A stretch of DNA of 64,000 bases from Clostridia bacterium (GTDB lineage Bacteria; Bacillota; Clostridia; Christensenellales; Borkfalkiaceae), in the NCBI GenBank assembly GCA_017465865.1, contig JAFTVF010000002.1, forward strand, positions 1 through 64,000. Direction: 5' to 3'. The notes beneath the pieces are model-generated. The model saw only the letters and a program-made list of their open reading frames with translations, was not told the DNA's origin and made no database searches. Positions 1 through 64,000 of the stretch are shown in pieces. The position numbers and the translations under genes were made by a program. Every line of letters starts with the position of its first letter. The first letter of the stretch is position 1.

Positions 1-17
1 CACTCATTTTTAATATC

Positions 18-178
18 CTCCGATTTGGTTTTTTGTTTTTGTAACTGGCAGGTCACACCAACATTATACTAAATCGGAGTTTTTATTTCAACTCATCGGT
101 AAACCTCTACCGAACCACGCGACTATCGCGTGGCTTTCTTGACAAACTACCCTGTGGAATTAACCACAGGGTAGTTTG
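18..178. other. Gene-free window edge with consecutive hairpins
   Basis: No convincing reading frame covers the first 190 bases. Three hairpins follow one another: 96-113 (6-bp arms tcggta/taccga), 115-133 (7-bp arms ccacgcg/cgcgtgg) and 143-178 (perfect 15-bp arms, 6-nt loop). An inverted 9-mer, ctccgattt at 18-26 and aaatcggag at 71-79, lies before them. None has a clear T-run, so they are not ordinary terminators. The region could be the tail of an element or RNA gene that starts outside the window; this cannot be decided here. Confidence 0.5.
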
Positions 179-190
179 CTTCATAGCAAA

Positions 191-216
191 AAAAGAACAC
201 CCGCGGGTGTTCTTTT
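191..216 (-). terminator. Intrinsic terminator after the first YitT gene
   Basis: A perfect 26-bp palindrome (half aaaagaacacccg) with A and T flanks lies 11 bp beyond the stop of the minus-strand YitT gene. The symmetry would let it work from both sides. Confidence 0.75.
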
Positions 217-227
217 CTTTGCTTGTT

Positions 228-1103
228 TTACGCCTTGAACCGTCCGAACACTTCGTTGACCTTTGCAAAGCTTGCAAACGTGCCGGGGAAGCGTTGAATG
301 ATCTTCATCATTTTACCGATCTGTCTTTTGCGGATAATGCAGACGAGCATGAATTTTTCCGTGTGCGAATACATACCCTGTACTTGTATTTCCGTTACGC
401 CGTGCCCAAGCTCTTCCATGAGCATCTTAGAAAGCTCTTCGGGGGCTTCGGTAACGATCTCGAATTTATAGCCGTTTTTGATACCCGTCAGCACGTTGTC
501 CACCACGATATTCGCGATAAACAGGTTGAGGAGAGTACAGATAACGGGCGTAACTTTCATACCGTACACGAAAAACGCGATCCCGACCACACTGCTATCC
601 AAAAGGAAAGACACGTAGGCGATATTCGCCGCAGGCCGCCAATGCTTTATCAGCGCGGAAATCGCGTACGTACCGCCGCTCGCGCCGAAGCGTTTGAGCA
701 TAACGGAAAACCCGATACCCGAGATAACGCCCGTGGCGATACACGCGAACACGATCTCGAAATCCTCTGCGTTATTCGCCGCGCAGTAGGGCTTCCATTT
801 GAGCAGAGCAAACAGCTCGGTACTAAACGATTGTACGACCATGTATAAGATCAAATATAAACCGAGTTTCCTGTTGACGAAGATACTGACGAGGATAAAG
901 ATAGGGATATTGAACGCGATCATAAGGAGCGCCCAAGACACTTTATAGTCGGTGAGGTGGTAAGTAATCGTCGCAAGACCGCCCACGCCGCCGGGAGCAA
1001 AGCCGTTGCTGTTCTGGAAAAAGTAATAGGCGAGACCGACGATCAAGCCCGCCGATACCGCCGTCCATACGTCCATAGCCGTCTGTTTGATTTTACCGTT
1101 CAT
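228..1103 (-). CDS. YitT/DUF2179 family membrane protein (copy A)
   Basis: A 291-residue protein with about five N-terminal membrane segments followed by a C-terminal cytoplasmic DUF2179 domain (roughly residues 205-290). The layout is that of the YitT family, whose transport or signalling role is not settled. Glycine-rich motifs such as GFAPGGVGGL and GASGGTYAIS are typical of the family. The chosen ATG at 1103 follows a gagagg Shine-Dalgarno; an upstream in-frame ATG at 1172 lies on the -35 box and is rejected. It stands alone behind its own promoter. A paralogue of about 320 residues is encoded at 5345-6313. Confidence 0.88.
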   Translation of the reverse strand: MNGKIKQTAMDVWTAVSAGLIVGLAYYFFQNSNGFAPGGVGGLATITYHLTDYKVSWALLMIAFNIPIFILVSIFVNRKLGLYLILYMVVQSFSTELFALLKWKPYCAANNAEDFEIVFACIATGVISGIGFSVMLKRFGASGGTYAISALIKHWRPAANIAYVSFLLDSSVVGIAFFVYGMKVTPVICTLLNLFIANIVVDNVLTGIKNGYKFEIVTEAPEELSKMLMEELGHGVTEIQVQGMYSHTEKFMLVCIIRKRQIGKMMKIIQRFPGTFASFAKVNEVFGRFKA

Positions 1104-1143
1104 GATATTCCTCTCTGCCCTGTCTTTTGGAATGGGCAGTATC

Positions 1144-1172
1144 ATTATACCGCAAATAAAAGAGGTTGTCAA
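1144..1172 (-). promoter_or_regulatory. Sigma-A promoter of YitT copy A
   Basis: On the minus strand, TTGACA (1167-1172) and TATAAT (1144-1149) are separated by 17 bp, both full consensus. Confidence 0.8.
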
Positions 1173-1295
1173 CGCCTGCGCCGAGCGTTTAAAAATTTAT
1201 CTTATTAGATTTTCGCATTAAAAACGCGCCTTAAAATCGTTTCGCAAATACTTGTTTTTTTCTCGCGGAAAGGGGATATTTTTTCGTCCACGCGA

Positions 1296-1324
1296 TTGAC
1301 AAAAAACGCTTTTTTTGTTACAAT
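1296..1324 (+). promoter_or_regulatory. Sigma-A promoter of the DUF1846 gene
   Basis: TTGACA at 1296-1301 and TACAAT at 1319-1324 with a 17-bp spacer, followed 55 bp later by the ATG at 1380. The rest of 1173-1379 is A+T-rich and holds no other feature I can support. Confidence 0.8.
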
Positions 1325-1379
1325 ATAAAGGATAATATATTTACGGCGAAGATAACCCGCGCGAAGGAGAAAGTTTTTT

Positions 1380-2864
1380 ATGTACCAGATCGGCTTTGAC
1401 AACAAAAAATATCTGTCTATGCAATCGGAAAAGATACAGGAACGGATCGATTCGTTCGGGGATAAGCTGTATCTCGAATTCGGCGGGAAATTATTCGACG
1501 ATTACCACGCCTCGCGCGTTCTGCCTGGGTTCGAGCCCGACAGTAAGATCAAAATGCTGTTAAAGCTCCGTTCGATCGCGGAGATTCTCGTCGTGATCAG
1601 CGCCAAGGATATCGTCAAGAACAAATACCGCAGCGATCTCGGTATCACCTACGACGCGGACGTGATCCGCCTTATTGATATTTTCAAGAGCAAAGGCTTG
1701 TACGTAGGCAGCGTGGTAATGACCATGTATCAGCCCCAGCCCGCCGTGGACGGGTTTATCAAGCGTTTGAATAACCTCGGTATCCCCGTGTATAAGCATT
1801 ACGCGATCGAGGGCTATCCCTCGGACGTTGCCAAGATCGTGAGCGAGGAGGGCTACGGCAAAAACGAATATATCCCTACCAAGCGTCGGCTGGTGATCGT
1901 TACCGCGCCGGGGCCTGGGAGCGGGAAAATGGCGACCTGTCTTTCCCAGCTCTATCACGAAAACCTGCGCGGCGTAAAAGCGGGATATGCGAAATTCGAA
2001 ACTTTCCCCATTTGGAGTATTCCCCTTTCCCACCCCGTCAACGTAGCGTACGAGGCGGCGACTGCTGACCTTAACGACGTGAATATGATCGACCCGTACC
2101 ACCTCGACGCCTACGGCTCGCTCGCCGTCAATTACAACCGCGACGTGGAGATCTTCCCCGTCGTATCGGCTATGCTCGAAAAGATCCTCGGGTATTCCCC
2201 CTACAAATCCCCTACGGATATGGGCGTGAATATGGCGGGCTTTTGTATCGTGGACGACGAGGCCTGCAAACGCGCTTCGCAAAACGAGATCATTCGCCGT
2301 TACTACGCAGCGCTCGGCGACGCGAGAAAGGGTCGTATCGGCAAAGAAGTCGTAGCAAAGCTCGAACTTCTCATGAGCAAATCGGGCATTTCAACGGAGG
2401 ATCGGAAAGCCGTTGCGCCTGCGCTTGCCAAAGCAGAGGCGACGGGCGCGCCTGCGGTGGCGATAGAGCTCAACGACGGTCGGATCGTTACGGGAAAAAC
2501 GGGCAATCTTCTCGGCGCGTCGGCGGCGTGCCTTTTGAACGCCTTGAAAGTACTCGGCGGGATCGACGACAAAATCGAACTCATCTCCCCCACGATTATC
2601 GAGCCGTTACAGCACCTCAAAGTCAAGCACATGGGCGCGGTCAACCCCCGTTTACATACCGACGAGGTATTAATGGCGCTGGCGATCTGTGCGGTGAACG
2701 ACCCGAAAGCGAAAAAGGCGGTACAACAACTCGATAAACTGAAAAATTGCGAAATTCACTCCACCGTCATGCTCGCGCACGTGGACGAGCGCACGTTTAA
2801 GGCGCTTGGCATGCACCTGACCTGCGAACCGCAAAGACAGGTAGTCGTTACCGAACAAGTATAA
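1380..2864 (+). CDS. DUF1846 family protein
   Basis: A 494-residue protein recognised as DUF1846 (UPF0371), a conserved single-domain family of Bacillota and a few other bacteria. Characteristic stretches are the N-terminal IGFDNKKYL, the central GPGSGKMATCLSQLYHE and LSHPVNVAYEAATADL. The glycine-rich GPGSGK resembles a nucleotide-binding loop, but the biochemical activity is not known to me. Length matches the family. A ggagaaag Shine-Dalgarno precedes the ATG. The stop is followed one base later by the start of a small membrane protein, so the two are co-transcribed. Confidence 0.9.
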   Translation: MYQIGFDNKKYLSMQSEKIQERIDSFGDKLYLEFGGKLFDDYHASRVLPGFEPDSKIKMLLKLRSIAEILVVISAKDIVKNKYRSDLGITYDADVIRLIDIFKSKGLYVGSVVMTMYQPQPAVDGFIKRLNNLGIPVYKHYAIEGYPSDVAKIVSEEGYGKNEYIPTKRRLVIVTAPGPGSGKMATCLSQLYHENLRGVKAGYAKFETFPIWSIPLSHPVNVAYEAATADLNDVNMIDPYHLDAYGSLAVNYNRDVEIFPVVSAMLEKILGYSPYKSPTDMGVNMAGFCIVDDEACKRASQNEIIRRYYAALGDARKGRIGKEVVAKLELLMSKSGISTEDRKAVAPALAKAEATGAPAVAIELNDGRIVTGKTGNLLGASAACLLNALKVLGGIDDKIELISPTIIEPLQHLKVKHMGAVNPRLHTDEVLMALAICAVNDPKAKKAVQQLDKLKNCEIHSTVMLAHVDERTFKALGMHLTCEPQRQVVVTEQV

Positions 2865-2865
2865 T

Positions 2866-3132
2866 ATGGATTTTTTGATTGAACTCATTTTGGATATTTT
2901 CGGAGAAGGGGTCGAGGGCGCGCTCAGTAGCTCGAAAGTACCCTTAAAAGCAAAGCTCGTCCTGCTCTCCATCGTATGCGGTTTGCTGTTTGCCGTCTGC
3001 GCATTTTTCAGCGTTTGGTTTATTATCAAAACCAACGTAGCCGTTAGCGTGTTTTTTATCCTGCTCGCCCTGCTGTTTGTGGGCTTTTGGATATTCGGCA
3101 CAATACGGCTGATAAAACGGAATAAAAGATAA
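2866..3132 (+). CDS. Small two-helix membrane protein
   Basis: An 88-residue hypothetical protein. Residues about 30-50 and 57-80 form two hydrophobic helices, with a basic C-terminal tail ending RLIKRNKR. The ATG lies one base after the DUF1846 stop, and no separate Shine-Dalgarno is needed if translation is coupled. A strong terminator follows directly, so it is the last gene of a two-gene operon. I do not recognise a family. Confidence 0.7.
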   Translation: MDFLIELILDIFGEGVEGALSSSKVPLKAKLVLLSIVCGLLFAVCAFFSVWFIIKTNVAVSVFFILLALLFVGFWIFGTIRLIKRNKR

Positions 3133-3162
3133 AAAATCGAACTCCGCGGAGTTCGATTTTTT
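3131..3162 (+). terminator. Intrinsic terminator
   Basis: Stem tcgaactccg/cggagttcga flanked by A6 and T7, directly after the small membrane protein. It can serve the convergent PTS gene as well. Confidence 0.85.
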
Positions 3163-3214
3163 TATCGTAACGCAAGTACAACGTAGTATTGCGAAGTATA
3201 TACGCCGTTTTTTC

Positions 3215-4357
3215 TTATTCGGGAAGTTTCATGTCTCCGTACTTAATCCACCCTTTCTTACGCATAAATTCGGAGATAAGCAGATTTAACACCGCGGGCA
3301 AAACGATCATTAACAGGATAATACCCACGTAGCCGAGCGCACCGTTCGTGTAGTTAAACAGATCGAACACGCCGACAAGCCCGCTCGTGCCCATACCGCC
3401 ACCCGAAGCACCGCATTTGAGCTTGAATACGCAAGTCGAAATCGGACCTAAAATAGCGCTGGAAATAATCATTGGAAGCATGATAACAAACTTTTTCATG
3501 ATATTCGGGATCTGTAACATACTCGTACCGATCCCCTGCGCGATCAGCCCGCCGAGCTTGTTTTCACGGTAGCTTGCTACGGCAAAGCCGACCATATGAC
3601 ACGCACAGCCTACCGTCGCCGCACCGCCCGCAAGCAAGATCGCCTCGTAATTCGCCACCGACACCGTGCCGTTTGCAAAGCCCGTAATGACGGGACTTGC
3701 CACCGCGACCCAGATCGCAGCTGAGGATGTCGGCATCGTCAAAAGTATACCCATAACCACCGCGATAATCACGCCCATAAAGAACGGCGTAATATCCGTT
3801 GCAATCGCGATCAACTCCCCGAGCTGATTCACGAGCCAAATAAAGGGATAGGAAACGAACACACCGCCGAACGCCAAGAACAGCGTGCCAAGGGGCACGA
3901 GCAGAATATCCAGCTTGGTTTTCCCCGCGTACAGCCCGACGACTTCCACGACGAGCATGGTGGTTACGTACGCGCCGATCGGGTTACCGGGTGCACCCAG
4001 CCCAAGCACGGTAAACGCCGTAGAGCCGACCATAAGTTTATCCGCAAACGCGCCGACCATACCCGCAACCGCCGCCGAGAATACGAGAAGTTTGTTCTTC
4101 CCGAGTGCGTGCGCGATCCCTACGCCAATCCCTGCACCCATCAAGGATTTTGCAATGTTCGCTATGTAGCCGAGGGTATTCCCGATATAGTTATCCCCGA
4201 TCCAGCCCGCGATCTGTGCCAAAATTGTGCCCGCAATCAGGGTAACGAACAAGCCCTGTGCCATACCCGAAAACGCCGTAATGAAATAGCGTTTGGGCAG
4301 AGCCTTGAAATACCCCGCTATGCGCGATTTTACCGTCGAGTTCTTTTCCGTATCCAT
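3215..4357 (-). CDS. PTS_EIIC_2 family sugar permease (EIIC only)
   Basis: A 380-residue polytopic membrane protein of the PTS_EIIC_2 type. It has about ten hydrophobic helices and many glycine-rich turns such as GLGAPGNPIGAYVTT and CGASGGGMGTSG. These proteins are usually encoded without the EIIA and EIIB phosphocarrier domains, and none lies nearby. Phosphotransfer partners would have to be elsewhere, or the protein works differently; the substrate cannot be told. The start at 4357 follows AAAGGAG with good spacing, and an ATG 14 codons upstream is rejected. Confidence 0.85.
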   Translation of the reverse strand: MDTEKNSTVKSRIAGYFKALPKRYFITAFSGMAQGLFVTLIAGTILAQIAGWIGDNYIGNTLGYIANIAKSLMGAGIGVGIAHALGKNKLLVFSAAVAGMVGAFADKLMVGSTAFTVLGLGAPGNPIGAYVTTMLVVEVVGLYAGKTKLDILLVPLGTLFLAFGGVFVSYPFIWLVNQLGELIAIATDITPFFMGVIIAVVMGILLTMPTSSAAIWVAVASPVITGFANGTVSVANYEAILLAGGAATVGCACHMVGFAVASYRENKLGGLIAQGIGTSMLQIPNIMKKFVIMLPMIISSAILGPISTCVFKLKCGASGGGMGTSGLVGVFDLFNYTNGALGYVGIILLMIVLPAVLNLLISEFMRKKGWIKYGDMKLPE

Positions 4358-4384
4358 AAAAAGTTCTCCTTTGCTTTTTTTACC

Positions 4385-4413
4385 ATTATACACCCTCAAT
4401 CGATAAAAATCAA
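4385..4413 (-). promoter_or_regulatory. Sigma-A promoter of the EIIC gene
   Basis: Minus-strand TTGATT (4408-4413) and TATAAT (4385-4390), 17-bp spacer, 28 bp before the start codon. Confidence 0.75.
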
Positions 4414-4465
4414 GCGATTGAAAAAAATGTTCAAATTTGGAACTTTTGTGAAAAATTCACAAAAC

Positions 4466-4498
4466 AAAACCGCCTTTTCGCAAAGAAAAGACGGTTTT
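4466..4498 (-). terminator. Intrinsic terminator of the DUF1540 gene
   Basis: Arms aaaaccgccttttc and gaaaagacggtttt (one mismatch) around a short loop, about 20 bp past the stop of the mini-protein gene. Confidence 0.75.
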
Positions 4499-4518
4499 TG
4501 TTGGACGTGCTTAGAAAA

Positions 4519-4689
4519 TTATTTTCTTTCGAAGCTGTCGCAGCAAGTGCAGCTTTCCGCGTCGCAACTGCAAGTGTTGCCTACGTGGATTTTTCTCAGC
4601 GTGCAATAATCGCCCGCACGGTTGTACTTGCATTCGGTTACTCCGCAACCGATTGCAGTGTTGATTTCTTGACCTTTTTCATTCATCAT
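4519..4689 (-). CDS. DUF1540 cysteine-rich mini-protein
   Basis: A 56-residue protein with one DUF1540 domain. The pattern CGVTECKYNRAGDYCTLRKI is followed by a second cluster, NTCSC...ESCTCCDSF. The eight cysteines beyond residue 14 suggest metal binding; the family function is not known. A strong AAGGAGG Shine-Dalgarno precedes two consecutive ATG codons, of which I use the first. It is monocistronic, with its own terminator, and divergent from rplI. Confidence 0.85.
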   Translation of the reverse strand: MMNEKGQEINTAIGCGVTECKYNRAGDYCTLRKIHVGNTCSCDAESCTCCDSFERK

Positions 4690-4744
4690 ATTAAAAAACC
4701 TCCTTCAAAGGTAAAAGCAGTATACGCAAATTCCGCAAAGATTA

Positions 4745-4773
4745 TTGACATTTTCGAAAATTTCCTGTAAAAT
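4745..4773 (+). promoter_or_regulatory. Sigma-A promoter of rplI
   Basis: TTGACA at 4745-4750 and TAAAAT at 4768-4773 with a 17-bp spacer; the rplI ATG is 52 bp downstream. Confidence 0.8.
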
Positions 4774-4824
4774 AGTATTGGAAAGAATTTACGGACGGAT
4801 TTACCGTTCTTCAAAGGAGGATAT

Positions 4825-5265
4825 ATGAAAGTTATTTTAACGGCAGACGTAAAAGGCACGGGCAAAAAAGGCGACGTCGTGGAGGTTTCCGACGGCTACG
4901 GCAAAAACTTCTTAATCAAGAAAGGACTTGCACAGGCGGCGACGGCAAGCAATATCCACGAAGCCCAGCAAAAGAAAGAAGCGCAAGCATTCCATAAAGC
5001 GGAAGAGGTAAAAGCCTTGAAAGCACTCGCAAAAGAGCTGGACGGCAAAACGGTTACCGTCAAGATCAAAACGGGCGAAAACGGGAAAGTGTTCGGTAGC
5101 GTTACCCCCTCGCACGTGGCGGCGGCACTTGCCGAGGCAGGCTTTGATATTGACAAGAAAAAGATTAAAATGGACGCAGTGAAAACGGTCGGTTCGTTCT
5201 CTGCGGAAGTACGTATGATGGAGGGCGTGATTTCTAAAATCACCGTCAACGTCGTAGGCTTGTAA
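4825..5265 (+). CDS. rplI: 50S ribosomal protein L9
   Basis: A 146-residue protein of full L9 length. The N-terminal domain shows the family signature (VKGTGKKGDVVEVSDGYGKN) and NFLIKKGLA. A long charged connecting helix spans about 45-75, followed by the C-terminal RNA-binding domain (FGSVTPSHVAAAL). It binds 23S rRNA domain V. AAGGAGG precedes the ATG. In many Bacillota rplI lies near rpsF-ssb-rpsR; here that operon is 53 kb away. Confidence 0.97.
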   Translation: MKVILTADVKGTGKKGDVVEVSDGYGKNFLIKKGLAQAATASNIHEAQQKKEAQAFHKAEEVKALKALAKELDGKTVTVKIKTGENGKVFGSVTPSHVAAALAEAGFDIDKKKIKMDAVKTVGSFSAEVRMMEGVISKITVNVVGL

Positions 5266-5279
5266 TTCTGCGCGATCTA

Positions 5280-5316
5280 CCGTTCCGCGACAAAAACGGT
5301 CGCGGAACGGTTTTTT
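5280..5316 (+). terminator. Intrinsic terminator after rplI
   Basis: Stem ccgttccgcgac/gtcgcggaacgg (12 bp) followed by T6, 15 bp past the stop. Confidence 0.9.
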
Positions 5317-5344
5317 ATGCAAAGTTATATCGAGGTTATATAAT

Positions 5345-6313
5345 ATGGAAGACATTCACGGCGTATTGCCCCCAAAGATCACCAAAGACAATATCGATCC
5401 CGACGCAAGCAGTAAGAAAGGTAAAGTCATGGTTTGGTTGCGCGCAATCATTCACACCCTGCTTTCCTCTCTGCTCGTCGCGTTCGCGGCGCATAGCCTT
5501 ATCACCCCCAACACGTTCACGATCGGCGGTATTAGCGGTATCGCCATTTTGCTTAACGTCGCGTTCGGCCTGCCACAAAGTATTATGCTCTTTTGCTTGA
5601 ACCTGCCCTTAATCGTGCTGTCTTTCTTTTTTGTAAAAAAGAAATTCGCGTTTTTAACCACGCTGAACATAGCCTTGCAATCACTGTGGCTGCTACTCCT
5701 TGAACAGCTTTTCCCCGATTTCCAAATCGCATTCGAGGGGAACGCGGAAAAAATCTTTGCCGCACTCGCCGCAGGGATCTGTATCGGCACGGCGCTCGTG
5801 CTCGCGTTCAAAGTCGGCGGTAGTACAGGCGGAGCGGATATCCTTGCCGTTATGATCCAGAAAAAATTCGCCGCAACCTCTATCGCTTGGATGCTGTTTA
5901 TGATCAACTGCGTGATTATCGGCGCTTCGCTGTTCGTTTTCTATGACGGCGAAAAAACTCTCGCTTACAACCTATTGCCTATCATGCTCTCTGCTTTTGA
6001 ATCGTATATAGAAAGCAAAACCAACGACTCCATGACCAACGGTTTCCATTCGGCTATTGAGTTCCGCATAATCACCGACCGCCCCGAGGAAATGTCGCGT
6101 GCGCTCATGAAAGAGCTGAGCCGTGGCGTTACCGCAATCCCCGCGACAGGCATGTATACAAAAATCACGCATACAATGTTACTTTGCGTGGTGAGTCGTA
6201 GACAAGTAGCGACGCTTAGACGGATCATGAAATCGATAGACCCCGATTCTTTCGCGGTGATGGCGAACGTTTCGCAGGTGTTGGGGCTGGGATTTTACAG
6301 CGCGGAAATTTGA
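5345..6313 (+). CDS. YitT/DUF2179 family membrane protein (copy B)
   Basis: A 322-residue paralogue of the 228-1103 gene. Its N-terminal cytoplasmic segment is about 30 residues longer, followed by about five membrane helices and the C-terminal DUF2179 domain (about 235-322). Shared signatures include FTIGGISGIAILL and VGGSTGGADILAV. Only the rplI terminator separates it from rplI, and no strong separate promoter is visible, so readthrough may supply expression. A short gagg lies before the ATG. Confidence 0.88.
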   Translation: MEDIHGVLPPKITKDNIDPDASSKKGKVMVWLRAIIHTLLSSLLVAFAAHSLITPNTFTIGGISGIAILLNVAFGLPQSIMLFCLNLPLIVLSFFFVKKKFAFLTTLNIALQSLWLLLLEQLFPDFQIAFEGNAEKIFAALAAGICIGTALVLAFKVGGSTGGADILAVMIQKKFAATSIAWMLFMINCVIIGASLFVFYDGEKTLAYNLLPIMLSAFESYIESKTNDSMTNGFHSAIEFRIITDRPEEMSRALMKELSRGVTAIPATGMYTKITHTMLLCVVSRRQVATLRRIMKSIDPDSFAVMANVSQVLGLGFYSAEI

Positions 6314-6447
6314 ACAAAACCCCTTTAATCTTCTTGCTTTCGACGGTTTTTCTTTTTTCTCGACAGCAAAAAGAATAAAAAAAACGGAAAAACTGTGGAA
6401 AATCCTTTATTTTTCAGGGTTTTTCGCAGTTTTTTTGCTTTGAGCAC

Positions 6448-6477
6448 TTGACAAAGCACCTATAGATAATGTATAAT
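6448..6477 (+). promoter_or_regulatory. Sigma-A promoter of the HU gene
   Basis: TTGACA at 6448-6453 and TATAAT at 6472-6477, 18-bp spacer. The transcript would carry an A+T-rich leader of about 50 nt. Confidence 0.8.
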
Positions 6478-6536
6478 AAAATTACTTAAAAAGTTTCGCG
6501 TTTTAAGAAAAAAATTTTTTAAAAGGGGATTATCTC

Positions 6537-6812
6537 ATGAACAAAGGCGAATTGATCAAAGCAATGGCAGAAAAAGCAGGTTTCTCGAACAAAGACGCGG
6601 CTATCGCATACGACGCGTTTATCGCAACCGTTACGGAAGCGTTGAAAGCTGGCGAAAAGGTACAGCTCGTTGGCTTCGGTAGCTTCGAAGTAAAAGAAGT
6701 TGCAGCTAAAACGGGTATCAACCCTCAGACGAAAGCTCCCGTACAGATCGCGGCTTGCAAGAAACCCGTTATGAAGTTCGGTAAGGCTTACAAAGAACTC
6801 ATCAACGACTAA
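6537..6812 (+). CDS. hup: HU family DNA-binding protein
   Basis: A 91-residue histone-like protein with the complete HU fold: an N-terminal helical pair (MNKGELIKAMAEKAGFSNK), the dimer core VQLVGFGSFEVKE, and the DNA-intercalating arm around INPQTK. It bends and compacts DNA as a homodimer. The arm lacks the usual RxGRNP form, reading KTGINPQTK, but keeps the proline. The gene is monocistronic with a strong promoter, an aaaagggg Shine-Dalgarno and a strong terminator. Confidence 0.95.
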   Translation: MNKGELIKAMAEKAGFSNKDAAIAYDAFIATVTEALKAGEKVQLVGFGSFEVKEVAAKTGINPQTKAPVQIAACKKPVMKFGKAYKELIND

Positions 6813-6830
6813 GACCAACATCAGACCGAC

Positions 6831-6861
6831 AAAAAAGCCGAGGACAAGCCTCGGCTTTTTT
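6831..6861 (+). terminator. Intrinsic terminator after the HU gene
   Basis: Stem aaaaaagccgagg/cctcggctttttt, 19 bp after the stop; also faces the convergent XRE gene. Confidence 0.9.
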
Positions 6862-6873
6862 CTTTTTCAAAAA

Positions 6874-7080
6874 TTAGTAATCTTTTCTCCCTAACAAATA
6901 ATCGGTACTCGTATTTAACATATCCGCGAGCTTAATCAACATATCAAAAGAACACTCTCTTTCGCCGTTTTCCCAATACGAAATCAAGCGCACCGAAATA
7001 TTAAGCCGTTTTGCCATATCCGCTCGTGTTATTCCTTCCTCTTGTCGAAGTTCACTTAATCTTTTCCCAAAAATATTCAT
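6874..7080 (-). CDS. XRE-family transcriptional regulator (XRE-1)
   Basis: A 68-residue single-domain Cro/C1-type helix-turn-helix protein. Recognition segments ADMAKRLNISVRLISYWENG and the C-terminal STDYLLGRKDY are typical of small XRE repressors. It is transcribed away from the TM2/DUF2752 pair, and the shared 112-bp gap carries three copies of one palindrome. It therefore probably represses both that operon and itself. Base composition is more A+T-rich than the flanking HU and trpS genes, which suggests an acquired module. Confidence 0.88.
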   Translation of the reverse strand: MNIFGKRLSELRQEEGITRADMAKRLNISVRLISYWENGERECSFDMLIKLADMLNTSTDYLLGRKDY

Positions 7081-7092
7081 ATAATTATAATA

Positions 7093-7166
7093 GAACTTTT
7101 TGTTCCAAAACGCTTGACTTGGAACACATTGTTCCTGTATAATATTGTTAAAAGAACATTTTGTTC
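7093..7166. promoter_or_regulatory. Promoter with three GAAC-N5-GTTC operators
   Basis: GAAC-N5-GTTC occurs at 7093-7105, 7122-7134 and 7154-7166. The plus-strand promoter is TTGACT 7114-7119 and TATAAT 7138-7143 (18-bp spacer). The middle operator sits inside the spacer, and the other two flank the promoter. This fits repression by the divergently encoded XRE protein (inference). Confidence 0.75.
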
Positions 7167-7192
7167 CGATAATTTACAGAGAGGTATAACAA

Positions 7193-7531
7193 ATGACAGA
7201 AAACAATGTAAGACAAATAATAAGTAGCTTAAAGAGCAACCTTCCCGAAGACAAGCTCTATATTATCAAGCGCAAACTAGAGGAAACACCTGACGAAAAA
7301 TTCGATGAAATATTTTGCGCCAAATTTCACAACCCCACCCATATTTTATTATTTTCAATTTTCTTAGGCTCTCTTGGCGTTGACCGTTTCTTAATTGGTG
7401 ATACGGGATTAGGTATTGGAAAATTGTTGTTAGGCTGGGCAACCTGCGGGATTTGGCCTCTAATGGATATTTTCTTCAGTCATTCTAAAGCCAAACAAAA
7501 AAATTTTGACAATCTAATGATGTTACTTTGA
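7193..7531 (+). CDS. TM2 domain protein
   Basis: A 112-residue protein. An N-terminal soluble part (about 1-45) is followed by a TM2 domain of two short helices with the conserved turn LGSLGVDRFLIGDTGLG and the downstream GWATCGIWPLMDIF. TM2 proteins are small membrane proteins of unclear function. Its stop overlaps the TTG start of a DUF2752 gene, and TM2 and DUF2752 are a recurrent pair in Bacillota. A gagagg Shine-Dalgarno precedes the ATG. XRE-1 probably controls it through the three upstream palindromes. Confidence 0.88.
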   Translation: MTENNVRQIISSLKSNLPEDKLYIIKRKLEETPDEKFDEIFCAKFHNPTHILLFSIFLGSLGVDRFLIGDTGLGIGKLLLGWATCGIWPLMDIFFSHSKAKQKNFDNLMMLL

Positions 7532-7845
7532 GAAAGAAATTATTTCGCTTTGCCGTTATACTAGTTGTAGGTATCGTTTACTCTTTATTTATAGGCTGTC
7601 CATTATTTAAGCTTTTCAATATCCGTTGTCCATTCTGCGGAATGACTAGAGCACATATCGCTCTATTCACCAAAGGGCTAAATGATGCATTGGCACAACA
7701 TAATCTTTTCTTTTTGGGTATTCCCATATTATTGAGTATATTTACATTAGATTTCACTAAAAAACACAAACACGTATACATAGCAACTATCATTTTTTTA
7801 ATTATTGCTTTTACAGCCATATTTATACACTATTTCTTTACTTGA
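7528..7845 (+). CDS. DUF2752 membrane protein
   Basis: A 105-residue protein with three membrane helices (about 8-26, 63-77, 86-103). The DUF2752 hallmark FNIRCPFCGMTRAHIALF (two cysteines, glycine, threonine, arginine) is intact. The best in-frame start is TTG at 7528, overlapping the TM2 stop as TTGA, which implies translational coupling; no ATG is available in frame upstream. Function unknown. A bidirectional terminator follows. Confidence 0.85.
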   Translation: MRKKLFRFAVILVVGIVYSLFIGCPLFKLFNIRCPFCGMTRAHIALFTKGLNDALAQHNLFFLGIPILLSIFTLDFTKKHKHVYIATIIFLIIAFTAIFIHYFFT

Positions 7846-7879
7846 AAAAACCGTACTCCAAAAATGAGTACGGTTTTTT
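7845..7879. terminator. Bidirectional intrinsic terminator
   Basis: Arms aaaaaaccgtactc and gagtacggtttttt lie between the convergent DUF2752 and trpS genes. Confidence 0.88.
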
Positions 7880-7893
7880 CCTGTTTTATCTAC

Positions 7894-8943
7894 TTAAAAC
7901 GATTGAAAATAATCAATCTTCATTGATTTCTTGACTTCGGCAAGGGTTTGCGCCGCGACTGCGCGTGCCTTTTCACTGCCCGCGTACAGCATATCCCAGA
8001 TCGCGGGAATATCCTTAGCAAGCTCTTCACGCTTTGCCCTGATCGGTGCAAGCGTTTCTTGCATCACTGCGTTGAGGAATTTTTTCACTTTCATATCCCC
8101 CAAACCGCCACGTTCGTAATGGGCTTTGAGTTCGTCCAAGTTCGCGTATTCGGGTAAGAACGCTTGGAAGTGTTCTTGCGTCGAAAATGCGTCTAAATAG
8201 ATAAACGTAGGGTTGTTTTTCGTGTCGCCGGGGTCGGTTACCTTGATATGGTTGGGGTCGGTGTACATACCCATAACCTTGCGTTTGATCTCCTCTTCAC
8301 TGTCCGAAAGGTAGATACAATTCCCTAAGGATTTACTCATTTTCGCCATACCGTCCGTACCGGGCAAGCGCAGGCAGGATTTATTTTCAGGCAACACCGC
8401 TTTCGGTTCGACTAGCGTTTCGCCGTACAAGCCGTTAAAACTCCTGACGATCTCGCGCGCCTGTTCGAGCATGGGAAGCTGGTCCTCGCCAACGGGTACG
8501 GTCGTTGCCTTAAACGCCGTGATGTCCGCCGTCTGCGATACGGGATAGGTCAAAAAGCCCATCGGGATAGACTGCTCGAAATTGCGGAGTTTGAGTTCGG
8601 TTTTCACCGTCGGATTGCGTTCTAAGCGGGAAAGCGTTACCAAATTCATATAATAGAAAGTAAGCTCGGTAAGCTGTTCGATATGCGACTGTATAAAAAT
8701 CGTGGATTTTTTCGGGTCTAACCCGCAAGCAAGATAGTCGAGCGCGACTTCCGTAATGTTCGCACGGACCTTATCGGGATTGTCGAAATTGTCGGTGAGC
8801 GCTTGCGCGTCCGCGATCATGATATAGATTTCGTCAAATTTACCGCTGTTTTGCAGTTCGACGCGACGGCGAAGCGAGCCTACGTAATGCCCGATATGCA
8901 ATTTACCCGTAGGTCTGTCGCCCGTCAAAATAATGTTTTTCAT
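7894..8943 (-). CDS. trpS: Tryptophanyl-tRNA synthetase
   Basis: A 349-residue class I synthetase that charges tRNA-Trp. The adenylate-binding HIGH motif is at residues 16-19 ([10 protein letters not shown]) and the KMSKS loop near 200-205 (AKMSKSLG). The segment after GDRPTG and the [15 protein letters not shown] region are typical of TrpRS. Length is normal. The upstream region is short, and I see no T-box leader, although many Bacillota control trpS that way. Confidence 0.96.
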
Positions 8944-8973
8944 CGTTATAGTTCTCCGTTTTCGTTACATACT

Positions 8974-9147
8974 ATGGATATGAAACGAGTATTTTTAACC
9001 GTTACGGCTTTTTTATTTATCTGCACCGTCGCAATCGTGTTGCTTGGCTCAGTGTACGTCAAGCACCGTTCCGCCACCCCGACTTTCGCCGTGAAAAAGA
9101 TCGAAAGACGGATCGACAAACGCATACTGCCTTATTTCGCGCCGTAA
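8974..9147 (+). CDS. Possible small single-helix membrane protein
   Basis: A 57-residue open frame beginning MDMKRVFLTV. One clear membrane helix spans about residues 6-29, followed by a basic tail (KKIERRIDKR). It begins in the trpS upstream region, and its last 16 bp overlap the 3' end of convergent pyrE. No Shine-Dalgarno is visible, and I recognise no family. The hydrophobic/basic layout is protein-like, but chance cannot be excluded. Confidence 0.35.
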   Translation: MDMKRVFLTVTAFLFICTVAIVLLGSVYVKHRSATPTFAVKKIERRIDKRILPYFAP

Positions 9148-9794
9148 ACCTCGCGGTATTGATACATTGCGGGCAAGTGTTCCTTACCGTCGATCACGCC
9201 GTCCTCAATCGCCGAAATAATGTCGTCCATGGTTACGACCGAATACACGTCGATACCAAATTCTTTCTTCGCCTCGGACACTGCGGACAGATCGCTGTTT
9301 AATGCCTTTTCTCTGCGGTCTACGGAAATGATCATGCCAACGACCTGCACTTTTGCCGCCGCTTCCAGCTTAGGCAGAATTTCGCGCAGAGCCTTACCCG
9401 AAGTCATTACGTCCTCGATAATGATCACTTTTTCGCCGTCTTGAAGCTGTTTCCCGACGAACAGACCGCCCTCGCCGTGGTCCTTGACCTCTTTACGGTC
9501 GAAACAGTAATTGAGTTCTTGTTCATAGTTATTATACAGCGCAATCGCCGTCGCTACGGACAGGGGAATACCTTTATAGGCAGGTCCGACGAGGGTATCC
9601 GCCTCCAAGCCGTTTTCACGGATACAAGCCGCGTAATAATCCCCAAGTTTAGCGAGCTGTTTGCCCGTTTTGTAGTTGCCCGTATTGATGAAATAGGGGG
9701 CAATTCTGCCGCTTTTGAGGGTAAATTCCCCAAATTTCAGCACGCCGTTGTTGACCATGAAACGGATAAATTCCTGTTTGTACGTATATTCCAT
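9132..9794 (-). CDS. pyrE: Orotate phosphoribosyltransferase
   Basis: A 220-residue enzyme that joins orotate and PRPP to give OMP, step five of UMP synthesis. The PRPP-binding motif VIIIEDVMTSGKAL lies near residues 119-133, and VGPAYKGIPL is the upstream conserved loop. The start at 9794 follows AAAGGAGAAC; upstream in-frame ATG codons run into a hairpin chain and are rejected. It is the last gene of the pyr operon. Confidence 0.94.
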   Translation of the reverse strand: MEYTYKQEFIRFMVNNGVLKFGEFTLKSGRIAPYFINTGNYKTGKQLAKLGDYYAACIRENGLEADTLVGPAYKGIPLSVATAIALYNNYEQELNYCFDRKEVKDHGEGGLFVGKQLQDGEKVIIIEDVMTSGKALREILPKLEAAAKVQVVGMIISVDRREKALNSDLSAVSEAKKEFGIDVYSVVTMDDIISAIEDGVIDGKEHLPAMYQYREVYGAK

Positions 9795-9820
9795 AATAGT
9801 TCTCCTTTGTTTTGTTATTA

Positions 9821-9914
9821 ACGCCTGACGGCGTATTACGCAAAACTGCGTTTTGCTTGGCTTTGGGGCTGTTTTCGTGGGCTCTGCCCACACCCGCAAG
9901 GAACTAAGTTCCTT
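9821..9914. repeat. Chain of four short hairpins between pyrD and pyrE
   Basis: Four perfect hairpins with 3-nt loops follow one another: 9821-9834 (acgcc/ggcgt, 4-nt loop if read with 5-bp arms), 9840-9856 (gcaaaac/gttttgc), 9877-9891 (gtgggc/gcccac) and 9898-9914 (aaggaac/gttcctt). No T-runs follow, so they are not terminators. Hairpin size and loop style match the 202-bp repeats elsewhere, but the gtgaatt and tttcac separators are missing. In the operon mRNA they may shield the pyrD end from exonucleases or set the pyrE level. Confidence 0.7.
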
Positions 9915-9920
9915 GACCTC

Positions 9921-10838
9921 TTACCGCCCGTTTAATTGCAACGTACCCGTGAGTTCGGAAACGTTTGCGACATTATGCCGATCGCACCAATCGTTCAAGC
10001 CCTTGATGATCTTGGGCATTGCGTACGGGTCGGTAAAATTCGCCGTGCCGACCTGTACCGCCGTCGCGCCTGCCATCAAGAACTCGATCGCGTCCTCCGC
10101 GCAGGTGATACCGCCCATACCGATCACGGGGATCTTTACCGCCTGCGAAGCCTCGTAGACCATACGCACGGCGATAGGCTTTACGCCCGCGCCCGAAACG
10201 CCGCCCGTGTTGTTGGCGATGATCGGTCTTCTTCTTTCAATATCGATCGCCATACCCGTCAGCGTATTGATGAGCGAAACGCAATCCGCGCCGCCGCGTT
10301 CCGCCGCTTTGGCGTTGTTTGCAATGCTCTCAACGTTGGGGGAGAGTTTGACGATAAGGGGCGTATTTTTCGCGCCCTTTTTCGCTACCCGCGTTACTTC
10401 TTCCACCGTTTCGGGCTTGATACCGAACGCCATACCGCCGCTTCTTACGTTGGGGCAGGAAATGTTCAGCTCGATCATATCCACCAGCCCGCTGAGCCGC
10501 GCGCAGATCTTTTCGTAATCGTCAAGAGTTTTCCCCGCGACGTTCGCGATCACGCACGTACCCGTGGATTTCAGCCATTCGAGATCGTTTTCGATAAAAT
10601 GCTCCACGCCGGGGTTTTGCAAGCCGACGGCGTTCAAAATCACTCCTCTGCTTTCCGCGATACGGGGCACGGGGTTGCCCAGCCTCGGCTCTAACGTCAA
10701 GCCTTTCGTGGACACACCGCCGATCGTGCCGATATCGTACAGCTCGTTGAATTCACGACCGAACCCGTAGGTACCGCTCGCCGCGATCACGGGGTTTTTG
10801 AGGTCTACGCCGCAAAGTTTTACAGATAAATTCGCCAT
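9921..10838 (-). CDS. pyrD: Dihydroorotate dehydrogenase B, catalytic subunit
   Basis: A 305-residue FMN enzyme oxidising dihydroorotate to orotate. The class 1 active-site cysteine lies in LNISCPNVRSGG, and the phosphate loop GMGGITCAEDAIEFLMAGA is intact. A class 1B enzyme needs the PyrK electron-transfer subunit, which is encoded 14 bp upstream. It uses NAD+ as final acceptor through PyrK. Confidence 0.96.
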   Translation of the reverse strand: MANLSVKLCGVDLKNPVIAASGTYGFGREFNELYDIGTIGGVSTKGLTLEPRLGNPVPRIAESRGVILNAVGLQNPGVEHFIENDLEWLKSTGTCVIANVAGKTLDDYEKICARLSGLVDMIELNISCPNVRSGGMAFGIKPETVEEVTRVAKKGAKNTPLIVKLSPNVESIANNAKAAERGGADCVSLINTLTGMAIDIERRRPIIANNTGGVSGAGVKPIAVRMVYEASQAVKIPVIGMGGITCAEDAIEFLMAGATAVQVGTANFTDPYAMPKIIKGLNDWCDRHNVANVSELTGTLQLNGR

Positions 10839-10852
10839 AGTTCGTCTTTCCT

Positions 10853-11608
10853 TTACAGAGATATGTCGCGGGAATTGAACACGGGTCCGTCCTTACATAC
10901 CCGCGCTTTTTTGCCGTTCGTTTGGTCGCATACGCAGACGAGGCACGCGCCGATACCGCAACCCATACGCTCTTCCAAGGATACGTAGCAGTTGAGGTTT
11001 TCCTTTTCCACCAGCGTTTTCAACGCGCGGAGCATGGGCGTAGGACCGCAGGCAAGCACCACGTCGGGACGGTTGCCTTTTTCCAGATCCGCCTGAAACG
11101 CCTGTACCGCGTTCATTTTCTCGCCGTAGCTACCGTCGTCGGTAACGCCGACGAAGCGCGTGGCTTTCATAAACTCTTCCACGCCGCATACCGCGCCTTT
11201 ATTGCGGTAGCCGATATATGCCGAAACGATCTTGTCGCCGTAGTATTCGCGAAGCACGGAGATGAGCGGGAACACGCCCACGCCGCCGCCGACGAGGGCG
11301 ATTTTCTTTTCGTTGTCTTCCACGTAGAAGCCGTTGCCGAGGGGCATCAGAACGTTTAGTTTCGTACCTGCCTCTAAATCCCGCAGCTTTTGCGTGCCCT
11401 CGCCTTTGATCTGATAACAGAACGTAACCGTTGTGCCTTCCGTTTTACAAATCGCGATCGGACGGCGCAGAAGATGCGTACCGCCGACGGAGATATTGCC
11501 GAACTGCCCGCAACGTACCTTGGGTTCTTCGCCCAGATCAAAGGTTACCGCGTGGATATTCTCGGCGATCTTTTCGTTTTTAACGATGGTTGCGATATAA
11601 TCTTTCAT
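10853..11608 (-). CDS. pyrK: Dihydroorotate dehydrogenase B, electron transfer subunit
   Basis: A 251-residue iron-sulfur flavoprotein that passes electrons from PyrD to NAD+. The FAD-binding part includes LLRRPIAI, the NAD-binding loop is GGGVGVFPL, and the C-terminal [2Fe-2S] ligands lie in MGCGIGACLVCVC with a later VCKDGPVF. The order pyrK-pyrD is usual. Its upstream neighbour in the operon is pyrF, separated by a 202-bp hairpin-chain repeat, which is an unusual interruption. Confidence 0.95.
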   Translation of the reverse strand: MKDYIATIVKNEKIAENIHAVTFDLGEEPKVRCGQFGNISVGGTHLLRRPIAICKTEGTTVTFCYQIKGEGTQKLRDLEAGTKLNVLMPLGNGFYVEDNEKKIALVGGGVGVFPLISVLREYYGDKIVSAYIGYRNKGAVCGVEEFMKATRFVGVTDDGSYGEKMNAVQAFQADLEKGNRPDVVLACGPTPMLRALKTLVEKENLNCYVSLEERMGCGIGACLVCVCDQTNGKKARVCKDGPVFNSRDISL

Positions 11609-11624
11609 AGTTGTTTCCTTTGAA

Positions 11625-11826
11625 GTGAATTGCGCGTACCGCGCGTGAATTTTCGCTAACGCTCAGTGAATTGACGGCTATGCCGTCGTGAATTGCGTTG
11701 CTTTGCAACGCGTTATTGTAATATTTCCACAACGCAACGCTATACGTTGCATTTCACGAAAAACGAAGTTTTTCTTTTCACGCGCCGTTTGGCGCATTTC
11801 ACGCAAGGCATAGCCTTGCAATTCAC
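11625..11826 (+). repeat. 202-bp hairpin-chain repeat, copy R1
   Basis: It begins gtgaattgc and ends gcaattcac. The left half holds hairpins each introduced by gtgaatt; the right half holds hairpins each followed by tttcac. The centre is gcgttattg...caacgc. Stems include acggc/gccgt, gcgttgc/gcaacgc, gaaaaac/gtttttc and gcaaggc/gccttgc, mostly with 3-4 nt loops. It lies inside the pyr operon between pyrF and pyrK and encodes no protein. Related copies: 17550-17752, 19672-19780, 30394-30595. Confidence 0.9.
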
Positions 11827-11832
11827 TCTATA

Positions 11833-12741
11833 TCATTTGCTCATTTTGCCGATAACGCTCGACAGGTCTTTTTGCATCGCCACGCAAGCCGCGCGCGCCG
11901 CTTCGTAGTACGTACCGCCGTTTTTCTTATACGCGCACAGGATACCGCGCGAATTGTTGACCACGCCGCCCAAACCGTTCTTGCCGAAACAGCTCTTTAA
12001 CATTTCCGCATTCCCGCCCTGTGCGCCGTAACCGGGGATCAGGAAGAAGGTATGCGGCAACACCTCGCGAAGCCGAGCCGCTTCCGTGGGGTGGGTCGCG
12101 CCGACCACCGCGCCTACCGCCGAATAGCCGTATTGCCCGATCGTGCTTTCGCCCCATTTTTCTACCAGACCGCCGACGTATTCGTACATAGGCATACCGT
12201 TTTCCAGCACCATGTTCTGGATCTCCGCGCCCGAGGGGTTAGAGGTCTTGACGAGCACGAAAATACCCTTGTCGTGCTTTTCGCACTGTTCTACGAACGG
12301 CAAAATCCCGTCCGAGCCGAGATATCCGTTCACCGTTACGTAATCGGACGGGAACGCTTTCAAAGCCCCGTCGTTGACCTGCGTTTCGCCAAGGAACGCC
12401 TTGGCATAGCAGGACGCCGTCGAGCCGATGTCGTTGCGCTTTGCGTCCGCGATTACCACCAAGCCTTTTTCCGCGGCGTATTGTAAGGTTTCGTAATACG
12501 CTTTCATACCCGCCGCGCCGTACATTTCGTAATACGCGATCTGCACTTTTACGGACGGTACGATATCGTACACGTTATCGATGAGCTTTTTATTGAATTC
12601 AAGCACCCGCTCCGCTACGTCCTCGAACGTTTTCGCGCCCGCGCGCATGTCGTCGGGCAGGTAGTCGAACAAGGTGTCCAAGCCCACGCAGGTAGGGTTT
12701 TGCATCTCGATAATGCCGTTAATCAATTTATCCGTTATCAT
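11833..12741 (-). CDS. pyrF: Orotidine-5'-phosphate decarboxylase (long type)
   Basis: A 302-residue enzyme converting OMP to UMP, the last step. The active-site signature DAKRNDIGST near residues 99-108 and the length (about 300 rather than 230) place it in the longer PyrF subfamily. CVGLD at the N-terminus and PGYGAQGG near the C-terminus are conserved. Its stop lies just outside repeat R1. The start follows AAGGAGAAAC. Confidence 0.95.
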   Translation of the reverse strand: MITDKLINGIIEMQNPTCVGLDTLFDYLPDDMRAGAKTFEDVAERVLEFNKKLIDNVYDIVPSVKVQIAYYEMYGAAGMKAYYETLQYAAEKGLVVIADAKRNDIGSTASCYAKAFLGETQVNDGALKAFPSDYVTVNGYLGSDGILPFVEQCEKHDKGIFVLVKTSNPSGAEIQNMVLENGMPMYEYVGGLVEKWGESTIGQYGYSAVGAVVGATHPTEAARLREVLPHTFFLIPGYGAQGGNAEMLKSCFGKNGLGGVVNNSRGILCAYKKNGGTYYEAARAACVAMQKDLSSVIGKMSK

Positions 12742-12752
12742 AATGTTTCTCC

Positions 12753-13592
12753 TTAAAACGTTTTATCCCAATCAAAAAATCGTGCGCGTTCCTTTTTAAT
12801 GGTATTTGGCGAATGCAACGCAATTTTTCTCTTTCCGTCAAGCGTAGAAAAAAGCATAGCGTGTCCGCCGTCAAAATCCACTAAATTGTCCGTATGTATC
12901 CATTTTCCACAAAGCTTGTCCGCCGTTGCTCCAAACACCGCGTATTTATCCTTTTGGAAACTCGACCAAATCATTTTCAACTTTCCGTTTTCTTTCCACA
13001 AAAACGGTCCGTCCGTTACGTAGTTCCCCGAACCTGCGCCGTATTCCTGCACGTGCGGATTGTCCGAAGCCTTGAAAAGCACGAACGGCTCGCCCACGGG
13101 CGTAGACAAATCGTCCGAAAGCGCTTGCGCGCAAATTTCCCCGTCGTGGCATTGCACCCATTCGTGGCAAAATACGATATACGGCGTCCCGTCTTCCACG
13201 CACAACGTTCCGTCCAAACACTCCCATTCTTCAGGCGTTACGGGCTTATCGGAGAGCGGCTTAAAACGCCCGTCTAAGCTGTCGCAAACGAAAATCTGCG
13301 TTCCTCGACGTTTTCCCTCTGCTTTAAGGCTCACGAATAAATAATATTTATTTTTATATTCGTGCATTTCCGCAGCCCAATAATCGTGCGTAGCCCAAAA
13401 GTTTTCTTTTTCGCCGTCAAAAAGCAACGTCGGACCTTCAAAGTTTTCAAGGTCTTTGGAGATATACACGGAAAGTCTTGGCAACGTTCCGTACCCCTCC
13501 GTTAATTCCGTCGTACCGTACATATAGTACAAACCGTTTTTCTTATCCGTATATATAAACGGATCTCTAATACGAATTTCCGCTCTTTTCAT
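12753..13592 (-). CDS. GH43-like five-bladed propeller glycosidase inside the pyr operon
   Basis: A 279-residue protein resembling glycoside hydrolase family 43. The N-terminal RDPFIY carries the usual general-base aspartate, WAAEMHEYKNKYYLF is the blade-two signature, GTPYIVFCHEW and VTDGPFLW follow, and GGHAML lies near the end. No signal peptide is present, so it would be cytoplasmic and act on imported oligosaccharides. It sits between pyrC (7-bp gap) and pyrF (11-bp gap) and has no pyrimidine role that I know of. Its sequence is visibly less G+C-rich than the flanking pyr genes, which suggests insertion. The Shine-Dalgarno is weak, so translation may be coupled to pyrC. Confidence 0.8.
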   Translation of the reverse strand: MKRAEIRIRDPFIYTDKKNGLYYMYGTTELTEGYGTLPRLSVYISKDLENFEGPTLLFDGEKENFWATHDYWAAEMHEYKNKYYLFVSLKAEGKRRGTQIFVCDSLDGRFKPLSDKPVTPEEWECLDGTLCVEDGTPYIVFCHEWVQCHDGEICAQALSDDLSTPVGEPFVLFKASDNPHVQEYGAGSGNYVTDGPFLWKENGKLKMIWSSFQKDKYAVFGATADKLCGKWIHTDNLVDFDGGHAMLFSTLDGKRKIALHSPNTIKKERARFFDWDKTF

Positions 13593-13599
13593 GTATTCT

Positions 13600-14862
13600 T
13601 TACGCCTGATATTTTACTTCGCCGTCTACGATCGTGTATTTCACAACGCCCTGCAATTCATAACCGCCAAAGGGATTGTTCTTGCCCTTGCTGACGAATT
13701 TTTCGGGATCGATCGTCCATTTTTCGTCCAGATCCGCAACCGTGAGATCGGCAACGCCGCCCTCTTTGATCTCCCCGCCGTCAAGCCCTAAAATACGCGC
13801 GGGCGCGGCGGACATTCTGTCCGCGATCTCGCTTAAACTCAGCACGCCCTTTTTATACAGCTCGGTAATCGCGAACCCGAACGAGGTTTCAATACCGCTG
13901 ATCCCGAACGCCGCGAGGTTGTATTCCACGTTCTTGTCGTCCGCGTGGTGCGGCGCGTGGTCGGTAACGATACAATCGAGCGTGCCGTCTTTCAATCCCT
14001 CCAAGATCGCCTGTTTGTCGATCTCCTCACGGATAGGCGGGTTGACTTTCGTGTTCGTGTCGTACGTTCTCACAATCTCGTCCGTGAACGTATAATAATG
14101 CGGACAGGTCTCCGCCGTTACTTTGATCCCCGCTTTTTTCGCGTCGCGGATCATTCTCACGCCGCTGTACGTCGATACGTGGCAGATATGCACGGGCGTA
14201 TCCAGCGTTTCCGCCAAAGCGATTTCGCGCGCGATAATTACGTCCTCCGTAGCTCTTGGAATACCCTTTAAGCCCGCGATCGTCGCGCTCAGCCCCTCGT
14301 GTACCACGCCGCCGTCTACGAGATCTTTGTCCTCGCAGTGGCAAAGGCAGATCATATCATGCCCCTTTGCGTATTCCATCGCAAGCCGCATCAGCCGTGC
14401 GTTTTTCACCGCTACGCCGTCGTCGGAGATCGCCACCGCGCCCGCCTTTTTCATGCTCGCGATGCCTGCCATCTCCTCGCCTTTCAAGCCTTTCGTGATC
14501 GCGCCCACGGGGTGGATTTTACAAAGATTAACTTCCTTTGCGCGCGCTTTGATATAGGTAACGACGACCTTGTTATCGGTAACGGGGTTGGTGTTGGGCA
14601 TACAGCAAACCTGTGTAAAACCGCCTTTCACCGCCGCCCTTGCGCCGCTCTCGATATCCTCTTTGCGTTCAAAACCCGGCTCGCGCAAGTGCACGTGCAT
14701 ATCGATCAGCCCGGGGAATACGTGCTTGCCCGTAGCGTCGATCTCTCTTTCGCCGTTTGCGGTGATATTGTCCGCAATCTTGACGATCTTCCCGTTTTCC
14801 ACGAGAATATCTTTCTTTTCCACCGAGTTCTTCAAAACTACGTTGCCGTTTCTGATGATCAT
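13600..14862 (-). CDS. pyrC: Dihydroorotase
   Basis: A 420-residue zinc amidohydrolase cyclising carbamoyl-aspartate to dihydroorotate. Metal ligands are seen in DMHVHLREPG, CHCEDKDL, CHVSTYSG and TDHAPHH. The length fits the class I (Bacillus-type) enzyme. AAGGAG precedes the ATG, 13 bp after the pyrB stop. Confidence 0.96.
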   Translation of the reverse strand: MIIRNGNVVLKNSVEKKDILVENGKIVKIADNITANGEREIDATGKHVFPGLIDMHVHLREPGFERKEDIESGARAAVKGGFTQVCCMPNTNPVTDNKVVVTYIKARAKEVNLCKIHPVGAITKGLKGEEMAGIASMKKAGAVAISDDGVAVKNARLMRLAMEYAKGHDMICLCHCEDKDLVDGGVVHEGLSATIAGLKGIPRATEDVIIAREIALAETLDTPVHICHVSTYSGVRMIRDAKKAGIKVTAETCPHYYTFTDEIVRTYDTNTKVNPPIREEIDKQAILEGLKDGTLDCIVTDHAPHHADDKNVEYNLAAFGISGIETSFGFAITELYKKGVLSLSEIADRMSAAPARILGLDGGEIKEGGVADLTVADLDEKWTIDPEKFVSKGKNNPFGGYELQGVVKYTIVDGEVKYQA

Positions 14863-14875
14863 ATTTTATTTCTCC

Positions 14876-15793
14876 TTATCTAGCGTCGTTCAAAAGACAC
14901 AGCGCCGCCATACGCACGGCTACGCCCGACAGCACCTGATCTTCGATATGACTGCGCTCGTGGTCGATTACCCCGCTCGTCAGCTCCACACCGCGGTTTA
15001 CAGGCCCGGGGTGCAGAACGATCGCATTCGGTTTCGCGTATTCGAAAACACGCTCGTCCACGCCGTAGTTCGCCGCGTATTCCCCAAGCGAGGGGAAGTT
15101 GCCCGCCTGTTGGCGTTCGAGCTGGATACGCAAGCCCATAACGACGTCCGCGTTCTCGATCGCTTCCTTGCGCGAGGCGCAGATCTTCGCGCCGAGCTGG
15201 TCGATTCCCTTAGGGATCAGCGTTTCAGGCGCGTACATGGTTACCTCCGCCCCCATCGTCTTCAACCCGAACAGGTTGGATTTCGCCACACGCGAGTGCT
15301 TGATATCGCCGAGGATCGCCACTTTCAATCCCTTCAGCGTACCGAACGTTTCCCGCATCGTCAGCATATCGAGTAGTGCCTGCGTGGGATGCTCGTTCAT
15401 GCCGTCGCCCGCGTTCAAAACGCTCGCCTTTACCGTTTTCGCAAGCAGATACGGCGCACCGCCCATGGGATGGCGCATGATAATAAAATCGTTTTTCTGC
15501 GCGTCGAGGGTCTTGCCCGTGTCCACGAGCGTTTCACCCTTTGCCACCGACGAATTGCCCGCAACGATATTGATCGTCGTCGCGCCGAGGTATTTCGCCG
15601 CCTGTTCAAAACTCGTCCGCGTTCTCGTGCTGTTCTCGTAGAAGAGCACGGTAGCGGTCTTGCCTTCGAGATAGGACATCTTCTTTTCGCCCTTGCGGAT
15701 ACGGTTCTTGAATTCTTGGGCAAGATCGAGAATTTCCGTGATCTCTTCCGCGGACGCGTCGATCAGCCCCAGCAAGTCTTTTCTTTTGAGCAT
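14876..15793 (-). CDS. pyrB: Aspartate carbamoyltransferase
   Basis: A 305-residue catalytic chain joining carbamoyl phosphate and aspartate. The carbamoyl-phosphate site STRTRTSFE and the aspartate-binding HPGPVNRGVEL are intact. No regulatory PyrI chain is encoded nearby. The ATG at 15793 follows AAAGGAG. A 60-codon in-frame extension upstream lies across the leader terminator and is not coding. First gene of the operon. carA and carB are not in this window. Confidence 0.96.
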   Translation of the reverse strand: MLKRKDLLGLIDASAEEITEILDLAQEFKNRIRKGEKKMSYLEGKTATVLFYENSTRTRTSFEQAAKYLGATTINIVAGNSSVAKGETLVDTGKTLDAQKNDFIIMRHPMGGAPYLLAKTVKASVLNAGDGMNEHPTQALLDMLTMRETFGTLKGLKVAILGDIKHSRVAKSNLFGLKTMGAEVTMYAPETLIPKGIDQLGAKICASRKEAIENADVVMGLRIQLERQQAGNFPSLGEYAANYGVDERVFEYAKPNAIVLHPGPVNRGVELTSGVIDHERSHIEDQVLSGVAVRMAALCLLNDAR

Positions 15794-15820
15794 ACAAATC
15801 TCCTTTTGTGCGTAAGCCTG

Positions 15821-15886
15821 AAAAAAACGCCTTGAAACGAAACGTTCAAGACGCAGATTGCCGATGTATTGTTTCGTTTTATCGGC
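15821..15886 (-). promoter_or_regulatory. Attenuator-like leader of the pyr operon
   Basis: In the pyrB leader, read on the minus strand, a terminator has arms at 15845-15853 and 15828-15836 (9 bp, one G-U) and a U-run at 15827-15821. Upstream, GCCGAT/ATCGGC (15886-15881 and 15865-15860) can form a hairpin whose loop carries AAACGAAAC (15879-15871). That 9-mer is perfectly complementary to GTTTCGTTT (15843-15835) in the terminator loop and arm. The two pairings look mutually exclusive, as in an antiterminator switch. I see no PyrR-binding consensus and no pyrR gene. Confidence 0.65.
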
Positions 15887-15890
15887 TAAT

Positions 15891-15919
15891 ATTATACCAC
15901 TTTTTTCGTTCTTTGTAAA
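15891..15919 (-). promoter_or_regulatory. Sigma-A promoter of the pyr operon
   Basis: Minus-strand TTTACA (15914-15919) and TATAAT (15891-15896), 17-bp spacer; the start site should fall near 15883-15886, at the beginning of the leader hairpin. Confidence 0.8.
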
Positions 15920-15976
15920 GGGTTCAAGCGCAGGTTTTTGCCATCTTTTTCTTTTCCGACGAATTTTTATCAAAAA

Positions 15977-16672
15977 TCAATAGATTTTTACGAGCTTAAA
16001 CCCGACTTTATCGCAGGAAGCGAGGATATACTCCACGCCGCTACGCTCCGTTTTCAAGGGAAAATACGCCGCGCCGTGAATATGCCCGAACACCGCTTTT
16101 TCCACGCCGTTGTTTTCAAACAGCTCGGTAAACAGCGTGCTTTCGTTCTTCATTCCGAACGGCGGGTAGTGTATCATCGCAATCACCCTATCCCCGTCCG
16201 CTTTCAGCCTGTCCGCGTCCAAAAACGCGAGCCGAAACCGCTCCACCTCCCGCCGATACAGCTTTTCGTCCTGTTCGGTATACTCCGCGCTCCCTGGGCA
16301 AGTCCACCCCCGCGAGCCGACGATAACGAACTCCCCTATCTTCACCGCGTCCGTCTGTAAAAACACGAACGACTCGTCGGGCGCGCTGTCGCGGAGCTTG
16401 GTGATACCGTTCCACCAATAATCGTGGTTGCCGCGGATAAACACCTTTTTCCCAGGGAGCTTGGCAAGCTCACGCAGGTCCACGAGCGCGTCTTCGAGCT
16501 TCATCGCCCAGCTGATATCGCCTGAAATCAGCACTACGTCGCCGTCTTTTACGGTCGCGAGCCAGTCGGATTTTATTTTTTCGAAATGCCCCTCCCAGTT
16601 CCCGCCGAAGATATCCATCGGCTTGTCGGCGGTGTTGGAAAGGTGCAAATCGCTGATCGCATAAACATTCAT
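15977..16672 (-). CDS. Calcineurin-like metallophosphoesterase
   Basis: A 231-residue protein with all metal-binding motifs of the family: SDLHL (residues 7-11), GDISW near 51, GNHDYWW near 81, MIHYPP near 165 and GHIHG near 196. It should be a two-metal phosphoesterase; the substrate cannot be deduced. No signal peptide is present. It stands alone upstream of the pyr promoter on the same strand. Confidence 0.88.
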   Translation of the reverse strand: MNVYAISDLHLSNTADKPMDIFGGNWEGHFEKIKSDWLATVKDGDVVLISGDISWAMKLEDALVDLRELAKLPGKKVFIRGNHDYWWNGITKLRDSAPDESFVFLQTDAVKIGEFVIVGSRGWTCPGSAEYTEQDEKLYRREVERFRLAFLDADRLKADGDRVIAMIHYPPFGMKNESTLFTELFENNGVEKAVFGHIHGAAYFPLKTERSGVEYILASCDKVGFKLVKIY

Positions 16673-16721
16673 ACGCCTATTATAGCAGTTTTTTCCAAAA
16701 AACGCAAGGTTTTCCGCATAG

Positions 16722-16757
16722 AAAAAATCGTCGGCTGTTACGCCAACGATTTTTTTT
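16722..16757 (-). terminator. Intrinsic terminator after the cysteine-rich protein gene
   Basis: Imperfect stem aaaaatcgtcggc/gccaacgattttt beside the stop codon at 16761. It separates this gene from the metallophosphoesterase gene downstream. Confidence 0.65.
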
Positions 16758-16760
16758 CGT

Positions 16761-17426
16761 TTAGTTGTTGCACTTGCAAGAACCGCCCGAACGGGACTGC
16801 GGATACAAGGGCAATTCGAAGAACCCCGCGCAGACCTCCTGCGAGTATTCCTGTGCAGGCGGGATCACACAGTACCCGTACGTGGGTACGAGCAATTCCA
16901 CCGACATTGCGATCTTGATGATCACCGTCGCGCAAACGCTCACGATAAAGCCTTGCGTGGCGGGGTCGTATACGCCCTCGGGCGCAACCGCGCTGACCAC
17001 CGCTTTTACCGTAAACGGCATAATCGAGGGCGCGGGCACGGACAACAATACGTCGATGGGAATAGACACGGTCGCCGTCGCGCTGCCGTCCACGCCGTTC
17101 GCGTCGGTATAGAGCACTTCCACGGGCACGGAAACGGTCGCCTGAACGCGCGCGCAGTGTTTATCTGCTTGGCGTTCGATATTGAGGTTGGTTACCGTCG
17201 CTTCGCTCGCCGTCGAGCGCGCGCTGACGAAAGTCAAGGGATATGTAGGGGCTTCGGGCGAAAGATCGGTGAGGGTGAGCGTGTAATTATCGAGCTGGGT
17301 TTGTTTGATACAGGCGTCAAAGATTTTTTCCGCCTGAATACACACTTTTTCCGTCAAACCGTTTATCGGATTGCCCGTGATCGAGCAAGGACATTTGTCC
17401 GACTGGAAATTGGAATAAAAGGACAT
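16761..17426 (-). CDS. Cysteine-framed structural-type protein, possibly spore-associated
   Basis: A 221-residue protein without signal peptide. Cysteines cluster at both ends (KCPCSITGNPINGL at the N-terminus, GGSCKCNN at the very end). The N-terminal KVCIQAEKIFDACIKQTQL is reminiscent of proteins associated with clostridial spore coats. The centre is a valine/threonine/alanine-rich beta-type region (VQATVSVPVEVLYTD, ATVSIPIDVLLSVP). I cannot name a family with certainty; the spore link rests on composition and resemblance only. A strong AGGAGG precedes the ATG. Confidence 0.6.
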   Translation of the reverse strand: MSFYSNFQSDKCPCSITGNPINGLTEKVCIQAEKIFDACIKQTQLDNYTLTLTDLSPEAPTYPLTFVSARSTASEATVTNLNIERQADKHCARVQATVSVPVEVLYTDANGVDGSATATVSIPIDVLLSVPAPSIMPFTVKAVVSAVAPEGVYDPATQGFIVSVCATVIIKIAMSVELLVPTYGYCVIPPAQEYSQEVCAGFFELPLYPQSRSGGSCKCNN

Positions 17427-17549
17427 GATTTACCTCCTGTTACGAATGTATCCGAACGGCGGCTCTCGCCCGCTGTTTCGGTTTTTCGCGTAATCGTTAC
17501 TTATTATATTCTATGCCCTTTTTATATAAGAATGTGCGAGGTAAAGAAA

Positions 17550-17752
17550 GTGAATTGCAAGGCGTTGCCTTGCGTGAATTGAAAACTTCGTTTTCGTGAA
17601 TTGTACCTATCGGCGCGTGAAATGCAACGCATAGCGTTGCGTTGTGGAAATATTACAATAACGCGTTGCAGGGCAACGCATTTCACGACGGCGTAAGCCG
17701 TCATTTCACGGGCGCAAGCCCATTTCACGAATTGCATAGCAATTCATTTCAC
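17550..17752 (-). repeat. 203-bp hairpin-chain repeat, copy R2
   Basis: It begins gtgaattgc and ends tttcac. The centre (gcgttgtggaaatattac...) is the reverse complement of the R1 centre, so it lies in the opposite orientation. Hairpins include gcaaggc/gccttgc, gaaaac/gttttc, gacggc/gccgtc, gggc/gccc and gaattgc/gcaattc. The stem words differ from R1 while pairing is kept. With R3 it brackets the RNA and leucine-rich-repeat gene at 17.8-19.6 kb. Confidence 0.9.
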
Positions 17753-17800
17753 TGGCTTCACCCTCTATCTCCCCTCGAATTTTCTATATCGAAAAAATGC

Positions 17801-17829
17801 TTGATTTTTTATAAAAAGAGTGGTATACT
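17801..17829 (+). promoter_or_regulatory. Sigma-A promoter of structured RNA-1
   Basis: TTGATT 17801-17806 and TATACT 17824-17829, 17-bp spacer. The predicted start, 7 nt after the -10, is G17836, the first base of the closing stem. Confidence 0.8.
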
Positions 17830-17835
17830 GATTAT

Positions 17836-18047
17836 GCCAAACCAATTTAATAACGAAAAGCTGTTAGGGGTATTTTCTTTTTCTGAGAATACTTACCCTC
17901 TTTTTTGCACACGCTTACTATGTAGAATTTGATAAAATGCAAATTCCGCTTAGTGAACGTGTGGATATCCCTATTTCGTTAAGATTGGTTTGGCGACGAT
18001 TGGAATTTGCGTTTTTGTGCGCTGATTTTAATCGGCGCACTTTTTTT
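17836..18047 (+). ncRNA. Structured RNA-1 with terminator, upstream of an LRR lipoprotein gene
   Basis: A perfect 11-bp closing stem (17836-17846 with 17984-17994) is extended by TAACG/CGTTA (17851-17855 with 17977-17981). Inside are a hairpin at 17866-17899 and a second arm with CACACG/CGTGTG (17908-17913 with 17958-17963) capped by GAATTTG/CAAATTC (17925-17931 with 17940-17946). A tail, GGAATTTGC (18002-18010), can instead pair with GCAAATTCC (17939-17947). An intrinsic terminator (18017-18047) ends it 29 bp before the LRR gene start. It could be an attenuating leader or an independent small RNA; it matches no riboswitch class I know. Confidence 0.65.
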
Positions 18048-18075
18048 ATTTTATTTTTATTTTAGGAGGTTTCTT

Positions 18076-19602
18076 ATGAAACAAAAAACCAAACTTCTGT
18101 CCGTTCTGCTCACCCTGACAATGGGCATAGCGGCACTCGGCACAATGGCAGGCTGTGGGCTTTTTGACGACAACAAGAATAGCTCGTCAAGTAGCAACAC
18201 AACACCCTATAATGGGAACTCGTCTAACGCAAATACCGACCAAGACGACCCTATTCCCCCGACGGGAACGCAAGAGCTGAAATATACCCTTTCCGACGAC
18301 AAAACCTATTACAGTGTTACGGGCTACACGGGCACGCCAACCACCGTATACATACCCGATACGTATGAGGACTTACCTGTAAAAGAAATCTGTTACGATG
18401 CGTTCTATCATTGCAGTAGCTTAACGAGCGTAACCATCGGCAACAACGTTACTATTATCAGTGATTATGCGTTTTCAGATTGCTTCAATTTAACAAATAT
18501 TACCATCGATGAAAATAATACGGAATACAAGTCCATCGACGGTAATTTATACAGTGCGAACGAAAAAAAACTGATACAATATGCGCTTGGAAAAACAGCA
18601 ACAAAATTTACAATACCCAACGGCGTTATCTTTATCGGTAATTATGCGTTTCGTGTTTGCGATAGTTTGGAAGAAATCGTAATCCCTGACAGCGTTACGT
18701 CTATTGGCGATTCGGCATTTTCTAATTGCCTAAACTTAAGCGAAATCGTTATCCCCGACAGTGTTATCTCTATCGGTGATTATGCGTTTTGTGATTGCGA
18801 CAACCTAACAAGCGTAACAATCGAAAACGGCGTTGCCTCTATCGGTGATAATGCATTCTATAATTGTACCAGCTTAACCGAAATCGTTATTCCCAACAGC
18901 GTTACTTCTATCGGTGAACATGCGTTTTATGGTTGCAGGAGCTTGACAATTTATTGCGAAGCAACAAGCAAACCTAGTAATTGGTACCATTATAATTCTC
19001 AAAATTATCCCGTAGTATGGGATTGCAATAACAACGACGTGGCAGACGACAATTATATATATACAGTGAAAGACGGCGTTCGTTACGCACTAAAAGACGG
19101 TGTAGCAACGGTTGAAAGACAGCCAAAAAATATTAATCGGGCGAATATTCCTTCGTCAATTATTTATAAGAGCATACAATATAATATTCTTTCTATCAGG
19201 GATTATGCGTTCAGTTATTGTAGTAGCTTGACAAGCGTAGCAATCGACAACGGCATTACCTCTATCAGTGATAGTGCATTTTACGATTGCGATAGTTTGA
19301 CCGAAATCGTTATCCCCGATAGCGTTATTACTATCGGCGGTAGTGCATTCGGGTATTGTGATAACCTAACAAGCGTAACAATCGGTAATAGCGTTACTTC
19401 TATCGATAATACGGCGTTCGAGGAATGCAGTAGCTTGGCAAGCGTTAAATTTGAAGATACTTCTACTTGGTATGTTACGGACAGCTATACAAATTGGAAC
19501 AACAAAACGGGCGGTACGCAGGTAAGCGTAACGGATAACGATACTAACGCCATGTATTTTACAGATATTTACGATTACGATTATTATTGGTATAAACTGT
19601 AA
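18076..19602 (+). CDS. BspA-like leucine-rich-repeat lipoprotein
   Basis: A 508-residue predicted lipoprotein. The signal peptide ends at a lipobox (MAGC near residue 26). A serine/asparagine-rich linker follows, then two blocks of LRR_5 repeats with the recurring word SVTSIGDSAF or close variants (about residues 95-295 and 370-455). Proteins of this type act at the cell surface in adhesion or matrix binding in gut and oral bacteria. AGGAGG at 18064-18069 fixes the start. The gene lies just after the RNA-1 terminator, and it has its own terminator. Repeats R2 and R3 flank the locus. Confidence 0.88.
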   Translation: MKQKTKLLSVLLTLTMGIAALGTMAGCGLFDDNKNSSSSSNTTPYNGNSSNANTDQDDPIPPTGTQELKYTLSDDKTYYSVTGYTGTPTTVYIPDTYEDLPVKEICYDAFYHCSSLTSVTIGNNVTIISDYAFSDCFNLTNITIDENNTEYKSIDGNLYSANEKKLIQYALGKTATKFTIPNGVIFIGNYAFRVCDSLEEIVIPDSVTSIGDSAFSNCLNLSEIVIPDSVISIGDYAFCDCDNLTSVTIENGVASIGDNAFYNCTSLTEIVIPNSVTSIGEHAFYGCRSLTIYCEATSKPSNWYHYNSQNYPVVWDCNNNDVADDNYIYTVKDGVRYALKDGVATVERQPKNINRANIPSSIIYKSIQYNILSIRDYAFSYCSSLTSVAIDNGITSISDSAFYDCDSLTEIVIPDSVITIGGSAFGYCDNLTSVTIGNSVTSIDNTAFEECSSLASVKFEDTSTWYVTDSYTNWNNKTGGTQVSVTDNDTNAMYFTDIYDYDYYWYKL

Positions 19603-19621
19603 TCACAATATATAACGTATA

Positions 19622-19668
19622 CAAAAAAAGAGAGAACGAACGGTTTTGCCGTAGCGTTCTCTTTTTTT
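19622..19668 (+). terminator. Intrinsic terminator after the LRR gene
   Basis: Arms aaagagagaacg and cgttctcttttt around a 15-nt loop, followed by T-rich sequence. Confidence 0.8.
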
Positions 19669-19671
19669 ATA

Positions 19672-19780
19672 TGGAATTATTCAATAACGCGTTGCAGAGC
19701 AACGCATTTCACGACGGCGTTAGCCGTCATTTCACGCGCGGTACGCGCATTTCACGAATTGCGATAGCAATTCATTTCAC
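19672..19780 (-). repeat. Half-length hairpin-chain repeat, copy R3
   Basis: 109 bp made of the centre (tggaattattcaataacg) and one half only, with hairpins gcgttgc/gcaacgc, gacggc/gccgtc, gcgcg/cgcgc and gaattgc/gcaattc, each followed by tttcac. Orientation matches R2. The missing half would have lain where the LRR terminator now is. Confidence 0.88.
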
Positions 19781-19792
19781 TGTTCCCCCCCC

Positions 19793-20074
19793 CTATATCC
19801 TTACTTTCATTCCGATATAGAATACCGCTGTGCCGTTCTTTTTTTCGTAGTTTTCCGCACTCCCGCAAAGGAGCGTTTTTGTGTCCCCCGCCCGCACGGT
19901 ATACCCGTTACCGCGCTCGGCGGGGATTTTCAGGATCACGCCCGTTTTCGGCGGTTCGGTCAGTCCGTTTTCCTTGACAATCAAGCGTTCGGAAACGGAA
20001 AACGCCGCCGCGATCTCGCTAAGGGTCTGCCCCGATTTTATTCTATAACAGTTTACAGTGTCGAGTTTTAACAT
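19793..20074 (-). CDS. Small LysM-domain protein
   Basis: About 93 residues with a LysM peptidoglycan-binding domain in the first half (CYRIKSGQTLSEIAAAFSV...LILK-type end) and a second, partial LysM beginning NGYTVRAGDT. No signal peptide is present, as in many sporulation LysM proteins that act inside the mother cell. I use the ATG at 20074; TTG codons slightly upstream have a better-spaced AAGG and are possible. It is divergent from the spoVB-like gene, which would fit a sporulation role (inference). Confidence 0.65.
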   Translation of the reverse strand: MLKLDTVNCYRIKSGQTLSEIAAAFSVSERLIVKENGLTEPPKTGVILKIPAERGNGYTVRAGDTKTLLCGSAENYEKKNGTAVFYIGMKVRI

Positions 20075-20126
20075 CGATATCAATATATGCCTTGGAATTT
20101 TCAAATATGCCTTGCGCCTAATCCGT

Positions 20127-20154
20127 TCTATTTCCGCACGAAAGCCCGTACAAT
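20127..20154 (+). promoter_or_regulatory. Sigma-E-like promoter of the spoVB-like gene
   Basis: TCTATT (20127-20132) and CGTACAAT (20147-20154) with a 14-bp spacer resemble the sigma-E elements ATATT and CATACAAT with about one mismatch each. The ATG is 7 nt after the -10, so the transcript may be leaderless. Confidence 0.5.
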
Positions 20155-20160
20155 ATAAGT

Positions 20161-21681
20161 ATGAAAAACACCGTTTACAAATCCGCTTCTATCGTTACCG
20201 CGCTGTCCGTTGCCGAGCGCGGGCTGGGTTTTTTATACCGTATCGTGCTCTCACGGCTGATCGGCGCGGAGGGCTTGGGGCTGTATCAAGTCGCTCTGTC
20301 CCTGTTCTCGCTGTTTTTAACCGTCGGCACGGGCGGTATCCCCATTACGGTTTCCCGTATGATCTCCAAAAGCAAAGCGGAAAACGACCCGCTTGGTCAG
20401 CGCCGCGCCGTCAGCGCGGGGATTTGTCTGTGTCTTGTCCTCACCCTGCCTTTCTGTTTTATCCTCGGCGCGTTCGGCGATAAAATGACTTTCCTGTTTT
20501 CCGACGAACGCAGTTTCGGGGTGTTCCGTATCCTGTTGCTCGGCTTGGCATGCTCGTCCGTCTACGCCGTGATCCGCGGTAGTTTTTGGGGGAATAAGGA
20601 ATTTTTAATCCCGTCTATTCTCGAAATCGCAGAAGAAACGGTGATGGTGATCGCGGGCGTGTTATTGCTCCGCAGCGTTCCTACCCCCGCCGTCGGCGCG
20701 GAAAAAGCCGCTTGGGCGGTCGTGATCTCGTACTTTTTCTCGTTCACCGCGTCCCTGCTCTGCTTTTTCTTCCGCGGCGGGAAACTCTCCGCGCCCCAAA
20801 CCGCGTTCAAACCCCTGTTCAAAGCCACGATGCCTATCACTTCCGTCCGCGCGAGCGGTTCGCTCGTCAACTCCGCCGTGGCGGTGCTGTTGCCCGTCAT
20901 GCTGATCCGCGCGGGAGCAGGCAAGACGGAAGCCCTGCGCCTGTTCGGGATCGTGTCGGGTATGGTACTGCCCGTGCTGTTTATCCCCTCTACCCTTATC
21001 GGCTCGCTCTCGCTCGTGCTCGTGCCCGAGCTTTCGGAAGATTTTTACCGTAAAAACTACGAACGGTTACGGAAAAATCTCGAACGCGGTTTGTCCGTTT
21101 CGTTTTTGATCGCATGCGTGTTGATCCCCTTTTTCTACGCGCTGGGCGAGGATATCGGACGGCTCGCGTTTTCCGAAGCGGCGGCGGGAAAAATGATCGT
21201 CAAAAGCAGTTTGATCCTGTTGCCCATGAGCCTTACGATGATCTCGACTTCCATGCTCAATTCCTTGGGCTTTGAAAAACAGACTTTTCTGTTCTATTTC
21301 ATCGGCGCGGCGGCAATGATTTTATGTATTCTCGTTTTGCCCGCCTTTTGCGGGGTATACGCGTATATCTTGGGGCTTGGCGTGAGCTACGTGCTCACCG
21401 CCGTCTGCAATCTCGTTTTCTTGCATAAAAAAGGACTGATTTTTCAAAAAAATACCGAGCAGGTATGCGTTCGCCCGTTACTTTTCTCTTTGATCGCCGT
21501 GTTGCCGCTGTCGGTTTTGGGTCAGACTTTTTGCACGCTGTTCAAAGGCTTTGCAGGTCAAACCTTGGCGGTCGTATTCAGCGCGCTTGCGCTCGCGGCT
21601 TGCACTGCGCTCTTATACGTTTTACTCGGCATTATCCCGATAAAAAAGAAAAATCGACGAAAAACTGCCGTTTTTTCGTAA
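20161..21681 (+). CDS. SpoVB/MurJ-type flippase
   Basis: A 506-residue polytopic protein of the MOP flippase superfamily (polysaccharide biosynthesis / stage V sporulation protein B). About 14 membrane helices are spread along it, and the N-terminal signature RGLGFLYRIVLSRLIGAEGLG is typical of SpoVB. It would move lipid-linked precursors across a membrane, probably for spore cortex. No Shine-Dalgarno precedes the ATG; a sigma-E-like promoter ends 6 bp before it. A role as the vegetative lipid II flippase cannot be excluded. Confidence 0.85.
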   Translation: MKNTVYKSASIVTALSVAERGLGFLYRIVLSRLIGAEGLGLYQVALSLFSLFLTVGTGGIPITVSRMISKSKAENDPLGQRRAVSAGICLCLVLTLPFCFILGAFGDKMTFLFSDERSFGVFRILLLGLACSSVYAVIRGSFWGNKEFLIPSILEIAEETVMVIAGVLLLRSVPTPAVGAEKAAWAVVISYFFSFTASLLCFFFRGGKLSAPQTAFKPLFKATMPITSVRASGSLVNSAVAVLLPVMLIRAGAGKTEALRLFGIVSGMVLPVLFIPSTLIGSLSLVLVPELSEDFYRKNYERLRKNLERGLSVSFLIACVLIPFFYALGEDIGRLAFSEAAAGKMIVKSSLILLPMSLTMISTSMLNSLGFEKQTFLFYFIGAAAMILCILVLPAFCGVYAYILGLGVSYVLTAVCNLVFLHKKGLIFQKNTEQVCVRPLLFSLIAVLPLSVLGQTFCTLFKGFAGQTLAVVFSALALAACTALLYVLLGIIPIKKKNRRKTAVFS

Positions 21682-21719
21682 ATTTCAGCGTTTTTGCGAA
21701 AGTTTTCTCCGTTCGCTCC

Positions 21720-21748
21720 TTGACATTTTTTCTTAGAAAGAGTACAAT
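21720..21748 (+). promoter_or_regulatory. Sigma-A promoter of pgi
   Basis: TTGACA 21720-21725 and TACAAT 21743-21748, 17-bp spacer, 31 bp before the ATG. Confidence 0.82.
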
Positions 21749-21779
21749 ATAGATAAGAATTTTATGCAAGGAGAGTTTT

Positions 21780-23213
21780 ATGGCATACAAGACGAGAGAT
21801 TGGCGTAATTCCATGCGCGTTACGCTGGATTACAACAACATGACCGAGAAATTTTTAGGCGACAAGGGTTTCACCGACCGACAGCTTTCTTCCTACGCTT
21901 CGCGCGCGAACGCCGCGTTTAAGTTCGTGAAAGAAAACCGCGGCAAGGACGAGCTGTATATGGGTTGGACGGAGCTGCCCTACAACCAGAAAGAGATCGT
22001 TGTCGACATTCAGCAGACGGCAAAAGAAGTAAGACGGAAATTTCAATACTTCGTCGTGCTCGGTATCGGCGGCAGCGCGCTCGGTCCGATCATGGCGTTT
22101 AACGCGCTTTGCCATTTGCATTATAACGACCTGCCCAAATCCAAGAGAAAAGGTCCGAAATTCTACGTAGAAGACAACGTAGACCCCGTGCGTATGCGTG
22201 ATCTTTTGGATGTGATCGAGCCTGAAAAGACCTGTTTCAACGTCATTTCCAAATCGGGCGCGACGAGCGAAACGATGACGCAATACCTGATTATCCTCGA
22301 TCTTTTGACGAAAGCGGGCGTAAACGTCAAGGACAACGTCATTTTCACCACCGACGAAAAGAAAGGCAACCTCAAAAAGATCTCCGACGAATGCGGCGGG
22401 ATCAAGAGCTACGTGCTCCCCGACGGCGTTGGCGGGAGATTTTCTCAGCTCTGCCCCGTAGGACTTTTGCCTGCGGCAGTGCTCGGGATCGATATCGTCG
22501 GCTTGCTTGCGGGCGCGGCGTATATGGATAGTATCTGTAACAAGCCCGCTATGCGCCACAACCCCGCGCTGATGAGCGCGGTGCTCCAAATCGCGGCGAT
22601 GGAACAGGGCAAAAACGTCGGCGTTATGATGCCGTATTCGGATAATTTGAAATTCCTCGCGGACTGGTATTGCCAGCTCTGGGCGGAATCCCTCGGCAAA
22701 AACGTTACCCTCGACAGCACGCCCTGCAACTACGGTCAGACCCCCGTCAAGGCGTTGGGCGCGACCGATCAGCATTCGCAGGTACAGCTGTACACCGAAG
22801 GACCTTACGACAAGGTGGTTACTTTCCTTTCGCTGAAAAAATACGGCTGTGAAATGCCTATCCCCCACGGCTGCGAGAATATCCCCGACGTGGCGTTCCT
22901 CGGCGGGCATACGATGGAAGAGTTGATCCAAGCGGAAAACGCGGCGACGGCATACGCCTTAACGAAAGCGGGAAGAATGAACTATACGCTTTGGATACCC
23001 GAGCTCAACGCGTTCACTTTGGGCCAGCTTTTGTTCCTGTTTGAATTGCAGACGGCGTACGCAGGCGCGATGCTGAACATCAACACGTTCAACCAGCCGG
23101 GCGTAGAAGAGGGCAAAAAAGCGACCTTTGCCCTGCTCGGCAAGGCGGGCTACGCGGAAAAGAAAGCGGAACTCGATTCCCTGCCCGCAAAAGACGAAAA
23201 TTGTATTATCTAA
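21780..23213 (+). CDS. pgi: Glucose-6-phosphate isomerase
   Basis: A 477-residue glycolytic enzyme interconverting glucose-6-phosphate and fructose-6-phosphate. The sugar-phosphate-binding loops are LGIGGSALGP and SKSGATSET, and catalytic residues lie in GATDQHSQVQL and the C-terminal NTFNQPGVEEGKK. AAGGAG precedes the ATG; an internal ATG 11 codons later lacks one. Monocistronic with its own promoter and terminator. Confidence 0.96.
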   Translation: MAYKTRDWRNSMRVTLDYNNMTEKFLGDKGFTDRQLSSYASRANAAFKFVKENRGKDELYMGWTELPYNQKEIVVDIQQTAKEVRRKFQYFVVLGIGGSALGPIMAFNALCHLHYNDLPKSKRKGPKFYVEDNVDPVRMRDLLDVIEPEKTCFNVISKSGATSETMTQYLIILDLLTKAGVNVKDNVIFTTDEKKGNLKKISDECGGIKSYVLPDGVGGRFSQLCPVGLLPAAVLGIDIVGLLAGAAYMDSICNKPAMRHNPALMSAVLQIAAMEQGKNVGVMMPYSDNLKFLADWYCQLWAESLGKNVTLDSTPCNYGQTPVKALGATDQHSQVQLYTEGPYDKVVTFLSLKKYGCEMPIPHGCENIPDVAFLGGHTMEELIQAENAATAYALTKAGRMNYTLWIPELNAFTLGQLLFLFELQTAYAGAMLNINTFNQPGVEEGKKATFALLGKAGYAEKKAELDSLPAKDENCII

Positions 23214-23234
23214 ACGAGATGTTATGAAGTTTAT

Positions 23235-23273
23235 AAAAGCTCGGCGTTCTGTTACGAACGCCGAGCTTTTTCA
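23235..23273 (+). terminator. Intrinsic terminator after pgi
   Basis: Arms aaaagctcggcgttc and gaacgccgagctttt with a 6-nt loop; also faces the convergent lipoprotein gene. Confidence 0.9.
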
Positions 23274-23277
23274 TTTT

Positions 23278-24762
23278 CTATATGTTATACAAATCCCCAA
23301 ATAAATTATAGTCCTTATCCTCGTAAATGTCTACGAATTTGGCGGTATACAATCTCCCGCCCTCTAACGTAACGCTTTCTGCCGTCGTCAGCTCGCCCTC
23401 AAAATAAATCTCGTCGTAATCGTCAGCATAATAGCCAATGTTCCACGTATAGTTTATGCGATCTACGGGTAAAAAACGCGGATAATAATTACCGTCGCGA
23501 AGAGCAGTACTGTGGAAACCGTTCCCCTCTACGATTTTGCATTGCTTGGAAAGCCTGTTTTCGGTTTTTCCACGCATCGCGATTACAGCCCAATCGTCCG
23601 CTACGGTAAAATCTTTTGCGTACAGCTTCTCAATTTCTAAAAGTGCCTCTGCATCAATCGCCTCCACGTCCAACCGTTGCGTACACGCCTCGTCCAAATA
23701 CCAGCCCTCTACCGTATACGCTTCACCATAGGGAAACGCCTGACTTTCTGCCTCTGCAAATAGAGTCTGTGCCGTTGCCGTTTCTCTCAAAGAAAGTTGC
23801 GCCCTTGTAGAAAAATCGTCGTGATATACAAATTCTATTTCTATCATTCCTTTTTGAGTTTGCGGTAATTCTTCTATCTCGCAAGGGATTACCGAATTAT
23901 ATAACCCCTCGTTAAAATCGTAACGATAAACGAACTCGTATTCCTGACACTCACGAACGGGTACGCCTTGCAGTTCCCAGCTCATATCCGTTTTCATATA
24001 TATCTTATAAATTCTTCCGCCCTTTGCAGCAAGGAAAAAGGACGAAGCATACGAGGCGGGTGTTTGGTCGTTTTTGCATATTTCCGCTTGGCTATCTATA
24101 CGCACTACGGATATTCCGTTTACGTCTTCCGCTGTAACCGAAGTAGCACCGCTGGCAACAGGGTAATCCGCTTTCAGAGCCTGCACGGAATTTTCGGTTA
24201 CCGTTTGATACGCCTGCGTAAGCTCTGCAAAGCTATCCGCTAACGTGAAGGAAACCAAACTGTCTAACGCTTCGCTCGGCATTCCGCTCAAAACAATATC
24301 CAAGCCGTGAGCCTCCATATCTTCATAACAGTACGTATGTTCCTCATAATCGTTATAATACCAACAATCCTTGCCCTCGTTTTGAAACCATTTCGCCTCG
24401 TGATAGGGCTGTTTTTCGCCGTTTTCGTCTATTTCATAAGCCTTTTCCACGAATTTACGGTTGGTTTTGTCCCCACTGGAAATCATCTCTATTTTTTTAA
24501 CGCGCCCAGGCTGTATTTCCATATTCGGCTGTTCTATCGTATACCTGATTTCCGTATTCTTTTGTTCTATCGTATACGCTCCCTCATACGCGCGCGAGTT
24601 TGCGTCTGCCGCTTTCACATCAGCAAATATTTCCTCGTTTGTTTTTACCGTTTCCTGTTCGCTGCTATTCTCTCCGTCGTTGCCGTTACCGCTACAAGCC
24701 ACCGCGCTAAGCGCAAAGAAAAGGGATAACCCCGACACCAAAATTCTTTTGAGTTTTTTCAT
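23278..24762 (-). CDS. Predicted lipoprotein of unknown function
   Basis: A 494-residue protein. Its signal peptide ends at the lipobox SAVAC (cysteine at 23), and an acidic, serine-rich linker follows. A short tandem duplication lies near residues 62-85 (the word YTIEQ appears twice). A segment near 350-370 (YTVEGWYLDEACTQRL) resembles one blade of InlB/Flg_new-type surface repeats. The rest is not recognisable. It would be anchored on the outer face of the membrane. It lies behind structured RNA-2. Confidence 0.75.
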   Translation of the reverse strand: MKKLKRILVSGLSLFFALSAVACSGNGNDGENSSEQETVKTNEEIFADVKAADANSRAYEGAYTIEQKNTEIRYTIEQPNMEIQPGRVKKIEMISSGDKTNRKFVEKAYEIDENGEKQPYHEAKWFQNEGKDCWYYNDYEEHTYCYEDMEAHGLDIVLSGMPSEALDSLVSFTLADSFAELTQAYQTVTENSVQALKADYPVASGATSVTAEDVNGISVVRIDSQAEICKNDQTPASYASSFFLAAKGGRIYKIYMKTDMSWELQGVPVRECQEYEFVYRYDFNEGLYNSVIPCEIEELPQTQKGMIEIEFVYHDDFSTRAQLSLRETATAQTLFAEAESQAFPYGEAYTVEGWYLDEACTQRLDVEAIDAEALLEIEKLYAKDFTVADDWAVIAMRGKTENRLSKQCKIVEGNGFHSTALRDGNYYPRFLPVDRINYTWNIGYYADDYDEIYFEGELTTAESVTLEGGRLYTAKFVDIYEDKDYNLFGDLYNI

Positions 24763-24788
24763 TGTGCATACCTCCGTAAAATGCCGTT

Positions 24789-24925
24789 AAAAAAGTGTGC
24801 CTTGCAAGCAAAGCACACCCCGAACGTACTTCACTTGTTGTCACACAAATTCACCGATACAGGGGAAAAGAAGTACACGTTCGCATCGTTGTACCCCTAA
24901 TATCGGAAAATTTAATTTGCGTGAC
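24789..24925 (-). ncRNA. Structured RNA-2 with terminator, upstream of a lipoprotein gene
   Basis: It starts with a 12-bp closing stem (24925-24914 with 24851-24840, one G-U pair), then CCGATA/TATCGG (24906-24901 with 24859-24854), AGGGG/CCCCT and an apical hairpin (24894-24873). A tail, GAAGTACGTTC (24832-24822), can pair with GAACGTGTACTTC (24882-24870) of the apical arm, leaving a 2-nt bulge. A terminator with 10-bp arms (24818-24795) and a U-run (to 24789) ends it, 27 bp before the lipoprotein ATG. Architecture as in RNA-1. Attenuating leader or independent RNA. Confidence 0.65.
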
Positions 24926-24931
24926 GAATAC

Positions 24932-24960
24932 AGTTTAGCACACTCTTACTAAATTGTCAA
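24932..24960 (-). promoter_or_regulatory. Sigma-A promoter of structured RNA-2
   Basis: Minus-strand TTGACA (24955-24960) and TAAACT (24932-24937), 17-bp spacer; the predicted start is G24925, the first base of the closing stem. The remaining gap to 25096 shows nothing else I can support. Confidence 0.8.
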
Positions 24961-25096
24961 CAATTTCTCACCCGAAACACGTATACTTTTTTCTTGTACG
25001 GGCTATACTTACAGCGGAATATATCGGAACTCGAACGCTCGCTTTTTACATATACTGCATTAAGGGAGTGTGTTCGGTTTTCAAAAGAGGTGCTGT

Positions 25097-25450
25097 ATGT
25101 TGAACGTAAAACGCGGTGAATTGTATTATGCGGATCTGTCCCCCGTCGTGGGGAGCGAGCAGGGCGGGATCCGTCCCGTGCTCGTCGTACAAAACGACGT
25201 CGGGAATAAGTATTCCCCTACCATCATCGCCGCCGCGGTAACGAGTAAAATCAACAAAGCCAAATTACCCACGCATATCGAACTCCCCTCCGCCTACGGG
25301 CTTGCCAAAGACAGCGTTATCTTATTAGAGCAGATCCGAACGCTGGATAAACGCCGCTTAAAAGAGCGGATCGGCGAATTACCGCCCGCCACGATGCTGC
25401 GCGTAAACCGTGCCATTTTAATTAGCCTCGGATTTCCTGTAAATAATTGA
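25097..25450 (+). CDS. MazF/PemK-type endoribonuclease (EndoA-like), without adjacent antitoxin
   Basis: A 117-residue protein closely matching the EndoA/MazF pattern: [21 protein letters not shown] at the N-terminus, [17 protein letters not shown] and [13 protein letters not shown]. Active members cleave mRNA at short single-stranded sites. The usual upstream antitoxin gene (about 90 codons) is absent: the 330 bp before it hold only RNA-2 and its promoter. Start at 25097 after aaaagaggtg. It may be tolerated through an antitoxin elsewhere or a non-toxic role. Confidence 0.9.
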
Positions 25451-25474
25451 TTTTGTGATAAAAAAACTTAAATT

Positions 25475-25518
25475 CCGCAGACGGTTTTTCTGTATAATGG
25501 GAGAAAAATTGTCTGCGG
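25475..25518 (+). promoter_or_regulatory. spoIIE promoter inside a 17-bp inverted repeat
   Basis: Arms 25475-25491 and 25502-25518 match at 15 of 17 positions and enclose a 10-nt loop that carries the -10 box TATAAT (25493-25498). The right arm overlaps the gcggagg Shine-Dalgarno of spoIIE and is followed by a T-run. No good -35 is seen, so an activator may be needed. Readthrough RNA from mazF would fold into a terminator-like hairpin hiding the Shine-Dalgarno; transcripts begun in the loop would not. Confidence 0.65.
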
Positions 25519-25528
25519 AGGTTTTTTT

Positions 25529-27847
25529 ATGCGCGTTCGCAAAAAAATCGATTTTCTGCGTTTGTTTCTCTATCTGCTTCTGGGGCTTGCTGCGCTGTGC
25601 CTGTTCTTTATCGGCGACAACGCCGAGCCTTTCTCCATCGCGCTTTTATACGGTATGCTCGCCTCGGGGCTTTCCCCTTTCCCGTCGGCTTTTCTTTGCG
25701 TTTTGCCTGCGATCTTCGGCGGGAGCGTTCGATTGTTTCTCGTCTACTTAGCGCAAGCCCTACTCGTCGTTTTCGGGTTCTTTCTGCAAAGCAAGATACG
25801 GCGGACGGCGTTTGGAAAGATCGGAGCGTTTTCTATGCTCTTTCTTGCGTTTGCGTTTACGCTGTTCGTCGGGTTTGCGCCGTTCAAAGCCTACGCGTTG
25901 CCCTTTTCCGTCGGGCTTGTCTTGGAAGCGTTACCGCAAAAAATCATCGTTTCCGCGACCATGTTCTTGCTTTCCGCCATTTTCGCCGTAGCATTGCGGG
26001 CGCTTTTGAAAAAATTCCTGAAATGCCGATTGCGAAGCGACGAAATGGTATTTTCCGTCTTTTTTCTCCTGCTCGTGGGCGTGGGCGTGTGTCGATTTTT
26101 GGGCGTGAACGCGTACATGGGTATCTCTATCTTCGTTATTCTGCTGTTTGCCTGCGCAACGCAAGACGCGTCCGCGCTTTTTTGCGCGTTTATGCTCTCC
26201 CTCCCGCCCATGCTCGTTGCACGGCTCTCGCCCGAGAAATTTTTCTTTTACGGCGCGGCGATCGTACTGTTTATGAAATCGGGTCGGCTCGCCGCCGCTT
26301 GCGCTACCTTACTCGTGTTTTTCGCATACGGATATTTCGAGGGGATCTACGACTACACGACGGCACGCCTCGTACAATCCCTGCTCTCCGCGTTATTGCC
26401 CGCGCTTCTTTTCGTGCTGATCCCCACTCCGCTGATCCGCGCGATGGAAAACCGACTTATTTTCTACCGCGAAAAACATCTCTCGCGCGTAGCGATCAAC
26501 CGCAACCGCGCCGCGATCGGGGAAAAGCTGTTCGAGATCTCCGCGGTATTCCGCGAGATTGAAACCACGTTCGCCTCGCTCGGCACGCACGAAGCGGAAA
26601 AAGGCGCGAAAGAATACATACGCTGTTGCGTTATCGAGGACGCTTGCAAAAAATGCGCGCACTTTGCCGAGTGCCGAAAAAAAGGTCTGGACGGGGCTTT
26701 GGACAAGCTGATCGAGGTAGGCTGTCTGAAAGGCAAAACCAACCTGATCGATATCCCCCGCGCGCTTGCGGATATCTGTGCGAACCAAAGCGGTATCTTA
26801 TACGCCGTCAACCGACAACTGACCGAGTATCGGAAATATATGCTGGAAACGGAAAACGCGGCGAACGGACGGGCGTTGCTTGCCAGCCAAGCGCAGGGCG
26901 TGAGCGAGATCTTGAAAAATCTTGCCTTGGAACAAAGCGAGCCGTTACATATCTATACGGACAAAGAACGCGCGCTGAATATCGCGCTGCTTGGCGCAGG
27001 GATCGTCTGTTCGGAAGTGCTCGTATACGGCGACGAGGATAACCCTACCCTATCGCTCATCACGTTCGGCAGGGCAGACGTTAAACAAATCGCCGCCGTC
27101 GCTTCGCATTTGTTCGGCGCGCCGATGATCATTTCCGAACGACTGACGTTAAGCCAAGATAAATTTTGCTGTATCTTACGCAAAAAGCCGTATTTCGACG
27201 CGGCGTTCGGAGTGGCGACCCTTTCGAAATCAGGAGAAAGCGCGAGCGGCGACACCCATTCCGTGATCAAGATCGACGAGCGGAAATTCCTCGTCGCACT
27301 CTCCGACGGTATGGGCAGCGGCGAATACGCGCGACGGATCTCCGAAAGCACCATTTCCCTACTCGAAAGTTTTTACCGCGCGAAAATGAACTCCAACCTC
27401 GTTCTATCCACCATCAACAAGCTGTTGACCTTTAATAAGGAAGAAAGTTTCGCCTGTGTGGATATCGCGGTCGTGGATCTCGACAGCGGCAGCGCGGATA
27501 TCGTGAAGATCGGCTCGCCATCGGGCTTTATCCTTTCGGGAAACACCGTCAAGGTATTGGAAAGCACTTCCTTGCCTTTGGGTATTTTGGACAATCTCCG
27601 ACCCGACGGGGCGAGCTATAATCTGCTTGAAAATGATATTCTATTGTTTTTAAGCGACGGGATCGCCGACGCGTTCGGGTCTGCCGCCGACTTATACGAG
27701 GTTTTACGTTCCATTCCTCTGCACAATCCCCAACAGCTTGCGGATAACTTACTCGACGCGGCGCTGAAAGCCTACGGCGGCGTAGCGAAAGACGATATGA
27801 CTGCCGTTGCCGTGAGGCTGTTTAAGAGCGAGCCCGCCGTCGCATAA
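25529..27847 (+). CDS. spoIIE: Stage II sporulation protein E
   Basis: A 772-residue membrane phosphatase that dephosphorylates SpoIIAA and so activates sigma-F in the forespore; it also sits at the asymmetric septum. About ten N-terminal membrane helices (residues 10-310) precede a central regulatory region and a C-terminal PP2C domain. Metal-binding aspartates lie in ALSDGMGSGEYA (about 590) and LFLSDGIADAF (about 705). A cysteine cluster CCVIEDACKKCAHFAEC lies near 370. Its presence makes the organism a spore former. The start follows gcggagg. Confidence 0.95.
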   Translation: MRVRKKIDFLRLFLYLLLGLAALCLFFIGDNAEPFSIALLYGMLASGLSPFPSAFLCVLPAIFGGSVRLFLVYLAQALLVVFGFFLQSKIRRTAFGKIGAFSMLFLAFAFTLFVGFAPFKAYALPFSVGLVLEALPQKIIVSATMFLLSAIFAVALRALLKKFLKCRLRSDEMVFSVFFLLLVGVGVCRFLGVNAYMGISIFVILLFACATQDASALFCAFMLSLPPMLVARLSPEKFFFYGAAIVLFMKSGRLAAACATLLVFFAYGYFEGIYDYTTARLVQSLLSALLPALLFVLIPTPLIRAMENRLIFYREKHLSRVAINRNRAAIGEKLFEISAVFREIETTFASLGTHEAEKGAKEYIRCCVIEDACKKCAHFAECRKKGLDGALDKLIEVGCLKGKTNLIDIPRALADICANQSGILYAVNRQLTEYRKYMLETENAANGRALLASQAQGVSEILKNLALEQSEPLHIYTDKERALNIALLGAGIVCSEVLVYGDEDNPTLSLITFGRADVKQIAAVASHLFGAPMIISERLTLSQDKFCCILRKKPYFDAAFGVATLSKSGESASGDTHSVIKIDERKFLVALSDGMGSGEYARRISESTISLLESFYRAKMNSNLVLSTINKLLTFNKEESFACVDIAVVDLDSGSADIVKIGSPSGFILSGNTVKVLESTSLPLGILDNLRPDGASYNLLENDILLFLSDGIADAFGSAADLYEVLRSIPLHNPQQLADNLLDAALKAYGGVAKDDMTAVAVRLFKSEPAVA

Positions 27848-27857
27848 AAACAACGCG

Positions 27858-27893
27858 AAAAAACAGCTCTTTGCGGTTTGCAAAGAGCTGTTT
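27858..27893. terminator. Bidirectional intrinsic terminator
   Basis: Arms aaacagctcttt and aaagagctgttt between convergent spoIIE and the ATPase gene. Confidence 0.82.
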
Positions 27894-27915
27894 GATTTAC
27901 TCGATCAGCCGAGAA

Positions 27916-29313
27916 TTATTCTTCGGTCTTTTCTTCTTCCGCGGGAGCTTCGTCTGCAACGATTTCGTCGTTAGCGGAAGTAGCCTGTTTCGCAGCAACG
28001 CGTTTTGCCATTCTTGCGTCCTTTCTTGCCTGCGCTTTCATTTCTTTCGTAATGATACGCGCCGCGTCGATACGGGAACGCATTTCCTGAGGTGTAGGAG
28101 GTACGAACGCCGAACCTTCTGCATTCTCTTCGATAACTTCGTAGCCCTCGTCTCTTTCAAGGATCGAAGCTTCCGTTTCGCCGTCGAACATGTGGATATG
28201 ATGCGCGTCGAATGCAAGCTCGATAATGTCGTTGAGCGCAACGACTGCACGGCTGGAAATCTTCGCGATCATCTGCGTGGAGTTGTCGATAACCGAGCTT
28301 TCCTTGCCTTCGTGGTCAAGTTCGCAGTAGATCTGCGTTTCAGCACCGAGTTTTTCGATAACTTCGATACGCGCTTTTACAACGGTGTCGGGCGAGTTGG
28401 AAATGAACATCTGATCCTGATGGATATCTTCGGGACGAACGCCGAGCGTGATCTGTTTACCGGTGTCGAGGTATTCGTTGATGTTCTTAATTCTTGCCGC
28501 AACGCTCTTAGGAAGCAAAATCTTGTTGCCGCCCGTGAAGTTGACGTAGATCTTACCGCCCTCGCTCGTAAGCGTGGATTCTTTGAAGAAGTTCATCTGA
28601 GGCGTACCGATGAAGCTTGCAACGAACAGGTTTACGGGATAGTCGTAAAGGTTCTGCGGGGTATCAACCTGCTGCATGAAACCGTCTTTCATAACGACGA
28701 TACGCGTACCCATCGTCATAGCCTCGATCTGGTCGTGCGTAACGTAGATGAACGTCGTAGCAAGACGAGCGTGAAGCTTGGAAATTTCCGTTCTCATCGA
28801 AGCACGGAGCTTTGCGTCGAGGTTGGACAAAGGTTCGTCGAGCAAGAATACCTTGGGTTCGCGAACGATCGTACGGCCGAGCGCGACACGTTGTCTTTGA
28901 CCGCCGGACAAAGCCTTGGGTTTACGGGACAGATAGTCGGTGATACCGAGGATCTCAGCCGCCGCTTTTACCTTTTGGTCAATGATTTCCTTGGGTACTT
29001 TACGGAGTTTCAAACCGAACGCCATGTTGTCGTATACGGACATATGAGGATACAACGCGTAGTTCTGGAATACCATCGCGATGTCTCTGTCCTTGGGAAC
29101 GACGTCGTTTACGAGTTTGCCGTCGATATAGAGTTCGCCCGAGGAGATTTCTTCCAAACCTGCGATCATACGAAGGGTCGTGGATTTACCGCAACCGGAA
29201 GGTCCTACGAGTACGATGAATTCTTTATCTCTGATATCGAGACAGAAATCGAATACTGCTTGTACACCCGAGGGGTATACTTTGTTAATGCCTTTCAGCA
29301 AAAGTCCTGACAT
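27916..29313 (-). CDS. MsmX/UgpC-type ABC transporter ATPase with extended tail
   Basis: A 465-residue ATP-binding subunit of the kind shared by several CUT1 sugar importers. Walker A is GPSGCGKS (about 38-45), the signature LSGGQRQRV (about 136) and Walker B VFLLDEP; a TOBE-type C-terminal domain with GVRPEDIH follows. It is about 90 residues longer than typical MsmX, owing to a basic/alanine-rich then acidic tail (KQATSANDEIVADEAPAEEE). No permease or binding protein is encoded nearby, fitting a shared energiser. A TTGTAA-N17-TAAAAT promoter precedes it. Confidence 0.92.
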   Translation of the reverse strand: MSGLLLKGINKVYPSGVQAVFDFCLDIRDKEFIVLVGPSGCGKSTTLRMIAGLEEISSGELYIDGKLVNDVVPKDRDIAMVFQNYALYPHMSVYDNMAFGLKLRKVPKEIIDQKVKAAAEILGITDYLSRKPKALSGGQRQRVALGRTIVREPKVFLLDEPLSNLDAKLRASMRTEISKLHARLATTFIYVTHDQIEAMTMGTRIVVMKDGFMQQVDTPQNLYDYPVNLFVASFIGTPQMNFFKESTLTSEGGKIYVNFTGGNKILLPKSVAARIKNINEYLDTGKQITLGVRPEDIHQDQMFISNSPDTVVKARIEVIEKLGAETQIYCELDHEGKESSVIDNSTQMIAKISSRAVVALNDIIELAFDAHHIHMFDGETEASILERDEGYEVIEENAEGSAFVPPTPQEMRSRIDAARIITKEMKAQARKDARMAKRVAAKQATSANDEIVADEAPAEEEKTEE

Positions 29314-29442
29314 AATCTTTTTCCTCCAAATGGATTATCAATTTTCATTACTACTATTTTACTATACTTTGCAAAAAATTACAATAGGCAAAATCACCAA
29401 AGTTGTCCTTTTCCTTTGTATACTTTGCACAACTTCCGCTAT

Positions 29443-30369
29443 TTACGGCAGTATTTTGCCCGTAGACATATACAAACCGTACCATTCTTCGCGCGTAAGC
29501 TCGATATCCCCCGCCTTGCACAGCGCGCGCATACGCTCGGGCGAGGTCGTGCCCGTGATCACCTGCTTGAACGCGGGATGACGGAGTGTCCACGCAAGCG
29601 CGATCGCTTCGGGCGCGCAGTCGTATTGCTCTGCGAGACGGTTGAGCTCTTTATTCAGCTCGGGGAATTTCTCGTTGCCGATAAACACGCCCTCGAAAAA
29701 GCCGTATTGCAAGGGCGACCAAGCCTGTAACGCGATCCCGCTTGCACGCGCGTATTCTAAGGCGTTGCCCGCGCGCGTAACCGACTCGTCTTTGTACATA
29801 TTGACGTTCAGCCCCGCGTCTACGGGCAGGGTATGCCCGAGCGAAAACTGCATCTGATTTGCGACGATCTCCACCCCGAACGCCCTGAAAAGCCGCATCT
29901 GCTCGGCAGAAAAATTACTCACGCCGAACGCGCGGACCTTGCCCTGCGCGCGGAGTTTTTCAAAGGCTTCCGCCACTTCCTCCGGCTCGACGAGGGTATC
30001 GGGACGGTGCAACAACAGAATATCGATATACTCCACGTTCAGGCGTTTGAGACTACCCTCTACGGACGACAGGATATAGTCTTTTGAAAAATCGAAACGG
30101 TTGATCCTGCCGTTCTCGTCCTTGCGGATACCGCATTTCGTCTGTAAAATGTAGTCTTTGCGCGGAATTTCGAGATCGCGCATCGCAACGCCAAACACCT
30201 TTTCGCTGTTCCCGCCGCCGTAAACGTCCGCGAGGTCGAACATATTCACGCCCGCGCGCAACGCCTCGACGATGACTTCTTCCGTCTGGCGCAAGGGCTT
30301 ATCCGCGATCCGCATACAGCCCATTACGATCCCCGACGCGTTCACGCCGTGTAAATTACAGTACTTCAT
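29443..30369 (-). CDS. Aldo/keto reductase (YdhF-like)
   Basis: A 308-residue NADPH-dependent oxidoreductase with a TIM-barrel fold. The catalytic tetrad is visible: Asp and Tyr in DLADVYGGG, Lys in LQTKCGI and His in LLHRPD. The cofactor loop ends TGTTSPERM. The arrangement MRIADKPLRQTEE is like that of YdhF-type enzymes. The physiological substrate is unknown. GGAGG precedes the ATG. It is alone, followed upstream by repeat R4. Confidence 0.9.
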   Translation of the reverse strand: MKYCNLHGVNASGIVMGCMRIADKPLRQTEEVIVEALRAGVNMFDLADVYGGGNSEKVFGVAMRDLEIPRKDYILQTKCGIRKDENGRINRFDFSKDYILSSVEGSLKRLNVEYIDILLLHRPDTLVEPEEVAEAFEKLRAQGKVRAFGVSNFSAEQMRLFRAFGVEIVANQMQFSLGHTLPVDAGLNVNMYKDESVTRAGNALEYARASGIALQAWSPLQYGFFEGVFIGNEKFPELNKELNRLAEQYDCAPEAIALAWTLRHPAFKQVITGTTSPERMRALCKAGDIELTREEWYGLYMSTGKILP

Positions 30370-30393
30370 ACTCTGTCCTCCTTGATATTTTCA

Positions 30394-30595
30394 GTGAATT
30401 GAATTGCTTAGCAATTCGTGAATTTTCGCTAACGCTCAGTGAATTGGGCTTCGCCCGTGAATTGCGTTGCCACAGCAACGCGTTATTGGATTATTCCATA
30501 ACGCAACGCTTTGCGTTGCATTTCACGAAAAACGAAGTTTTTCATTTCACGCGCCGATAGGCGCATTTCACGCAATGCAACGCCTTGCATTTCAC
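30394..30595 (+). repeat. 202-bp hairpin-chain repeat, copy R4
   Basis: Same orientation as R1, beginning gtgaatt and ending tttcac. Hairpins include gaattgc/gcaattc, gggc/gccc, gcgttgc/gcaacgc, gaaaaac/gtttttc, gcgcc/ggcgc and gcaa/ttgc types. The centre is gcgttattggattattccataacgc. It fills the gap between the aldo/keto reductase and yigZ genes. Confidence 0.9.
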
Positions 30596-30614
30596 TGCAA
30601 AGCTCTGCTTTGCC

Positions 30615-31247
30615 TTATTCCTTAAACGGCGCGTAATATTCGCCCCGCTTTTCCAGCTTAACTCTGCCTTGCATATAATCGATAAACCCGTCGCAAAACG
30701 CCTGTTCTTCCGTTTGCTTGACCGCCGCGCGGAACACCACCTTTTCCCCGTAGTCCGTCGAAAGCAACGAACAGGGGGTTGCCGAAAGATATTTCTGCGC
30801 GCCGTCGATGCCCGTGTACTCGACCTCGACCTCGTATTCCGAGCACATCTCCAACACCCGAATATCCGCGCCGTCGAGGTTCTCCGCGGCGGACGAGGAA
30901 TACGCCCGCACCAGACCGCCCGCGCCCAGCTTTATCCCCCCGAAATACCGTACGACCGCCACCGCCGTTTCGTATAATTTCTTGGCTTTGAGCACTTCGA
31001 GGATAGGCACGCCCGCCGTGCCCTGCGGCTCGCCGTCGTCCGAAAAGCGTTGTAAATTCCCCGTTTTATCCGCGACGAACGCGTAGCAAACGTGGGTAGC
31101 GAGCGAGTGCGCCGAACGGATCTCCGCGATAAACGCGCGCGCCTCTTCCTCGCTCTCTACGTGCGCGGAATAGGTGATAAAACGCGATCTTTCGATAATT
31201 TTTTCACTCTCGTAACGGCTGAACACCGTGCGGACGGGCTTTGACAT
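30615..31247 (-). CDS. yigZ: YigZ/IMPACT family protein
   Basis: A 210-residue protein of the UPF0029 family. Conserved core motifs are SDDGEPQGTAGVPIL and RYFGGIKLGAGGLVRAY, followed by a C-terminal DUF1949-type domain. The eukaryotic relative IMPACT modulates translation; the bacterial role is unclear. Length and both domains are complete. It is followed by repeat R4 and is divergent from nothing; tyrS lies upstream on the same strand. Confidence 0.93.
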   Translation of the reverse strand: MSKPVRTVFSRYESEKIIERSRFITYSAHVESEEEARAFIAEIRSAHSLATHVCYAFVADKTGNLQRFSDDGEPQGTAGVPILEVLKAKKLYETAVAVVRYFGGIKLGAGGLVRAYSSSAAENLDGADIRVLEMCSEYEVEVEYTGIDGAQKYLSATPCSLLSTDYGEKVVFRAAVKQTEEQAFCDGFIDYMQGRVKLEKRGEYYAPFKE

Positions 31248-31266
31248 AACGCTCCTTGCTGTTTGT

Positions 31267-31292
31267 AAAAAAGGACGGTATATACCCGTCCT
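31267..31292 (-). terminator. Intrinsic terminator of tyrS
   Basis: Minus-strand stem AGGACGG/CCGTCCT with a 7-nt loop and U6. Confidence 0.85.
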
Positions 31293-31297
31293 CTTAT

Positions 31298-32494
31298 TTA
31301 TTTTACGATAATTTTCAAATGAACTTTTTTGCCTTTATGCAACACGAATTCGCTTGCAGGTACGGGCATATTCGGGTCGGTTACTTTCGTTTCGTCTACG
31401 GAAACGCCGCCCTGCTCGATGAGTCTGCGCGCTTCGCCCTTGGACTTTGCAACGCCCGCCGCTACCATCGCGTCTACGACCGTCTGCACGCGCTCGACTT
31501 CTTTCGTCAAAAGCTCGGTATCCGCGCCGCCGAACGCCGCTTTGGCTTGGCTTTGCGCGAGGTTCGCCTTTTCTTCGCCGTGTACCTCTTTCGTCAGCTC
31601 GTACGCGAGCACTTCTTTCGCTTTATTGATGCGCTCGTCGCGGTGCGCGCACAGCGCCGCGATCTCGTCAAGCGACAGGAAAGTGAGGAGCTTCATACAC
31701 TTCTCCACGTCCTCGTCCGCGATATTTCTCCAATACTGATAAAATTCGTACGGCGTCGTCTTGTTCTCGTCCAGCCACACCGCGCCTTTCGCCGTTTTGC
31801 CCATCTTCTTACCGTCGGAGGTCGTGAGCAGAGTAAAGGTCATTGCGTACGCGGGTTTTTGTTCTTTTACGCGGATCAGGTTCGCGCCCGCAAGGATATT
31901 GCTCCACTGATCGTCCCCGCCAAGCTCTAACTGACAGCCGTATTTTCTGTACAGAACCAGGAAATCGTAGCCCTGCATCAGCATATAGTTGAATTCAAGG
32001 AAGGAAAGTCCGCGCTCTAAACGCTGTTTGAAACATTCCGCCGTGAGCATCTTATTGACGGAGAAATGCGTACCGATCTCGCGCAGGAAATCGATATAGT
32101 TGAGGTCAAGCAGCCAATCCCCGTTATCCACGACGATCGCGGCGTTCTCGCCCTCGAAATCGATAAATCTCGACATTTGTTTTTTGAAACATTCCACGTT
32201 ATGACGGATGGTTTCTTTCGTCATCATCGAACGCATATCCGTTCTGCCCGAGGGATCGCCTACCATCGCCGTACCGCCGCCGATAAGGATAATCGGCTTA
32301 TGCCCCGCTTTTTGCATGTGGTGCATCGCGATCAGCTGCATAAAATGCCCGACGTGCAAAGAATCCGCCGTGGGATCGAACCCGATATAAAAAGGCACGC
32401 TCTCCTTGCCGAGTTTTTCGTACAGCTCTTCCTCGTACACCGTTTGTTTTACGAAACCTCTCGCGCGGAGGGTGTCCATTACGTTCGTTGCCAT
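31298..32494 (-). CDS. tyrS: Tyrosyl-tRNA synthetase
   Basis: A 398-residue class I synthetase. HVGH occupies residues 47-50 ([11 protein letters not shown]), the KMSKS-equivalent is KKMGKT near 228-232, and an S4 RNA-binding domain forms the C-terminus ([16 protein letters not shown]). The KMGKT-type loop and the extended length point to the TyrZ-like subgroup of TyrRS. Clostridial tyrS genes often have T-box leaders; the short leader here shows none. Confidence 0.96.
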
Positions 32495-32538
32495 CAGTAA
32501 AATTCTCCTTATGATAAAACCTGAAAATCTTACCTTAC

Positions 32539-32567
32539 AATTTACACTTTTTTTCCGTAATTGTCAA
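32539..32567 (-). promoter_or_regulatory. Sigma-A promoter of tyrS
   Basis: Minus-strand TTGACA (32562-32567) and TAAATT (32539-32544), 17-bp spacer. Confidence 0.75.
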
Positions 32568-32606
32568 GCGTTTTTCCCGTTTTTTCACGCCACAAAGCGC
32601 AAAATC

Positions 32607-32819
32607 TCAAAAAGCCGTCTGCAAACGCTTGCTTTGCGCCGTTTCCGTAAGAATATCCGACACCCCGCCGATAAAGGTCAGCCCCGCAAACAACGCCTCT
32701 ACCGCCTCCGCGTGCGTGCGCTCTTTCAAGCCCCGCGCAAGCTCCGCGTTCAAACGCTCCGCGCGCTCTTTCGCCCTGCGCCGTATCATACTCTCGATAT
32801 ATTCGTCAAAATTTTTCAT
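32607..32819 (-). CDS. Small charged helical protein of unknown function
   Basis: A 70-residue protein that is strongly helical and charged (SMIRRRAKERAERLNAELAR), with a short less polar stretch (EALFAGLTFIGGVSD). No signal peptide and no recognisable domain. The start at 32819 follows AGAGGGCG. It is divergent from the WYL regulator across a symmetric operator, so the regulator may control it. Confidence 0.55.
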   Translation of the reverse strand: MKNFDEYIESMIRRRAKERAERLNAELARGLKERTHAEAVEALFAGLTFIGGVSDILTETAQSKRLQTAF

Positions 32820-32867
32820 ATTTTTTCGCCCTCTTTCCGTTTTTCTACGCCTATTGTAGCACAGAAA

Positions 32868-32898
32868 ACTTGACAATATCTGTCAAGTATGTTAAAAT
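32868..32898 (+). promoter_or_regulatory. Promoter of the WYL regulator with overlapping operator
   Basis: The perfect inverted repeat acttgaca-N5-tgtcaagt (32868-32888) includes the -35 box TTGACA (32870-32875); the -10 is TAAAAT (32893-32898), 17-bp spacer. The opposite strand has a TTGACA in the second arm and an extended -10 (TGCTACAAT), so one site could control both directions. Confidence 0.68.
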
Positions 32899-32943
32899 AT
32901 TTTTATAAAATACAAAAAAAAATTTTTGGAGAGGAAAGAAAGT

Positions 32944-33870
32944 ATGAAATTTTCCATTCTTCTGGCGATTTTGTTCGAGCTACTCGCAAAACGCAAGCTC
33001 ACCGCGCCCTATCTTGCGGAAAAGCACGAGATCTCCACGCGCACGGTGTATCGGTACGTCGATCTTTTATCCGCGACCGTGCCCGTGTACGTAAAACAGG
33101 GCAGAAACGGCGGGATCTGTATTTCGGACAATTACAAGCTCCCCGTCGGGTTTATGACGACGGAGGAATACGAGGCGGCGATCGAAGCGCTCAGCGCGAT
33201 GTATTCCCAGCTCCCGCAAGAACGGTTTTTGGCGGCGAAGCGCAAGCTGTCCGCGCAGGTGAAGTCGGAAGCGCGAGAGCTTACCCTTTCGGGCGAGATC
33301 GGGAATATCCTCGTAGACGGCGGGACTTGGGGGGATACGCGGAATTTCTCCGAAAAAATACGGCTCGTTGAAGAATGTCTGCGGGAAAAGCTCGTTTTGG
33401 AAATCGAGTATCATTCCCGCACAGGCGAAAAAACGCAACGCAAGATCGAGCCGCACGTACTCGTTTTTAAGCAGAGCGTTTGGTATATCTATGCGTTCTG
33501 CCACAAGCAGCGGGATTTTCGTCTGTTCCGTTTGGGGCGTATCTTTTCGGCTCTGAAAACGGAAGAAACGTTCCGAAAACGCCCCTTTGCCCGCGAGGAT
33601 ATCCCGCTTAGTTACTGGACGAGCGAACGCTCGGTAGACGCACGGTTTGAGATATCGGAAAGCGCGTTCGCCGACGCGCAGGACTGGTTGGGCGTGGAAA
33701 ATATGCAATTAAAGAACGGGAAATGGTACGCCGAAGTAACCCTGCCCGACGACGAAACGCTGGTACGCAAGATCGTCAGCCTCGGCGCGGGAATGAAAGT
33801 ACTTTCCCCCGAAGCCTTACAAACGCGGGTCGCGCAAGCCGCACGAGAAGTCGCCTTGCTCTATCGATAA
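32944..33870 (+). CDS. WYL-domain transcriptional regulator
   Basis: A 308-residue protein with an N-terminal winged helix-turn-helix of the HTH_11 type (APYLAEKHEISTRTVYRYVD) and a WYL domain from about 130 on (KQSVWYIYAFC), followed by a WCX-type C-terminal extension. WYL domains sense nucleic acids or other ligands and often control stress or defence genes. It probably controls itself through the inverted repeat over its -35. ggagagg precedes the ATG. Confidence 0.9.
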   Translation: MKFSILLAILFELLAKRKLTAPYLAEKHEISTRTVYRYVDLLSATVPVYVKQGRNGGICISDNYKLPVGFMTTEEYEAAIEALSAMYSQLPQERFLAAKRKLSAQVKSEARELTLSGEIGNILVDGGTWGDTRNFSEKIRLVEECLREKLVLEIEYHSRTGEKTQRKIEPHVLVFKQSVWYIYAFCHKQRDFRLFRLGRIFSALKTEETFRKRPFAREDIPLSYWTSERSVDARFEISESAFADAQDWLGVENMQLKNGKWYAEVTLPDDETLVRKIVSLGAGMKVLSPEALQTRVAQAAREVALLYR

Positions 33871-33876
33871 TCTCTT

Positions 33877-33907
33877 TCCCTTTCGCCGCCGCGAAAGGGA
33901 TTTTTTT
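33877..33907 (+). terminator. Intrinsic terminator after the WYL gene
   Basis: Arms tccctttcgc and gcgaaaggga followed by T7. Confidence 0.9.
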
Positions 33908-33968
33908 CGGAATATCCGCGCTTTTCGCCGTCTATAATATATAGAAAGAAACTTTGCGGGGGTATGCG

Positions 33969-35021
33969 ATGAAAAAGATTTTATTCACGGGCGGCGGCAG
34001 CGCGGGGCACGTGATTCCGAATATTGCCTTGATCGAGGAAATTTTATCGACGGGCGAAGCGGATATTTGTTATATGGGCACGGACGGGATCGAAAAAAGC
34101 CTGATCGCCGAATGGAAACTGCCCTATTATCAAATCGATTGTCCAAAGCTCGTACGCGGCGGCGGTTGGCGGGGTTTGAAAAATAATTTGAAAATTCCGT
34201 CGGCGTTTTTGCGCGCCAAAAAACAGGCGGAAGAAGGGCTACGCGCCTTTCAGCCCGATCTCGTGTTCTCCAAAGGCGGATACGTGGCTTTGCCCGTCGT
34301 GTTCGCAGCGCGGAAATTAAAAATTCCCTGCCTCGCCCACGAAAGTGATCTTTCCATCGGGCTTGCCAACCGTCTTTCGGCGGGCAAATGCGAAAATCTT
34401 TTGACCTCGTTTCCCGAAACGGCGGAAAAGACGCGCCGCGGCAAATACACGGGCGCGCCCTTGCGGCGGTCGGTACTGTCGGCAACAAAAGCGGAGGCAC
34501 GGAAAAAATTCGGTATCCCGTTTAACGAAAAGGTCTTGCTGGTATTCGGCGGGGGAAGTGGCAGCAGGGCTTTGAACGAGGCGCTCAGAAAAAACCTGAA
34601 AAGACTGACGAAAAGCTATTACGTTTTGCATCTTTGCGGGAAAGGCAACACCGTAGAAAGCAACCTAAAAAATTACCGTCAGATCGAATTCGCCTTAGAC
34701 ATGGGTGAGATTTACGCCTGCGCCGACCTCGTAATCTCCCGCGCCGGCGCAGGCACGGTATTTGAAATCCTCGCCCTGAAAAAGCCCGCGATCCTCGTCC
34801 CCTTGGCAGGCGCAACGCGGGGCGATCAGAAGCAAAACGCCAAGTATTTCCAGCGCAAAGGACTTTGCCGCGTGCTCCCGCAATCGGAGCTTGACAGGCT
34901 CGCGGAAGAGATTGATAGCGCGTTTTTAGACGAGGGGCTCAAAGACAGGCTCGCGGTGGGAAGTTTCGGGCAAGGCAACGAAAATATCCTGCGCGAAATA
35001 CGGAGCTATCTCCGAAAATGA
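33969..35021 (+). CDS. murG: MurG-type UDP-GlcNAc:lipid I transferase
   Basis: A 350-residue glycosyltransferase that adds GlcNAc to lipid I in peptidoglycan synthesis. Motifs: GGGSAGHV (residues 8-15), SKGGYVALPVVFAA, FGGGSGSRALNEAL, and the C-terminal UDP-binding ISRAGAGTVFEILALKKPAILVPL. It is outside any division/cell-wall cluster and is coupled to the sporulation gene yunB by a 4-bp overlap. It may therefore be a second, sporulation-linked copy (inference). The start at 33969 follows gcggggg; the ATG five codons earlier lies inside that site. Confidence 0.9.
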   Translation: MKKILFTGGGSAGHVIPNIALIEEILSTGEADICYMGTDGIEKSLIAEWKLPYYQIDCPKLVRGGGWRGLKNNLKIPSAFLRAKKQAEEGLRAFQPDLVFSKGGYVALPVVFAARKLKIPCLAHESDLSIGLANRLSAGKCENLLTSFPETAEKTRRGKYTGAPLRRSVLSATKAEARKKFGIPFNEKVLLVFGGGSGSRALNEALRKNLKRLTKSYYVLHLCGKGNTVESNLKNYRQIEFALDMGEIYACADLVISRAGAGTVFEILALKKPAILVPLAGATRGDQKQNAKYFQRKGLCRVLPQSELDRLAEEIDSAFLDEGLKDRLAVGSFGQGNENILREIRSYLRK

Positions 35022-35728
35022 GCCGTTTCGGAGAATATGCGATCCCCGCCTACAAAGCCCCGCAGAAGAAAAAGGAGAAAAGAAAAAAAGCAAGGAAAAG
35101 AATACTCTTTATCCTGCTTTTCCTTTTGATCGGGATTTTGCTCGTTTTTCTGTATTTCCAACGGAACGTTACGCGGGTGCTGATTTCCATTAGCGAAGCG
35201 ACCATGCGCGCGAGCACGACCGTCGCCGTCAACGACGCCGTGTATTATACGCTGAGCGATGAAATGCGCTACGAGGACCTCGTAACCGTCAGCCGCGACG
35301 AGGCGGGCAATATCGTCGCCGTCGCCGCAAACCCGTTGAAAGTGAATAAGATCGCGCGCGACACCGCGTCTATCTCGCAGTCCAACCTCAAAAATCTGAG
35401 TTTGAACGGTATTCCCGTACCGCTCGGCGCGCTCACGGGCATTGAAGCGCTCGCAGGCGTCGGACCGAGTATTCATTTTCGGATCATACCCGTCAGCAGT
35501 GTTTCCTGCGATTTTTCGTCCACGTTCGAGAGCGTGGGGATCAACCAAACGAAACATTCCATTTACTTAAACGTGATCGCGGACATCAGTATCGTCATGC
35601 CCTCGAAAACGAAAAATTTCGCCGTTACGACGGAGATCCTCGTTGGAGAATCGGTCATCGTCGGCACTGTCCCCGACACCTTTTTGCAATCGGATATTTT
35701 CGGCAGTAAGCCTAATTTATCGCCGTAA
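35018..35728 (+). CDS. yunB: Sporulation protein YunB
   Basis: A 236-residue protein. A basic N-terminal segment (KKKEKRKKARKR) precedes one membrane helix (about 29-47) and an outer domain with NPLKVNKIARDTASISQ and IPVPLGALTG, hallmarks of YunB. In Bacillus yunB is under sigma-E control; the exact activity is unknown. Its ATG overlaps the murG stop (ATGA), so translation is coupled and both are probably made together during sporulation. Confidence 0.92.
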   Translation: MSRFGEYAIPAYKAPQKKKEKRKKARKRILFILLFLLIGILLVFLYFQRNVTRVLISISEATMRASTTVAVNDAVYYTLSDEMRYEDLVTVSRDEAGNIVAVAANPLKVNKIARDTASISQSNLKNLSLNGIPVPLGALTGIEALAGVGPSIHFRIIPVSSVSCDFSSTFESVGINQTKHSIYLNVIADISIVMPSKTKNFAVTTEILVGESVIVGTVPDTFLQSDIFGSKPNLSP

Positions 35729-35735
35729 ACGCATA

Positions 35736-35770
35736 CCTGCCCTTTTCAAAACGCGAAAAGGGCAGGTTTT
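35736..35770 (+). terminator. Intrinsic terminator after yunB
   Basis: Arms cctgcccttttc and gaaaagggcagg followed by T4, overlapping the stop of the convergent XRE gene. Confidence 0.85.
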
Positions 35771-35990
35771 AATCGTCTTCAATCCCCAAAATATAATCCG
35801 CCGAAACGCCGAAATATTGCGCTAGCTTATAAATCGCTTGCGCCGAAGGCTCTTGTTTGGCATTTTCCCAATAACTGATCGACGCGTTACTCACGTCTAT
35901 CTCCTTCGCCAAAAGATTTTGCCCGATATTCCGTTCCGTACGCAACGTTTTTATCCGTTCCGCTACCGTTCTCATACTAAATTCTTTCAT
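35769..35990 (-). CDS. XRE-family transcriptional regulator (XRE-2)
   Basis: A 73-residue single-domain Cro/C1-type protein (LAKEIDVSNASISYWENAK; end SADYILGIEDD). Its first residues could also start at an internal ATG (MRTVAERIK). It is divergent from an unknown lipoprotein gene, and a palindrome lies in that gene's promoter, matching the layout at XRE-1 and XRE-3. Confidence 0.87.
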   Translation of the reverse strand: MKEFSMRTVAERIKTLRTERNIGQNLLAKEIDVSNASISYWENAKQEPSAQAIYKLAQYFGVSADYILGIEDD

Positions 35991-36023
35991 AATTTTATTC
36001 TAACAATAATTAGTAAAAATTGC

Positions 36024-36052
36024 TTGACTTCTAATTATAATTAGAGTATACT
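36024..36052 (+). promoter_or_regulatory. Lipoprotein promoter with CTAATTATAATTAG operator
   Basis: TTGACT 36024-36029 and TATACT 36047-36052, 17-bp spacer. The perfect 14-bp palindrome ctaattataattag (36031-36044) fills the spacer, a classic position for a repressor site. A related half (aataattagtaa) lies at 36006-36016. XRE-2 is the likely ligand (inference). Confidence 0.72.
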
Positions 36053-36086
36053 CTATTTAGTCATCTTTCAATCAAGGAGAAAATTT

Positions 36087-37364
36087 ATGAAAGCGAAAAT
36101 ATTCATTTTAAGCCTTTTAAGCGTATGCACGGCAATTTGTACGGTTAGCCTGTCCGCTTGCGACGAAACGGAAAGCTCGTCCTCCTCTCCCAGCTCTTCC
36201 TCGTCTTCTTCCAGCTCTTCAAGCAGCTCCGAAGAAACGGAAGAGGCTGTTTCAACGACGGTAAACGAAACGGAATGGAGCAACGCATTGTCGCCGACGG
36301 CATTCGCAAATTATACGGCAAGCGGTATGGTAAAGGAGCAATCTACGGAATTCGGCACGGACGAATATACAGTGCTTCTGAAAGTGGGAGGCAATACCGC
36401 GTTTACAGAAAGCAGTGGTAATTTCTCCCAAACGATATACTATACTTTAGAAAACGAAACGCTATATTATTACACGAATGAAAGCGGCGCATATAAAAAG
36501 TCCGCAATCCTTGACCCGTCTTTGAATACAATCCTCGACTGCGCTTCCGTTTCTTCGTATCAATTATATTACGCAGAGCGTTATTCGTCTTTCACATACG
36601 ACGAAGCCAAGAAAACGTATACGGCAACCAATCTCGTAGTAGACGAATATACACGTATTGATAAGATTGTCCTCGGCTTTACGAACGGAAAACTCACATA
36701 CATACAAGAGAGCGAAACGTATTCTTATGACGGAACGGACGAAACAAGCTCCGTTACCGAACTGACAATTTCCGCTTACGGCAACACTACCGTAGTCTTG
36801 CCCCAAGCGGCGCAAAATGCCAATTGTAAAGGCGACGGGATTATTACCGAAAACGAATGGCGCACGGCACTTTCGGAAAGCTCGTTTACGAACGTAAAAA
36901 TGGTTATCAGCGGGGATAGCAACTATACCTGTTGGCTCGATGGTAATATAATCAAAATAACAATGTCTACCACCTCTACCGACCCTGACACAGGTGCCCC
37001 CATTACACTCAATACGACCCAATATTATGTGCGCAATAACGATACAATCACCTCCTACGTATCAAACAACGGAAGCGATTATTTCGTTTCCCCCTCCGAC
37101 CTGCAAAGGTGGGAAGTGTTTTACAACAATTTCTTTGAATTTGGTGCATTAAAAGATATGTACGCTATGTTTAGCTTTAACGGTTATACGGCAATTTGGA
37201 CAGTAGAAGGGATCAGCTCTTTTGAAGTGCACTTCGACGAGCAAGAACGCTTGACTTTCTACGCGCAAGCTATATCGGGAGACACTCTCTCCTATGTCTC
37301 AAAAGCCTATTCTTCCTACGGACAAGTATCGCTTACTCTGCCTACGAATATCATCGTCCAATAA
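36087..37364 (+). CDS. Two-domain predicted lipoprotein
   Basis: A 425-residue protein whose signal peptide ends at the lipobox SLSAC (cysteine at 25). A long serine tract follows, then two similar domains. Domain one starts near 59 (ETEWSNALSPTAFANYT), domain two near 252 (ENEWRTALSESSFTNVK), so an internal duplication is likely. Both are beta-rich with many tyrosines and threonines. It would sit outside the cell on the membrane. No known family. Controlled probably by XRE-2. Confidence 0.75.
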   Translation: MKAKIFILSLLSVCTAICTVSLSACDETESSSSSPSSSSSSSSSSSSSEETEEAVSTTVNETEWSNALSPTAFANYTASGMVKEQSTEFGTDEYTVLLKVGGNTAFTESSGNFSQTIYYTLENETLYYYTNESGAYKKSAILDPSLNTILDCASVSSYQLYYAERYSSFTYDEAKKTYTATNLVVDEYTRIDKIVLGFTNGKLTYIQESETYSYDGTDETSSVTELTISAYGNTTVVLPQAAQNANCKGDGIITENEWRTALSESSFTNVKMVISGDSNYTCWLDGNIIKITMSTTSTDPDTGAPITLNTTQYYVRNNDTITSYVSNNGSDYFVSPSDLQRWEVFYNNFFEFGALKDMYAMFSFNGYTAIWTVEGISSFEVHFDEQERLTFYAQAISGDTLSYVSKAYSSYGQVSLTLPTNIIVQ

Positions 37365-37395
37365 GAAATACTAAAGCAATAACTCACCTTACGAT

Positions 37396-37426
37396 AAAAG
37401 CCGTCCTATGCAAAGGACGGCTTTTT
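37396..37426. terminator. Bidirectional intrinsic terminator
   Basis: Arms aaaagccgtcct and aggacggctttt between the lipoprotein gene and convergent spoVAE. Confidence 0.88.
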
Positions 37427-37431
37427 GCTTT

Positions 37432-37815
37432 TTAGTTCTTCTTACTGCGCGATTTGAAAATCATCGCCATAATAAACGAGAAAATCACCGCCGCGGAAAC
37501 GCCTGCGCTCGCCGCGGACAGCGCGCCCGTCGCCGCGCCGAAAAAGCCTTTCTGCGCGCCTTTGATCGCGCCGTTTGCAAGCAGGTACCCAAACCCCGAA
37601 ATGGGTACGGTCGCGCCCGCGCCCGCGAATTCGACGAGATACTGATACAGTCCCAGCCCCTGCAATACCACGCCCGCGAGCATGAACAGCACGAGTATTT
37701 TTCCCGCCGTGAGATCGGTAAAATTGATTACGATCTGCGCGATCATACAGATCAGACCGCCGACGGCAAACGCTTTGACAAAGCCCCAAATGATTTCTAA
37801 ATACGGTTCAAACAT
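37432..37815 (-). CDS. spoVAE: Stage V sporulation protein AE
   Basis: A 127-residue membrane protein of the SpoVA channel that moves dipicolinic acid into the forespore and out at germination. It has four helices, with the family signature FAGAGATVPISGFGYLLANGAI. Last gene of spoVAC-AD-AE; 10 bp separate it from spoVAD. AGAGGGG precedes the ATG. Confidence 0.94.
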   Translation of the reverse strand: MFEPYLEIIWGFVKAFAVGGLICMIAQIVINFTDLTAGKILVLFMLAGVVLQGLGLYQYLVEFAGAGATVPISGFGYLLANGAIKGAQKGFFGAATGALSAASAGVSAAVIFSFIMAMIFKSRSKKN

Positions 37816-37825
37816 AGTTCCCCTC

Positions 37826-38815
37826 TCATAAATTTTCTATTGCTACCGCGTGGCAGATACAAGGGATACTCTCCCCCTGCCCGCTCGACACGGTGGAAAG
37901 GAGCGCGCCCGTCGCCGCGAGCAATACGCGATTCAGCTCCCTGCGTTTCAATTTCTCGTAAATATACGAATTGAACACGACCGCGCTACACCCCGCGCCG
38001 CTCCCGCCCTGAAATTCGTCCTCGATGACCTTGTAGATAATTTCCCCGCAGTCCACGTGGTTATTTTGGATATCCACGCCTTTTTCCCAAACGAGGTCTT
38101 TGAGGATACGGCTGCCCAGCGCGCCCAAATCCCCCGTGATGATCAGATCGTAATAGTCCGCGTTTCTGCCCGTTTCTTTGAGATGTGCGAGTATGGTATC
38201 CGCCGCCGCAGGCGCCATTGCCGCGCCCATGTTATTCACGTCCGTGATCCCGAAGTCTACCACTTTCCCAAACGTCGCGCTCGTGATCGCCGTGGGACTG
38301 CCCTCGCTTGCTATCACCGCGCCACCTGCGCCCGTTACCGTCCATTGCGACTGCGGAGGCCTTGTATTGCCAAGCTCCAAAGGATAGCGGTACTGCCGCT
38401 CCGCGGACGAGAAATGACTGCCCGTCGCCGCAACGATTTTTTTATAATACCCCGCGTTCAGAAGGGCGGCGGCGATTGCGTACGACTCGGCAAGCGTCGA
38501 ACACGCCCCGTATACGCCGAGGAACGGAAAATCGAAATCCCGTGCGGCAAAGCTCGCGGAAATGATTTGATTGAGCAGATCGCCCGAAATCAGCATATCG
38601 ATATTCGACTGTTCCTCGCCCGCGTTTTCAATGGCTTTCGTAATGGCGTAAGAGAGCATTTTACACTCAGCTTTTTCGTAGGTGCTTTCCCCGAACATAT
38701 CGTCCGTCAGCGTTTTATCCACGCATTTCCCGACGACGCCCGCACATTCTTTCGGACCTGCGATCGTACCCGTTGCGATAATCCGCGGCGTATTCTCAAA
38801 AAATATCGTTTGCAT
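37826..38815 (-). CDS. spoVAD: Stage V sporulation protein AD
   Basis: A 329-residue soluble thiolase-fold protein that binds dipicolinic acid for the SpoVA channel. Recognised by GVYGACSTLAESYAIAAALL, ATGSHFSSAERQYRYPLE and SGAGCSAVVFNSY. Slightly shorter at the C-terminus than some relatives but complete. It lies 9 bp after spoVAC. Confidence 0.95.
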   Translation of the reverse strand: MQTIFFENTPRIIATGTIAGPKECAGVVGKCVDKTLTDDMFGESTYEKAECKMLSYAITKAIENAGEEQSNIDMLISGDLLNQIISASFAARDFDFPFLGVYGACSTLAESYAIAAALLNAGYYKKIVAATGSHFSSAERQYRYPLELGNTRPPQSQWTVTGAGGAVIASEGSPTAITSATFGKVVDFGITDVNNMGAAMAPAAADTILAHLKETGRNADYYDLIITGDLGALGSRILKDLVWEKGVDIQNNHVDCGEIIYKVIEDEFQGGSGAGCSAVVFNSYIYEKLKRRELNRVLLAATGALLSTVSSGQGESIPCICHAVAIENL

Positions 38816-38824
38816 ACATACCCC

Positions 38825-39277
38825 TCACAAAAACAGATAAATCAGCCCAACGGCAGTGCCCGCAAGCACGCCGTAGACGATGATCGGACCTGCGACGATA
38901 AACATTTTCGCCGCCATACCGTAGACCAAGCCTTCCGTTTTGAATTCGATCGCAGGCGAAGCCACGCTGTTGGCAAAGCCCGTGATCGGCACGATCGAGC
39001 CTGCGCCCGCGTATCTGCCGATACGGTCGTACACGCCGAAGCCCGTCAAGAGCGTACCTAGGAAAATGAGCAGGATACTCACCGCCGCAGAAAGCTCGTC
39101 GCCGTTCAGCCCGATCACTTTTTCAAAGATTTCTCGCATAAACTGTCCTATACAGCAGATCAAGCCCCCGACCAAAAACGCCCGCAGGCAGTTTTTGAAA
39201 TGCTGGGTAGGCGGGTCGAAAGAATTGACGTACGCAATATAATTTTTATTGTAATTTTCCCTATTTTTACCCGTCAT
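38825..39277 (-). CDS. spoVAC: Stage V sporulation protein AC
   Basis: A 150-residue membrane channel subunit of the SpoVA complex. Helices include the conserved FLVGGLICCIGQFMREIFEK and GAGSIVPITGFANSVASPAIEFK. I choose ATG 39277, 10 nt after an AAGGGGG site, rather than ATG 39286, which nearly touches that site. The chosen start overlaps the stop of a 34-codon upstream ORF as ATGA. Confidence 0.93.
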   Translation of the reverse strand: MTGKNRENYNKNYIAYVNSFDPPTQHFKNCLRAFLVGGLICCIGQFMREIFEKVIGLNGDELSAAVSILLIFLGTLLTGFGVYDRIGRYAGAGSIVPITGFANSVASPAIEFKTEGLVYGMAAKMFIVAGPIIVYGVLAGTAVGLIYLFL

Positions 39278-39378
39278 CGCATACATACCCCCTTATTTTT
39301 ATCTTTCGGCGCAGGAAAACAGGTCTCGCGCTCGTCCCGCGTTTTTCCGTCGCCGTCGAAAATTTTCACTCTTTTCAT
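39274..39378 (-). CDS. 34-residue ORF coupled to spoVAC
   Basis: A short frame starting MKRVKIFDGDGK and ending GVCMR, preceded by a very good CGGAGGGG Shine-Dalgarno. It ends with TGA overlapping the spoVAC ATG (ATGA). The protein is hydrophilic with two cysteines. It could be a genuine small spore protein or a leader peptide that couples translation into spoVAC; I recognise no family. Confidence 0.5.
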   Translation of the reverse strand: MKRVKIFDGDGKTRDERETCFPAPKDKNKGVCMR

Positions 39379-39548
39379 AGCCCCTCCGTTTCTTTCTTAA
39401 TTTGCGGAAACCAAGAAGAAATTATACGGCGACGAGTAAAACCCCAAACAGAAAATTTTCCAAGACAGCTATTGCAAATGCGTTGACTTTTTCGCGCGCG
39501 TGCGCTATACTTATTATAATACACGAATAAATTTTTTCGAGGCGGTAT

Positions 39549-41042
39549 ATGGCAACACTGAAAAGTACGCGCTCTCACGTACATATTTGTAATTTTATTA
39601 TTTCCTTGCTCTGCGTACTCTCCATCGCGGCGTATTTTTTCATGCCACTCTGGAAAGTAGATCTCAAATTGAAACTCACCGCGGAGACCCTTGAAGAAAT
39701 TCTTCCGAAGCAAGAAGAAAGCTCGGAAACGACGGACGGCACGGACGAGGAGAACGGCGACGGCAATTCCGATTTAACGCTCGGCGAAAGCGACCATTTC
39801 GAGCTTGACCTCAACAAAGTACTCGGCGAGGACGGCGTTGACTTGCATTTGTCCTTGACGTTAAAGACCGCGGACGTACTCGCTTCTCTTTCCTCCGATG
39901 CAACGAAAACGGTGGAAACCGTGCTCGGCGGACTGGTCAACGATATGGTAGATCAGATTATCGAACCGATGAACGAGGTCGCGAGAAAAGTAGCGCGGTC
40001 GGCTTCGCAACAGGTTTTGCACGAGGAGATACGCAACTATATCAAAAACGGCTACGGCGGTAAGAGCGAGGAAGAAATCGAGGGTATTCTCGACAACGCG
40101 GGCGTTACCGACGACTACATAGACAAAAAGGTAGACGGGATCATCGACTCCCTTTATGAAGACGGCGCAAGCGTCGGCAGCGTTTCCCACGAAGTGATCG
40201 GCGCGATCGACGAAGCGTTGTTAAAGGTACACCAAAGCGATCCCGATACTTTCAAAAAGACCAACCTTTCCTCCGACGAAAGAGTGAAAGTGCAGGAAAA
40301 CGTAGAAGAAGCGCTGAGTTTGCTTGCAAAGGACGACGGCACGATCGACGTAAACAACTTGATCGCGGACATGGTCCTCGAAGCGCTCGGCACGAGCGCT
40401 TCCGACGACACGACGAACGAAGAGAGCGCTACGGACGACACGGCTTCGGCAAACGCGTTCGCGCCCCTTTCCGCCTCCACCGAAACGAGCGGTAGCTCCG
40501 TCGAAGAGGTCAAAGCGGAATTGCAGCGGTTATTGATGGAAAACCTTGACAAACACACGAAAACCATCGCGGACGTTCTCAAATACGTCAGCTACGTATT
40601 GCTGTTTACTTTCTTTACTTGGGCGTATTTGATTATTAAAATCCTTTGCAAAATCAACAAGAAAAACAACGCGATCAAGCTGAAATTGCCGATTTGGCTG
40701 GGCACGCTACCCGCGCTGATCCTCTGGCTGATCCCCACCGTGGCGATGAGCGCGGTGAAAGACCTGCTGGCGGGAACGGAAAACGCAGGTATTTTTGCAA
40801 ACCTCAGCCTTGCCTTTACTTCGGGCGCGTGCGTATCTTTCTTCGTCGCGGTATTCTTGATCTTCTTCTCCCTGTTCTATTACGGAGGTCTCCGCAGAAG
40901 ATTAAGAAGATATAAAAAAGGTCTGCTTTCCGACGACAAAACCACGGAAAAAGTCAAAAAGGAAAAGCCAAATCCTTATCAGAACGATCTGGAATTCGTA
41001 CGCGGCAGCGATTACGCCGACGACGTGTGCGTAGGCGATTAA
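39549..41042 (+). CDS. Multi-pass membrane protein with large outer domain, unknown function
   Basis: A 497-residue protein. One helix lies near residues 13-33, then a large, acidic, mostly helical loop (about 40-340), then about three helices (345-372, 380-405, 418-445) and a basic/acidic tail. The loop is rich in Asp, Glu and Ser (SETTDGTDEENGDGNSD). No family recognised. Divergent from spoVAC with about 170 bp between, monocistronic, with a strong terminator. Confidence 0.7.
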   Translation: MATLKSTRSHVHICNFIISLLCVLSIAAYFFMPLWKVDLKLKLTAETLEEILPKQEESSETTDGTDEENGDGNSDLTLGESDHFELDLNKVLGEDGVDLHLSLTLKTADVLASLSSDATKTVETVLGGLVNDMVDQIIEPMNEVARKVARSASQQVLHEEIRNYIKNGYGGKSEEEIEGILDNAGVTDDYIDKKVDGIIDSLYEDGASVGSVSHEVIGAIDEALLKVHQSDPDTFKKTNLSSDERVKVQENVEEALSLLAKDDGTIDVNNLIADMVLEALGTSASDDTTNEESATDDTASANAFAPLSASTETSGSSVEEVKAELQRLLMENLDKHTKTIADVLKYVSYVLLFTFFTWAYLIIKILCKINKKNNAIKLKLPIWLGTLPALILWLIPTVAMSAVKDLLAGTENAGIFANLSLAFTSGACVSFFVAVFLIFFSLFYYGGLRRRLRRYKKGLLSDDKTTEKVKKEKPNPYQNDLEFVRGSDYADDVCVGD

Positions 41043-41060
41043 TACTAACCTTGCATATGA

Positions 41061-41100
41061 AACCGACCCTTGCTTAACAAGCAAGGGTCGGTTTGTTTTT
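41061..41100 (+). terminator. Intrinsic terminator
   Basis: 15-bp arms aaccgacccttgctt/aagcaagggtcggtt and a T-rich tail; also faces convergent gpsA. Confidence 0.9.
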
Positions 41101-41108
41101 CATTGAAA

Positions 41109-42092
41109 TTAAGAATAGAATTCCGATTTGGTGTCGCGCGCGAACATTTTCGCGAGCATCTTATCGCATCTTTCGCGGTAAGGCTCTGCGCTTTCGCTGT
41201 AACAGATCTCGTATACCGCGTTCGTCAACGGCAATTCCACGCCGTACTTTTCGCCCAGCTTTTTCATCGCCGCCGCCGTCGCTACGCCCTCGGCGAGCTT
41301 CCCAAATTTCTCGTCTTTCACCAGCATTTCGCCGTACATTCTGTTATGCGAAAATTCACTGAACAGCGTTGCCTCGTAATCGCCGAGATGCGCAAGCCCG
41401 TACGCGGAAAGCTCGTTCCCGCCCATCGCTTTGATCAGCCTTGCGACTTCCCGCGCGCCGCGGGACATCAGCGAGCCTTTCAAGGACGCGTAACCGCAGC
41501 CGTCGAGCACGCCCGCTACGATACCCATAACGTTCTTCGCCGCCGCGCCAAGCTCCGTTCCGATCAAATCTTCGCCGTAATAGAAACGGATCAGATCGCT
41601 CTTGAACTCGTCCGCGAGCTTCTTTTTTAAGGCAGGGTTTGCGGAATCGATGACCATACAGTTGGGGATACCCGCCGTAAACGCCTGAATATGCCCGGGA
41701 CCGACCCAAACGGCAATGCGCTCGGACGAGATCCCGCTCTGGGTAAGTACTTCGGACAAACGGCAGCCCGTGTCCACTTCGATACCTTTCATGCAAAGCA
41801 CGAAATTTTTATCCGATACGTCGTACGCGGTGATGCGTTTCATAAACCCGCGCAAACCCTGCGAGGAGATAGAAATAATAATCGTTTCCGCATGCGATAC
41901 CGCCTCTTCAAGATCGCAGGTGAGATGGATACGCTTGTCCAAGGCAACGTATTCGTTTTTGCCCGTTTCTTTGAGCACTTTATACGAATAATCGTCCTCA
42001 GGTCCCCACGAATACACGTCGTGGCCGTGATTGCAAAGATACCAAGCGATGAACGAGCCCCAACGCCCGCAACCGAGTACTGAAATTTTCAT
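41109..42092 (-). CDS. gpsA: Glycerol-3-phosphate dehydrogenase [NAD(P)+]
   Basis: A 327-residue enzyme reducing dihydroxyacetone phosphate to sn-glycerol-3-phosphate for phospholipid synthesis. The Rossmann loop is ISVLGCGRWGSFIAWYL; catalytic lysine-containing LGAAAKNVMGIVAGVLDG and the LGDYEATLFSEFSHNR region are conserved. Last gene of the mrnC-to-gpsA string. AAGGAGG lies 13 nt before the ATG. Confidence 0.94.
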   Translation of the reverse strand: MKISVLGCGRWGSFIAWYLCNHGHDVYSWGPEDDYSYKVLKETGKNEYVALDKRIHLTCDLEEAVSHAETIIISISSQGLRGFMKRITAYDVSDKNFVLCMKGIEVDTGCRLSEVLTQSGISSERIAVWVGPGHIQAFTAGIPNCMVIDSANPALKKKLADEFKSDLIRFYYGEDLIGTELGAAAKNVMGIVAGVLDGCGYASLKGSLMSRGAREVARLIKAMGGNELSAYGLAHLGDYEATLFSEFSHNRMYGEMLVKDEKFGKLAEGVATAAAMKKLGEKYGVELPLTNAVYEICYSESAEPYRERCDKMLAKMFARDTKSEFYS

Positions 42093-42118
42093 AAAATAGG
42101 ATATTCCTCCTTATTGAT

Positions 42119-42712
42119 TTACATTTTATTCCGTTCTACGAACGCGCGGGCGAGCGTTACGTCGTCCGTGTATTCGATTTCCGAGCCGATGGGGATACCG
42201 TGCGCCAACCGCGTTACCGTGATCTCGAAAGGCTTGATGAGTTTTGCGATATACATCGCCGTTGCGTCGCCCGAAACGTCGGGATTGGTCGCAACGATGA
42301 CTTCCTTTACCTCGCCCTCTTGCAAACGGGCAAGCAGTTCGCGGATACGGATATCGTTCGGACCGACCCCCGCAAGCGGATCGATCACCCCGTGTAATAC
42401 GTGATATACGCCCTTGAATTCGTGCAGTTTTTCGATCGCCGCCACGTCTTTCGGCTCTTTCACCACGCAGATCACCGACTTATCCCGCGTACGGCATACC
42501 GCGCAGGTGTCCTCTTCCGTGAAATTACCGCAAACCTTGCAGTATTTCACTTTCCGTTTCACACCCAAAATCGCGTCCGCAAACGCGCGCGCCTCCGATT
42601 CGGGCATATCGATAATCTTATAGGCGTACCGTTGCGCCGTTTTTTTGCCCACGCCGGGGAGTTTGGAAAACTCGTTGACGAGCTTGCCGATGGGTTCGAT
42701 AAAAATTTCCAT
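42119..42712 (-). CDS. recR: Recombination protein RecR
   Basis: A 197-residue recombination mediator acting with RecF/RecO. An N-terminal helix-hairpin-helix (LPGVGKKTAQRYAY), a four-cysteine zinc finger (YCKVCGNF...CAVCRTRDK) and a Toprim domain (EVIVATNPDVSGDATAMYIA) are all present. It follows ybaB by 3 bp, the usual dnaX-ybaB-recR order. Confidence 0.97.
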   Translation of the reverse strand: MEIFIEPIGKLVNEFSKLPGVGKKTAQRYAYKIIDMPESEARAFADAILGVKRKVKYCKVCGNFTEEDTCAVCRTRDKSVICVVKEPKDVAAIEKLHEFKGVYHVLHGVIDPLAGVGPNDIRIRELLARLQEGEVKEVIVATNPDVSGDATAMYIAKLIKPFEITVTRLAHGIPIGSEIEYTDDVTLARAFVERNKM

Positions 42713-42715
42713 GCG

Positions 42716-43048
42716 TTAGATCATGCCTCCGAGCGCGCCCATGTTGCCGTATTTGCCCATTTTCTCTTCGTAGACTTTATCCGCTTTCGCGTACCCGTCG
42801 TTGATCGCCGCCATGATCAAATCTTCCAGCATCTCCACGTCCGTAGGGTCTACCACACTCTCGTCCAGCTCGATACCGTTGATGATCTTTTTCGCGTTCA
42901 TGTATACGACGACCGCTTCGCCCGCCGCCGTGCCCACGACTTCCCAATCGTCGAGAAGTTCCGCAGTCTTTTCCATCTCTTCCTGCATCTTCTGCGCTTG
43001 GCGCATCAGATTTTGCATATTGTTGTTGCCACCCTTAAATCCAGCCAT
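42716..43048 (-). CDS. ybaB: YbaB/EbfC nucleoid-associated protein
   Basis: A 110-residue DNA-binding protein. MQNLMRQAQKMQEEMEKT is the family N-terminal helix, preceded by a short glycine/asparagine stretch; VVDPTDVEMLEDLIMAAINDGYAKA is the conserved C-terminal half. It forms tweezer-like dimers on DNA. GGAGG precedes the start. Between dnaX and recR as in most bacteria. Confidence 0.95.
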   Translation of the reverse strand: MAGFKGGNNNMQNLMRQAQKMQEEMEKTAELLDDWEVVGTAAGEAVVVYMNAKKIINGIELDESVVDPTDVEMLEDLIMAAINDGYAKADKVYEEKMGKYGNMGALGGMI

Positions 43049-43075
43049 GATCTTTTCCTCCGATTTTTTGCCTGT

Positions 43076-44764
43076 TTATTTGATTTCGATCTTTACGCCG
43101 CCGAACGTATCTTTCAAGTCGTCCATGCGTTTGTTGAACTCGTCCGACTGCTTGCCCCGCAAACGGATCTCGAACCCGTCCGCGCTTATCCCCACCGCCT
43201 CAAACGCCTGCGTTATGAGCGCGTAATGGTCTTCCTTTTTCAAGGAACGGAAAATCGTTTCGCTTTCCGTGTACAGTATGAATTTATCGCCGTCGTACCC
43301 GCCGTCAAGGTCCATACACAGCGTTAAAAGCACCCCGCTTCTCGCGATTTTCCGAATACTCCGTAAAAAGCTCCCGAACGTCGCTTTTGCGTCCCCTTTC
43401 GGCGCGGGCTTCATCTCGCGCGGTTTTGTGGGCGCAGGCTCGGGCTTTGTTTCCACGGGCTTTATCGGCTCGTCGAAATACACGCCGCCCAGCGGAACTT
43501 CCTCGTCGGGCGGGATATACCCCGAATCATATTCCTCCTCGGGGTCTTCCTCTTTCGGCGCAGGTACACTCTCTACGCGCTCTACGCTCGGCGTTTCCGC
43601 TCGCACCGTAACCCCGTTTGCAATACGCTTTTCCAGCTCCGCGATCCGTGCGATCAGAGCTTCGATATCGTAATCGGACTGCGGCATACTCGCTTTCAGC
43701 ACCGCCGTTTCAAACAAGATCCGAGGCGAAGCGGAGTATTTCAAATCCGTTTCCACCGCCGCGAAAATTTCCGTTACCCGAAGCAATCTGTGCCCGTCCG
43801 TCGCCTTTGCGATCGCGGACACTTCCGCATACATATCGTCGGGCAGGGAGAGTATCGATTTCCCGTCCCGACAGGTCTTTGCCACGGCGCACGCGTTAAG
43901 GAAATTGAGTGCATCTTTTAAGAGCATACCCACGCTCTTGCCCGCGGATAAAAAGGCTTCCGCGCGTTCAAACGCGTCGCCCGCATTCCCGCAAAGGATC
44001 GCCCCGCACAGCTTTGCCACCGCCGAAAAATCAGCGTTGCCGAGCACGGCGTTGACGTCGGCGTAGGTGAGCTTCCCGCTCGTATACGAAACGCAGGTAT
44101 CCGCTACGGAAAGCATATCGCGCACGCTGCCCGCCCCCGCTCTTGCGATCGCGGAGATCGCCTCGTCGTCGTAGGCTTTGCCGATTTTATCGAATACGAA
44201 TTTCAAACGCGCTTCCAAATCGGCTTGCGGTATTAGTTTGAAATCAAACCGCATACAGCGGGAAAGAATGGTCGCGGGGATTTTCTGCGCTTCCGTCGTC
44301 GCGAGGATAAACACCGCGTGCGCAGGCGGTTCTTCCAAGGTTTTAAGAAGCGCGTTGAACGCACCCGCCGACAGCATATGCACCTCGTCGATGATATATA
44401 CTTTATACCGACCCGCTACGGGCGGGTATTGCACCTTTTCGCGAAGATCGCGCATCTCGTCCACGCCGTTGTTCGAAGCGGCGTCTATTTCCGTAATATC
44501 GAGGTTGGACGGGTCTTTGAGCGCTTTGCAACACTCGCATTTTCCGCAGGGCGAGCCGTCCGCGGGCGTTTCGCAGTTGATCGCCGCGGCGAAGATTTTC
44601 GCAATACTCGTTTTGCCCGTACCGCGCGGACCGCAAAACAAATACGCGTGTCCGATCCTGCCCGTCGAGATCTGATTTTTGAGTACCGTTACGATATGTT
44701 CTTGGCGCACGACGTCGTTTAAGCTCGTCGGGCGGAACATACGGTATAATGCCAGATACGCCAT
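43076..44764 (-). CDS. dnaX: DNA polymerase III subunit gamma/tau
   Basis: A 562-residue clamp-loader ATPase. Walker A is GPRGTGKTS (about 45-53), the zinc-binding cysteines lie in CETPADGSPCGKCECC, Walker B in YIIDEVHML, and the sensor/arginine-finger SRC in LSRCMRF. The C-terminal part (about 370 on) is proline/glutamate-rich and ends in a domain that may bind the polymerase. I did not find an obvious slippery heptamer for a short gamma form. Confidence 0.96.
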   Translation of the reverse strand: MAYLALYRMFRPTSLNDVVRQEHIVTVLKNQISTGRIGHAYLFCGPRGTGKTSIAKIFAAAINCETPADGSPCGKCECCKALKDPSNLDITEIDAASNNGVDEMRDLREKVQYPPVAGRYKVYIIDEVHMLSAGAFNALLKTLEEPPAHAVFILATTEAQKIPATILSRCMRFDFKLIPQADLEARLKFVFDKIGKAYDDEAISAIARAGAGSVRDMLSVADTCVSYTSGKLTYADVNAVLGNADFSAVAKLCGAILCGNAGDAFERAEAFLSAGKSVGMLLKDALNFLNACAVAKTCRDGKSILSLPDDMYAEVSAIAKATDGHRLLRVTEIFAAVETDLKYSASPRILFETAVLKASMPQSDYDIEALIARIAELEKRIANGVTVRAETPSVERVESVPAPKEEDPEEEYDSGYIPPDEEVPLGGVYFDEPIKPVETKPEPAPTKPREMKPAPKGDAKATFGSFLRSIRKIARSGVLLTLCMDLDGGYDGDKFILYTESETIFRSLKKEDHYALITQAFEAVGISADGFEIRLRGKQSDEFNKRMDDLKDTFGGVKIEIK

Positions 44765-44778
44765 CCTTTCCTCCTTGG

Positions 44779-45354
44779 TTATTTTTTCAGTAATTGCTGT
44801 AATTTTCTCTTGCTTCTCTGCAACGCGTTGTCCACGCTCTTCGCCGTTTTCCCCGTCGCGTCGCAGATCTCTCTACTGCTCATGCCCTCGACGTACATCG
44901 TCGTTACCTTGAACTCGAAATCCGACAACGCTTTGCTCATTTCTTCGCTAAACGCTTTTCTTTCGTCTTCTAATATCAACAAGTCCTCGGGGTTTAAGCC
45001 CGACCCCGCCGTTTCATAGGGGAGTGCGGACAAAAAATACTGCGCGGGCGCGTTTTTCTTGTTGGTAGCGGAGCGCACCGCGTCGATGATCCGCCTCGAA
45101 ACGCAAAGATAGGCAAAATTCTTAAAACTGCTGCTATCTTCGCCCCGTTTATAGTCCTGTATCGCGTGGTACAGCCCAATCATACCCTCTTGGATCAGAT
45201 CTTCCGTTTCCCCGCCGACGAGGAAAAAACCGCGCGCACAGCTACGCACCAGCCCCGAATGTCGGAGCATCAGCTCGTCCAGCGCTTGCCTGTCGCCGTT
45301 TTGGTACAGAGAAACCAATTCCTCGTCCGATTTTTTTATTTCGTCGGTCTTCAT
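44779..45354 (-). CDS. sigH: RNA polymerase sigma-H factor
   Basis: A 191-residue sigma-70 family factor matching SigH/Spo0H, which drives entry into sporulation. Region 2 shows DLIQEGMIGLYHAIQDY and NFAYLCVSRRIIDAVRSA; region 4 shows EGMSSREICDATGKTAKSVD. Its position after mrnC and rlmB is the one sigH holds in Bacillus. The ATG overlaps the rlmB stop by 4 bp. Confidence 0.93.
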   Translation of the reverse strand: MKTDEIKKSDEELVSLYQNGDRQALDELMLRHSGLVRSCARGFFLVGGETEDLIQEGMIGLYHAIQDYKRGEDSSSFKNFAYLCVSRRIIDAVRSATNKKNAPAQYFLSALPYETAGSGLNPEDLLILEDERKAFSEEMSKALSDFEFKVTTMYVEGMSSREICDATGKTAKSVDNALQRSKRKLQQLLKK

Positions 45355-46073
45355 ATACCCTTCCTGTTTCTAACGACTTCGTACGCCGCGATCCCGAGCG
45401 CAACCGAAGCGTTGAGCGAATTTACTTTCCCCTGCAAGGGTATGGACAGTATCTTATCGCATTTCTCTTTCGTAAGCCGTTTCACGCCGCTGTCCTCGCC
45501 GCCGACGACGAGCGCGATATTCCCGTCGAAGTTTTCGCGGTAGATATCTTCCCCGCCTGCCTCCAACGCATATACCCAATACCCCGATTTTTGGAGCTTT
45601 TCCACCGCTTGGTTGAGGTTGGGGACTTTCGCCACTTTGATATGCTCCGCCGCGCCTGCGGAGATACGGATCACGCTTTCCGTTACCGACGCGCTGCCCG
45701 ATTTGGGGATCACCACGCCGTCCGCACCCGCACATTCCGCCACACGCAGGATACTGCCGAGGTTATGCACGTCCTCGATCCCGTCGCAGAGCACGATAAA
45801 CCCGCCTTTTTCGCTCTTTTTCTCCGCGATAATATCGTCGAGTTCGTAATATTCGTAGTCCGTCGTAAAGGCGATCACGCCCTGATGCCGACGAGTCTCG
45901 CTCTCTTTATCGAGCACCTGTCTGTCCACGAACTGCACGCGGATATTCTTCTTTCTCGCCTCCGCAAAGATCATCGAGATAGAACCCTGCGCGCCCTTTT
46001 CCAATAACAGCTTATCGATATTTTTACCCGTTTTCAGCAGTTCGATGACCGCGTTTCTTCCTTCCGTTTTCAC
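45351..46073 (-). CDS. rlmB: 23S rRNA 2'-O-methyltransferase RlmB (TrmH/SpoU family)
   Basis: A 240-residue SPOUT methyltransferase. An N-terminal L30e-like substrate domain (about 1-75) is followed by the knotted domain with DNLGSILR-type HNLGSILRVAECAGADGVVIP, VGGEDSGVKRLT and VNSLNASVALGIAAYE. It uses AdoMet to methylate G2251 of 23S rRNA (E. coli numbering). The start is GTG after GAGGAG. It overlaps sigH by 4 bp. Confidence 0.93.
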   Translation of the reverse strand: MKTEGRNAVIELLKTGKNIDKLLLEKGAQGSISMIFAEARKKNIRVQFVDRQVLDKESETRRHQGVIAFTTDYEYYELDDIIAEKKSEKGGFIVLCDGIEDVHNLGSILRVAECAGADGVVIPKSGSASVTESVIRISAGAAEHIKVAKVPNLNQAVEKLQKSGYWVYALEAGGEDIYRENFDGNIALVVGGEDSGVKRLTKEKCDKILSIPLQGKVNSLNASVALGIAAYEVVRNRKGI

Positions 46074-46085
46074 TCTGTTCTCCTC

Positions 46086-46523
46086 TTAGCGTATCGGCTT
46101 GAACGGCGTTACTTTTTCTTCCGTTTCAAACTCTCCGTAAACCGATAACAATTCTCGAATCCGCGCGTCCCGTCCCGTCAGATATAAATACCCCAGCACC
46201 GCCTCAAAGCCCGTGGAACGGCTGTATTCGAGATGGCTCGCGCTCTTGCTTTTCGTCGCCTTTTTCGCGTTTTTTCCGCGACGGAACACCCCTTCTTCCT
46301 CTTCGCTGAGCAAAGGCAACAGCCTGTCCAAAAACGCGCTTTGTCCCCGCGCGGAAACGACTTTCGTCGCTACGCGTTGTAGCTCCGCGGCTTTCCCGCC
46401 GACTTCAAGCGTCAACTGCTCGCGCACGAACAGCGAATACACCGCGTCGCCTACGAACGCCAAGGTTACGGGGGGGATTTGCAGAGCTTCCGTTGTCGAT
46501 AGTATCTTGCGTTCCGTCTGCAT
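46086..46523 (-). CDS. mrnC: Mini-ribonuclease III
   Basis: A 145-residue RNase III catalytic domain without the dsRNA-binding domain. It matures 23S rRNA in Bacillota. The active-site helix is LAFVGDAVYSLFVREQL, and the second signature is STGFEAVLGYLYLTG. CGGAGG precedes ATG 46523; a 30-codon upstream extension crosses the promoter and is rejected. First gene of the operon. Confidence 0.93.
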   Translation of the reverse strand: MQTERKILSTTEALQIPPVTLAFVGDAVYSLFVREQLTLEVGGKAAELQRVATKVVSARGQSAFLDRLLPLLSEEEEGVFRRGKNAKKATKSKSASHLEYSRSTGFEAVLGYLYLTGRDARIRELLSVYGEFETEEKVTPFKPIR

Positions 46524-46538
46524 TTTTCGCCTCCGAAA

Positions 46539-46582
46539 ATTTTCCGTCGTTTTATTATAACACAAACGACGGAAAATGACAA
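46539..46582 (-). promoter_or_regulatory. mrnC-rlmB-sigH promoter inside a perfect inverted repeat
   Basis: Minus-strand TTGTCA (46577-46582) and TATAAT (46554-46559), 17-bp spacer. Perfect 14-bp arms (46539-46552 and 46564-46577) enclose an 11-nt loop that holds the -10. One arm fills the -35/-10 spacer; the other covers the start site. In readthrough RNA from cwlD this would be a stable hairpin followed by UUUU. Confidence 0.75.
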
Positions 46583-46645
46583 GCGATTGACGGGTATTTT
46601 TCACGCCGTACAACGGATTTTCCTACCCAACTTCCTCTTTTTTCG

Positions 46646-47359
46646 CTACGCCGTCGTATCTGAAAGATACGAAACCACCCCCAAAGCGATCGCCTGCGCG
46701 ATTTTTCTTTGGAAGTCCGCGTTAGAAAGCAGCGCTTCGTCCGCGGCGTTGGATAAGAACCCGCATTCGACGATCACCGACGGACAGTCCGCGCAATCGA
46801 GCATAAAATAATCCCCCGCAGCGATCTTTCGACCCTTTACCCCCTCGTCCGTATACAATTCGTTGAGTTTGCCTTGTATCACGCTCGCAAATTTCTGCGA
46901 GCGTTCGTTGGTTTTTTTATAGAACACCTGCGCCCCGCGGGAGCTCTTTGACGGATAAAAATTTTGATGCACGGATACGACGAGCGCAGGATCGGCTTTT
47001 TGGATAATTTCTTTGCGTGTTTGCATATCCCGCTTTTTGAAGCCTTTTGCCGTCGTGTCGTACAGCCCCGCTTCCGTCTTACGGGTCAGCGTAACCTCAA
47101 ATCCCATATCCGTCAATATTTCCCTCAGCCTATGGGTAATGGCAAGATTCAGATCGCTTTCCTTTACCTCCGTATTCACGCCCGTTACCCCGCCGTCGAT
47201 CCCGCCGTGCCCCGCGTCGAGAACGATTCTCATTCCGTCGCTTGAAAACGCCGCTACCGATTGCGCCGTATTCAATGCCCGAACGCAAAGCGCCACCGCC
47301 GTTAAAAACGCGAATACCACCGCCATTCCTATCGTTATCATGCTTTTCCGTATCTTCAT
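46646..47359 (-). CDS. cwlD: N-acetylmuramoyl-L-alanine amidase (CwlD-like)
   Basis: A 237-residue amidase_3 enzyme with one N-terminal membrane anchor or signal (about 6-27). Zinc ligands and catalytic residues lie in DAGHGGIDGG, KESDLNL, VSVHQNF and IVECGFLSN. CwlD removes peptides to allow muramic-delta-lactam formation in spore cortex. A near-perfect sigma-E promoter ends 6 bp before the ATG, supporting that role. No Shine-Dalgarno is visible, so the mRNA may be leaderless. Confidence 0.88.
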   Translation of the reverse strand: MKIRKSMITIGMAVVFAFLTAVALCVRALNTAQSVAAFSSDGMRIVLDAGHGGIDGGVTGVNTEVKESDLNLAITHRLREILTDMGFEVTLTRKTEAGLYDTTAKGFKKRDMQTRKEIIQKADPALVVSVHQNFYPSKSSRGAQVFYKKTNERSQKFASVIQGKLNELYTDEGVKGRKIAAGDYFMLDCADCPSVIVECGFLSNAADEALLSNADFQRKIAQAIALGVVSYLSDTTA

Positions 47360-47365
47360 ATCTTT

Positions 47366-47393
47366 ATTGTATGCGCCACCTATTTGGAATATG
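47366..47393 (-). promoter_or_regulatory. Sigma-E promoter of cwlD
   Basis: Minus-strand CATATT (47388-47393) and CATACAAT (47366-47373) with a 14-bp spacer match the Bacillus sigma-E consensus closely. The predicted start site falls on or beside the ATG at 47359. Confidence 0.72.
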
Positions 47394-47466
47394 TTTTCCC
47401 GTTTCGTCGCATACACGGGTCGTCATTTTATAAAAATCGCCCACGGCTCGTGAGCGATTTCTCGGT

Positions 47467-48462
47467 TTATAAAAATTTCAATTCCGAGCCCTCCAACCGA
47501 CAGCGGTAATCCGTTTCGGGGTTGGGCGTTTTTTTCTCCTGTAACGCAGACGGGGTAGACGGTGGTAGAAGTAGCGTCGCGCGGGGCGATACCGTAGGCA
47601 AAGGCTCGGAAATGGGTGGCGTAGGCAAGACGGGCTTTTTTTCTTCTTTCACCTCTTGCTTGCTCGGTTCTTTCTCCTGCGCCTCTTTTACAGGCGTTGC
47701 TTTTTTAGCGGGAAAGGTGATTTTTTCTGCTTCTTTCAGCCATTCGGCGTTGATTTCGGAAATGCGTTCGCTGACGATCCGTCCCACGCCTGCTAAGGTC
47801 AGGCGTTGAAAGGTTTCCAAGTCGTCCACGCCTGAAACCTCCAACTGACAGCCCCCCGTCAGATCCATACGCAGGCTTTCACAGCCGACAAAGTAGGGCA
47901 CGGAGAAATATTTTGCTCCCACCTCGCAAGCGATCCGCGCTACACGGGTGAGCGTAGTATGCGAAAAGGTATTGTTCACCCATACCTTTACCGTCGTTTT
48001 TCCCGCCGCACGGCATACCCGCCGAAGCTCTTTTTTTATCTCCGCGTAACGGCAATTCGCAATCAGCGACGGCGTTACAACGACGGTCAATTCCTGCGCT
48101 CGAAGTCGCCGAACCGCACGCGCCTCGCACGCCTTTACTTTAGGTAGCGTTTCCCCCGTTCCGCCGACGATACAATCGACGGGCACGCCACTGCGCAAGA
48201 ATATATCCCCGTTCCGAAGTAAGCGCGAGGGTGGCATTTTCACTGCCGCAAGACGGAGTTTTACCGCCCGTTCGCAAGCCCTGTGCGCATCCTCGTTATC
48301 CCCGAGCGCAAACGACGCACGCGATACCGCAGAGGTGATCTCCGAGATCTTTTTCTGCCTTTTATACGCGCAATATTCTTCCGCTTCTTTGGAAGTGATC
48401 GTGAGCGACGGCTCGGAATTTGCCTTGGTGAGTTCCTGATTTTGTTGCGTTTGCTTTTCCAT
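47467..48462 (-). CDS. DeoC-like protein lacking catalytic lysines, with proline-rich tail
   Basis: A 331-residue protein. Residues about 25-235 resemble deoxyribose-phosphate aldolase in layout (LPKVKACEARAVRRL, RYAEIKKELRRVCRAAGKTT, VGAKYFSVPYFVG, LTLAGVGRIVSERI). Where active DeoC has the Schiff-base lysine (VKTSTGF-type), this protein has YFSVPYF, and the second lysine segment is also changed, so aldolase activity is unlikely. The last 100 residues are Lys/Glu/Pro-rich. A sigma-G-like promoter ends 5 bp before ATG 48462, and no Shine-Dalgarno exists. It may be a forespore protein; function unknown. Confidence 0.6.
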   Translation of the reverse strand: MEKQTQQNQELTKANSEPSLTITSKEAEEYCAYKRQKKISEITSAVSRASFALGDNEDAHRACERAVKLRLAAVKMPPSRLLRNGDIFLRSGVPVDCIVGGTGETLPKVKACEARAVRRLRAQELTVVVTPSLIANCRYAEIKKELRRVCRAAGKTTVKVWVNNTFSHTTLTRVARIACEVGAKYFSVPYFVGCESLRMDLTGGCQLEVSGVDDLETFQRLTLAGVGRIVSERISEINAEWLKEAEKITFPAKKATPVKEAQEKEPSKQEVKEEKKPVLPTPPISEPLPTVSPRATLLLPPSTPSALQEKKTPNPETDYRCRLEGSELKFL

Positions 48463-48467
48463 ACCAT

Positions 48468-48497
48468 GAGTATGCGACAATCCTTGCCCGTTTATTC
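48468..48497 (-). promoter_or_regulatory. Sigma-G-like promoter of the DeoC-like gene
   Basis: Minus-strand GAATA (48493-48497) and CATACTC (48468-48474), 18-bp spacer, match the sigma-G consensus except for the last base of the -10. The start codon is 6 nt downstream. Confidence 0.55.
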
Positions 48498-48543
48498 CGA
48501 TTTTTTCCAATTTATGACAAAAATACAGCGGTATACTATCCTT

Positions 48544-48840
48544 ATGGCTACACTTTTCCTTTTTAATCAAACAAACTTATTACTCCCGCGTGGCGTCGTC
48601 GGGATCTTTTGGTCTATCCTTTTATTTGCGCTCTGCTTTTTCGGCGTACATATCGCAAAGCTCGCCCGCTTAGGTCAGCTTTACCGCACGGAAAAGACAG
48701 AAAAACCCGCCCCGCCCCCTGCCGAGCCCGAAAAAAAAGCTCCCGCGCCTACGCAAGAGCCTGTTTATTATATTGTCGAGCGCAAAAAGAAACGTGCTAA
48801 AGCGCAATACGGCGAGCCGAAAGAGATCCGTTTTAAGTAG
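48544..48840 (+). CDS. Small membrane-anchored protein with proline-rich linker
   Basis: A 98-residue protein: one membrane helix (about 18-38), a linker of Pro, Glu, Ala and Lys (KPAPPPAEPEKKAPAPTQEP) and a basic end (YYIVERKKKRAK). It has no Shine-Dalgarno; a TATACT box at 48532-48537 lies 7 nt before the ATG. Divergent from the DeoC-like gene, which also has a proline-rich tail, so the two may be a sporulation pair (inference). No family recognised. Confidence 0.6.
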   Translation: MATLFLFNQTNLLLPRGVVGIFWSILLFALCFFGVHIAKLARLGQLYRTEKTEKPAPPPAEPEKKAPAPTQEPVYYIVERKKKRAKAQYGEPKEIRFK

Positions 48841-48875
48841 CTTTCGGCTGTTTCAACGCATACCTGCTCCGTATT

Positions 48876-49274
48876 TTATGCTTTTTGACCGTTCGAGGGA
48901 ACGAGTTCCCCGTTTTCCTCGTTGAATTTTTCGAGGTTACCGCCGTCTGTCCAGAGCCGTTCGAGGTGATAGAACAGTCTCGTCTCGTCATTGAAGATAT
49001 GCACGATCACGTCGCCGTAATCGATAACCGCCCAACGCCCGTCGCGCACGCCTTCGGTTCGGGAGGGGACGAGCCCGAGGTCTTTTTCGACAAGCTCCTC
49101 CACTCTTTCGCCCATAGCGCGGATCTGCGGTGCATTCGAACCGCTCGCGATCACAAAATAATCGCAAAGGTCGGTTTTTTCGCGCACGTACAGCGCTACG
49201 ATATCCTTACCGCGTTTGTCCGCAAGCGCTTTGCAGACGGACACTGCTAATTGTTTACTCGTTACTTTTTCCAT
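48876..49274 (-). CDS. rsfS: Ribosome silencing factor RsfS
   Basis: A 132-residue protein that binds L14 and blocks subunit joining when nutrients are low. Signatures: KADLCDYFVI-type TDLCDYFVIASGSN, GRWAVIDYGDVIVHIFNDETR and FYHLERLW. CGGAGG precedes ATG 49274. It follows the nadD-yqeK gene by 16 bp, the conserved nadD-yqeK-rsfS order. Confidence 0.95.
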   Translation of the reverse strand: MEKVTSKQLAVSVCKALADKRGKDIVALYVREKTDLCDYFVIASGSNAPQIRAMGERVEELVEKDLGLVPSRTEGVRDGRWAVIDYGDVIVHIFNDETRLFYHLERLWTDGGNLEKFNEENGELVPSNGQKA

Positions 49275-49290
49275 AATTGCCTCCGTGTTT

Positions 49291-50436
49291 TTATGCTTTG
49301 TCGGCGTAAAAATCATACGCCGTTTTCGTCAGGGGATAAATATCCCCGCCTTTTTTTTCTAAAAATTTCAAAGTTTCGCTCAAAGCCGTTTTCAAGCACT
49401 CGTCAAGGCTATCGCCTTTCCAAAACAAACGCCGAAGTTCGTCCACGCCCTCGTAGTTTCTCCCCTCTTCCAGCATATCGGCAAGAAAAATCAGCTTTTC
49501 CAACTCGCTCATATTCGGTCTTGCGCTCGTGTGATAGGCGATCGCGGACAACACCTCCTCGTCCTTTACGCCAAAGCTCTGCCTTGCTACGAATGCCCCC
49601 GCGAATTGATGCACGACCTTACTCGGCACTTCCCCCCACGCCGTCGGAGGGGAAAATCCGTCGAGGTATTTCGACCTATCGGGCAAATTTTTCGCGCAGT
49701 CGTGAAAGAGCGCGGCGGTAATCGCTTTCTTTTCAGGAATTTTCAAAGACAGCGCGCGCGACGCCGCAAGCTGTGCCACGCGGATACTGTGTGCCCTGCG
49801 CTCGGGCTTTTCCAAAGCCAACGCCTCTTTTGCACGCGGGATCTCGTACCAGCCCTTTTCCTCGATATACTCCGCGGCGTTATCGGGCACAAGCTCGGTT
49901 AAACGCATACCTGCCCCCGCCAGAACGCGTATTTTGGTAGAGGATACGTCCGCCCCGTTATAGGGCAGAACGGCAAACTCTTTCCCAAAAAGCGTAGTGA
50001 ACGCCACGCGTTCGTTTTCCAACCAATCCGCACGCTCGTTCCGCGCGCACACGGCAAGCGTTACGATTTCCAAGATCTCTCGCGGGTTTTTCCAAGTAGG
50101 AAAATCCCGTAACATATCCGTACCCACCAACCAAAAGATCTCCGCGTCGGGGTATACCTTACGAAAATGCCGACAGGTCAGGTAGGTATAACTCGTTCCG
50201 CCCTGCGATATTTCGTAATCGCTAACTTCCGCTTTTGGGATCTCCGCAAACGCCAAACGGCACGCCTCCAAACGCATGCTATCGGGCGCAAGCACTCTCC
50301 AAGGCTTATGCGGAGGAGTGTGCGCGGGCATCACGAACAGCTTATCCAAGCCCAAGCCGTCGATCGCGACTTGGGCAAGACGGGTATGCTCGACGTGTAC
50401 GGGGTCGAACGACCCGCCGAATACTCCAATCCTCAT
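49291..50436 (-). CDS. nadD: NadD-YqeK fusion: nicotinate-nucleotide adenylyltransferase plus HD hydrolase
   Basis: A 381-residue fusion of two proteins usually encoded by adjacent genes. Residues 1 to about 195 are NadD, making deamido-NAD: GGSFDPVHVEH near 8-18 and SSTKIRVLAG near 164. Residues about 205-381 are a YqeK HD domain (RRAHSIRVAQLA, ALFHDCAKNL, YHTSARPNMS); YqeK proteins hydrolyse dinucleoside tetraphosphates. I see no stop or frameshift between them. The nucleotide site reads HVEH instead of the common HxGH. Confidence 0.93.
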   Translation of the reverse strand: MRIGVFGGSFDPVHVEHTRLAQVAIDGLGLDKLFVMPAHTPPHKPWRVLAPDSMRLEACRLAFAEIPKAEVSDYEISQGGTSYTYLTCRHFRKVYPDAEIFWLVGTDMLRDFPTWKNPREILEIVTLAVCARNERADWLENERVAFTTLFGKEFAVLPYNGADVSSTKIRVLAGAGMRLTELVPDNAAEYIEEKGWYEIPRAKEALALEKPERRAHSIRVAQLAASRALSLKIPEKKAITAALFHDCAKNLPDRSKYLDGFSPPTAWGEVPSKVVHQFAGAFVARQSFGVKDEEVLSAIAYHTSARPNMSELEKLIFLADMLEEGRNYEGVDELRRLFWKGDSLDECLKTALSETLKFLEKKGGDIYPLTKTAYDFYADKA

Positions 50437-50518
50437 AATCTCTCCTTTTTATCCATTATACTATATATTTTTCCGTTTTTCAAGTTTAGAAAGCAAAAAA
50501 TCCGTCAAAAATTTTATC

Positions 50519-51268
50519 ATGAAAAAATCCGCTTATATTTCCGACCTTATTTTCACCTTTTTCCTCGGCTCGCTCGTATTCTTGTGCCTGTTCCGTTACT
50601 TAAAAATCGAGCTGTGGCTCGCGTTCACGCTCTCGTTACTTTGCGGAGGGTTTCTTTCTGCAATGCTCGGCGCGGTATTGCGGGTCAAGCGCAAAAACAG
50701 TTTTCTCAAAAAATCCGACGAAACGCAAAAACAAAAACTGCTTTTGCATCTTGCTCTGCTTAGCGACAACGAAAAGACGGAATATTTTCGAAAATTCCTC
50801 GCGCAAAAGGGTACGGTGCAACGGTTTGGACCTCTGCGCTTGTTCACGAAAACGGAATTTTGTTTTCTCAATTTCAATTTAACCCCGGTCAGCCCCGACG
50901 ATATTGCTAAATATGCACGACTGAAAACAGGCAAACAAAAGGTCGTGCTGTGCTCGCAAATCGAAGACTCCGCATACGCGCTCTGTCAAAGATTGAATAT
51001 CGAGGTCAAGACGGGTGAACAGATTTATTCCCTGCTCAAAAAGGAGAACGGACTGCCCCAGACCTTTTTAGGCGAGGAAAACGGCGAAAGCAAACGTAGT
51101 CGTCGCATGAAATTATGGTTTTCTCGGCGCAACGCAAGGCATTTCCTCACCGCCGCCGCGCTCATCCTTTTGTCCTCGCTCTGGACGCCGTTCTCTTATT
51201 ATTATCTTTCGTTTGGAGTTTGCCTTTTACTTACCGCCGTCTTCGTACGTGTTTTCGGTAAGGATTAA
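50519..51268 (+). CDS. Membrane protein of unknown function with cytoplasmic middle domain
   Basis: A 249-residue protein with two N-terminal helices (about 8-27, 31-52), a soluble middle part (60-205) and two closely spaced C-terminal helices (about 210-245). The middle part contains LHLALLSDNEKTEYFRKFL and a Rossmann-like LKTGKQKVVLCSQIEDSAYALCQRL. No Shine-Dalgarno is seen before ATG 50519, and upstream in-frame codons overlap divergent nadD. Its end overlaps convergent nnr by 4 bp. Family not recognised. Confidence 0.68.
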   Translation: MKKSAYISDLIFTFFLGSLVFLCLFRYLKIELWLAFTLSLLCGGFLSAMLGAVLRVKRKNSFLKKSDETQKQKLLLHLALLSDNEKTEYFRKFLAQKGTVQRFGPLRLFTKTEFCFLNFNLTPVSPDDIAKYARLKTGKQKVVLCSQIEDSAYALCQRLNIEVKTGEQIYSLLKKENGLPQTFLGEENGESKRSRRMKLWFSRRNARHFLTAAALILLSSLWTPFSYYYLSFGVCLLLTAVFVRVFGKD

Positions 51269-52737
51269 CGCATAGTCAAAAACGCCCTACCCAGGTATGC
51301 GACGACGTCGCTTGCCGTCAGGGAATATTCCCCGATATCCACACTAGCAAGCTCCGCGGCGATACCGCTAAGATACGCGCCCAGCTTTGCACCCTCGAAC
51401 ACGGAAAGCCCCGTCGCGCAAAGCCCTGCGATCAAGCCCGAGAGCACGTCGCCGCTCCCGCCCTTGGCTTGCCCCGAATTGCCTGCGGTATTCACCGCAA
51501 TCCGCACGCCGTCCGTAACGATCGTGGCGGCGTTTTTCAAGAGCACGGTAACGCCGTGCTCGCTTGCAAACGCTTTCGCCGCCGTCAAGCCCTCTTCCAA
51601 AATATCCTGTATCTCTTTCCCTGAAAGCCTTGAAAATTCTTTGAGATGCGGAGTGATCGCCACTTCGCATTTTTTATTTGCAAACAGCCCCGATAAGTTC
51701 TCCTTTTCGTATACGGCAAGGCTATTCAGCCCGTCCGCGTCCAAAATCAGCCGACCCGCGTACCGTTTTAACAGCCACACCGCGCCGTCTGCGACCTCGC
51801 GCGAGATACCCATGCCCATACCGTACGCCACGCTGTCGTAGCCGAGCAATTCTTCCAGCGTTTCTTTCTTCAACGGTCTTAAAAGCAGTTCAGGCGTTTT
51901 CAGATAATAATAAGGCAAAATATTTTCGGGCACGAACAACGCCGTATATCCCGCACCCGAACGCAAGCACGCCGTCGCCGCAAGATACGCCGCGCCCGTG
52001 TACCGCTCGCTCCCGCCGACGATCGCCGCTTTCCCGTAACTGCCCTTATGTGAATTGCGTTTCCTTGTCGGCAACGAAACGGAAGTTTTGTCTATCCAGG
52101 TTGCATACCCCCGTTCAGGCAACGAAATCCCGATATCCGCGCGCGTTACCTTTCCCGCATAGTCCAAGCCGTCGCAGAGCACCGCGCCCGCCTTGATCTC
52201 GCCGATACACAAAGTTTTATCCGCCCGTACCGCCGCGCCCGATACGATGCCGTTGTCGCCGTTGACCCCCGACGGGATATCCGCGGATAAGATCTTCGCG
52301 CCCGTTTCTTTCAATTCGTTCATTTGCAAAACCGTTTCGGCGTTTTTGCCGTCAAGACTCCCTCTAAAACCCGTGCCGAACAGACAATCGATTACGAGCG
52401 CGTATTTTTTATCCCGCGGTATTTCGGAATAAATTTTACCGCCTTGCTCTATCCATTTTTCTTTATTGATACGGCAATCCTCGGAAAACCGCTCGGCAAA
52501 GCACACGGTATCCACGTTACGCCCGCCCGTTTTCAGCACCCGAGCGCATACGAACCCGTCCCCGCCGTTGTTTCCGCCCCCGCAAACGCAAAGGATATCG
52601 CCGCTATAAACCAGCTCTTCCGCCGTTTGCGCAAGCGCTCTGCCCGCGCGATCCATCAACGCCCGCGAGGGCGTTTTTAAGTCTTTGATCGTATAGCCGT
52701 CCGCCTCGCGCATTTGTCCGTTGGTAAGAATATACAT
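51265..52737 (-). CDS. nnr: Bifunctional NAD(P)H-hydrate epimerase/dehydratase
   Basis: A 490-residue repair enzyme. The N-terminal epimerase half (about 1-205) shows CGGGNNGGDGFVCARVL and DCLFGTGFRG; the C-terminal ADP-dependent dehydratase half shows GSYGKAAIVGGSERYTGA, TPHLKEFSRL and NSGQAKGGSGDVLSGLIAG. Together they rescue damaged, hydrated NADH and NADPH. AAAGGAG precedes the ATG. Last gene after recX and birA. Confidence 0.96.
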   Translation of the reverse strand: MYILTNGQMREADGYTIKDLKTPSRALMDRAGRALAQTAEELVYSGDILCVCGGGNNGGDGFVCARVLKTGGRNVDTVCFAERFSEDCRINKEKWIEQGGKIYSEIPRDKKYALVIDCLFGTGFRGSLDGKNAETVLQMNELKETGAKILSADIPSGVNGDNGIVSGAAVRADKTLCIGEIKAGAVLCDGLDYAGKVTRADIGISLPERGYATWIDKTSVSLPTRKRNSHKGSYGKAAIVGGSERYTGAAYLAATACLRSGAGYTALFVPENILPYYYLKTPELLLRPLKKETLEELLGYDSVAYGMGMGISREVADGAVWLLKRYAGRLILDADGLNSLAVYEKENLSGLFANKKCEVAITPHLKEFSRLSGKEIQDILEEGLTAAKAFASEHGVTVLLKNAATIVTDGVRIAVNTAGNSGQAKGGSGDVLSGLIAGLCATGLSVFEGAKLGAYLSGIAAELASVDIGEYSLTASDVVAYLGRAFLTMR

Positions 52738-52754
52738 AATCGCTCCTTTATAAG

Positions 52755-53444
52755 CTATACGCGCAATGAAACTTCCGCCGACGAAAACAGCCGTTCGCCT
52801 TTCTCCGTTTCCACACGCAATTTTCCGTCCTTTTCCACCGAAATCAGGGTAGCAGGTATGCGTTCATCGCCTAAAATAAGGGTTATCCGACTCCCCAGAT
52901 ACCCGATATACGACAGATACTCGTCCATCGTATGCGGCTTTTGCAATTCTTCGATCAGCCGCTCCCGCACCTCTTCCACGGAAAACGCCCATCCTGTCGC
53001 TTGCGCCATCGTAATGGCAATATCGGCAAGCTCCGTTTCCAAGGGATTGCACACGTTCAGCCCGATCCCGACGACGGACGAGGCGATCTTATCCCCCGAA
53101 AAGGTATTTTCGATCAAAATTCCGCATATTTTTTTATCGTTGACAAAAATATCGTTCGGCCATTTGACGACGGGCTGTATTCCGTAAAAACGGAGCGTTT
53201 TACACACCGCCGTCGCCGCGCGCGCCATGATCTGAAACGCTTCCCTTGCCGAAAAATCCTCGTAAAAACGGAGCTCGGAAAGATACACGCCCCCCTTTTG
53301 CGAGGAAAACGATCTGCCTTTCGTGCCTCTGCCGCCCGTCTGCATATCCGCCGTTACGATCAAATCAACGCCCGCAGCGCGCTTGGTTTTTATATAATCG
53401 TTCGTAGAGGTCAGCGTTTCGAAATGTTCTCTTTGCATATTCAT
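52755..53444 (-). CDS. birA: Biotin--[acetyl-CoA carboxylase] ligase without DNA-binding domain
   Basis: A 229-residue protein consisting of catalytic and C-terminal domains only, so it should biotinylate but not repress. Motifs: TSTNDYIK, GGRGTKGRSF, VKWPNDIFVNDKKICGILIE and VGIGLNV. The adenylate loop is RGTKGR where many have RGRxGR. It follows recX by 16 bp. Start MNM after GGGGCAGG. Confidence 0.93.
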   Translation of the reverse strand: MNMQREHFETLTSTNDYIKTKRAAGVDLIVTADMQTGGRGTKGRSFSSQKGGVYLSELRFYEDFSAREAFQIMARAATAVCKTLRFYGIQPVVKWPNDIFVNDKKICGILIENTFSGDKIASSVVGIGLNVCNPLETELADIAITMAQATGWAFSVEEVRERLIEELQKPHTMDEYLSYIGYLGSRITLILGDERIPATLISVEKDGKLRVETEKGERLFSSAEVSLRV

Positions 53445-53460
53445 CGCATACCTGCCCCGT

Positions 53461-54084
53461 TTATTCCTCGTCGTAATCGCAAAGCGCGGACAACGCCGCT
53501 CTTGCCGTATCGTAATCGTAGCCCTTGCTCATAAGATGCCGATACGCCTTTTGCAAGGTTTCCCTGTCGTAGCTTTTACCGCGCATATATTTTTGCAAAA
53601 TCGCCGTCGCCGTCCGAAGCTCCGTTTCCCCGTCGAGGTTGTCAAGCGCCTCGTCGATCTCCGTTTCGCTTATGCCTTTGCTTTTCAGCTCCATACGGAT
53701 AAGCCTACCGCCCTTGCGTTTTGCCGCCTGCTCGACGTACGCCTCCGCGTATTCCCCGTCGTTGAGAAAACCGTAGGAGCGTAACTTCTCGACCGTGTAT
53801 TCGATCACTGCGGATAAATATCCCTTGCCCTCTAAAAAGGTACGGATCTGTTTTTCCGTTTTCCGCGTTGCGGAAAGATGGGTAAGCGCCTTGTCCAGCG
53901 CCGTCGCTTGCTCGCTTTCAAGCTGGATCTCCGCAAGCCGCTCCGGCAAAACGGTCTGCCCGACTTTCAAGCGGTTTTTGACCGCCGCTTCCAAAGTCAG
54001 TCCGCAGTAAAACCGACCGTCGATATAGATATTGCAACGGGTCTTGTCTTTGACCTGCGGCATAATAGCGGTAATCTCGTTCAA
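53461..54084 (-). CDS. recX: Regulatory protein RecX
   Basis: A 207-residue RecA modulator made of three-helix repeats. Signatures: ALTHLSATRKTEKQIRTFLEGKGY, YAEAYVEQAAKRKGG and KAYRHLMSKGYDYDTARAAL. The start is TTG at 54084 behind AAGGAGG with 8-nt spacing. recA itself is not in the window. First gene of the recX-birA-nnr group. Confidence 0.92.
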   Translation of the reverse strand: MNEITAIMPQVKDKTRCNIYIDGRFYCGLTLEAAVKNRLKVGQTVLPERLAEIQLESEQATALDKALTHLSATRKTEKQIRTFLEGKGYLSAVIEYTVEKLRSYGFLNDGEYAEAYVEQAAKRKGGRLIRMELKSKGISETEIDEALDNLDGETELRTATAILQKYMRGKSYDRETLQKAYRHLMSKGYDYDTARAALSALCDYDEE

Positions 54085-54161
54085 AAGCGCGTCCTCCTTG
54101 TCCTTAAAAATATTGTACCACTTCCGAAAAAAAAAGTCAAAAGAAAAATCCTTTCAATCCG

Positions 54162-54190
54162 TTTACTTTTCGCGCGAAATATGATACAAT
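54162..54190 (+). promoter_or_regulatory. Promoter of the phosphoribosyltransferase gene
   Basis: TTTACT 54162-54167 and TACAAT 54185-54190, 17-bp spacer containing the palindrome ttcgcgcgaa. Confidence 0.72.
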
Positions 54191-54232
54191 AATTACGGAA
54201 GCGGAAAACCGCGCGAGAAAAGGAGAAAAGTT

Positions 54233-54772
54233 ATGAAATATCATACCGTAGACATCAACGGTTTCAAAGCCGAATTACCCATCTTGTCCCTGTCCAGCGG
54301 GATCGGTATCGCGTTCTTCAATTTACACGGCGACAGCGAGCTGACCGAGCATTGCGGAAAAGAGCTTGCAAAACTGTTAACCGATTGCGATATCATCATT
54401 ACGGCGGAATCCAAGGGCTTACAGCTTGCGCATTGTATCGCAAGAGAGCTTGGGCACAGATACTACGCCGTAGCGCGGAAATCCAAAAAGCTGTATATGC
54501 AAGACGGGATCGAGATCACCATTCAGTCCTCTATCACTACGGGAAAGGTGCAAAAGCTGTATCTGTCCAAGCACGACGCGGAGCTTTTGAAAGGCAAAAA
54601 AGTAGGTATCGTAGACGACGTGGTGTCCACGGGCGCGTCGCTGCACGGCTTGGAGGATCTCGTAAATACCGCAGGCGGGACGATCCATAAAAAGGCGTTC
54701 GTGCTTGCCGAGGGCGAAGCGGCGGACCGCGAGGACGTGATCTATCTTGCGAAGATCCCCTTATTCGAATAA
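54233..54772 (+). CDS. Purine-type phosphoribosyltransferase (Apt-like)
   Basis: A 179-residue type I phosphoribosyltransferase. The PRPP-binding motif is VGIVDDVVSTGAS near 123-135, and TAESKGLQLAHCIARELGH is the upstream loop typical of adenine/xanthine-type enzymes. Key residues K-R are seen in VARKSKKLYM. The base specificity cannot be fixed from sequence: it could be adenine phosphoribosyltransferase or a PyrR/Xpt-like relative. AAGGAG precedes the ATG. Monocistronic. Confidence 0.85.
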   Translation: MKYHTVDINGFKAELPILSLSSGIGIAFFNLHGDSELTEHCGKELAKLLTDCDIIITAESKGLQLAHCIARELGHRYYAVARKSKKLYMQDGIEITIQSSITTGKVQKLYLSKHDAELLKGKKVGIVDDVVSTGASLHGLEDLVNTAGGTIHKKAFVLAEGEAADREDVIYLAKIPLFE

Positions 54773-54804
54773 TCCAAAATACGGAAAAATCGGTGAGTTT
54801 TTGA

Positions 54805-54842
54805 CAAAAACGGCAACAATTTAAGGCTTGCCGTTTTATTTT
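54805..54842 (+). terminator. Intrinsic terminator
   Basis: Arms aaaacggcaa and ttgccgtttt with a 13-nt loop, followed by a T-rich tract. Confidence 0.82.
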
Positions 54843-54857
54843 TCATTCCCCAAACGC

Positions 54858-54886
54858 TTGTGTTTTCCGCGCCGATATTTTATAAT
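54858..54886 (+). promoter_or_regulatory. Promoter of the 809-residue protein gene
   Basis: TTGTGT 54858-54863 and TATAAT 54881-54886, 17-bp spacer. Confidence 0.65.
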
Positions 54887-54918
54887 GTATATAAGAAATA
54901 GCATAAGGAGTACATAGT

Positions 54919-57348
54919 ATGAGCGAAGCTCAGACCAGAGAAGAATACGAATACGAAAAAGAACGCAAGAAAAAGCGGAAACCCGTCCGCAAAAAGAGCG
55001 GCGTTTTCGGGAAGATACTCTGCCTGTTTCTCGGGCTGGTCCTCGGCATTGTCGCAACGCTCGGCGGGATCGTCGGCGTGGGGTATTGGCTGTATACCCG
55101 TCCTTTGGATAAGACCGTGTACACGATCGATAAGTTCGTGGACGCCGATTTGTACGCGATGCTGTTCGGCTCGACAGACGAAGACGGCAACGTAACCTAC
55201 GGGTATCTCAACGAATCTTACGCCGAAAAGACGGTAAAAGCCCTTATCGGCGACGTTGAAAAAGCTACCAAAGCCTTGAAAGGGGATAACGGTACGCTTG
55301 CCGCACTCAACGACATTTCCCCCAAAGTCGGTTCTACCATTGACAGTTTGCTCAAAGATTTTGAAAAATATAATATTCCGATCACGCGCGAGGGGCTTTT
55401 GAACGCGCCCTTGAAAAGCAGCGAGGGCAAAGAAACTCTGCAACAGTATTTCGAAAACGCGATCATGGCTACCCCCGCAGGCGATTTCTTCCAAGCGTTC
55501 AGCGGCGAGTTATCCCCTCTGCTGTTGGCGCTCTGCTACGGCGAAGAGGATACCGATTATATCAAGAACGACGACGGCACGATCGTAATGCTCGGCAATT
55601 CCGAAAAAACCAAGCTGGGCGATCTGTTGGGCAAGGATATGAGCAAGGTGCTCGACAAAGTCCCCGTCGAAGCCGTTTTGAAAGTCAAGACGGACGACGC
55701 TATGCTTTGCACGCTTGCCTACGGCGCGGAATACCGTTACACGATCAAAAGGAACAAAACCGTAGTCATGAACCCTGTCGTTTACAGCTACGTAATCACC
55801 GACGGCGCAGTGAAATTCTACGACTATGAGGGCGAGGAGATCTCCTGCACGGCAAAAGAGGTGATCCCCTCGTTATACGCCCTGTCCGTTCCGACGGGCG
55901 AAAAAGACGAAAACGGCGCGCCGATTTTCGAAACGCAATACGCGGAGCTTGGCAAAAACGGCAACGCACCCGTGTACAAGGACGCGTTAAAAACGGAGGT
56001 TTTGCGCTATAAGAAAACGACGGTCGGCGAACTGCAAGACAATTCCAAAGCGATTATAGACGATATCTACTTAAAAGACGCGCTGGACGTCACCGCAAAA
56101 TCGCATAAAGTGTTGATCTCGCTCGCGTACGGCGAATACGGCGTGGATTATACCATCGTCGGCGAGGGCGACAACGCCGTCATTCAGCCCAAAGCGGGCG
56201 GTAAAGCGCCCCGCACGATCGGAGAGCTTCGAAACGACAGCAACGGACTGATCAACGGCGTACAGCTTTCCGACGTGATCAGCGAAAAACAGGACGATAA
56301 GGTGATCATGTATCTGCTCTACGGCAGAGAAAACGTACACTATAAGATCGATTCCATAACGAAAAAAGCGAAAATGCTGCAACGCCGTATCGCCATTCTC
56401 GACGGGCAGGTATACAACGAATACGGCGAAGCCCTGACGGAAAAGACGGAAACGGCGAACGGTTACGTCCTCGACGAAACGGCGGGCGTATTCAAAGACG
56501 AAAACGGCGTAACGTATCGCTACGACCCTACCGCCTCTTTCGGTACGCTCGACGTGAAAGTTAGCGAAACGAAGAAAACGGCAAATCTTTTCCATCTCAG
56601 AGACGAAGCGGGTAATAAGGTCTATTACGAAAAAACCACCCTCGGCGATATGTCGGGGAGCAATACACTCCTTTCCAAACTCACTAAAAGACTGACGGCA
56701 AGCGAGGTACTCGGAAAAGACCTCAGCGGACATACTTTTTTCAAGCACGTACAAAACGAAACGATTGCCGACCTGCCCGACGCCGTGGAAAAACTCACGA
56801 TACAACAGGTGTTCGCTACGGACGTTTTCAAATCGGACGAAGACGGGAATTTCCTCGATAAAGACGGAAATATTACGACTGATCCGAGCGAACGCGTACT
56901 CAACCGCGAATGGTGGTATCTTCTGCATAACGAGGAGTCGTGCCACGCGGCAGGGCATACGGCCTCGCCGTGCGATTGTATCAACGATTTCAAATTGACG
57001 GAAATGAGCAAGCTGATTGCGGATATGAAAGAGAACGTACATCTTGCCACCCTGCAACAGCTTTCCGACGACGGAATGATGAAATTTACCGACGGTACGC
57101 TAGTTTCCGAATTAAAGAGCGAGCTACGCTACGGCAAGGGCGAGGGCAAATCCGTGCCCATTCGTATCAAAGTCAAAACGGAAAGCGGTACGGAATATAA
57201 AACGGCGGCGGAAGTTTTCCAAGACCGCAACAAGGACGGCGTGCTGACAGTCGGCGAAATAACGGTAGAAGAGATGATCTCGTACGTAGACGGCGTGATT
57301 ACGGCGATCAATACCTTGGATGCAATGGTAGAAAGCGGAGAGATTTAA
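54919..57348 (+). CDS. Large single-pass membrane protein with internal repeats
   Basis: An 809-residue protein: basic cytoplasmic N-terminus (KERKKKRKPVRKK), one membrane helix (about 32-57), then a large outer part. A motif of about 13 residues recurs near 203 (LALCYGEEDTDYI), 265 (CTLAYGAEYRYTI), 402 (ISLAYGEYGVDYTI) and 465 (MYLLYGRENVHYKI). It is preceded by another recurring word of the T[VIL]G[ED]L type, so there are at least four degenerate modules. A pair of cysteine/histidine residues (ESCHAAGHTASPCDC) lies near 675. An EF-hand-like loop (DRNKDGVLTVGEI) lies near 773. No family recognised; it precedes the rpsF operon. Confidence 0.75.
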   Translation: MSEAQTREEYEYEKERKKKRKPVRKKSGVFGKILCLFLGLVLGIVATLGGIVGVGYWLYTRPLDKTVYTIDKFVDADLYAMLFGSTDEDGNVTYGYLNESYAEKTVKALIGDVEKATKALKGDNGTLAALNDISPKVGSTIDSLLKDFEKYNIPITREGLLNAPLKSSEGKETLQQYFENAIMATPAGDFFQAFSGELSPLLLALCYGEEDTDYIKNDDGTIVMLGNSEKTKLGDLLGKDMSKVLDKVPVEAVLKVKTDDAMLCTLAYGAEYRYTIKRNKTVVMNPVVYSYVITDGAVKFYDYEGEEISCTAKEVIPSLYALSVPTGEKDENGAPIFETQYAELGKNGNAPVYKDALKTEVLRYKKTTVGELQDNSKAIIDDIYLKDALDVTAKSHKVLISLAYGEYGVDYTIVGEGDNAVIQPKAGGKAPRTIGELRNDSNGLINGVQLSDVISEKQDDKVIMYLLYGRENVHYKIDSITKKAKMLQRRIAILDGQVYNEYGEALTEKTETANGYVLDETAGVFKDENGVTYRYDPTASFGTLDVKVSETKKTANLFHLRDEAGNKVYYEKTTLGDMSGSNTLLSKLTKRLTASEVLGKDLSGHTFFKHVQNETIADLPDAVEKLTIQQVFATDVFKSDEDGNFLDKDGNITTDPSERVLNREWWYLLHNEESCHAAGHTASPCDCINDFKLTEMSKLIADMKENVHLATLQQLSDDGMMKFTDGTLVSELKSELRYGKGEGKSVPIRIKVKTESGTEYKTAAEVFQDRNKDGVLTVGEITVEEMISYVDGVITAINTLDAMVESGEI

Positions 57349-57399
57349 CAAAAAAGTATTTTTTCGGCAAAATAAATTAAAATTCCCGTAAAAAATCGA

Positions 57400-57428
57400 T
57401 TGACTATTTTTTGGAAATCGTCTATAAT
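57400..57428 (+). promoter_or_regulatory. Sigma-A promoter of rpsF-ssb-rpsR
   Basis: TTGACT 57400-57405 and TATAAT 57423-57428, 17-bp spacer, about 84 bp before rpsF. Confidence 0.82.
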
Positions 57429-57437
57429 ACTTCTATA

Positions 57438-57490
57438 CGGCTATGCGGATAGCCGTTAAAACCTTGCACGTCGGGGCAGACGTGCCGAAT
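57438..57490 (+). promoter_or_regulatory. Possible S6:S18 autoregulatory leader
   Basis: Two hairpins lie in the rpsF leader: 57438-57455 (cggctat/atagccg) and 57466-57485 (gcacgtc/gacgtgc, loop ggggca), the latter followed by cgaat so that CCGAA abuts the stem. A CCG next to a stem is the binding feature reported for S6:S18 leaders. The match is suggestive, not tested. Confidence 0.45.
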
Positions 57491-57511
57491 AAGACCAGGA
57501 GGTGAAAAAAT

Positions 57512-57796
57512 ATGGCTAAATACGAAATGCTTTATTTGCTCAACAATGATTTGACCGACGAAGCAAAAGACGCCAAGATCGAAAAATACGAAAACGTCGT
57601 AAAATCGATGGGCGGCGCTGTTGCATCCTCGGACAAGTGGGGTACGAAGAAAACCGCTTACCCTATCAATTTCAAAAGCGAAGCGTATTACGTGCTTATG
57701 ACGTTTGAAGCTGACGGCAAAGTCGTTGAAGAACTCAAACGTGTTGCCGGCATCGACGCCGACGTTGTAAGACGTTTGATCACGAAGCTCAACTAA
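57512..57796 (+). CDS. rpsF: 30S ribosomal protein S6
   Basis: A 94-residue protein of normal length (KYEMLYLLNNDLTDE at the start, KWGTKKTAYPINFKSEAYYVLM in the middle, ADVVRRLITKLN at the end). It binds S18 and 16S rRNA on the platform. AGGAGGTG precedes the ATG. First gene of the classic rpsF-ssb-rpsR operon. Confidence 0.97.
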   Translation: MAKYEMLYLLNNDLTDEAKDAKIEKYENVVKSMGGAVASSDKWGTKKTAYPINFKSEAYYVLMTFEADGKVVEELKRVAGIDADVVRRLITKLN

Positions 57797-57813
57797 GTTA
57801 AGAGGGAAAATTC

Positions 57814-58236
57814 ATGAACAAAGTATTTTTAATCGGAAACTTAACGCGCGACCCCGAGCTGACGGAGACCTCTTCGGGTATCCCCGTTTGCCATTTTGCC
57901 ATTGCCGTTAATCGGAACTATGCTTCCGGCGACAGCGAACGCCAGACGGACTTTTTCAACTGCACCGCATGGCGCGGACAGGCAGAAACGATCGCTCGTT
58001 ACACCAAAAAGGGCAACAAGGTTGCCGTAAGCGGCAGCATTCAGCTCCGTAACTACGAAGACAACCAAGGCGTAAAACGTACCGCTGTGGATATCATCGT
58101 GCAGGACGTTGAGTTCCTCACGCCGAAAACGAGCGGCGATTCGTTTGACGAAGCCCCTGAAACGCCCCGCGCTTCCGCGCCCAGAAAGAAACCTACTCTG
58201 CAAGCGATGGACGACGACGGCGACATTCCTTTCTGA
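57814..58236 (+). CDS. ssb: Single-stranded DNA-binding protein
   Basis: A 140-residue OB-fold protein (MNKVFLIGNLTRDPEL, DFFNCTAWRGQAETIARYTKKG). The C-terminal acidic tip DDDGDIPF, used to recruit repair and replication partners, is intact. It lies 17 bp after rpsF; aagaggg precedes the ATG. Confidence 0.97.
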   Translation: MNKVFLIGNLTRDPELTETSSGIPVCHFAIAVNRNYASGDSERQTDFFNCTAWRGQAETIARYTKKGNKVAVSGSIQLRNYEDNQGVKRTAVDIIVQDVEFLTPKTSGDSFDEAPETPRASAPRKKPTLQAMDDDGDIPF

Positions 58237-58277
58237 TTTTTTCGGAAAGAAGAAAATAATTAAAGGAGTTACAGATC

Positions 58278-58526
58278 ATGGAAGAAAAAGCACCTGTTAA
58301 AAAGGTATATAAGAAAGCGCCCCGCAAAAAGGTATGCGCGTTCTGCCAGGAAAAGCTCGAAGCGATCGATTACAAGGACGTTAACCGTTTGAAGAAATTC
58401 GTTACGGAAGGCGGTAAGATCATTCCCCGCAGAATGAGCGGTACTTGCGCTGCTCACCAAAGACTTCTTGCAACCGCGATCAAGCGCGCAAGAATCGTGG
58501 CTCTTCTCCCCTTCAAAGGCGAGTAA
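58278..58526 (+). CDS. rpsR: 30S ribosomal protein S18
   Basis: An 82-residue protein with [22 protein letters not shown] and [22 protein letters not shown]. It keeps cysteines (CAFC, TCAAH) of the zinc-type S18 variant, which suggests dependence on zinc supply. AAAGGAG precedes the ATG; strong terminator downstream. Confidence 0.97.
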
Positions 58527-58541
58527 TCAGCTTAGAACTTC

Positions 58542-58571
58542 AAAAGCCTTGCTTTCACAGCAAGGCTTTTT
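58542..58571 (+). terminator. Intrinsic terminator after rpsR
   Basis: Arms aaaagccttgct and agcaaggctttt with a short loop, then T's. Confidence 0.9.
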
Positions 58572-58579
58572 GTTATTCC

Positions 58580-58611
58580 CGCGCCGTTTGCAATGAAATG
58601 CAAACGGCGCG
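58580..58611. other. Perfect 13-bp hairpin without T-run
   Basis: cgcgccgtttgca and tgcaaacggcgcg flank the loop atgaaa between the rpsR terminator and the end of the convergent membrane-protein gene. It lacks a U-run in either direction, so it is a stability or processing hairpin at most. Confidence 0.6.
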
Positions 58612-58630
58612 TTTGGTATTGGGCAAAATC

Positions 58631-59743
58631 TTATTCCAAGGTGATAGCCTCGTTCGGCTCTTCCTCTGTTTCGGCTTTTTCCTGTATTTCAGGAACGCTT
58701 ATGGTTTCAACCGTTTCCTTTTTATATTTTGGAAAACCGGGGAAGCGGAACGTGGTACGACCCGCAACCACAAGCAAGAAGATCGGCAATACCGTCGTTC
58801 GACCGATCTCGAAATACCCGCTCAGCATCGCCATAATATTCATTTCCCCTGCGCCGTACGACGTTGCCAAAAACAACGCCGCATCTATGGCGAGATACAC
58901 GCAAGCCGTCTTAAACAGGTGCACCCAAAGGTATTTTCCAGCCATATACTGGCTTACCCAGTGATTATTTTCTTCGCTCCCCGCCGAACACAACTCATCG
59001 GATAAAATACGGACAAGTTGAACGAGTAACACCGTATGGATAACGTATACGCCTAAAACTTGATAAATACTATATAACGTATATGCTCCCGCTTTCCAGT
59101 TGACCGTAGTAAAAACAGCAACGATACCGTCAAGCAAACCGCCAACTACGTCTTTTGCGATAAACGCGCCCAGCGCGCCGAGAATAATGCCTTTTACAAC
59201 CATATATCCAGCCGTGGCTGTAAGATATTGCCAAGTATATTTCTTTTCCGTTGCCAATAGATTGAGAACTCTACCGCCCGCCACTACCAATAATCCAATT
59301 ACCATTAGCGCAATACCACCACTCGACAGCCTCGCTTCGTAAAGCGTATTGGAAAGTAATACGTAAAGTATGCAATAATAAAAGGTTTGAAAAAATTCGT
59401 CGCGCAAGAAACCGTTGCGATTAGGTTCTGCTTTATTCTTAAAATACTTAAACGAGCGAAATAAAGATTTTACTATCGCCACCATCACAGCAACGTACAA
59501 GAATGCCTGTGCTAATGATGAAAGATAATAATACCACAACGTAGTACTGCAAGAGAAAAAATCCAGCACTCGAAAAACCACCGTGAGCGCAGAAATATCG
59601 TCGTTCATTCCCGAAAAACCGCCCAAAAGATATGCTACGCAAAATCCCGCCTGCGCCACAAACCATACCAAACAGGAGATCGTACCGAACGACCACTTCT
59701 TTTCTTTATTTTCCTCTGAAATTACTTCCATTTCTTCCGTCAT
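58631..59743 (-). CDS. Polytopic membrane protein of unknown function
   Basis: A 370-residue protein with about eight membrane helices between residues 20 and 325 and acidic, glutamate-rich ends (EEMEVISEENKEKK; EIQEKAETEEEPNE). No transporter signature is visible. It is 14 bp downstream of a secreted protein gene and should form an operon with it, probably under the XRE-3 operator. Function unknown. Confidence 0.7.
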   Translation of the reverse strand: MTEEMEVISEENKEKKWSFGTISCLVWFVAQAGFCVAYLLGGFSGMNDDISALTVVFRVLDFFSCSTTLWYYYLSSLAQAFLYVAVMVAIVKSLFRSFKYFKNKAEPNRNGFLRDEFFQTFYYCILYVLLSNTLYEARLSSGGIALMVIGLLVVAGGRVLNLLATEKKYTWQYLTATAGYMVVKGIILGALGAFIAKDVVGGLLDGIVAVFTTVNWKAGAYTLYSIYQVLGVYVIHTVLLVQLVRILSDELCSAGSEENNHWVSQYMAGKYLWVHLFKTACVYLAIDAALFLATSYGAGEMNIMAMLSGYFEIGRTTVLPIFLLVVAGRTTFRFPGFPKYKKETVETISVPEIQEKAETEEEPNEAITLE

Positions 59744-59757
59744 CGTCCTTTCCCTCC

Positions 59758-60735
59758 TTACTCAAAATCCGAAATACTGTATTCCGTTTCGGGAGCTTTG
59801 AATTTGATTACCGTATTGTTGATATTCTTCAAACGCAAATCTAACGTTAATCCCGATTTCATCGTATACTCGTAATCCCCATATTTTTCCGTATTTTTTG
59901 CCGTATACGATAATTGCATAAACGGACTTGTTTTATTATTGAGATTTACCGAGAATGCAGCATTCTTAAAATGCTGTAGGTCAATACTATCCACCCCGCT
60001 CACCGCTAAACATTTATTACAAAGTTCTTTAGCCCAGTAGTCTTTCAAAACGTAATTATTTCCCGTTTTATCAAAGTCTTTACTTTCGCAATTCAGGATA
60101 TAATCCCCCAAAATTCCCATAACTTGATAATTTGAATCATCACTCGAATCAAAGGGATTAGAATCTTCAATCAGCCATTTATTTAATGCACTTTCAGGGA
60201 TTGCATTATCGCCTATATCATATTCATAGTATACAAAACAGCCTTTTTCCCCTAAATAGTACTTCACAGCAAGAGACCTGGCAACATTATTATCCTCTTG
60301 CTCAGAACCTTTCATTACTTTTGATTTCGCCCTAAGCGTTGCTCTTATTTCATAAAAAGCCTCATTCTCGGTAAAATAGCAAGTCATAGTCCTATCCAGA
60401 TAACTTGAGCTTGAAATTTCAGACGAATTGACACTTTGTTTCTTTGAAGCACTATTAGTTACTTTTACTTCTATCGTTACGCTCGTGTATTCTTTGTCCG
60501 AATCCGAAGCAAACTGCTTTCCGAGAGGAGCTATTTTTCCTCCCTGCTCGCTCGTCGCATTCACCGTCTGCAAATCGCCGCGAAACGCGTTCAACACCTC
60601 GCCTACCTCTTGCACGGTCGTTACCTTTTCGCTTCTTCCGTTGCCTTTCCCCGCTACGGCTGTACCCGTATTCGGAAAAATCAAGGCACAAAGCACCAAA
60701 AACCCGCACGCTATCCATGAAAAATATTTCTTCAT
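59758..60735 (-). CDS. Predicted secreted protein of unknown function
   Basis: A 325-residue protein with a standard signal peptide (about 1-28, hydrophobic core SWIACGFLVLCALIF, cleavage after AVA). The mature part is polar, with many serines and asparagines; four cysteines include CESKDF and CNKC. No lipobox. No family recognised. Co-transcribed with the downstream polytopic membrane protein and divergent from XRE-3. Confidence 0.7.
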   Translation of the reverse strand: MKKYFSWIACGFLVLCALIFPNTGTAVAGKGNGRSEKVTTVQEVGEVLNAFRGDLQTVNATSEQGGKIAPLGKQFASDSDKEYTSVTIEVKVTNSASKKQSVNSSEISSSSYLDRTMTCYFTENEAFYEIRATLRAKSKVMKGSEQEDNNVARSLAVKYYLGEKGCFVYYEYDIGDNAIPESALNKWLIEDSNPFDSSDDSNYQVMGILGDYILNCESKDFDKTGNNYVLKDYWAKELCNKCLAVSGVDSIDLQHFKNAAFSVNLNNKTSPFMQLSYTAKNTEKYGDYEYTMKSGLTLDLRLKNINNTVIKFKAPETEYSISDFE

Positions 60736-60787
60736 TTCGTCCTCCTGTAACTTTTTTAGAAATTTTTCATTTCTTTTGGCATATTAT

Positions 60788-60827
60788 ATCACAATTTGAG
60801 ATGAATGTCAATATCTCATACTGTGAT
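60788..60827. promoter_or_regulatory. Interrupted palindromic operator between XRE-3 and the secreted-protein operon
   Basis: A 40-bp near-palindrome: ATCACA (60788-60793) pairs with TGTGAT (60822-60827), and TGAGAT (60797-60802) with ATCTCA (60813-60818); 13 of 15 outer positions match. It lies 43 bp before XRE-3 and 52 bp before the secreted-protein gene, suggesting control of both. Confidence 0.65.
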
Positions 60828-60870
60828 TTATATAATTAAAATACAAAATATTTTTCAAGTTGGGAATTTT

Positions 60871-61095
60871 ATGCCTGTATTACGGTTAAAAGAATTGCGA
60901 GAGGAGTTTCAAGTTACACAGAAACGGCTTTCGGAATATCTGCATATAAAACAGAATACTTATTCGCAATACGAAAACGAACAACGCCAATTACCTTTGG
61001 AAGCGTTGATCGCTCTTGCGGAATATTACGACGTATCAACCGATTACATTCTCGGACTTACGGACGTAGACGCTCCCTATCCCCGAAAAAAATAA
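60871..61095 (+). CDS. XRE-family transcriptional regulator (XRE-3)
   Basis: A 74-residue single-domain Cro/C1-type protein (LKELREEFQVTQKRLSEYL, QNTYSQYENEQRQLP, STDYILGLTDV). I take ATG 60871; a 22-codon extension upstream crosses the operator and lacks a Shine-Dalgarno. It probably controls itself and the divergent secreted/membrane protein pair. Confidence 0.87.
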   Translation: MPVLRLKELREEFQVTQKRLSEYLHIKQNTYSQYENEQRQLPLEALIALAEYYDVSTDYILGLTDVDAPYPRKK

Positions 61096-61099
61096 ACCC

Positions 61100-61125
61100 C
61101 ACCGAGGCTTAAATGCCTCGGTTTT
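61100..61125 (+). terminator. Intrinsic terminator after XRE-3
   Basis: Arms accgaggc and gcctcggt with a 6-nt loop, followed by tttatt. Confidence 0.75.
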
Positions 61126-61166
61126 ATTCTGTTCCTCCAAAATACCCAAACACCCCCGAATTTCCG

Positions 61167-61217
61167 TTGACATTCCCCGAATATTATGGTATTATATATT
61201 TGTTGATTTTACAACAA
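61167..61217 (+). promoter_or_regulatory. marR-degV promoter with TTGTTG-N6-CAACAA site
   Basis: TTGACA 61167-61172 and TATTAT 61190-61195, 17-bp spacer. The inverted repeat ttgttg-N6-caacaa (61200-61217) covers the start site and ends just before the Shine-Dalgarno. It is a plausible MarR autorepressor site. Confidence 0.65.
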
Positions 61218-61228
61218 GAGGAGGTATT

Positions 61229-61675
61229 ATGGAAGAACGGTTTAAGACTTTTACGGTATTGATCGCAAAAATCAGCCGTAATATACGAAAGATCAAGACG
61301 GAAGAAATGTCTGAAATGAACTTAAAAAGCCCGCACGTTTCCTGTCTTTATTATCTTTTCAAAGCAGGAGCGTTGACGGCGAAAGAGCTCAGCGACGTGT
61401 GCGAGGAGGATAAAGCGGCGATCTCGCGTTCTATCGATTATTTGGAAAAGGAAGGGTATCTGCAATGCGACAGTCAGGCGAAAAAGCGGTATCGCGCGCA
61501 TCTTTCCTTGACGGAAAAAGGCGAAAAGGTCGGGCGGTTTATCGCGGATAAGATCGATAATATACTCGCGCTGGCAAGCGAGGGCTTGACGGAGGAAAAT
61601 CGAACGATTTTTTATCAGAGCCTTACGCTGATCAGCGACAATCTGCAAAAAATATGTAATGAATACGGAGAATAA
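61229..61675 (+). CDS. MarR-family transcriptional regulator
   Basis: A 148-residue winged-helix protein: GALTAKELSDVCEEDKAAISRSIDYLEKEGYL is the DNA-binding unit, with helices at both ends for dimerisation. The wing reads DSQAKKRYRAHLSLTEKG. It lies 3 bp before degV and may repress the operon in response to a ligand. AGGAGG precedes the ATG. Confidence 0.9.
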   Translation: MEERFKTFTVLIAKISRNIRKIKTEEMSEMNLKSPHVSCLYYLFKAGALTAKELSDVCEEDKAAISRSIDYLEKEGYLQCDSQAKKRYRAHLSLTEKGEKVGRFIADKIDNILALASEGLTEENRTIFYQSLTLISDNLQKICNEYGE

Positions 61676-61678
61676 ATC

Positions 61679-62524
61679 ATGGTAAAAATAGTCATCGATT
61701 CCGCGGCGGATATCGGCAAGGAAGAAGCGGAAAAGCTCGGCATCGTTATGGTCCCGATGGTGATCACGTTCGGCGCGGAGGAATACTACGACGGGGTAAA
61801 CATTACCCCTTTGCAATTTTATGAAAAGCTCATCGAGGGCGACGAGTTGCCCAAAACAAGTCAGGTAAGCCCCTACCGCTTTGAAGAAGCGTTTGAAAAA
61901 ATAACGGCAAACGGCGACGAAGCGGTGGTTATCACGATCTCGTCCAAGCTGTCGGGCACGCACGCAAGCGCGGTGCAGGCGGCGGAGAAATTCGGCGATA
62001 AAGTGTTCGTCGTAGACAGCCTGAACGCTTGTATCGGCGAAAGATTGCTGTGCCAATATGCCCTGCGTTTGGTCGAACAGGGTCTATCCGCAAAAACGAT
62101 TGCGGAAAAGCTGAACGAGGTAAAATCCAAGATCAACGTAATGGCGATGATCAACACCCTCGAATACCTGAAAAAAGGCGGTAGAATTTCCGCCGCGGCG
62201 GCGTTTGCGGGCAGTATGCTGTCGTTAAAGCCCGTCGTTGCGATCATCGACGGCGAAGTAAAGGTAATCGGCAAAGCGTTAGGCTCGAAGAAAGGCAATA
62301 ACTTGCTGAACGGGCTGGTAGAGAAAAAAGGCGGTATCGATTTCTCGATGCCCTACGGGGTTATCTGGTCGGGACTTAACGACACGCTGTTGCAAAAATA
62401 CGTGAAAGACAGCGCGCATTTGTGGGAAAGCGAAACGGACAGCGTACCCGCGTATATGCTCGGCGGCACGATCGGCACGCATATCGGCCCCGGCGCGATC
62501 GGCGTAGCGTTCTTTGAAAAATAA
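61679..62524 (+). CDS. DegV family fatty-acid-binding protein
   Basis: A 281-residue DegV protein, the family that includes FakB, which presents fatty acids to the kinase FakA. Signatures: IDSAADIGKEEAEKLGI, LPKTSQVSPYRFEEAF, ISSKLSGTHASAVQAA and KKGGRISAAAAFAGSMLSLKP, with GGTIGTHIGPGAIGVAF at the end. Coupling to a MarR regulator fits lipid-responsive control (inference). fakA is not in the window. Confidence 0.93.
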   Translation: MVKIVIDSAADIGKEEAEKLGIVMVPMVITFGAEEYYDGVNITPLQFYEKLIEGDELPKTSQVSPYRFEEAFEKITANGDEAVVITISSKLSGTHASAVQAAEKFGDKVFVVDSLNACIGERLLCQYALRLVEQGLSAKTIAEKLNEVKSKINVMAMINTLEYLKKGGRISAAAAFAGSMLSLKPVVAIIDGEVKVIGKALGSKKGNNLLNGLVEKKGGIDFSMPYGVIWSGLNDTLLQKYVKDSAHLWESETDSVPAYMLGGTIGTHIGPGAIGVAFFEK

Positions 62525-62535
62525 TAAGAAAACCC

Positions 62536-62572
62536 AACCGACCTGTGGCAATGTGCCACAGGTCGGTTATTT
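62536..62572 (+). terminator. Intrinsic terminator after degV
   Basis: 15-bp arms aaccgacctgtggca/tgccacaggtcggtt with a 3-nt loop. Confidence 0.85.
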
Positions 62573-62607
62573 TATGAAAAGAAATTAACGCTTTATCGTA
62601 TTTCGTA

Positions 62608-62636
62608 TTGACTTTCTTCTAAAAAACGGGTATAAT
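62608..62636 (+). promoter_or_regulatory. Sigma-A promoter of structured RNA-3
   Basis: TTGACT 62608-62613 and TATAAT 62631-62636, 17-bp spacer; the predicted start, 7 nt on, is G62643, the first base of the closing stem. Confidence 0.82.
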
Positions 62637-62642
62637 AAATAT

Positions 62643-62830
62643 GCTACCCCCCGAATTTCACTTGAAATTCTCACATCTTAATAGCTCATAATGGATATAA
62701 TTCTGGTGGAATTATATCCTACTCGTGTTTACAAACTCCATTATGGGTGATGTGAACGGGGTGTAGCAACTTTTACGGGAAAGATATATTCTACGGTGTC
62801 GTTCTCGTAAGGGAGCGGCACTCTTTTTTA
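62643..62830 (+). ncRNA. Structured RNA-3 with terminator, upstream of a SLOG-family gene
   Basis: The closing stem is 62643-62653 with 62757-62767 (10 bp, one mismatch). Inside are a small hairpin GAATTTC/GAAATTC, then a rod with TCACATC/GATGTGA, CATAATGG/CCATTATG and an apical ATATAATTC/GAATTATAT hairpin. The tail contains GATATATTC, a near copy of the apical 5' arm that could pair with its 3' arm. A terminator with several G-U pairs (62796-62828) ends it, 53 bp before the gene. Same architecture as RNA-1 and RNA-2. A rod with inner loops also recalls 6S RNA, which I cannot exclude. Confidence 0.65.
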
Positions 62831-62882
62831 TAGTACGAAAATGAAAAGCTGTTCATTTTATTAAAAATTATAAATAAACGGT

Positions 62883-63431
62883 ATGGGGTATATGCAAAAC
62901 AAGATATGTTGTTTTATCGGGCATAGAAAGCTCGTCGTATCTTCCGAGCTATGCGAGAAATTGAAGAAAACGATCGTTTGGCTGATCGAGAAAAAAGGCG
63001 TGAACTGGTTTCTGTTCGGAAGTGCCAGTAAATTCGACGAGCTGTGCTTGAAAACGGTAACGGAGCTACAAAAAAGTTATCCTGAAATCAAGCGCACGTA
63101 CGTGCGTTCGAATTGTCCGTATATTCGTAATTCGCATAGAAAGCAGCTATTAAAATCGTATGACGATACTTTGATACCGAGCAAAGTTAAAAACGCAGGT
63201 CGCGCGGCTTACGTGGAGCGAAACCAAGAAATGATAGACGCGAGCGATTTTTGCGTATTTTATTACAACCCCGAATACAAACCGCCTATACGGAAGCCGT
63301 CTAAGGGGGCGCTTACAAGCGAACGACCCAACAGCGGAACAAAGCTCGCTTACGAATACGCCGTTCGCAAAAGCAAGGACGGTTCAAAAACGGTTATCAA
63401 TATACGGGAAGACGACTTCCTCATTATATAG
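62883..63431 (+). CDS. SLOG-superfamily protein (DUF1273/YspA-like)
   Basis: A 182-residue Rossmann-like protein beginning with the family phrase CCFIGHRKL and continuing VNWFLFGSASKFDELCLKTV and VERNQEMIDASDFCVFYYN. The GTKLAYEYA motif near the end is typical. SLOG proteins bind nucleotides or nucleotide-derived signals, some in defence or conflict systems. Start uncertain: ATG 62883 or 62892, neither with a strong Shine-Dalgarno. Its stop codon overlaps a copied tRNA-arm sequence. Confidence 0.8.
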   Translation: MGYMQNKICCFIGHRKLVVSSELCEKLKKTIVWLIEKKGVNWFLFGSASKFDELCLKTVTELQKSYPEIKRTYVRSNCPYIRNSHRKQLLKSYDDTLIPSKVKNAGRAAYVERNQEMIDASDFCVFYYNPEYKPPIRKPSKGALTSERPNSGTKLAYEYAVRKSKDGSKTVINIREDDFLII

Positions 63432-63450
63432 GAGTTCGAACCCTTACGGC
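63430..63450 (+). repeat. Inverted partial copy of the tRNA-Arg T-arm
   Basis: aggagttcgaacc plus ttacgg repeats the T-arm and acceptor 3' strand of the adjacent tRNA-Arg (63496-63516) on the opposite strand, with one base missing. It begins inside the SLOG stop codon. Confidence 0.75.
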
Positions 63451-63487
63451 AGGAAAAAGCCCCGCGACCAATGTCGCGGGGCTTTTC
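63451..63487. terminator. Bidirectional terminator between SLOG and tRNA-Arg
   Basis: Arms aaaagccccgcgac and gtcgcggggctttt with a 4-nt loop, A- and T-tracts on both sides; it serves both convergent genes. Confidence 0.88.
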
Positions 63488-63488
63488 C

Positions 63489-63565
<77 letters not shown>

Positions 63566-63668
63566 TTATATAAACGCTCTCTCATCAAAGCGCTTATATA
63601 GTATAGAATTTTTTTTCGGTTTTGTCAACTGTTTTTCGTCGCTTTTCCAAGTTTTATCAAAAAAAGTT

Positions 63669-64000
63669 TTATTTCATCAAAAGCGCCGCCGCGCCGAGAA
63701 GTCCTGCCGAGTTTCCAAGCTCCGCAATACGGATCTTGACCTGCGGGCCTAATTCTCCTGCGAAAATATCCTTATCCAGCAACGCTTGCAAGGGCTTGAC
63801 AAGCTCGTCGCCCTGCGCGCACACGCCGCCGCCGAGCAATACCGTTTCGGGGCGGAAAATGTTCGCAAAATTCGTGATCCCGCAAGCGAGGTGATAGATA
63901 TAATCCTCTACCACTTTTTTTGCGTACGGGTCGCTGTTTTTATAATCGAACGCCGTTTTGCCCGTTACCTTATCGATCGAGCCGATCTCCCACATTTTAC
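63669..64000 (-). CDS. ROK-family kinase, C-terminal part (runs off the window)
   Basis: About 110 C-terminal residues of a ROK protein, probably glucokinase. The segment ETVLLGGGVCAQGDELVKPL and the end AELGNSAGLLGAAALLMK are the family's conserved C-terminal signatures. The frame remains open past base 64000, so the N-terminal ATP-binding and zinc-finger parts lie outside. Substrate not determinable here. Confidence 0.88.
   Translation of the reverse strand, partial: KMWEIGSIDKVTGKTAFDYKNSDPYAKKVVEDYIYHLACGITNFANIFRPETVLLGGGVCAQGDELVKPLQALLDKDIFAGELGPQVKIRIAELGNSAGLLGAAALLMK

Follow-up and report, generated by a model that had tools for sequence, protein, structure and literature searches.

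The 23S rRNA intervening sequences are hairpin-forming inserts that encode S23/IVP proteins of the PF05635 family. PF05635 proteins are widespread; to our knowledge their function is unexplained, and we know of no nuclease or transposase activity among them. Among dispersed bacterial repeats, REP and REPIN sequences are defined, in the excerpted text of PMC6006769, by a GT[AG]G tetranucleotide 0-2 nt 5' of a hairpin, and IS200/IS605 elements are described, in the portion of PMC5371812 drawn on here, as inserting in an orientation that recapitulates replication via the lagging-strand template. Gut-1 was reported in 2010 as a noncoding RNA and, according to the available excerpt of that report (PMC2864571), solely from human gut sequences.

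Here we analyse a dispersed repeat in a stretch of 64,000 nt (hereafter the window; contig JAFTVF010000002.1 of the 1.42 Mb assembly GCA_017465865.1) from a Clostridia bacterium of the Borkfalkiaceae. Like the 23S rRNA intervening sequences with their S23/IVP proteins, the repeat forms hairpins and is, in relatives, associated with PF05635; unlike them, the window copies lie between protein genes, chain four hairpins in each arm and encode nothing. With REP, BIME and REPIN sequences and their RAYT, as presented in the excerpts of PMC6006769 and PMC3116915, the repeat shares an intergenic position, high copy number, a conserved foot on the 5' side of the hairpin, single as well as inverted-doublet forms, and a linked gene at some loci. 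It differs from those descriptions in its four chained hairpins per arm, its freely swapped stems, a foot other than GTRG and a linked gene that is not Y1. The IS200/IS605 ends of IS608 and ISDra2, as covered by the same portion of PMC5371812, offer a likeness in hairpin recognition and, for two of the families examined, in replication-linked orientation, whereas the present element lacks a transposase gene, carries four hairpins in each arm and has no demonstrated guide or cleavage sequences. Yeast mitochondrial GC clusters likewise consist of palindromic modules that are mobile, merge and become shuffled, but in the excerpt of PMC4478555 they are organellar, have a main type of 42 nt, show putative target-site duplications and form no word-separated chain. 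Finally, the STAXI motif, in the excerpt of PMC2864571, resembles the repeat in its tandem small structures and suspected single-stranded DNA action, but consists of pseudoknots near genes for DNA-handling proteins rather than dispersed inverted arrays.

Architecture and folding

Four related elements had been claimed in an earlier note on this DNA, and all are present at those positions (Table 1), although the third is a half element, made of one arm and a piece of the centre. The full plan, of ~200 bp, comprises four units of GTGAAWT plus hairpin, a central hairpin and four inverted units; the chain of hairpins with separator words is real, while the seven to nine hairpins previously counted become four, a centre and four. 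The gtgaatt of one half and the tttcac of the other both occur, but they are one word on opposite strands rather than two, so that the element amounts to one large inverted repeat built from polar units. GTGAATT repeated at a spacing of 8-30 nt was found eight times in the window (mean of 0.04 in 100 shuffles) and ATTTCAC at the same spacing nine times (mean of 0.01 in 100 shuffles). Most modules pair, except that a recurrent one, TTCGCTNNCGCTCA (20 of the 171 modules that were read from the genome), forms no hairpin of its own.

Table 1 Positions of the repeat elements, their words and adjoining features in the window.
Feature	Position	Strand	Score or remark
Full element 1, A arm to B arm	11625..11826	+	fold z -7.2
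Element 1, words	11625, 11645, 11666, 11688 / 11751, (one degenerate), 11796, 11820		
Element 1, central hairpin (GCGTTATTG...CCACAACGC)	11710..11735	+	
Element 1, neighbouring pyrF gene	11833-12741	-	
Element 1, neighbouring pyrK-like gene	10853-11608	-	
Full element 2 (B arm first on +)	17550..17752	-	fold z -5.7
Element 2, words	17550, 17574, 17596, 17617 / 17680, 17703, 17722, 17746		
Element 2, one arm, Rfam Gut-1 (RF01706) match	17675..17754	-	51.0 bits
Half element 3, A arm and remnant of centre	19672..19780	-	
Element 3, A-arm words	19706, 19729, 19749, 19774		
Element 3, arm, Rfam Gut-1 match	19701..19782	-	52.9 bits
Terminator-like inverted repeat (AGAGAACG...CGTTCTCT and T run)	19628..19671	unassigned	read by eye
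Full element 4, A arm to B arm	30394..30595	+	
Element 4, words	30394, 30418, 30439, 30457 / 30520, 30544, 30565, 30589		
Element 4, neighbouring UPF0029 gene	30615-31247	-	
Element 4, neighbouring aldo/keto reductase gene	29443-30369	-	

Folded as RNA, the three full window copies reached z = -7.2, -6.8 and -5.7 against dinucleotide shuffles; a DNA fold of one copy, also compared with shuffles, gave z = -5.8. The DNA fold of element 4 contains a nested trunk of word-to-word pairs. Word complementarity between the two arms allows a strand to adopt a 'fishbone' fold with four-way junctions. Trunk pairing at all seven word positions was rejected for position 6, which is equal between neighbours within an arm in 132 of 150 cases and matched across arms in only 40 of 100. 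Across the centre, the word-to-word distance in genome copies falls into classes of 60-67, 88 and 103-106 nt. The words found were GTGAAWT, GTGATAT, GTGAAGT, ATGAAAT, GTTATAT and GCGATAT; relatives follow the same plan with different words, and a second family, with the word GCGATAT, is also present in the genome of the window. A detector blind to words returned 41 element calls, and in all but one of them both arms carry the same word class.

All four window copies adjoin protein-coding genes or ORFs and have no coding content; half element 3 directly abuts the terminator-like hairpin. Rfam rRNA families gave no match in the window, and the copies thus do not share the location of 23S rRNA intervening sequences.

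Stem turnover and module exchange

Conservation of pairing despite changing stems, as proposed in the earlier note, is borne out. In the 150 own-genome modules outside the TTCGCT type, 795 of 831 pairs are Watson-Crick and 127 stems are perfect; counted as distinct inserts, 53 of 79 pair perfectly, whereas shuffles gave a mean of 0.7 such inserts and swaps of the 3' halves a mean of 24.3. The consensus fold of 17 copies contains 51 pairs, 10 of them changed on both sides. Since stems are freely exchanged, it is pairing and not sequence that is kept. Whole hairpin modules are swapped between copies, with 24 distinct combinations in 25 full copies, and all four combinations were seen in 24 of 28 slot pairs, indicating reassortment. 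Recombination is its probable cause, and exchange between copies at the words would then reassort hairpins as modules.

Distribution and insertion

The search of the whole genome and its relatives found copies in both, in agreement with the proposed structured dispersed family. The own genome holds 178 word-spacer-word modules (88 + 90), compared with one in the reversed control, and 34 elements were parsed from it; Gut-1 matches in the assembly number 25, of which 8 lie above the cut-off. As in REP and REPIN sequences, the elements are dispersed intergenic hairpins that include inverted doublets: 32 of 35 own-genome elements show no overlap greater than 60 bp with an ORF of at least 100 aa. 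Within the genus, 35 of 57 genomes carry matches (0-39 per genome), as do 91 of 301 genomes in the family sample and 99 of 396 genomes, from 50 of 142 genera, in the order sample. Copy number is patchy, and many related species have no match.

At one junction, between pyrF and pyrK, the element is an insertion relative to related species: it is present in 2 of 30 species, and 18 of 30 have at most 13 nt there. A target-site duplication of at least 5 nt was found in none of 33 elements, which is in line with IS200/IS605-type insertion. With no transposon sharing the ends of the element recognised among ORFs within 1.5 kb of elements either, a MITE of a DDE transposon finds no support.

A PF05635 gene linked to arms in relatives

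Clustering of neighbour genes by blast returned repeat-derived ORFs, genes of syntenic or overlapping loci, BspA-type LRR proteins and one four-locus cluster. This cluster is PF05635 ('23S rRNA-intervening sequence protein'), a four-helix-bundle protein encoded near arms in relatives; PDB 2rld is the solved structure of a homologue. Across 14 genes, one locus each and at loci chosen for their arms, 10 have an arm no more than 100 bp away when 1.15 were expected (maximum of 7 in 200,000 simulations), and four are not close to an arm. One PF05635 gene in genome G433 is far from arms, and the sequence read around the G655 gene contains none. Three viral-contig relatives were found through the protein alone; at the closest of them (L527), two fishbones immediately precede the 5' end of the gene. 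No arrays were found at the other two, nor at two of four plasmid relatives, and the remaining two plasmid relatives have only simple-looking tandem repeats. In the genome of the window, PF05635 gave no match in the ~0.5 Mb examined, roughly one third. The trans-acting factor for mobilisation suggested by the earlier note is plausible, given that a linked gene occurs in relatives and the window copies have no coding content.

We favour, with a probability of roughly 0.6, the reading that the window repeats are non-autonomous copies of a PF05635-linked element that spreads via single-stranded DNA at replication forks. Its basic unit is a polar arm of four word-plus-hairpin modules, taking the form of single arms in some bacterial families and of inverted arm pairs with a central hairpin (the fishbone) in the genus of the window. 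In some relatives a linked PF05635 gene is present, directly beside a fishbone or between arms, and the window copies would be the non-autonomous counterparts. The PF05635 protein, supplied in trans, may recognise the folded arms, and copies would insert, through a putative single-stranded intermediate, into intergenic DNA exposed as a single strand at the fork, with the word-hairpin strand in the lagging-strand template. In relatives, the element behaves like mobile DNA, and the adjacent small-protein gene may help to move it. More tentatively, such elements could form a distinct class of bacterial mobile repeat, namely exchangeable hairpin chains with family-specific words that are mobilised at forks with the help of PF05635, and the 23S rRNA intervening sequences could be one branch of PF05635-dependent hairpin elements. 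The results give PF05635 proteins a function to be tested, and an orphan Rfam 'sRNA' becomes a repeat family whose life cycle is amenable to testing.

Alternatively, the PF05635 gene could be a passenger, with the arms at its 5' end serving as a promoter or control region and being moved by something else. This would suit the position of the nearest upstream arm, whose beginning is 34-69 nt from the start codon in the five genes whose start was read, as well as the absence of a nearby PF05635 gene from most of the arms read. However, in G040 and G557 the gene is enclosed by a + arm on one side and a - arm on the other, in G127 it is flanked by two fishbones, and PF05635 owes its name to the 23S rRNA intervening sequence, itself an insertion that forms hairpins; a mere passenger therefore appears unlikely.

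Orientation relative to the replication fork

Replication-linked orientation, as in IS200/IS605-type elements, was found in two families. Two sister genomes of family f4 (G655 and G568) carry mostly single arms, and orientation matches the replichore for 44 of 48 listed matches in the complete genome G655 and 42 of 48 listed in G568; with our own detector, 47 of 51 single arms in f4 genomes are fork-oriented. By comparison, 273 of 475 ORFs in the same analysis are co-oriented with the fork, and where the neighbouring gene opposes the fork in f4, the arm goes with the fork in 37 cases vs 2, the ORF calls being crude in both counts. In family f11, 18 of 22 arms are fork-oriented by local skew (10 of 12 where |skew| is at least 0.03). 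In G433 (family f23), where skew is weak and 33 of 35 arms belong to the GCGATAT family, orientation does not track local skew, with 15 of 35 arms in agreement (5 of 10 at |skew| of at least 0.03). Lone GTGAAAT words are also fork-biased (79 of 113), so that the bias of the arms is smaller than it appears, although arms are more biased than lone words (Fisher P = 0.0013).

KOPS and Chi are replication-polar chromosomal signals, and the strong fork polarity in f4, together with the bias of lone words, would fit a host-beneficial signal of that kind with its orientation under selection. We consider this improbable given that no listed G655 match (n = 48) lies at 0.76-1.19 Mb, around the inferred terminus, or at 2.50-2.86 Mb, around the inferred origin, and that many related species gave no match, while the inverted-pair form is non-polar as a whole. 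The G655 position map makes a KOPS-like signal in particular unlikely.

Y1 transposases as candidate movers

The REP-type (RAYT/Y1) transposase named as a possible factor in the earlier note finds no support. PF01797 and the element are unassociated across the 57 genus genomes (both in 12, element only in 23, Y1 only in 9, neither in 13; Fisher P = 0.78). Elsewhere in the order, PF01797 and PF00078 were searched in 20 genomes, i.e., 19 listed carriers and G322, which is not among the listed carriers, and PF01797 was absent from 13 of the 19 carriers. Within the genus, the examined flanks of 10 Y1 loci contain no units, and only 1 of 16 loci examined elsewhere in the order has an arm within 1.5 kb, with a tpiA-like gene between. 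Neither the repeat-flanked Y1 gene of REP/REPIN systems nor the encoded or associated Y1 transposase of IS200/IS605-type elements is therefore found here, and the foot is GTGAAWT, GTGATAT or GCGATAT rather than GT[AG]G. That the units are REP sequences proper, moved by a host RAYT (Y1 HUH) transposase, is thus quite improbable, even though they are intergenic and numerous, place a conserved foot 5' of a hairpin, occur as singles and inverted pairs, and share the fork-linked orientation described for the IS200/IS605 superfamily in the excerpted PMC5371812.

Gut-1 and the RNA interpretation

One arm of the element corresponds to Rfam RF01706 'Gut-1', a 77-position model; in two of the four window elements an arm scores at least 50 bits and passes the gathering score. 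The earlier statement that no described repeat has this layout must be amended in that one arm was already in Rfam, and it stands in that the entry is an sRNA and not a repeat. Described as an RNA, Gut-1 is here one arm of a dispersed DNA repeat, often an inverted pair, that extends over those 50 of 142 genera.

If Gut-1 were a functional noncoding RNA, the arms would be sRNA genes or untranslated-region elements and the copies paralogous RNA genes. Rfam and, in its available excerpt, the 2010 paper (PMC2864571) classify it so; the RNA folds are very stable, and 20 of 35 own-genome elements are probably transcribed, since they are flanked by co-directional ORFs and overlap none. Yet the Gut-1 strand shows no preference for G-U wobble: the ratio of G-T to A-C mismatches is 10:9 in own modules and, in distinct inserts, 8:7 in the own genome and 2:13 in relatives, so that wobble polarity leaves the RNA reading unsupported. 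Moreover, arms occur on opposite strands of the same element, their orientation tracks the fork and not the genes, and matches range from 0 to 39 inside one genus. The evidence against an independent sRNA function of the arms is indirect, and we regard such a function as very unlikely; pipelines that annotate Gut-1 as an sRNA gene are probably misleading.

Reverse transcription and viral records

The RNA of some group II introns is reverse transcribed into the lagging-strand template. A similar origin from arm RNA would accommodate the fork orientation and those half elements, some of the total, that come directly after terminator-like hairpins, but is highly improbable, as reverse transcriptase PF00078 gave no match in G655, G568, G433 and G397, which rejects it as the driver in the f4 genomes, and was present in 6 and absent from 13 of the 19 carriers searched. 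To return to the single-stranded, PF05635-linked element that we favour, a fork-linked orientation, with Y1 and reverse transcriptase each absent from most carriers searched, turns the question of its mover into a concrete one. Element 2 had no match in the phage and plasmid records searched; among the 120 IMG/VR word-pattern matches listed, at least two (L218 and L245) contain a genuine-looking array.

Modular structure and own-genome copies of the element

We show that the window's elements belong to a real, structured and widespread repeat family, known in part under an RNA name. Among interspersed palindromic repeats it stands out by its unusual modular chains, an orientation tied to replication in two bacterial families, and a linked four-helix-bundle gene. 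Direct reading of the sequence bore out the earlier note's description of the four window sites (Table). A full copy consists of two mutually inverted arms with a centre between them, each arm comprising four polar units of GTGAAWT followed by a short hairpin. Both half-specific words described earlier are present, but the right-half tttcac is GTGAAWT on the opposite strand, i.e., a single word. The third site is related, as claimed, but is only a half element, adjoining a terminator-like hairpin.

Window word pairs occur at a frequency far over chance, and the single-strand folds of window copies beat dinucleotide shuffles by 5.7 to 7.2 standard deviations. Predicted folds nest GTGAA/TTCAC word-to-word helices with a hairpin on either side, giving a chain of four-way junctions (a "fishbone"), with 2-4 such helices per copy in DNA minimum-energy folds and 1-3 in RNA folds (17 copies). 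Read in the word direction, the hairpin loop mostly starts with T (76/96 distinct inserts of the own genome and 137/180 of relatives, with no more than one non-Watson-Crick pair allowed per insert).

Coordinates and gene distances of the features discussed
Feature	Location	Nearest arm
Full element	window 11625-11826	
Full element	window 17550-17752	
Half element	window 19672-19780	
Full element	window 30394-30595	
GCGATAT fishbone (e.g.)	C6:9418-9591 (L015/L335-L340), own genome G000	
GCGATAT fishbone (e.g.)	C6:121315-121514, G000	
GCGATAT fishbone (e.g.)	C10:62079-62275, G000	
PF05635 genes	G009, G040, G053, G127, G509, G433, G665 (broken frame), G574, G600, G557	within 100 bp
PF05635 gene	G568	385 bp
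PF05635 gene	G415	811 bp
PF05635 gene, second	G433	6.4 kb
PF05635 gene	G655	none within stretch
Centre-pattern stretch with arms	Clostridiales bacterium SIG410	
Centre-pattern stretches with arms (two)	Clostridia bacterium RGIG6424 (sheep rectum)	
Centre-pattern stretch with arms	RGIG8634 (water deer cecum)	

The earlier claim of a structured dispersed family held across the own assembly (1.42 Mb, 19 contigs, 72.7% complete), where word-spacer-word modules number 88 + 90 against 1 for a reversed pattern control. The Rfam family Gut-1 (RF01706), to which a single arm is assigned at each of two window sites, has 25 matches there, 8 above cut-off. Among 171 distinct modules, drawn from part of the own-genome DNA, a TTCGCTNNCGCTCA module accounts for 20 copies and one near-variant; with these left out, the stems of 150 modules contain 795 Watson-Crick pairs out of 831, and 127 are perfect. 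Perfect stems occur in 53 of 79 distinct inserts (including the TTCGCT type, a recurrent module without its own hairpin). Letter-shuffled inserts gave a mean of 0.7 (maximum 3), and swapping 3' halves among inserts of the same length gave a mean of 24.3 (maximum 37). There are 19 types of perfect stem. Together with the 17-copy consensus fold, in which 10 of 51 pairs changed on both sides, these controls confirm that pairing is kept while stems change.

We parsed 34 elements, 25 of them with all four words legible on both arms; the words on either side of the centre are 60-67, 88 or 103-106 nt apart, and 32/35 own-genome elements avoid ORFs. Their spread is uneven: among the matches listed, contigs C1, C2, C4, C5, C7, C8, C11 and C12 have no GTGAAWT pair, and the initial 20 kb of C16 (a contig of 286 kb) and of C17 showed no element. 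This genome also contains another fishbone family, whose word is GCGATAT (34 + 28 modules vs 0 reversed controls) and which has its own CGCTNNCGCTC module; the pattern search found none of its modules on the window's contig.

Half elements or arms directly adjoin terminator-like hairpins or tRNA 3' ends at window 19628-19780 and at stretches L057, L293 and L294, which suggests preferred sites. A BspA-type leucine-rich-repeat protein gene (window 18007-19602) adjoins the half element, and similar genes lie close to elements at other loci, probably reflecting a large gene family.

Module exchange and word variation

A and B arms are distinguished by their stem repertoire, with few stems available per position. 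All four combinations of two stems were found for 24 of 28 position pairs, and 25 full copies carry 24 distinct stem combinations. Word base 6 is uniform within an arm (132/150 neighbours equal) and unmatched across arms (equal in 40/100). We infer reassortment through recombination or conversion at the words; repeated independent stem replacement may instead have acted. Relatives share the plan with other words (GTGATAT, GTGAAGT, ATGAAAT, GTTATAT), and a detector blind to words returned 41 element calls, some of which cover a single element twice through overlapping stretches. Both arms have an equal word class, sometimes 1 base off, in 40 of these calls.

Distribution in related genomes

The search of related genomes suggested in the earlier note likewise recovered the family. 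Gut-1 matches were found in 35/57 genomes of the genus (0-39 per genome), 91/301 of the family sample (14/18 genera) and 99/396 of the order sample (50/142 genera), all counts being lower bounds with up to 67, 15 and 11 candidates scored per genome, respectively. Only one of 14 control genomes (E. coli) gave a match, under cut-off. A centre-pattern search of named genomes yielded 28 stretches, 4 with arms of at least two hairpins (Table).

Several palindromic repeats (e.g., AAAACTTAACCATGGTTAAGTTTT) form a dense mosaic with Gut-1 arms in genome G017 (L085-L093, L102), often close to contig ends. A contig catalogued as viral (L245, IMGVR_UViG_650377966_000001) carries a full two-arm element beside a tRNA-like sequence and a terminator, in what may be host DNA flanking a prophage.

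Orientation relative to the replication fork

Gut-1 matches number 63 in G655 (one contig of 3,390,518 bp) and 57 in its sister G568, both of family f4, and the stretches read there contain chiefly single arms, each built from four [RTGAWAT + hairpin] units plus a GTGANAGANACTT-like tail (35 legible tails). GC skew of G655 switches sign at ~0.98 and ~2.75 Mb (34 sampled stretches). Among the matches listed, 44/48 in G655 are fork-oriented, as are 42/48 in G568, a less independent figure because its boundaries were drawn partly from Gut-1 matches themselves. A separate arm detector found 57 arms in stretches of both genomes, 6 in inverted pairs, and 47 of the remaining 51 followed the fork; in that orientation the word strand is the lagging-strand template. 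ORFs were co-oriented with the fork in 273/475 cases, and arms within 400 bp of an ORF running against the fork took the fork direction 37 times and the ORF direction twice. Lone GTGAAAT words are also fork-biased (79/113), which counts against an arm-specific polarity, but arms exceed them in this bias (Fisher P = 0.0013). In family f11 (G542, G665, G552), 18/22 single arms agree with local skew; in G433 (f23), 15/35 do. The insertion sequences IS608 and ISDra2 have a similar orientation bias, due to use of the lagging-strand template (PMC5371812).

RNA or DNA

A strand functioning as RNA should tolerate G-U pairs on that strand. On the Gut-1 strand, the ratio of G-T to A-C mismatches was 10:9 over own modules, and 8:7 and 2:13 over distinct inserts of the own genome and of relatives, respectively. 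Taken with the inverted arrangement of the arms and their polarity relative to the fork, these ratios argue, at the level of sequence, against Gut-1 being an sRNA. Within the literature searched, Gut-1/RF01706 appeared as an RNA only in PMC2864571. The earlier note's remark that it knew of no such described repeat needs qualifying, since one arm is already in Rfam. Searches for similar repeats yielded nothing beyond papers on REP/REPIN sequences, HUH enzymes and mitochondrial palindromes.

A linked PF05635 gene as candidate partner

A small cluster of neighbouring ORFs belongs to PF05635 ("23S rRNA-intervening sequence protein") and TIGR02436 ("four helix bundle protein") in 7/7 proteins scanned. 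A profile from eight PF05635 proteins found 20 ORFs in 19/517 loci, some of them overlapping fetches, or 14 non-redundant genes in 13 genomes. Ten of the 14 lie at most 100 bp from an arm (Table); random placement within these loci predicts 1.15, and none of 200,000 simulations exceeded 7. The next upstream arm starts 34-69 nt from the gene (five genes with start read). A + arm and a - arm bracket the gene in G040 and G557, where it takes the central hairpin's place, and in G127 it is flanked by two near-identical fishbones. Four of 36 extra stretches chosen by Gut-1 matches alone (L477-L512) also hold the gene (L491, L495, L504, L509). The PF05635 protein itself gave an independent entry, with three relatives on viral contigs: in L527, the closest, two fishbones immediately precede the gene on its 5' side, and the other two (L528, L529) have none. 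Four of 29 records of distant plasmid relatives were examined and showed no word-hairpin array of the element's plan. Tandem short repeats adjoin the gene in two of these four plasmids, from unrelated phyla: L532 (Nostoc), where gene and repeats lie next to XisH/XisI and integrase genes, and L533 (Bernardetia). A search of ~0.5 Mb of the own genome (overlaps included) found no PF05635 gene.

The main rival reading takes the arms as a control region of the PF05635 gene, which would explain the linkage. We know of no DNA-cutting activity of PF05635 proteins, and the title of a solved homologue (2rld, E 3.6e-38) assigns no function. Linkage is not function; the PF05635 protein is nonetheless the best candidate trans-acting partner because the other candidates are poorly associated. 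Reverse transcriptase is missing from 13/19 carriers, including G655 and G568. The REP-type transposase put forward in the earlier note as mobiliser is not borne out: Y1 (PF01797) occurs in 21/57 genus genomes with no association with the element. In the wider order, 6/19 listed carriers have it (20 genomes searched, including G322, not a listed carrier). The Y1 loci examined have no linked array, except for one in G397 that is separated from the array by a tpiA-like gene. Four f4 loci (L415, L421, L414, L416) encode Y1 transposase-like proteins of ~250-320 aa with, by eye, an HTH-like C-terminal end; no hairpin arrays flank these genes.

The pyrF-pyrK junction

We read the pyrF-pyrK junction in 30 species (30/52 genomes with a pyrF match). 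The element is present in two, the window's genome and G040, and the gap is at most 13 nt in 18. In the pyrF tree, both carriers make up one side of a branch in 0/200 bootstrap trees, though a single origin is still compatible with the well-supported branches alone. No target-site duplication of at least 5 nt was found at 33 elements. By eye, the junctions of other species (L117, L120, L131, L135) contain different repeat- or hairpin-rich DNA, which may make this junction a general hot spot for repeats.
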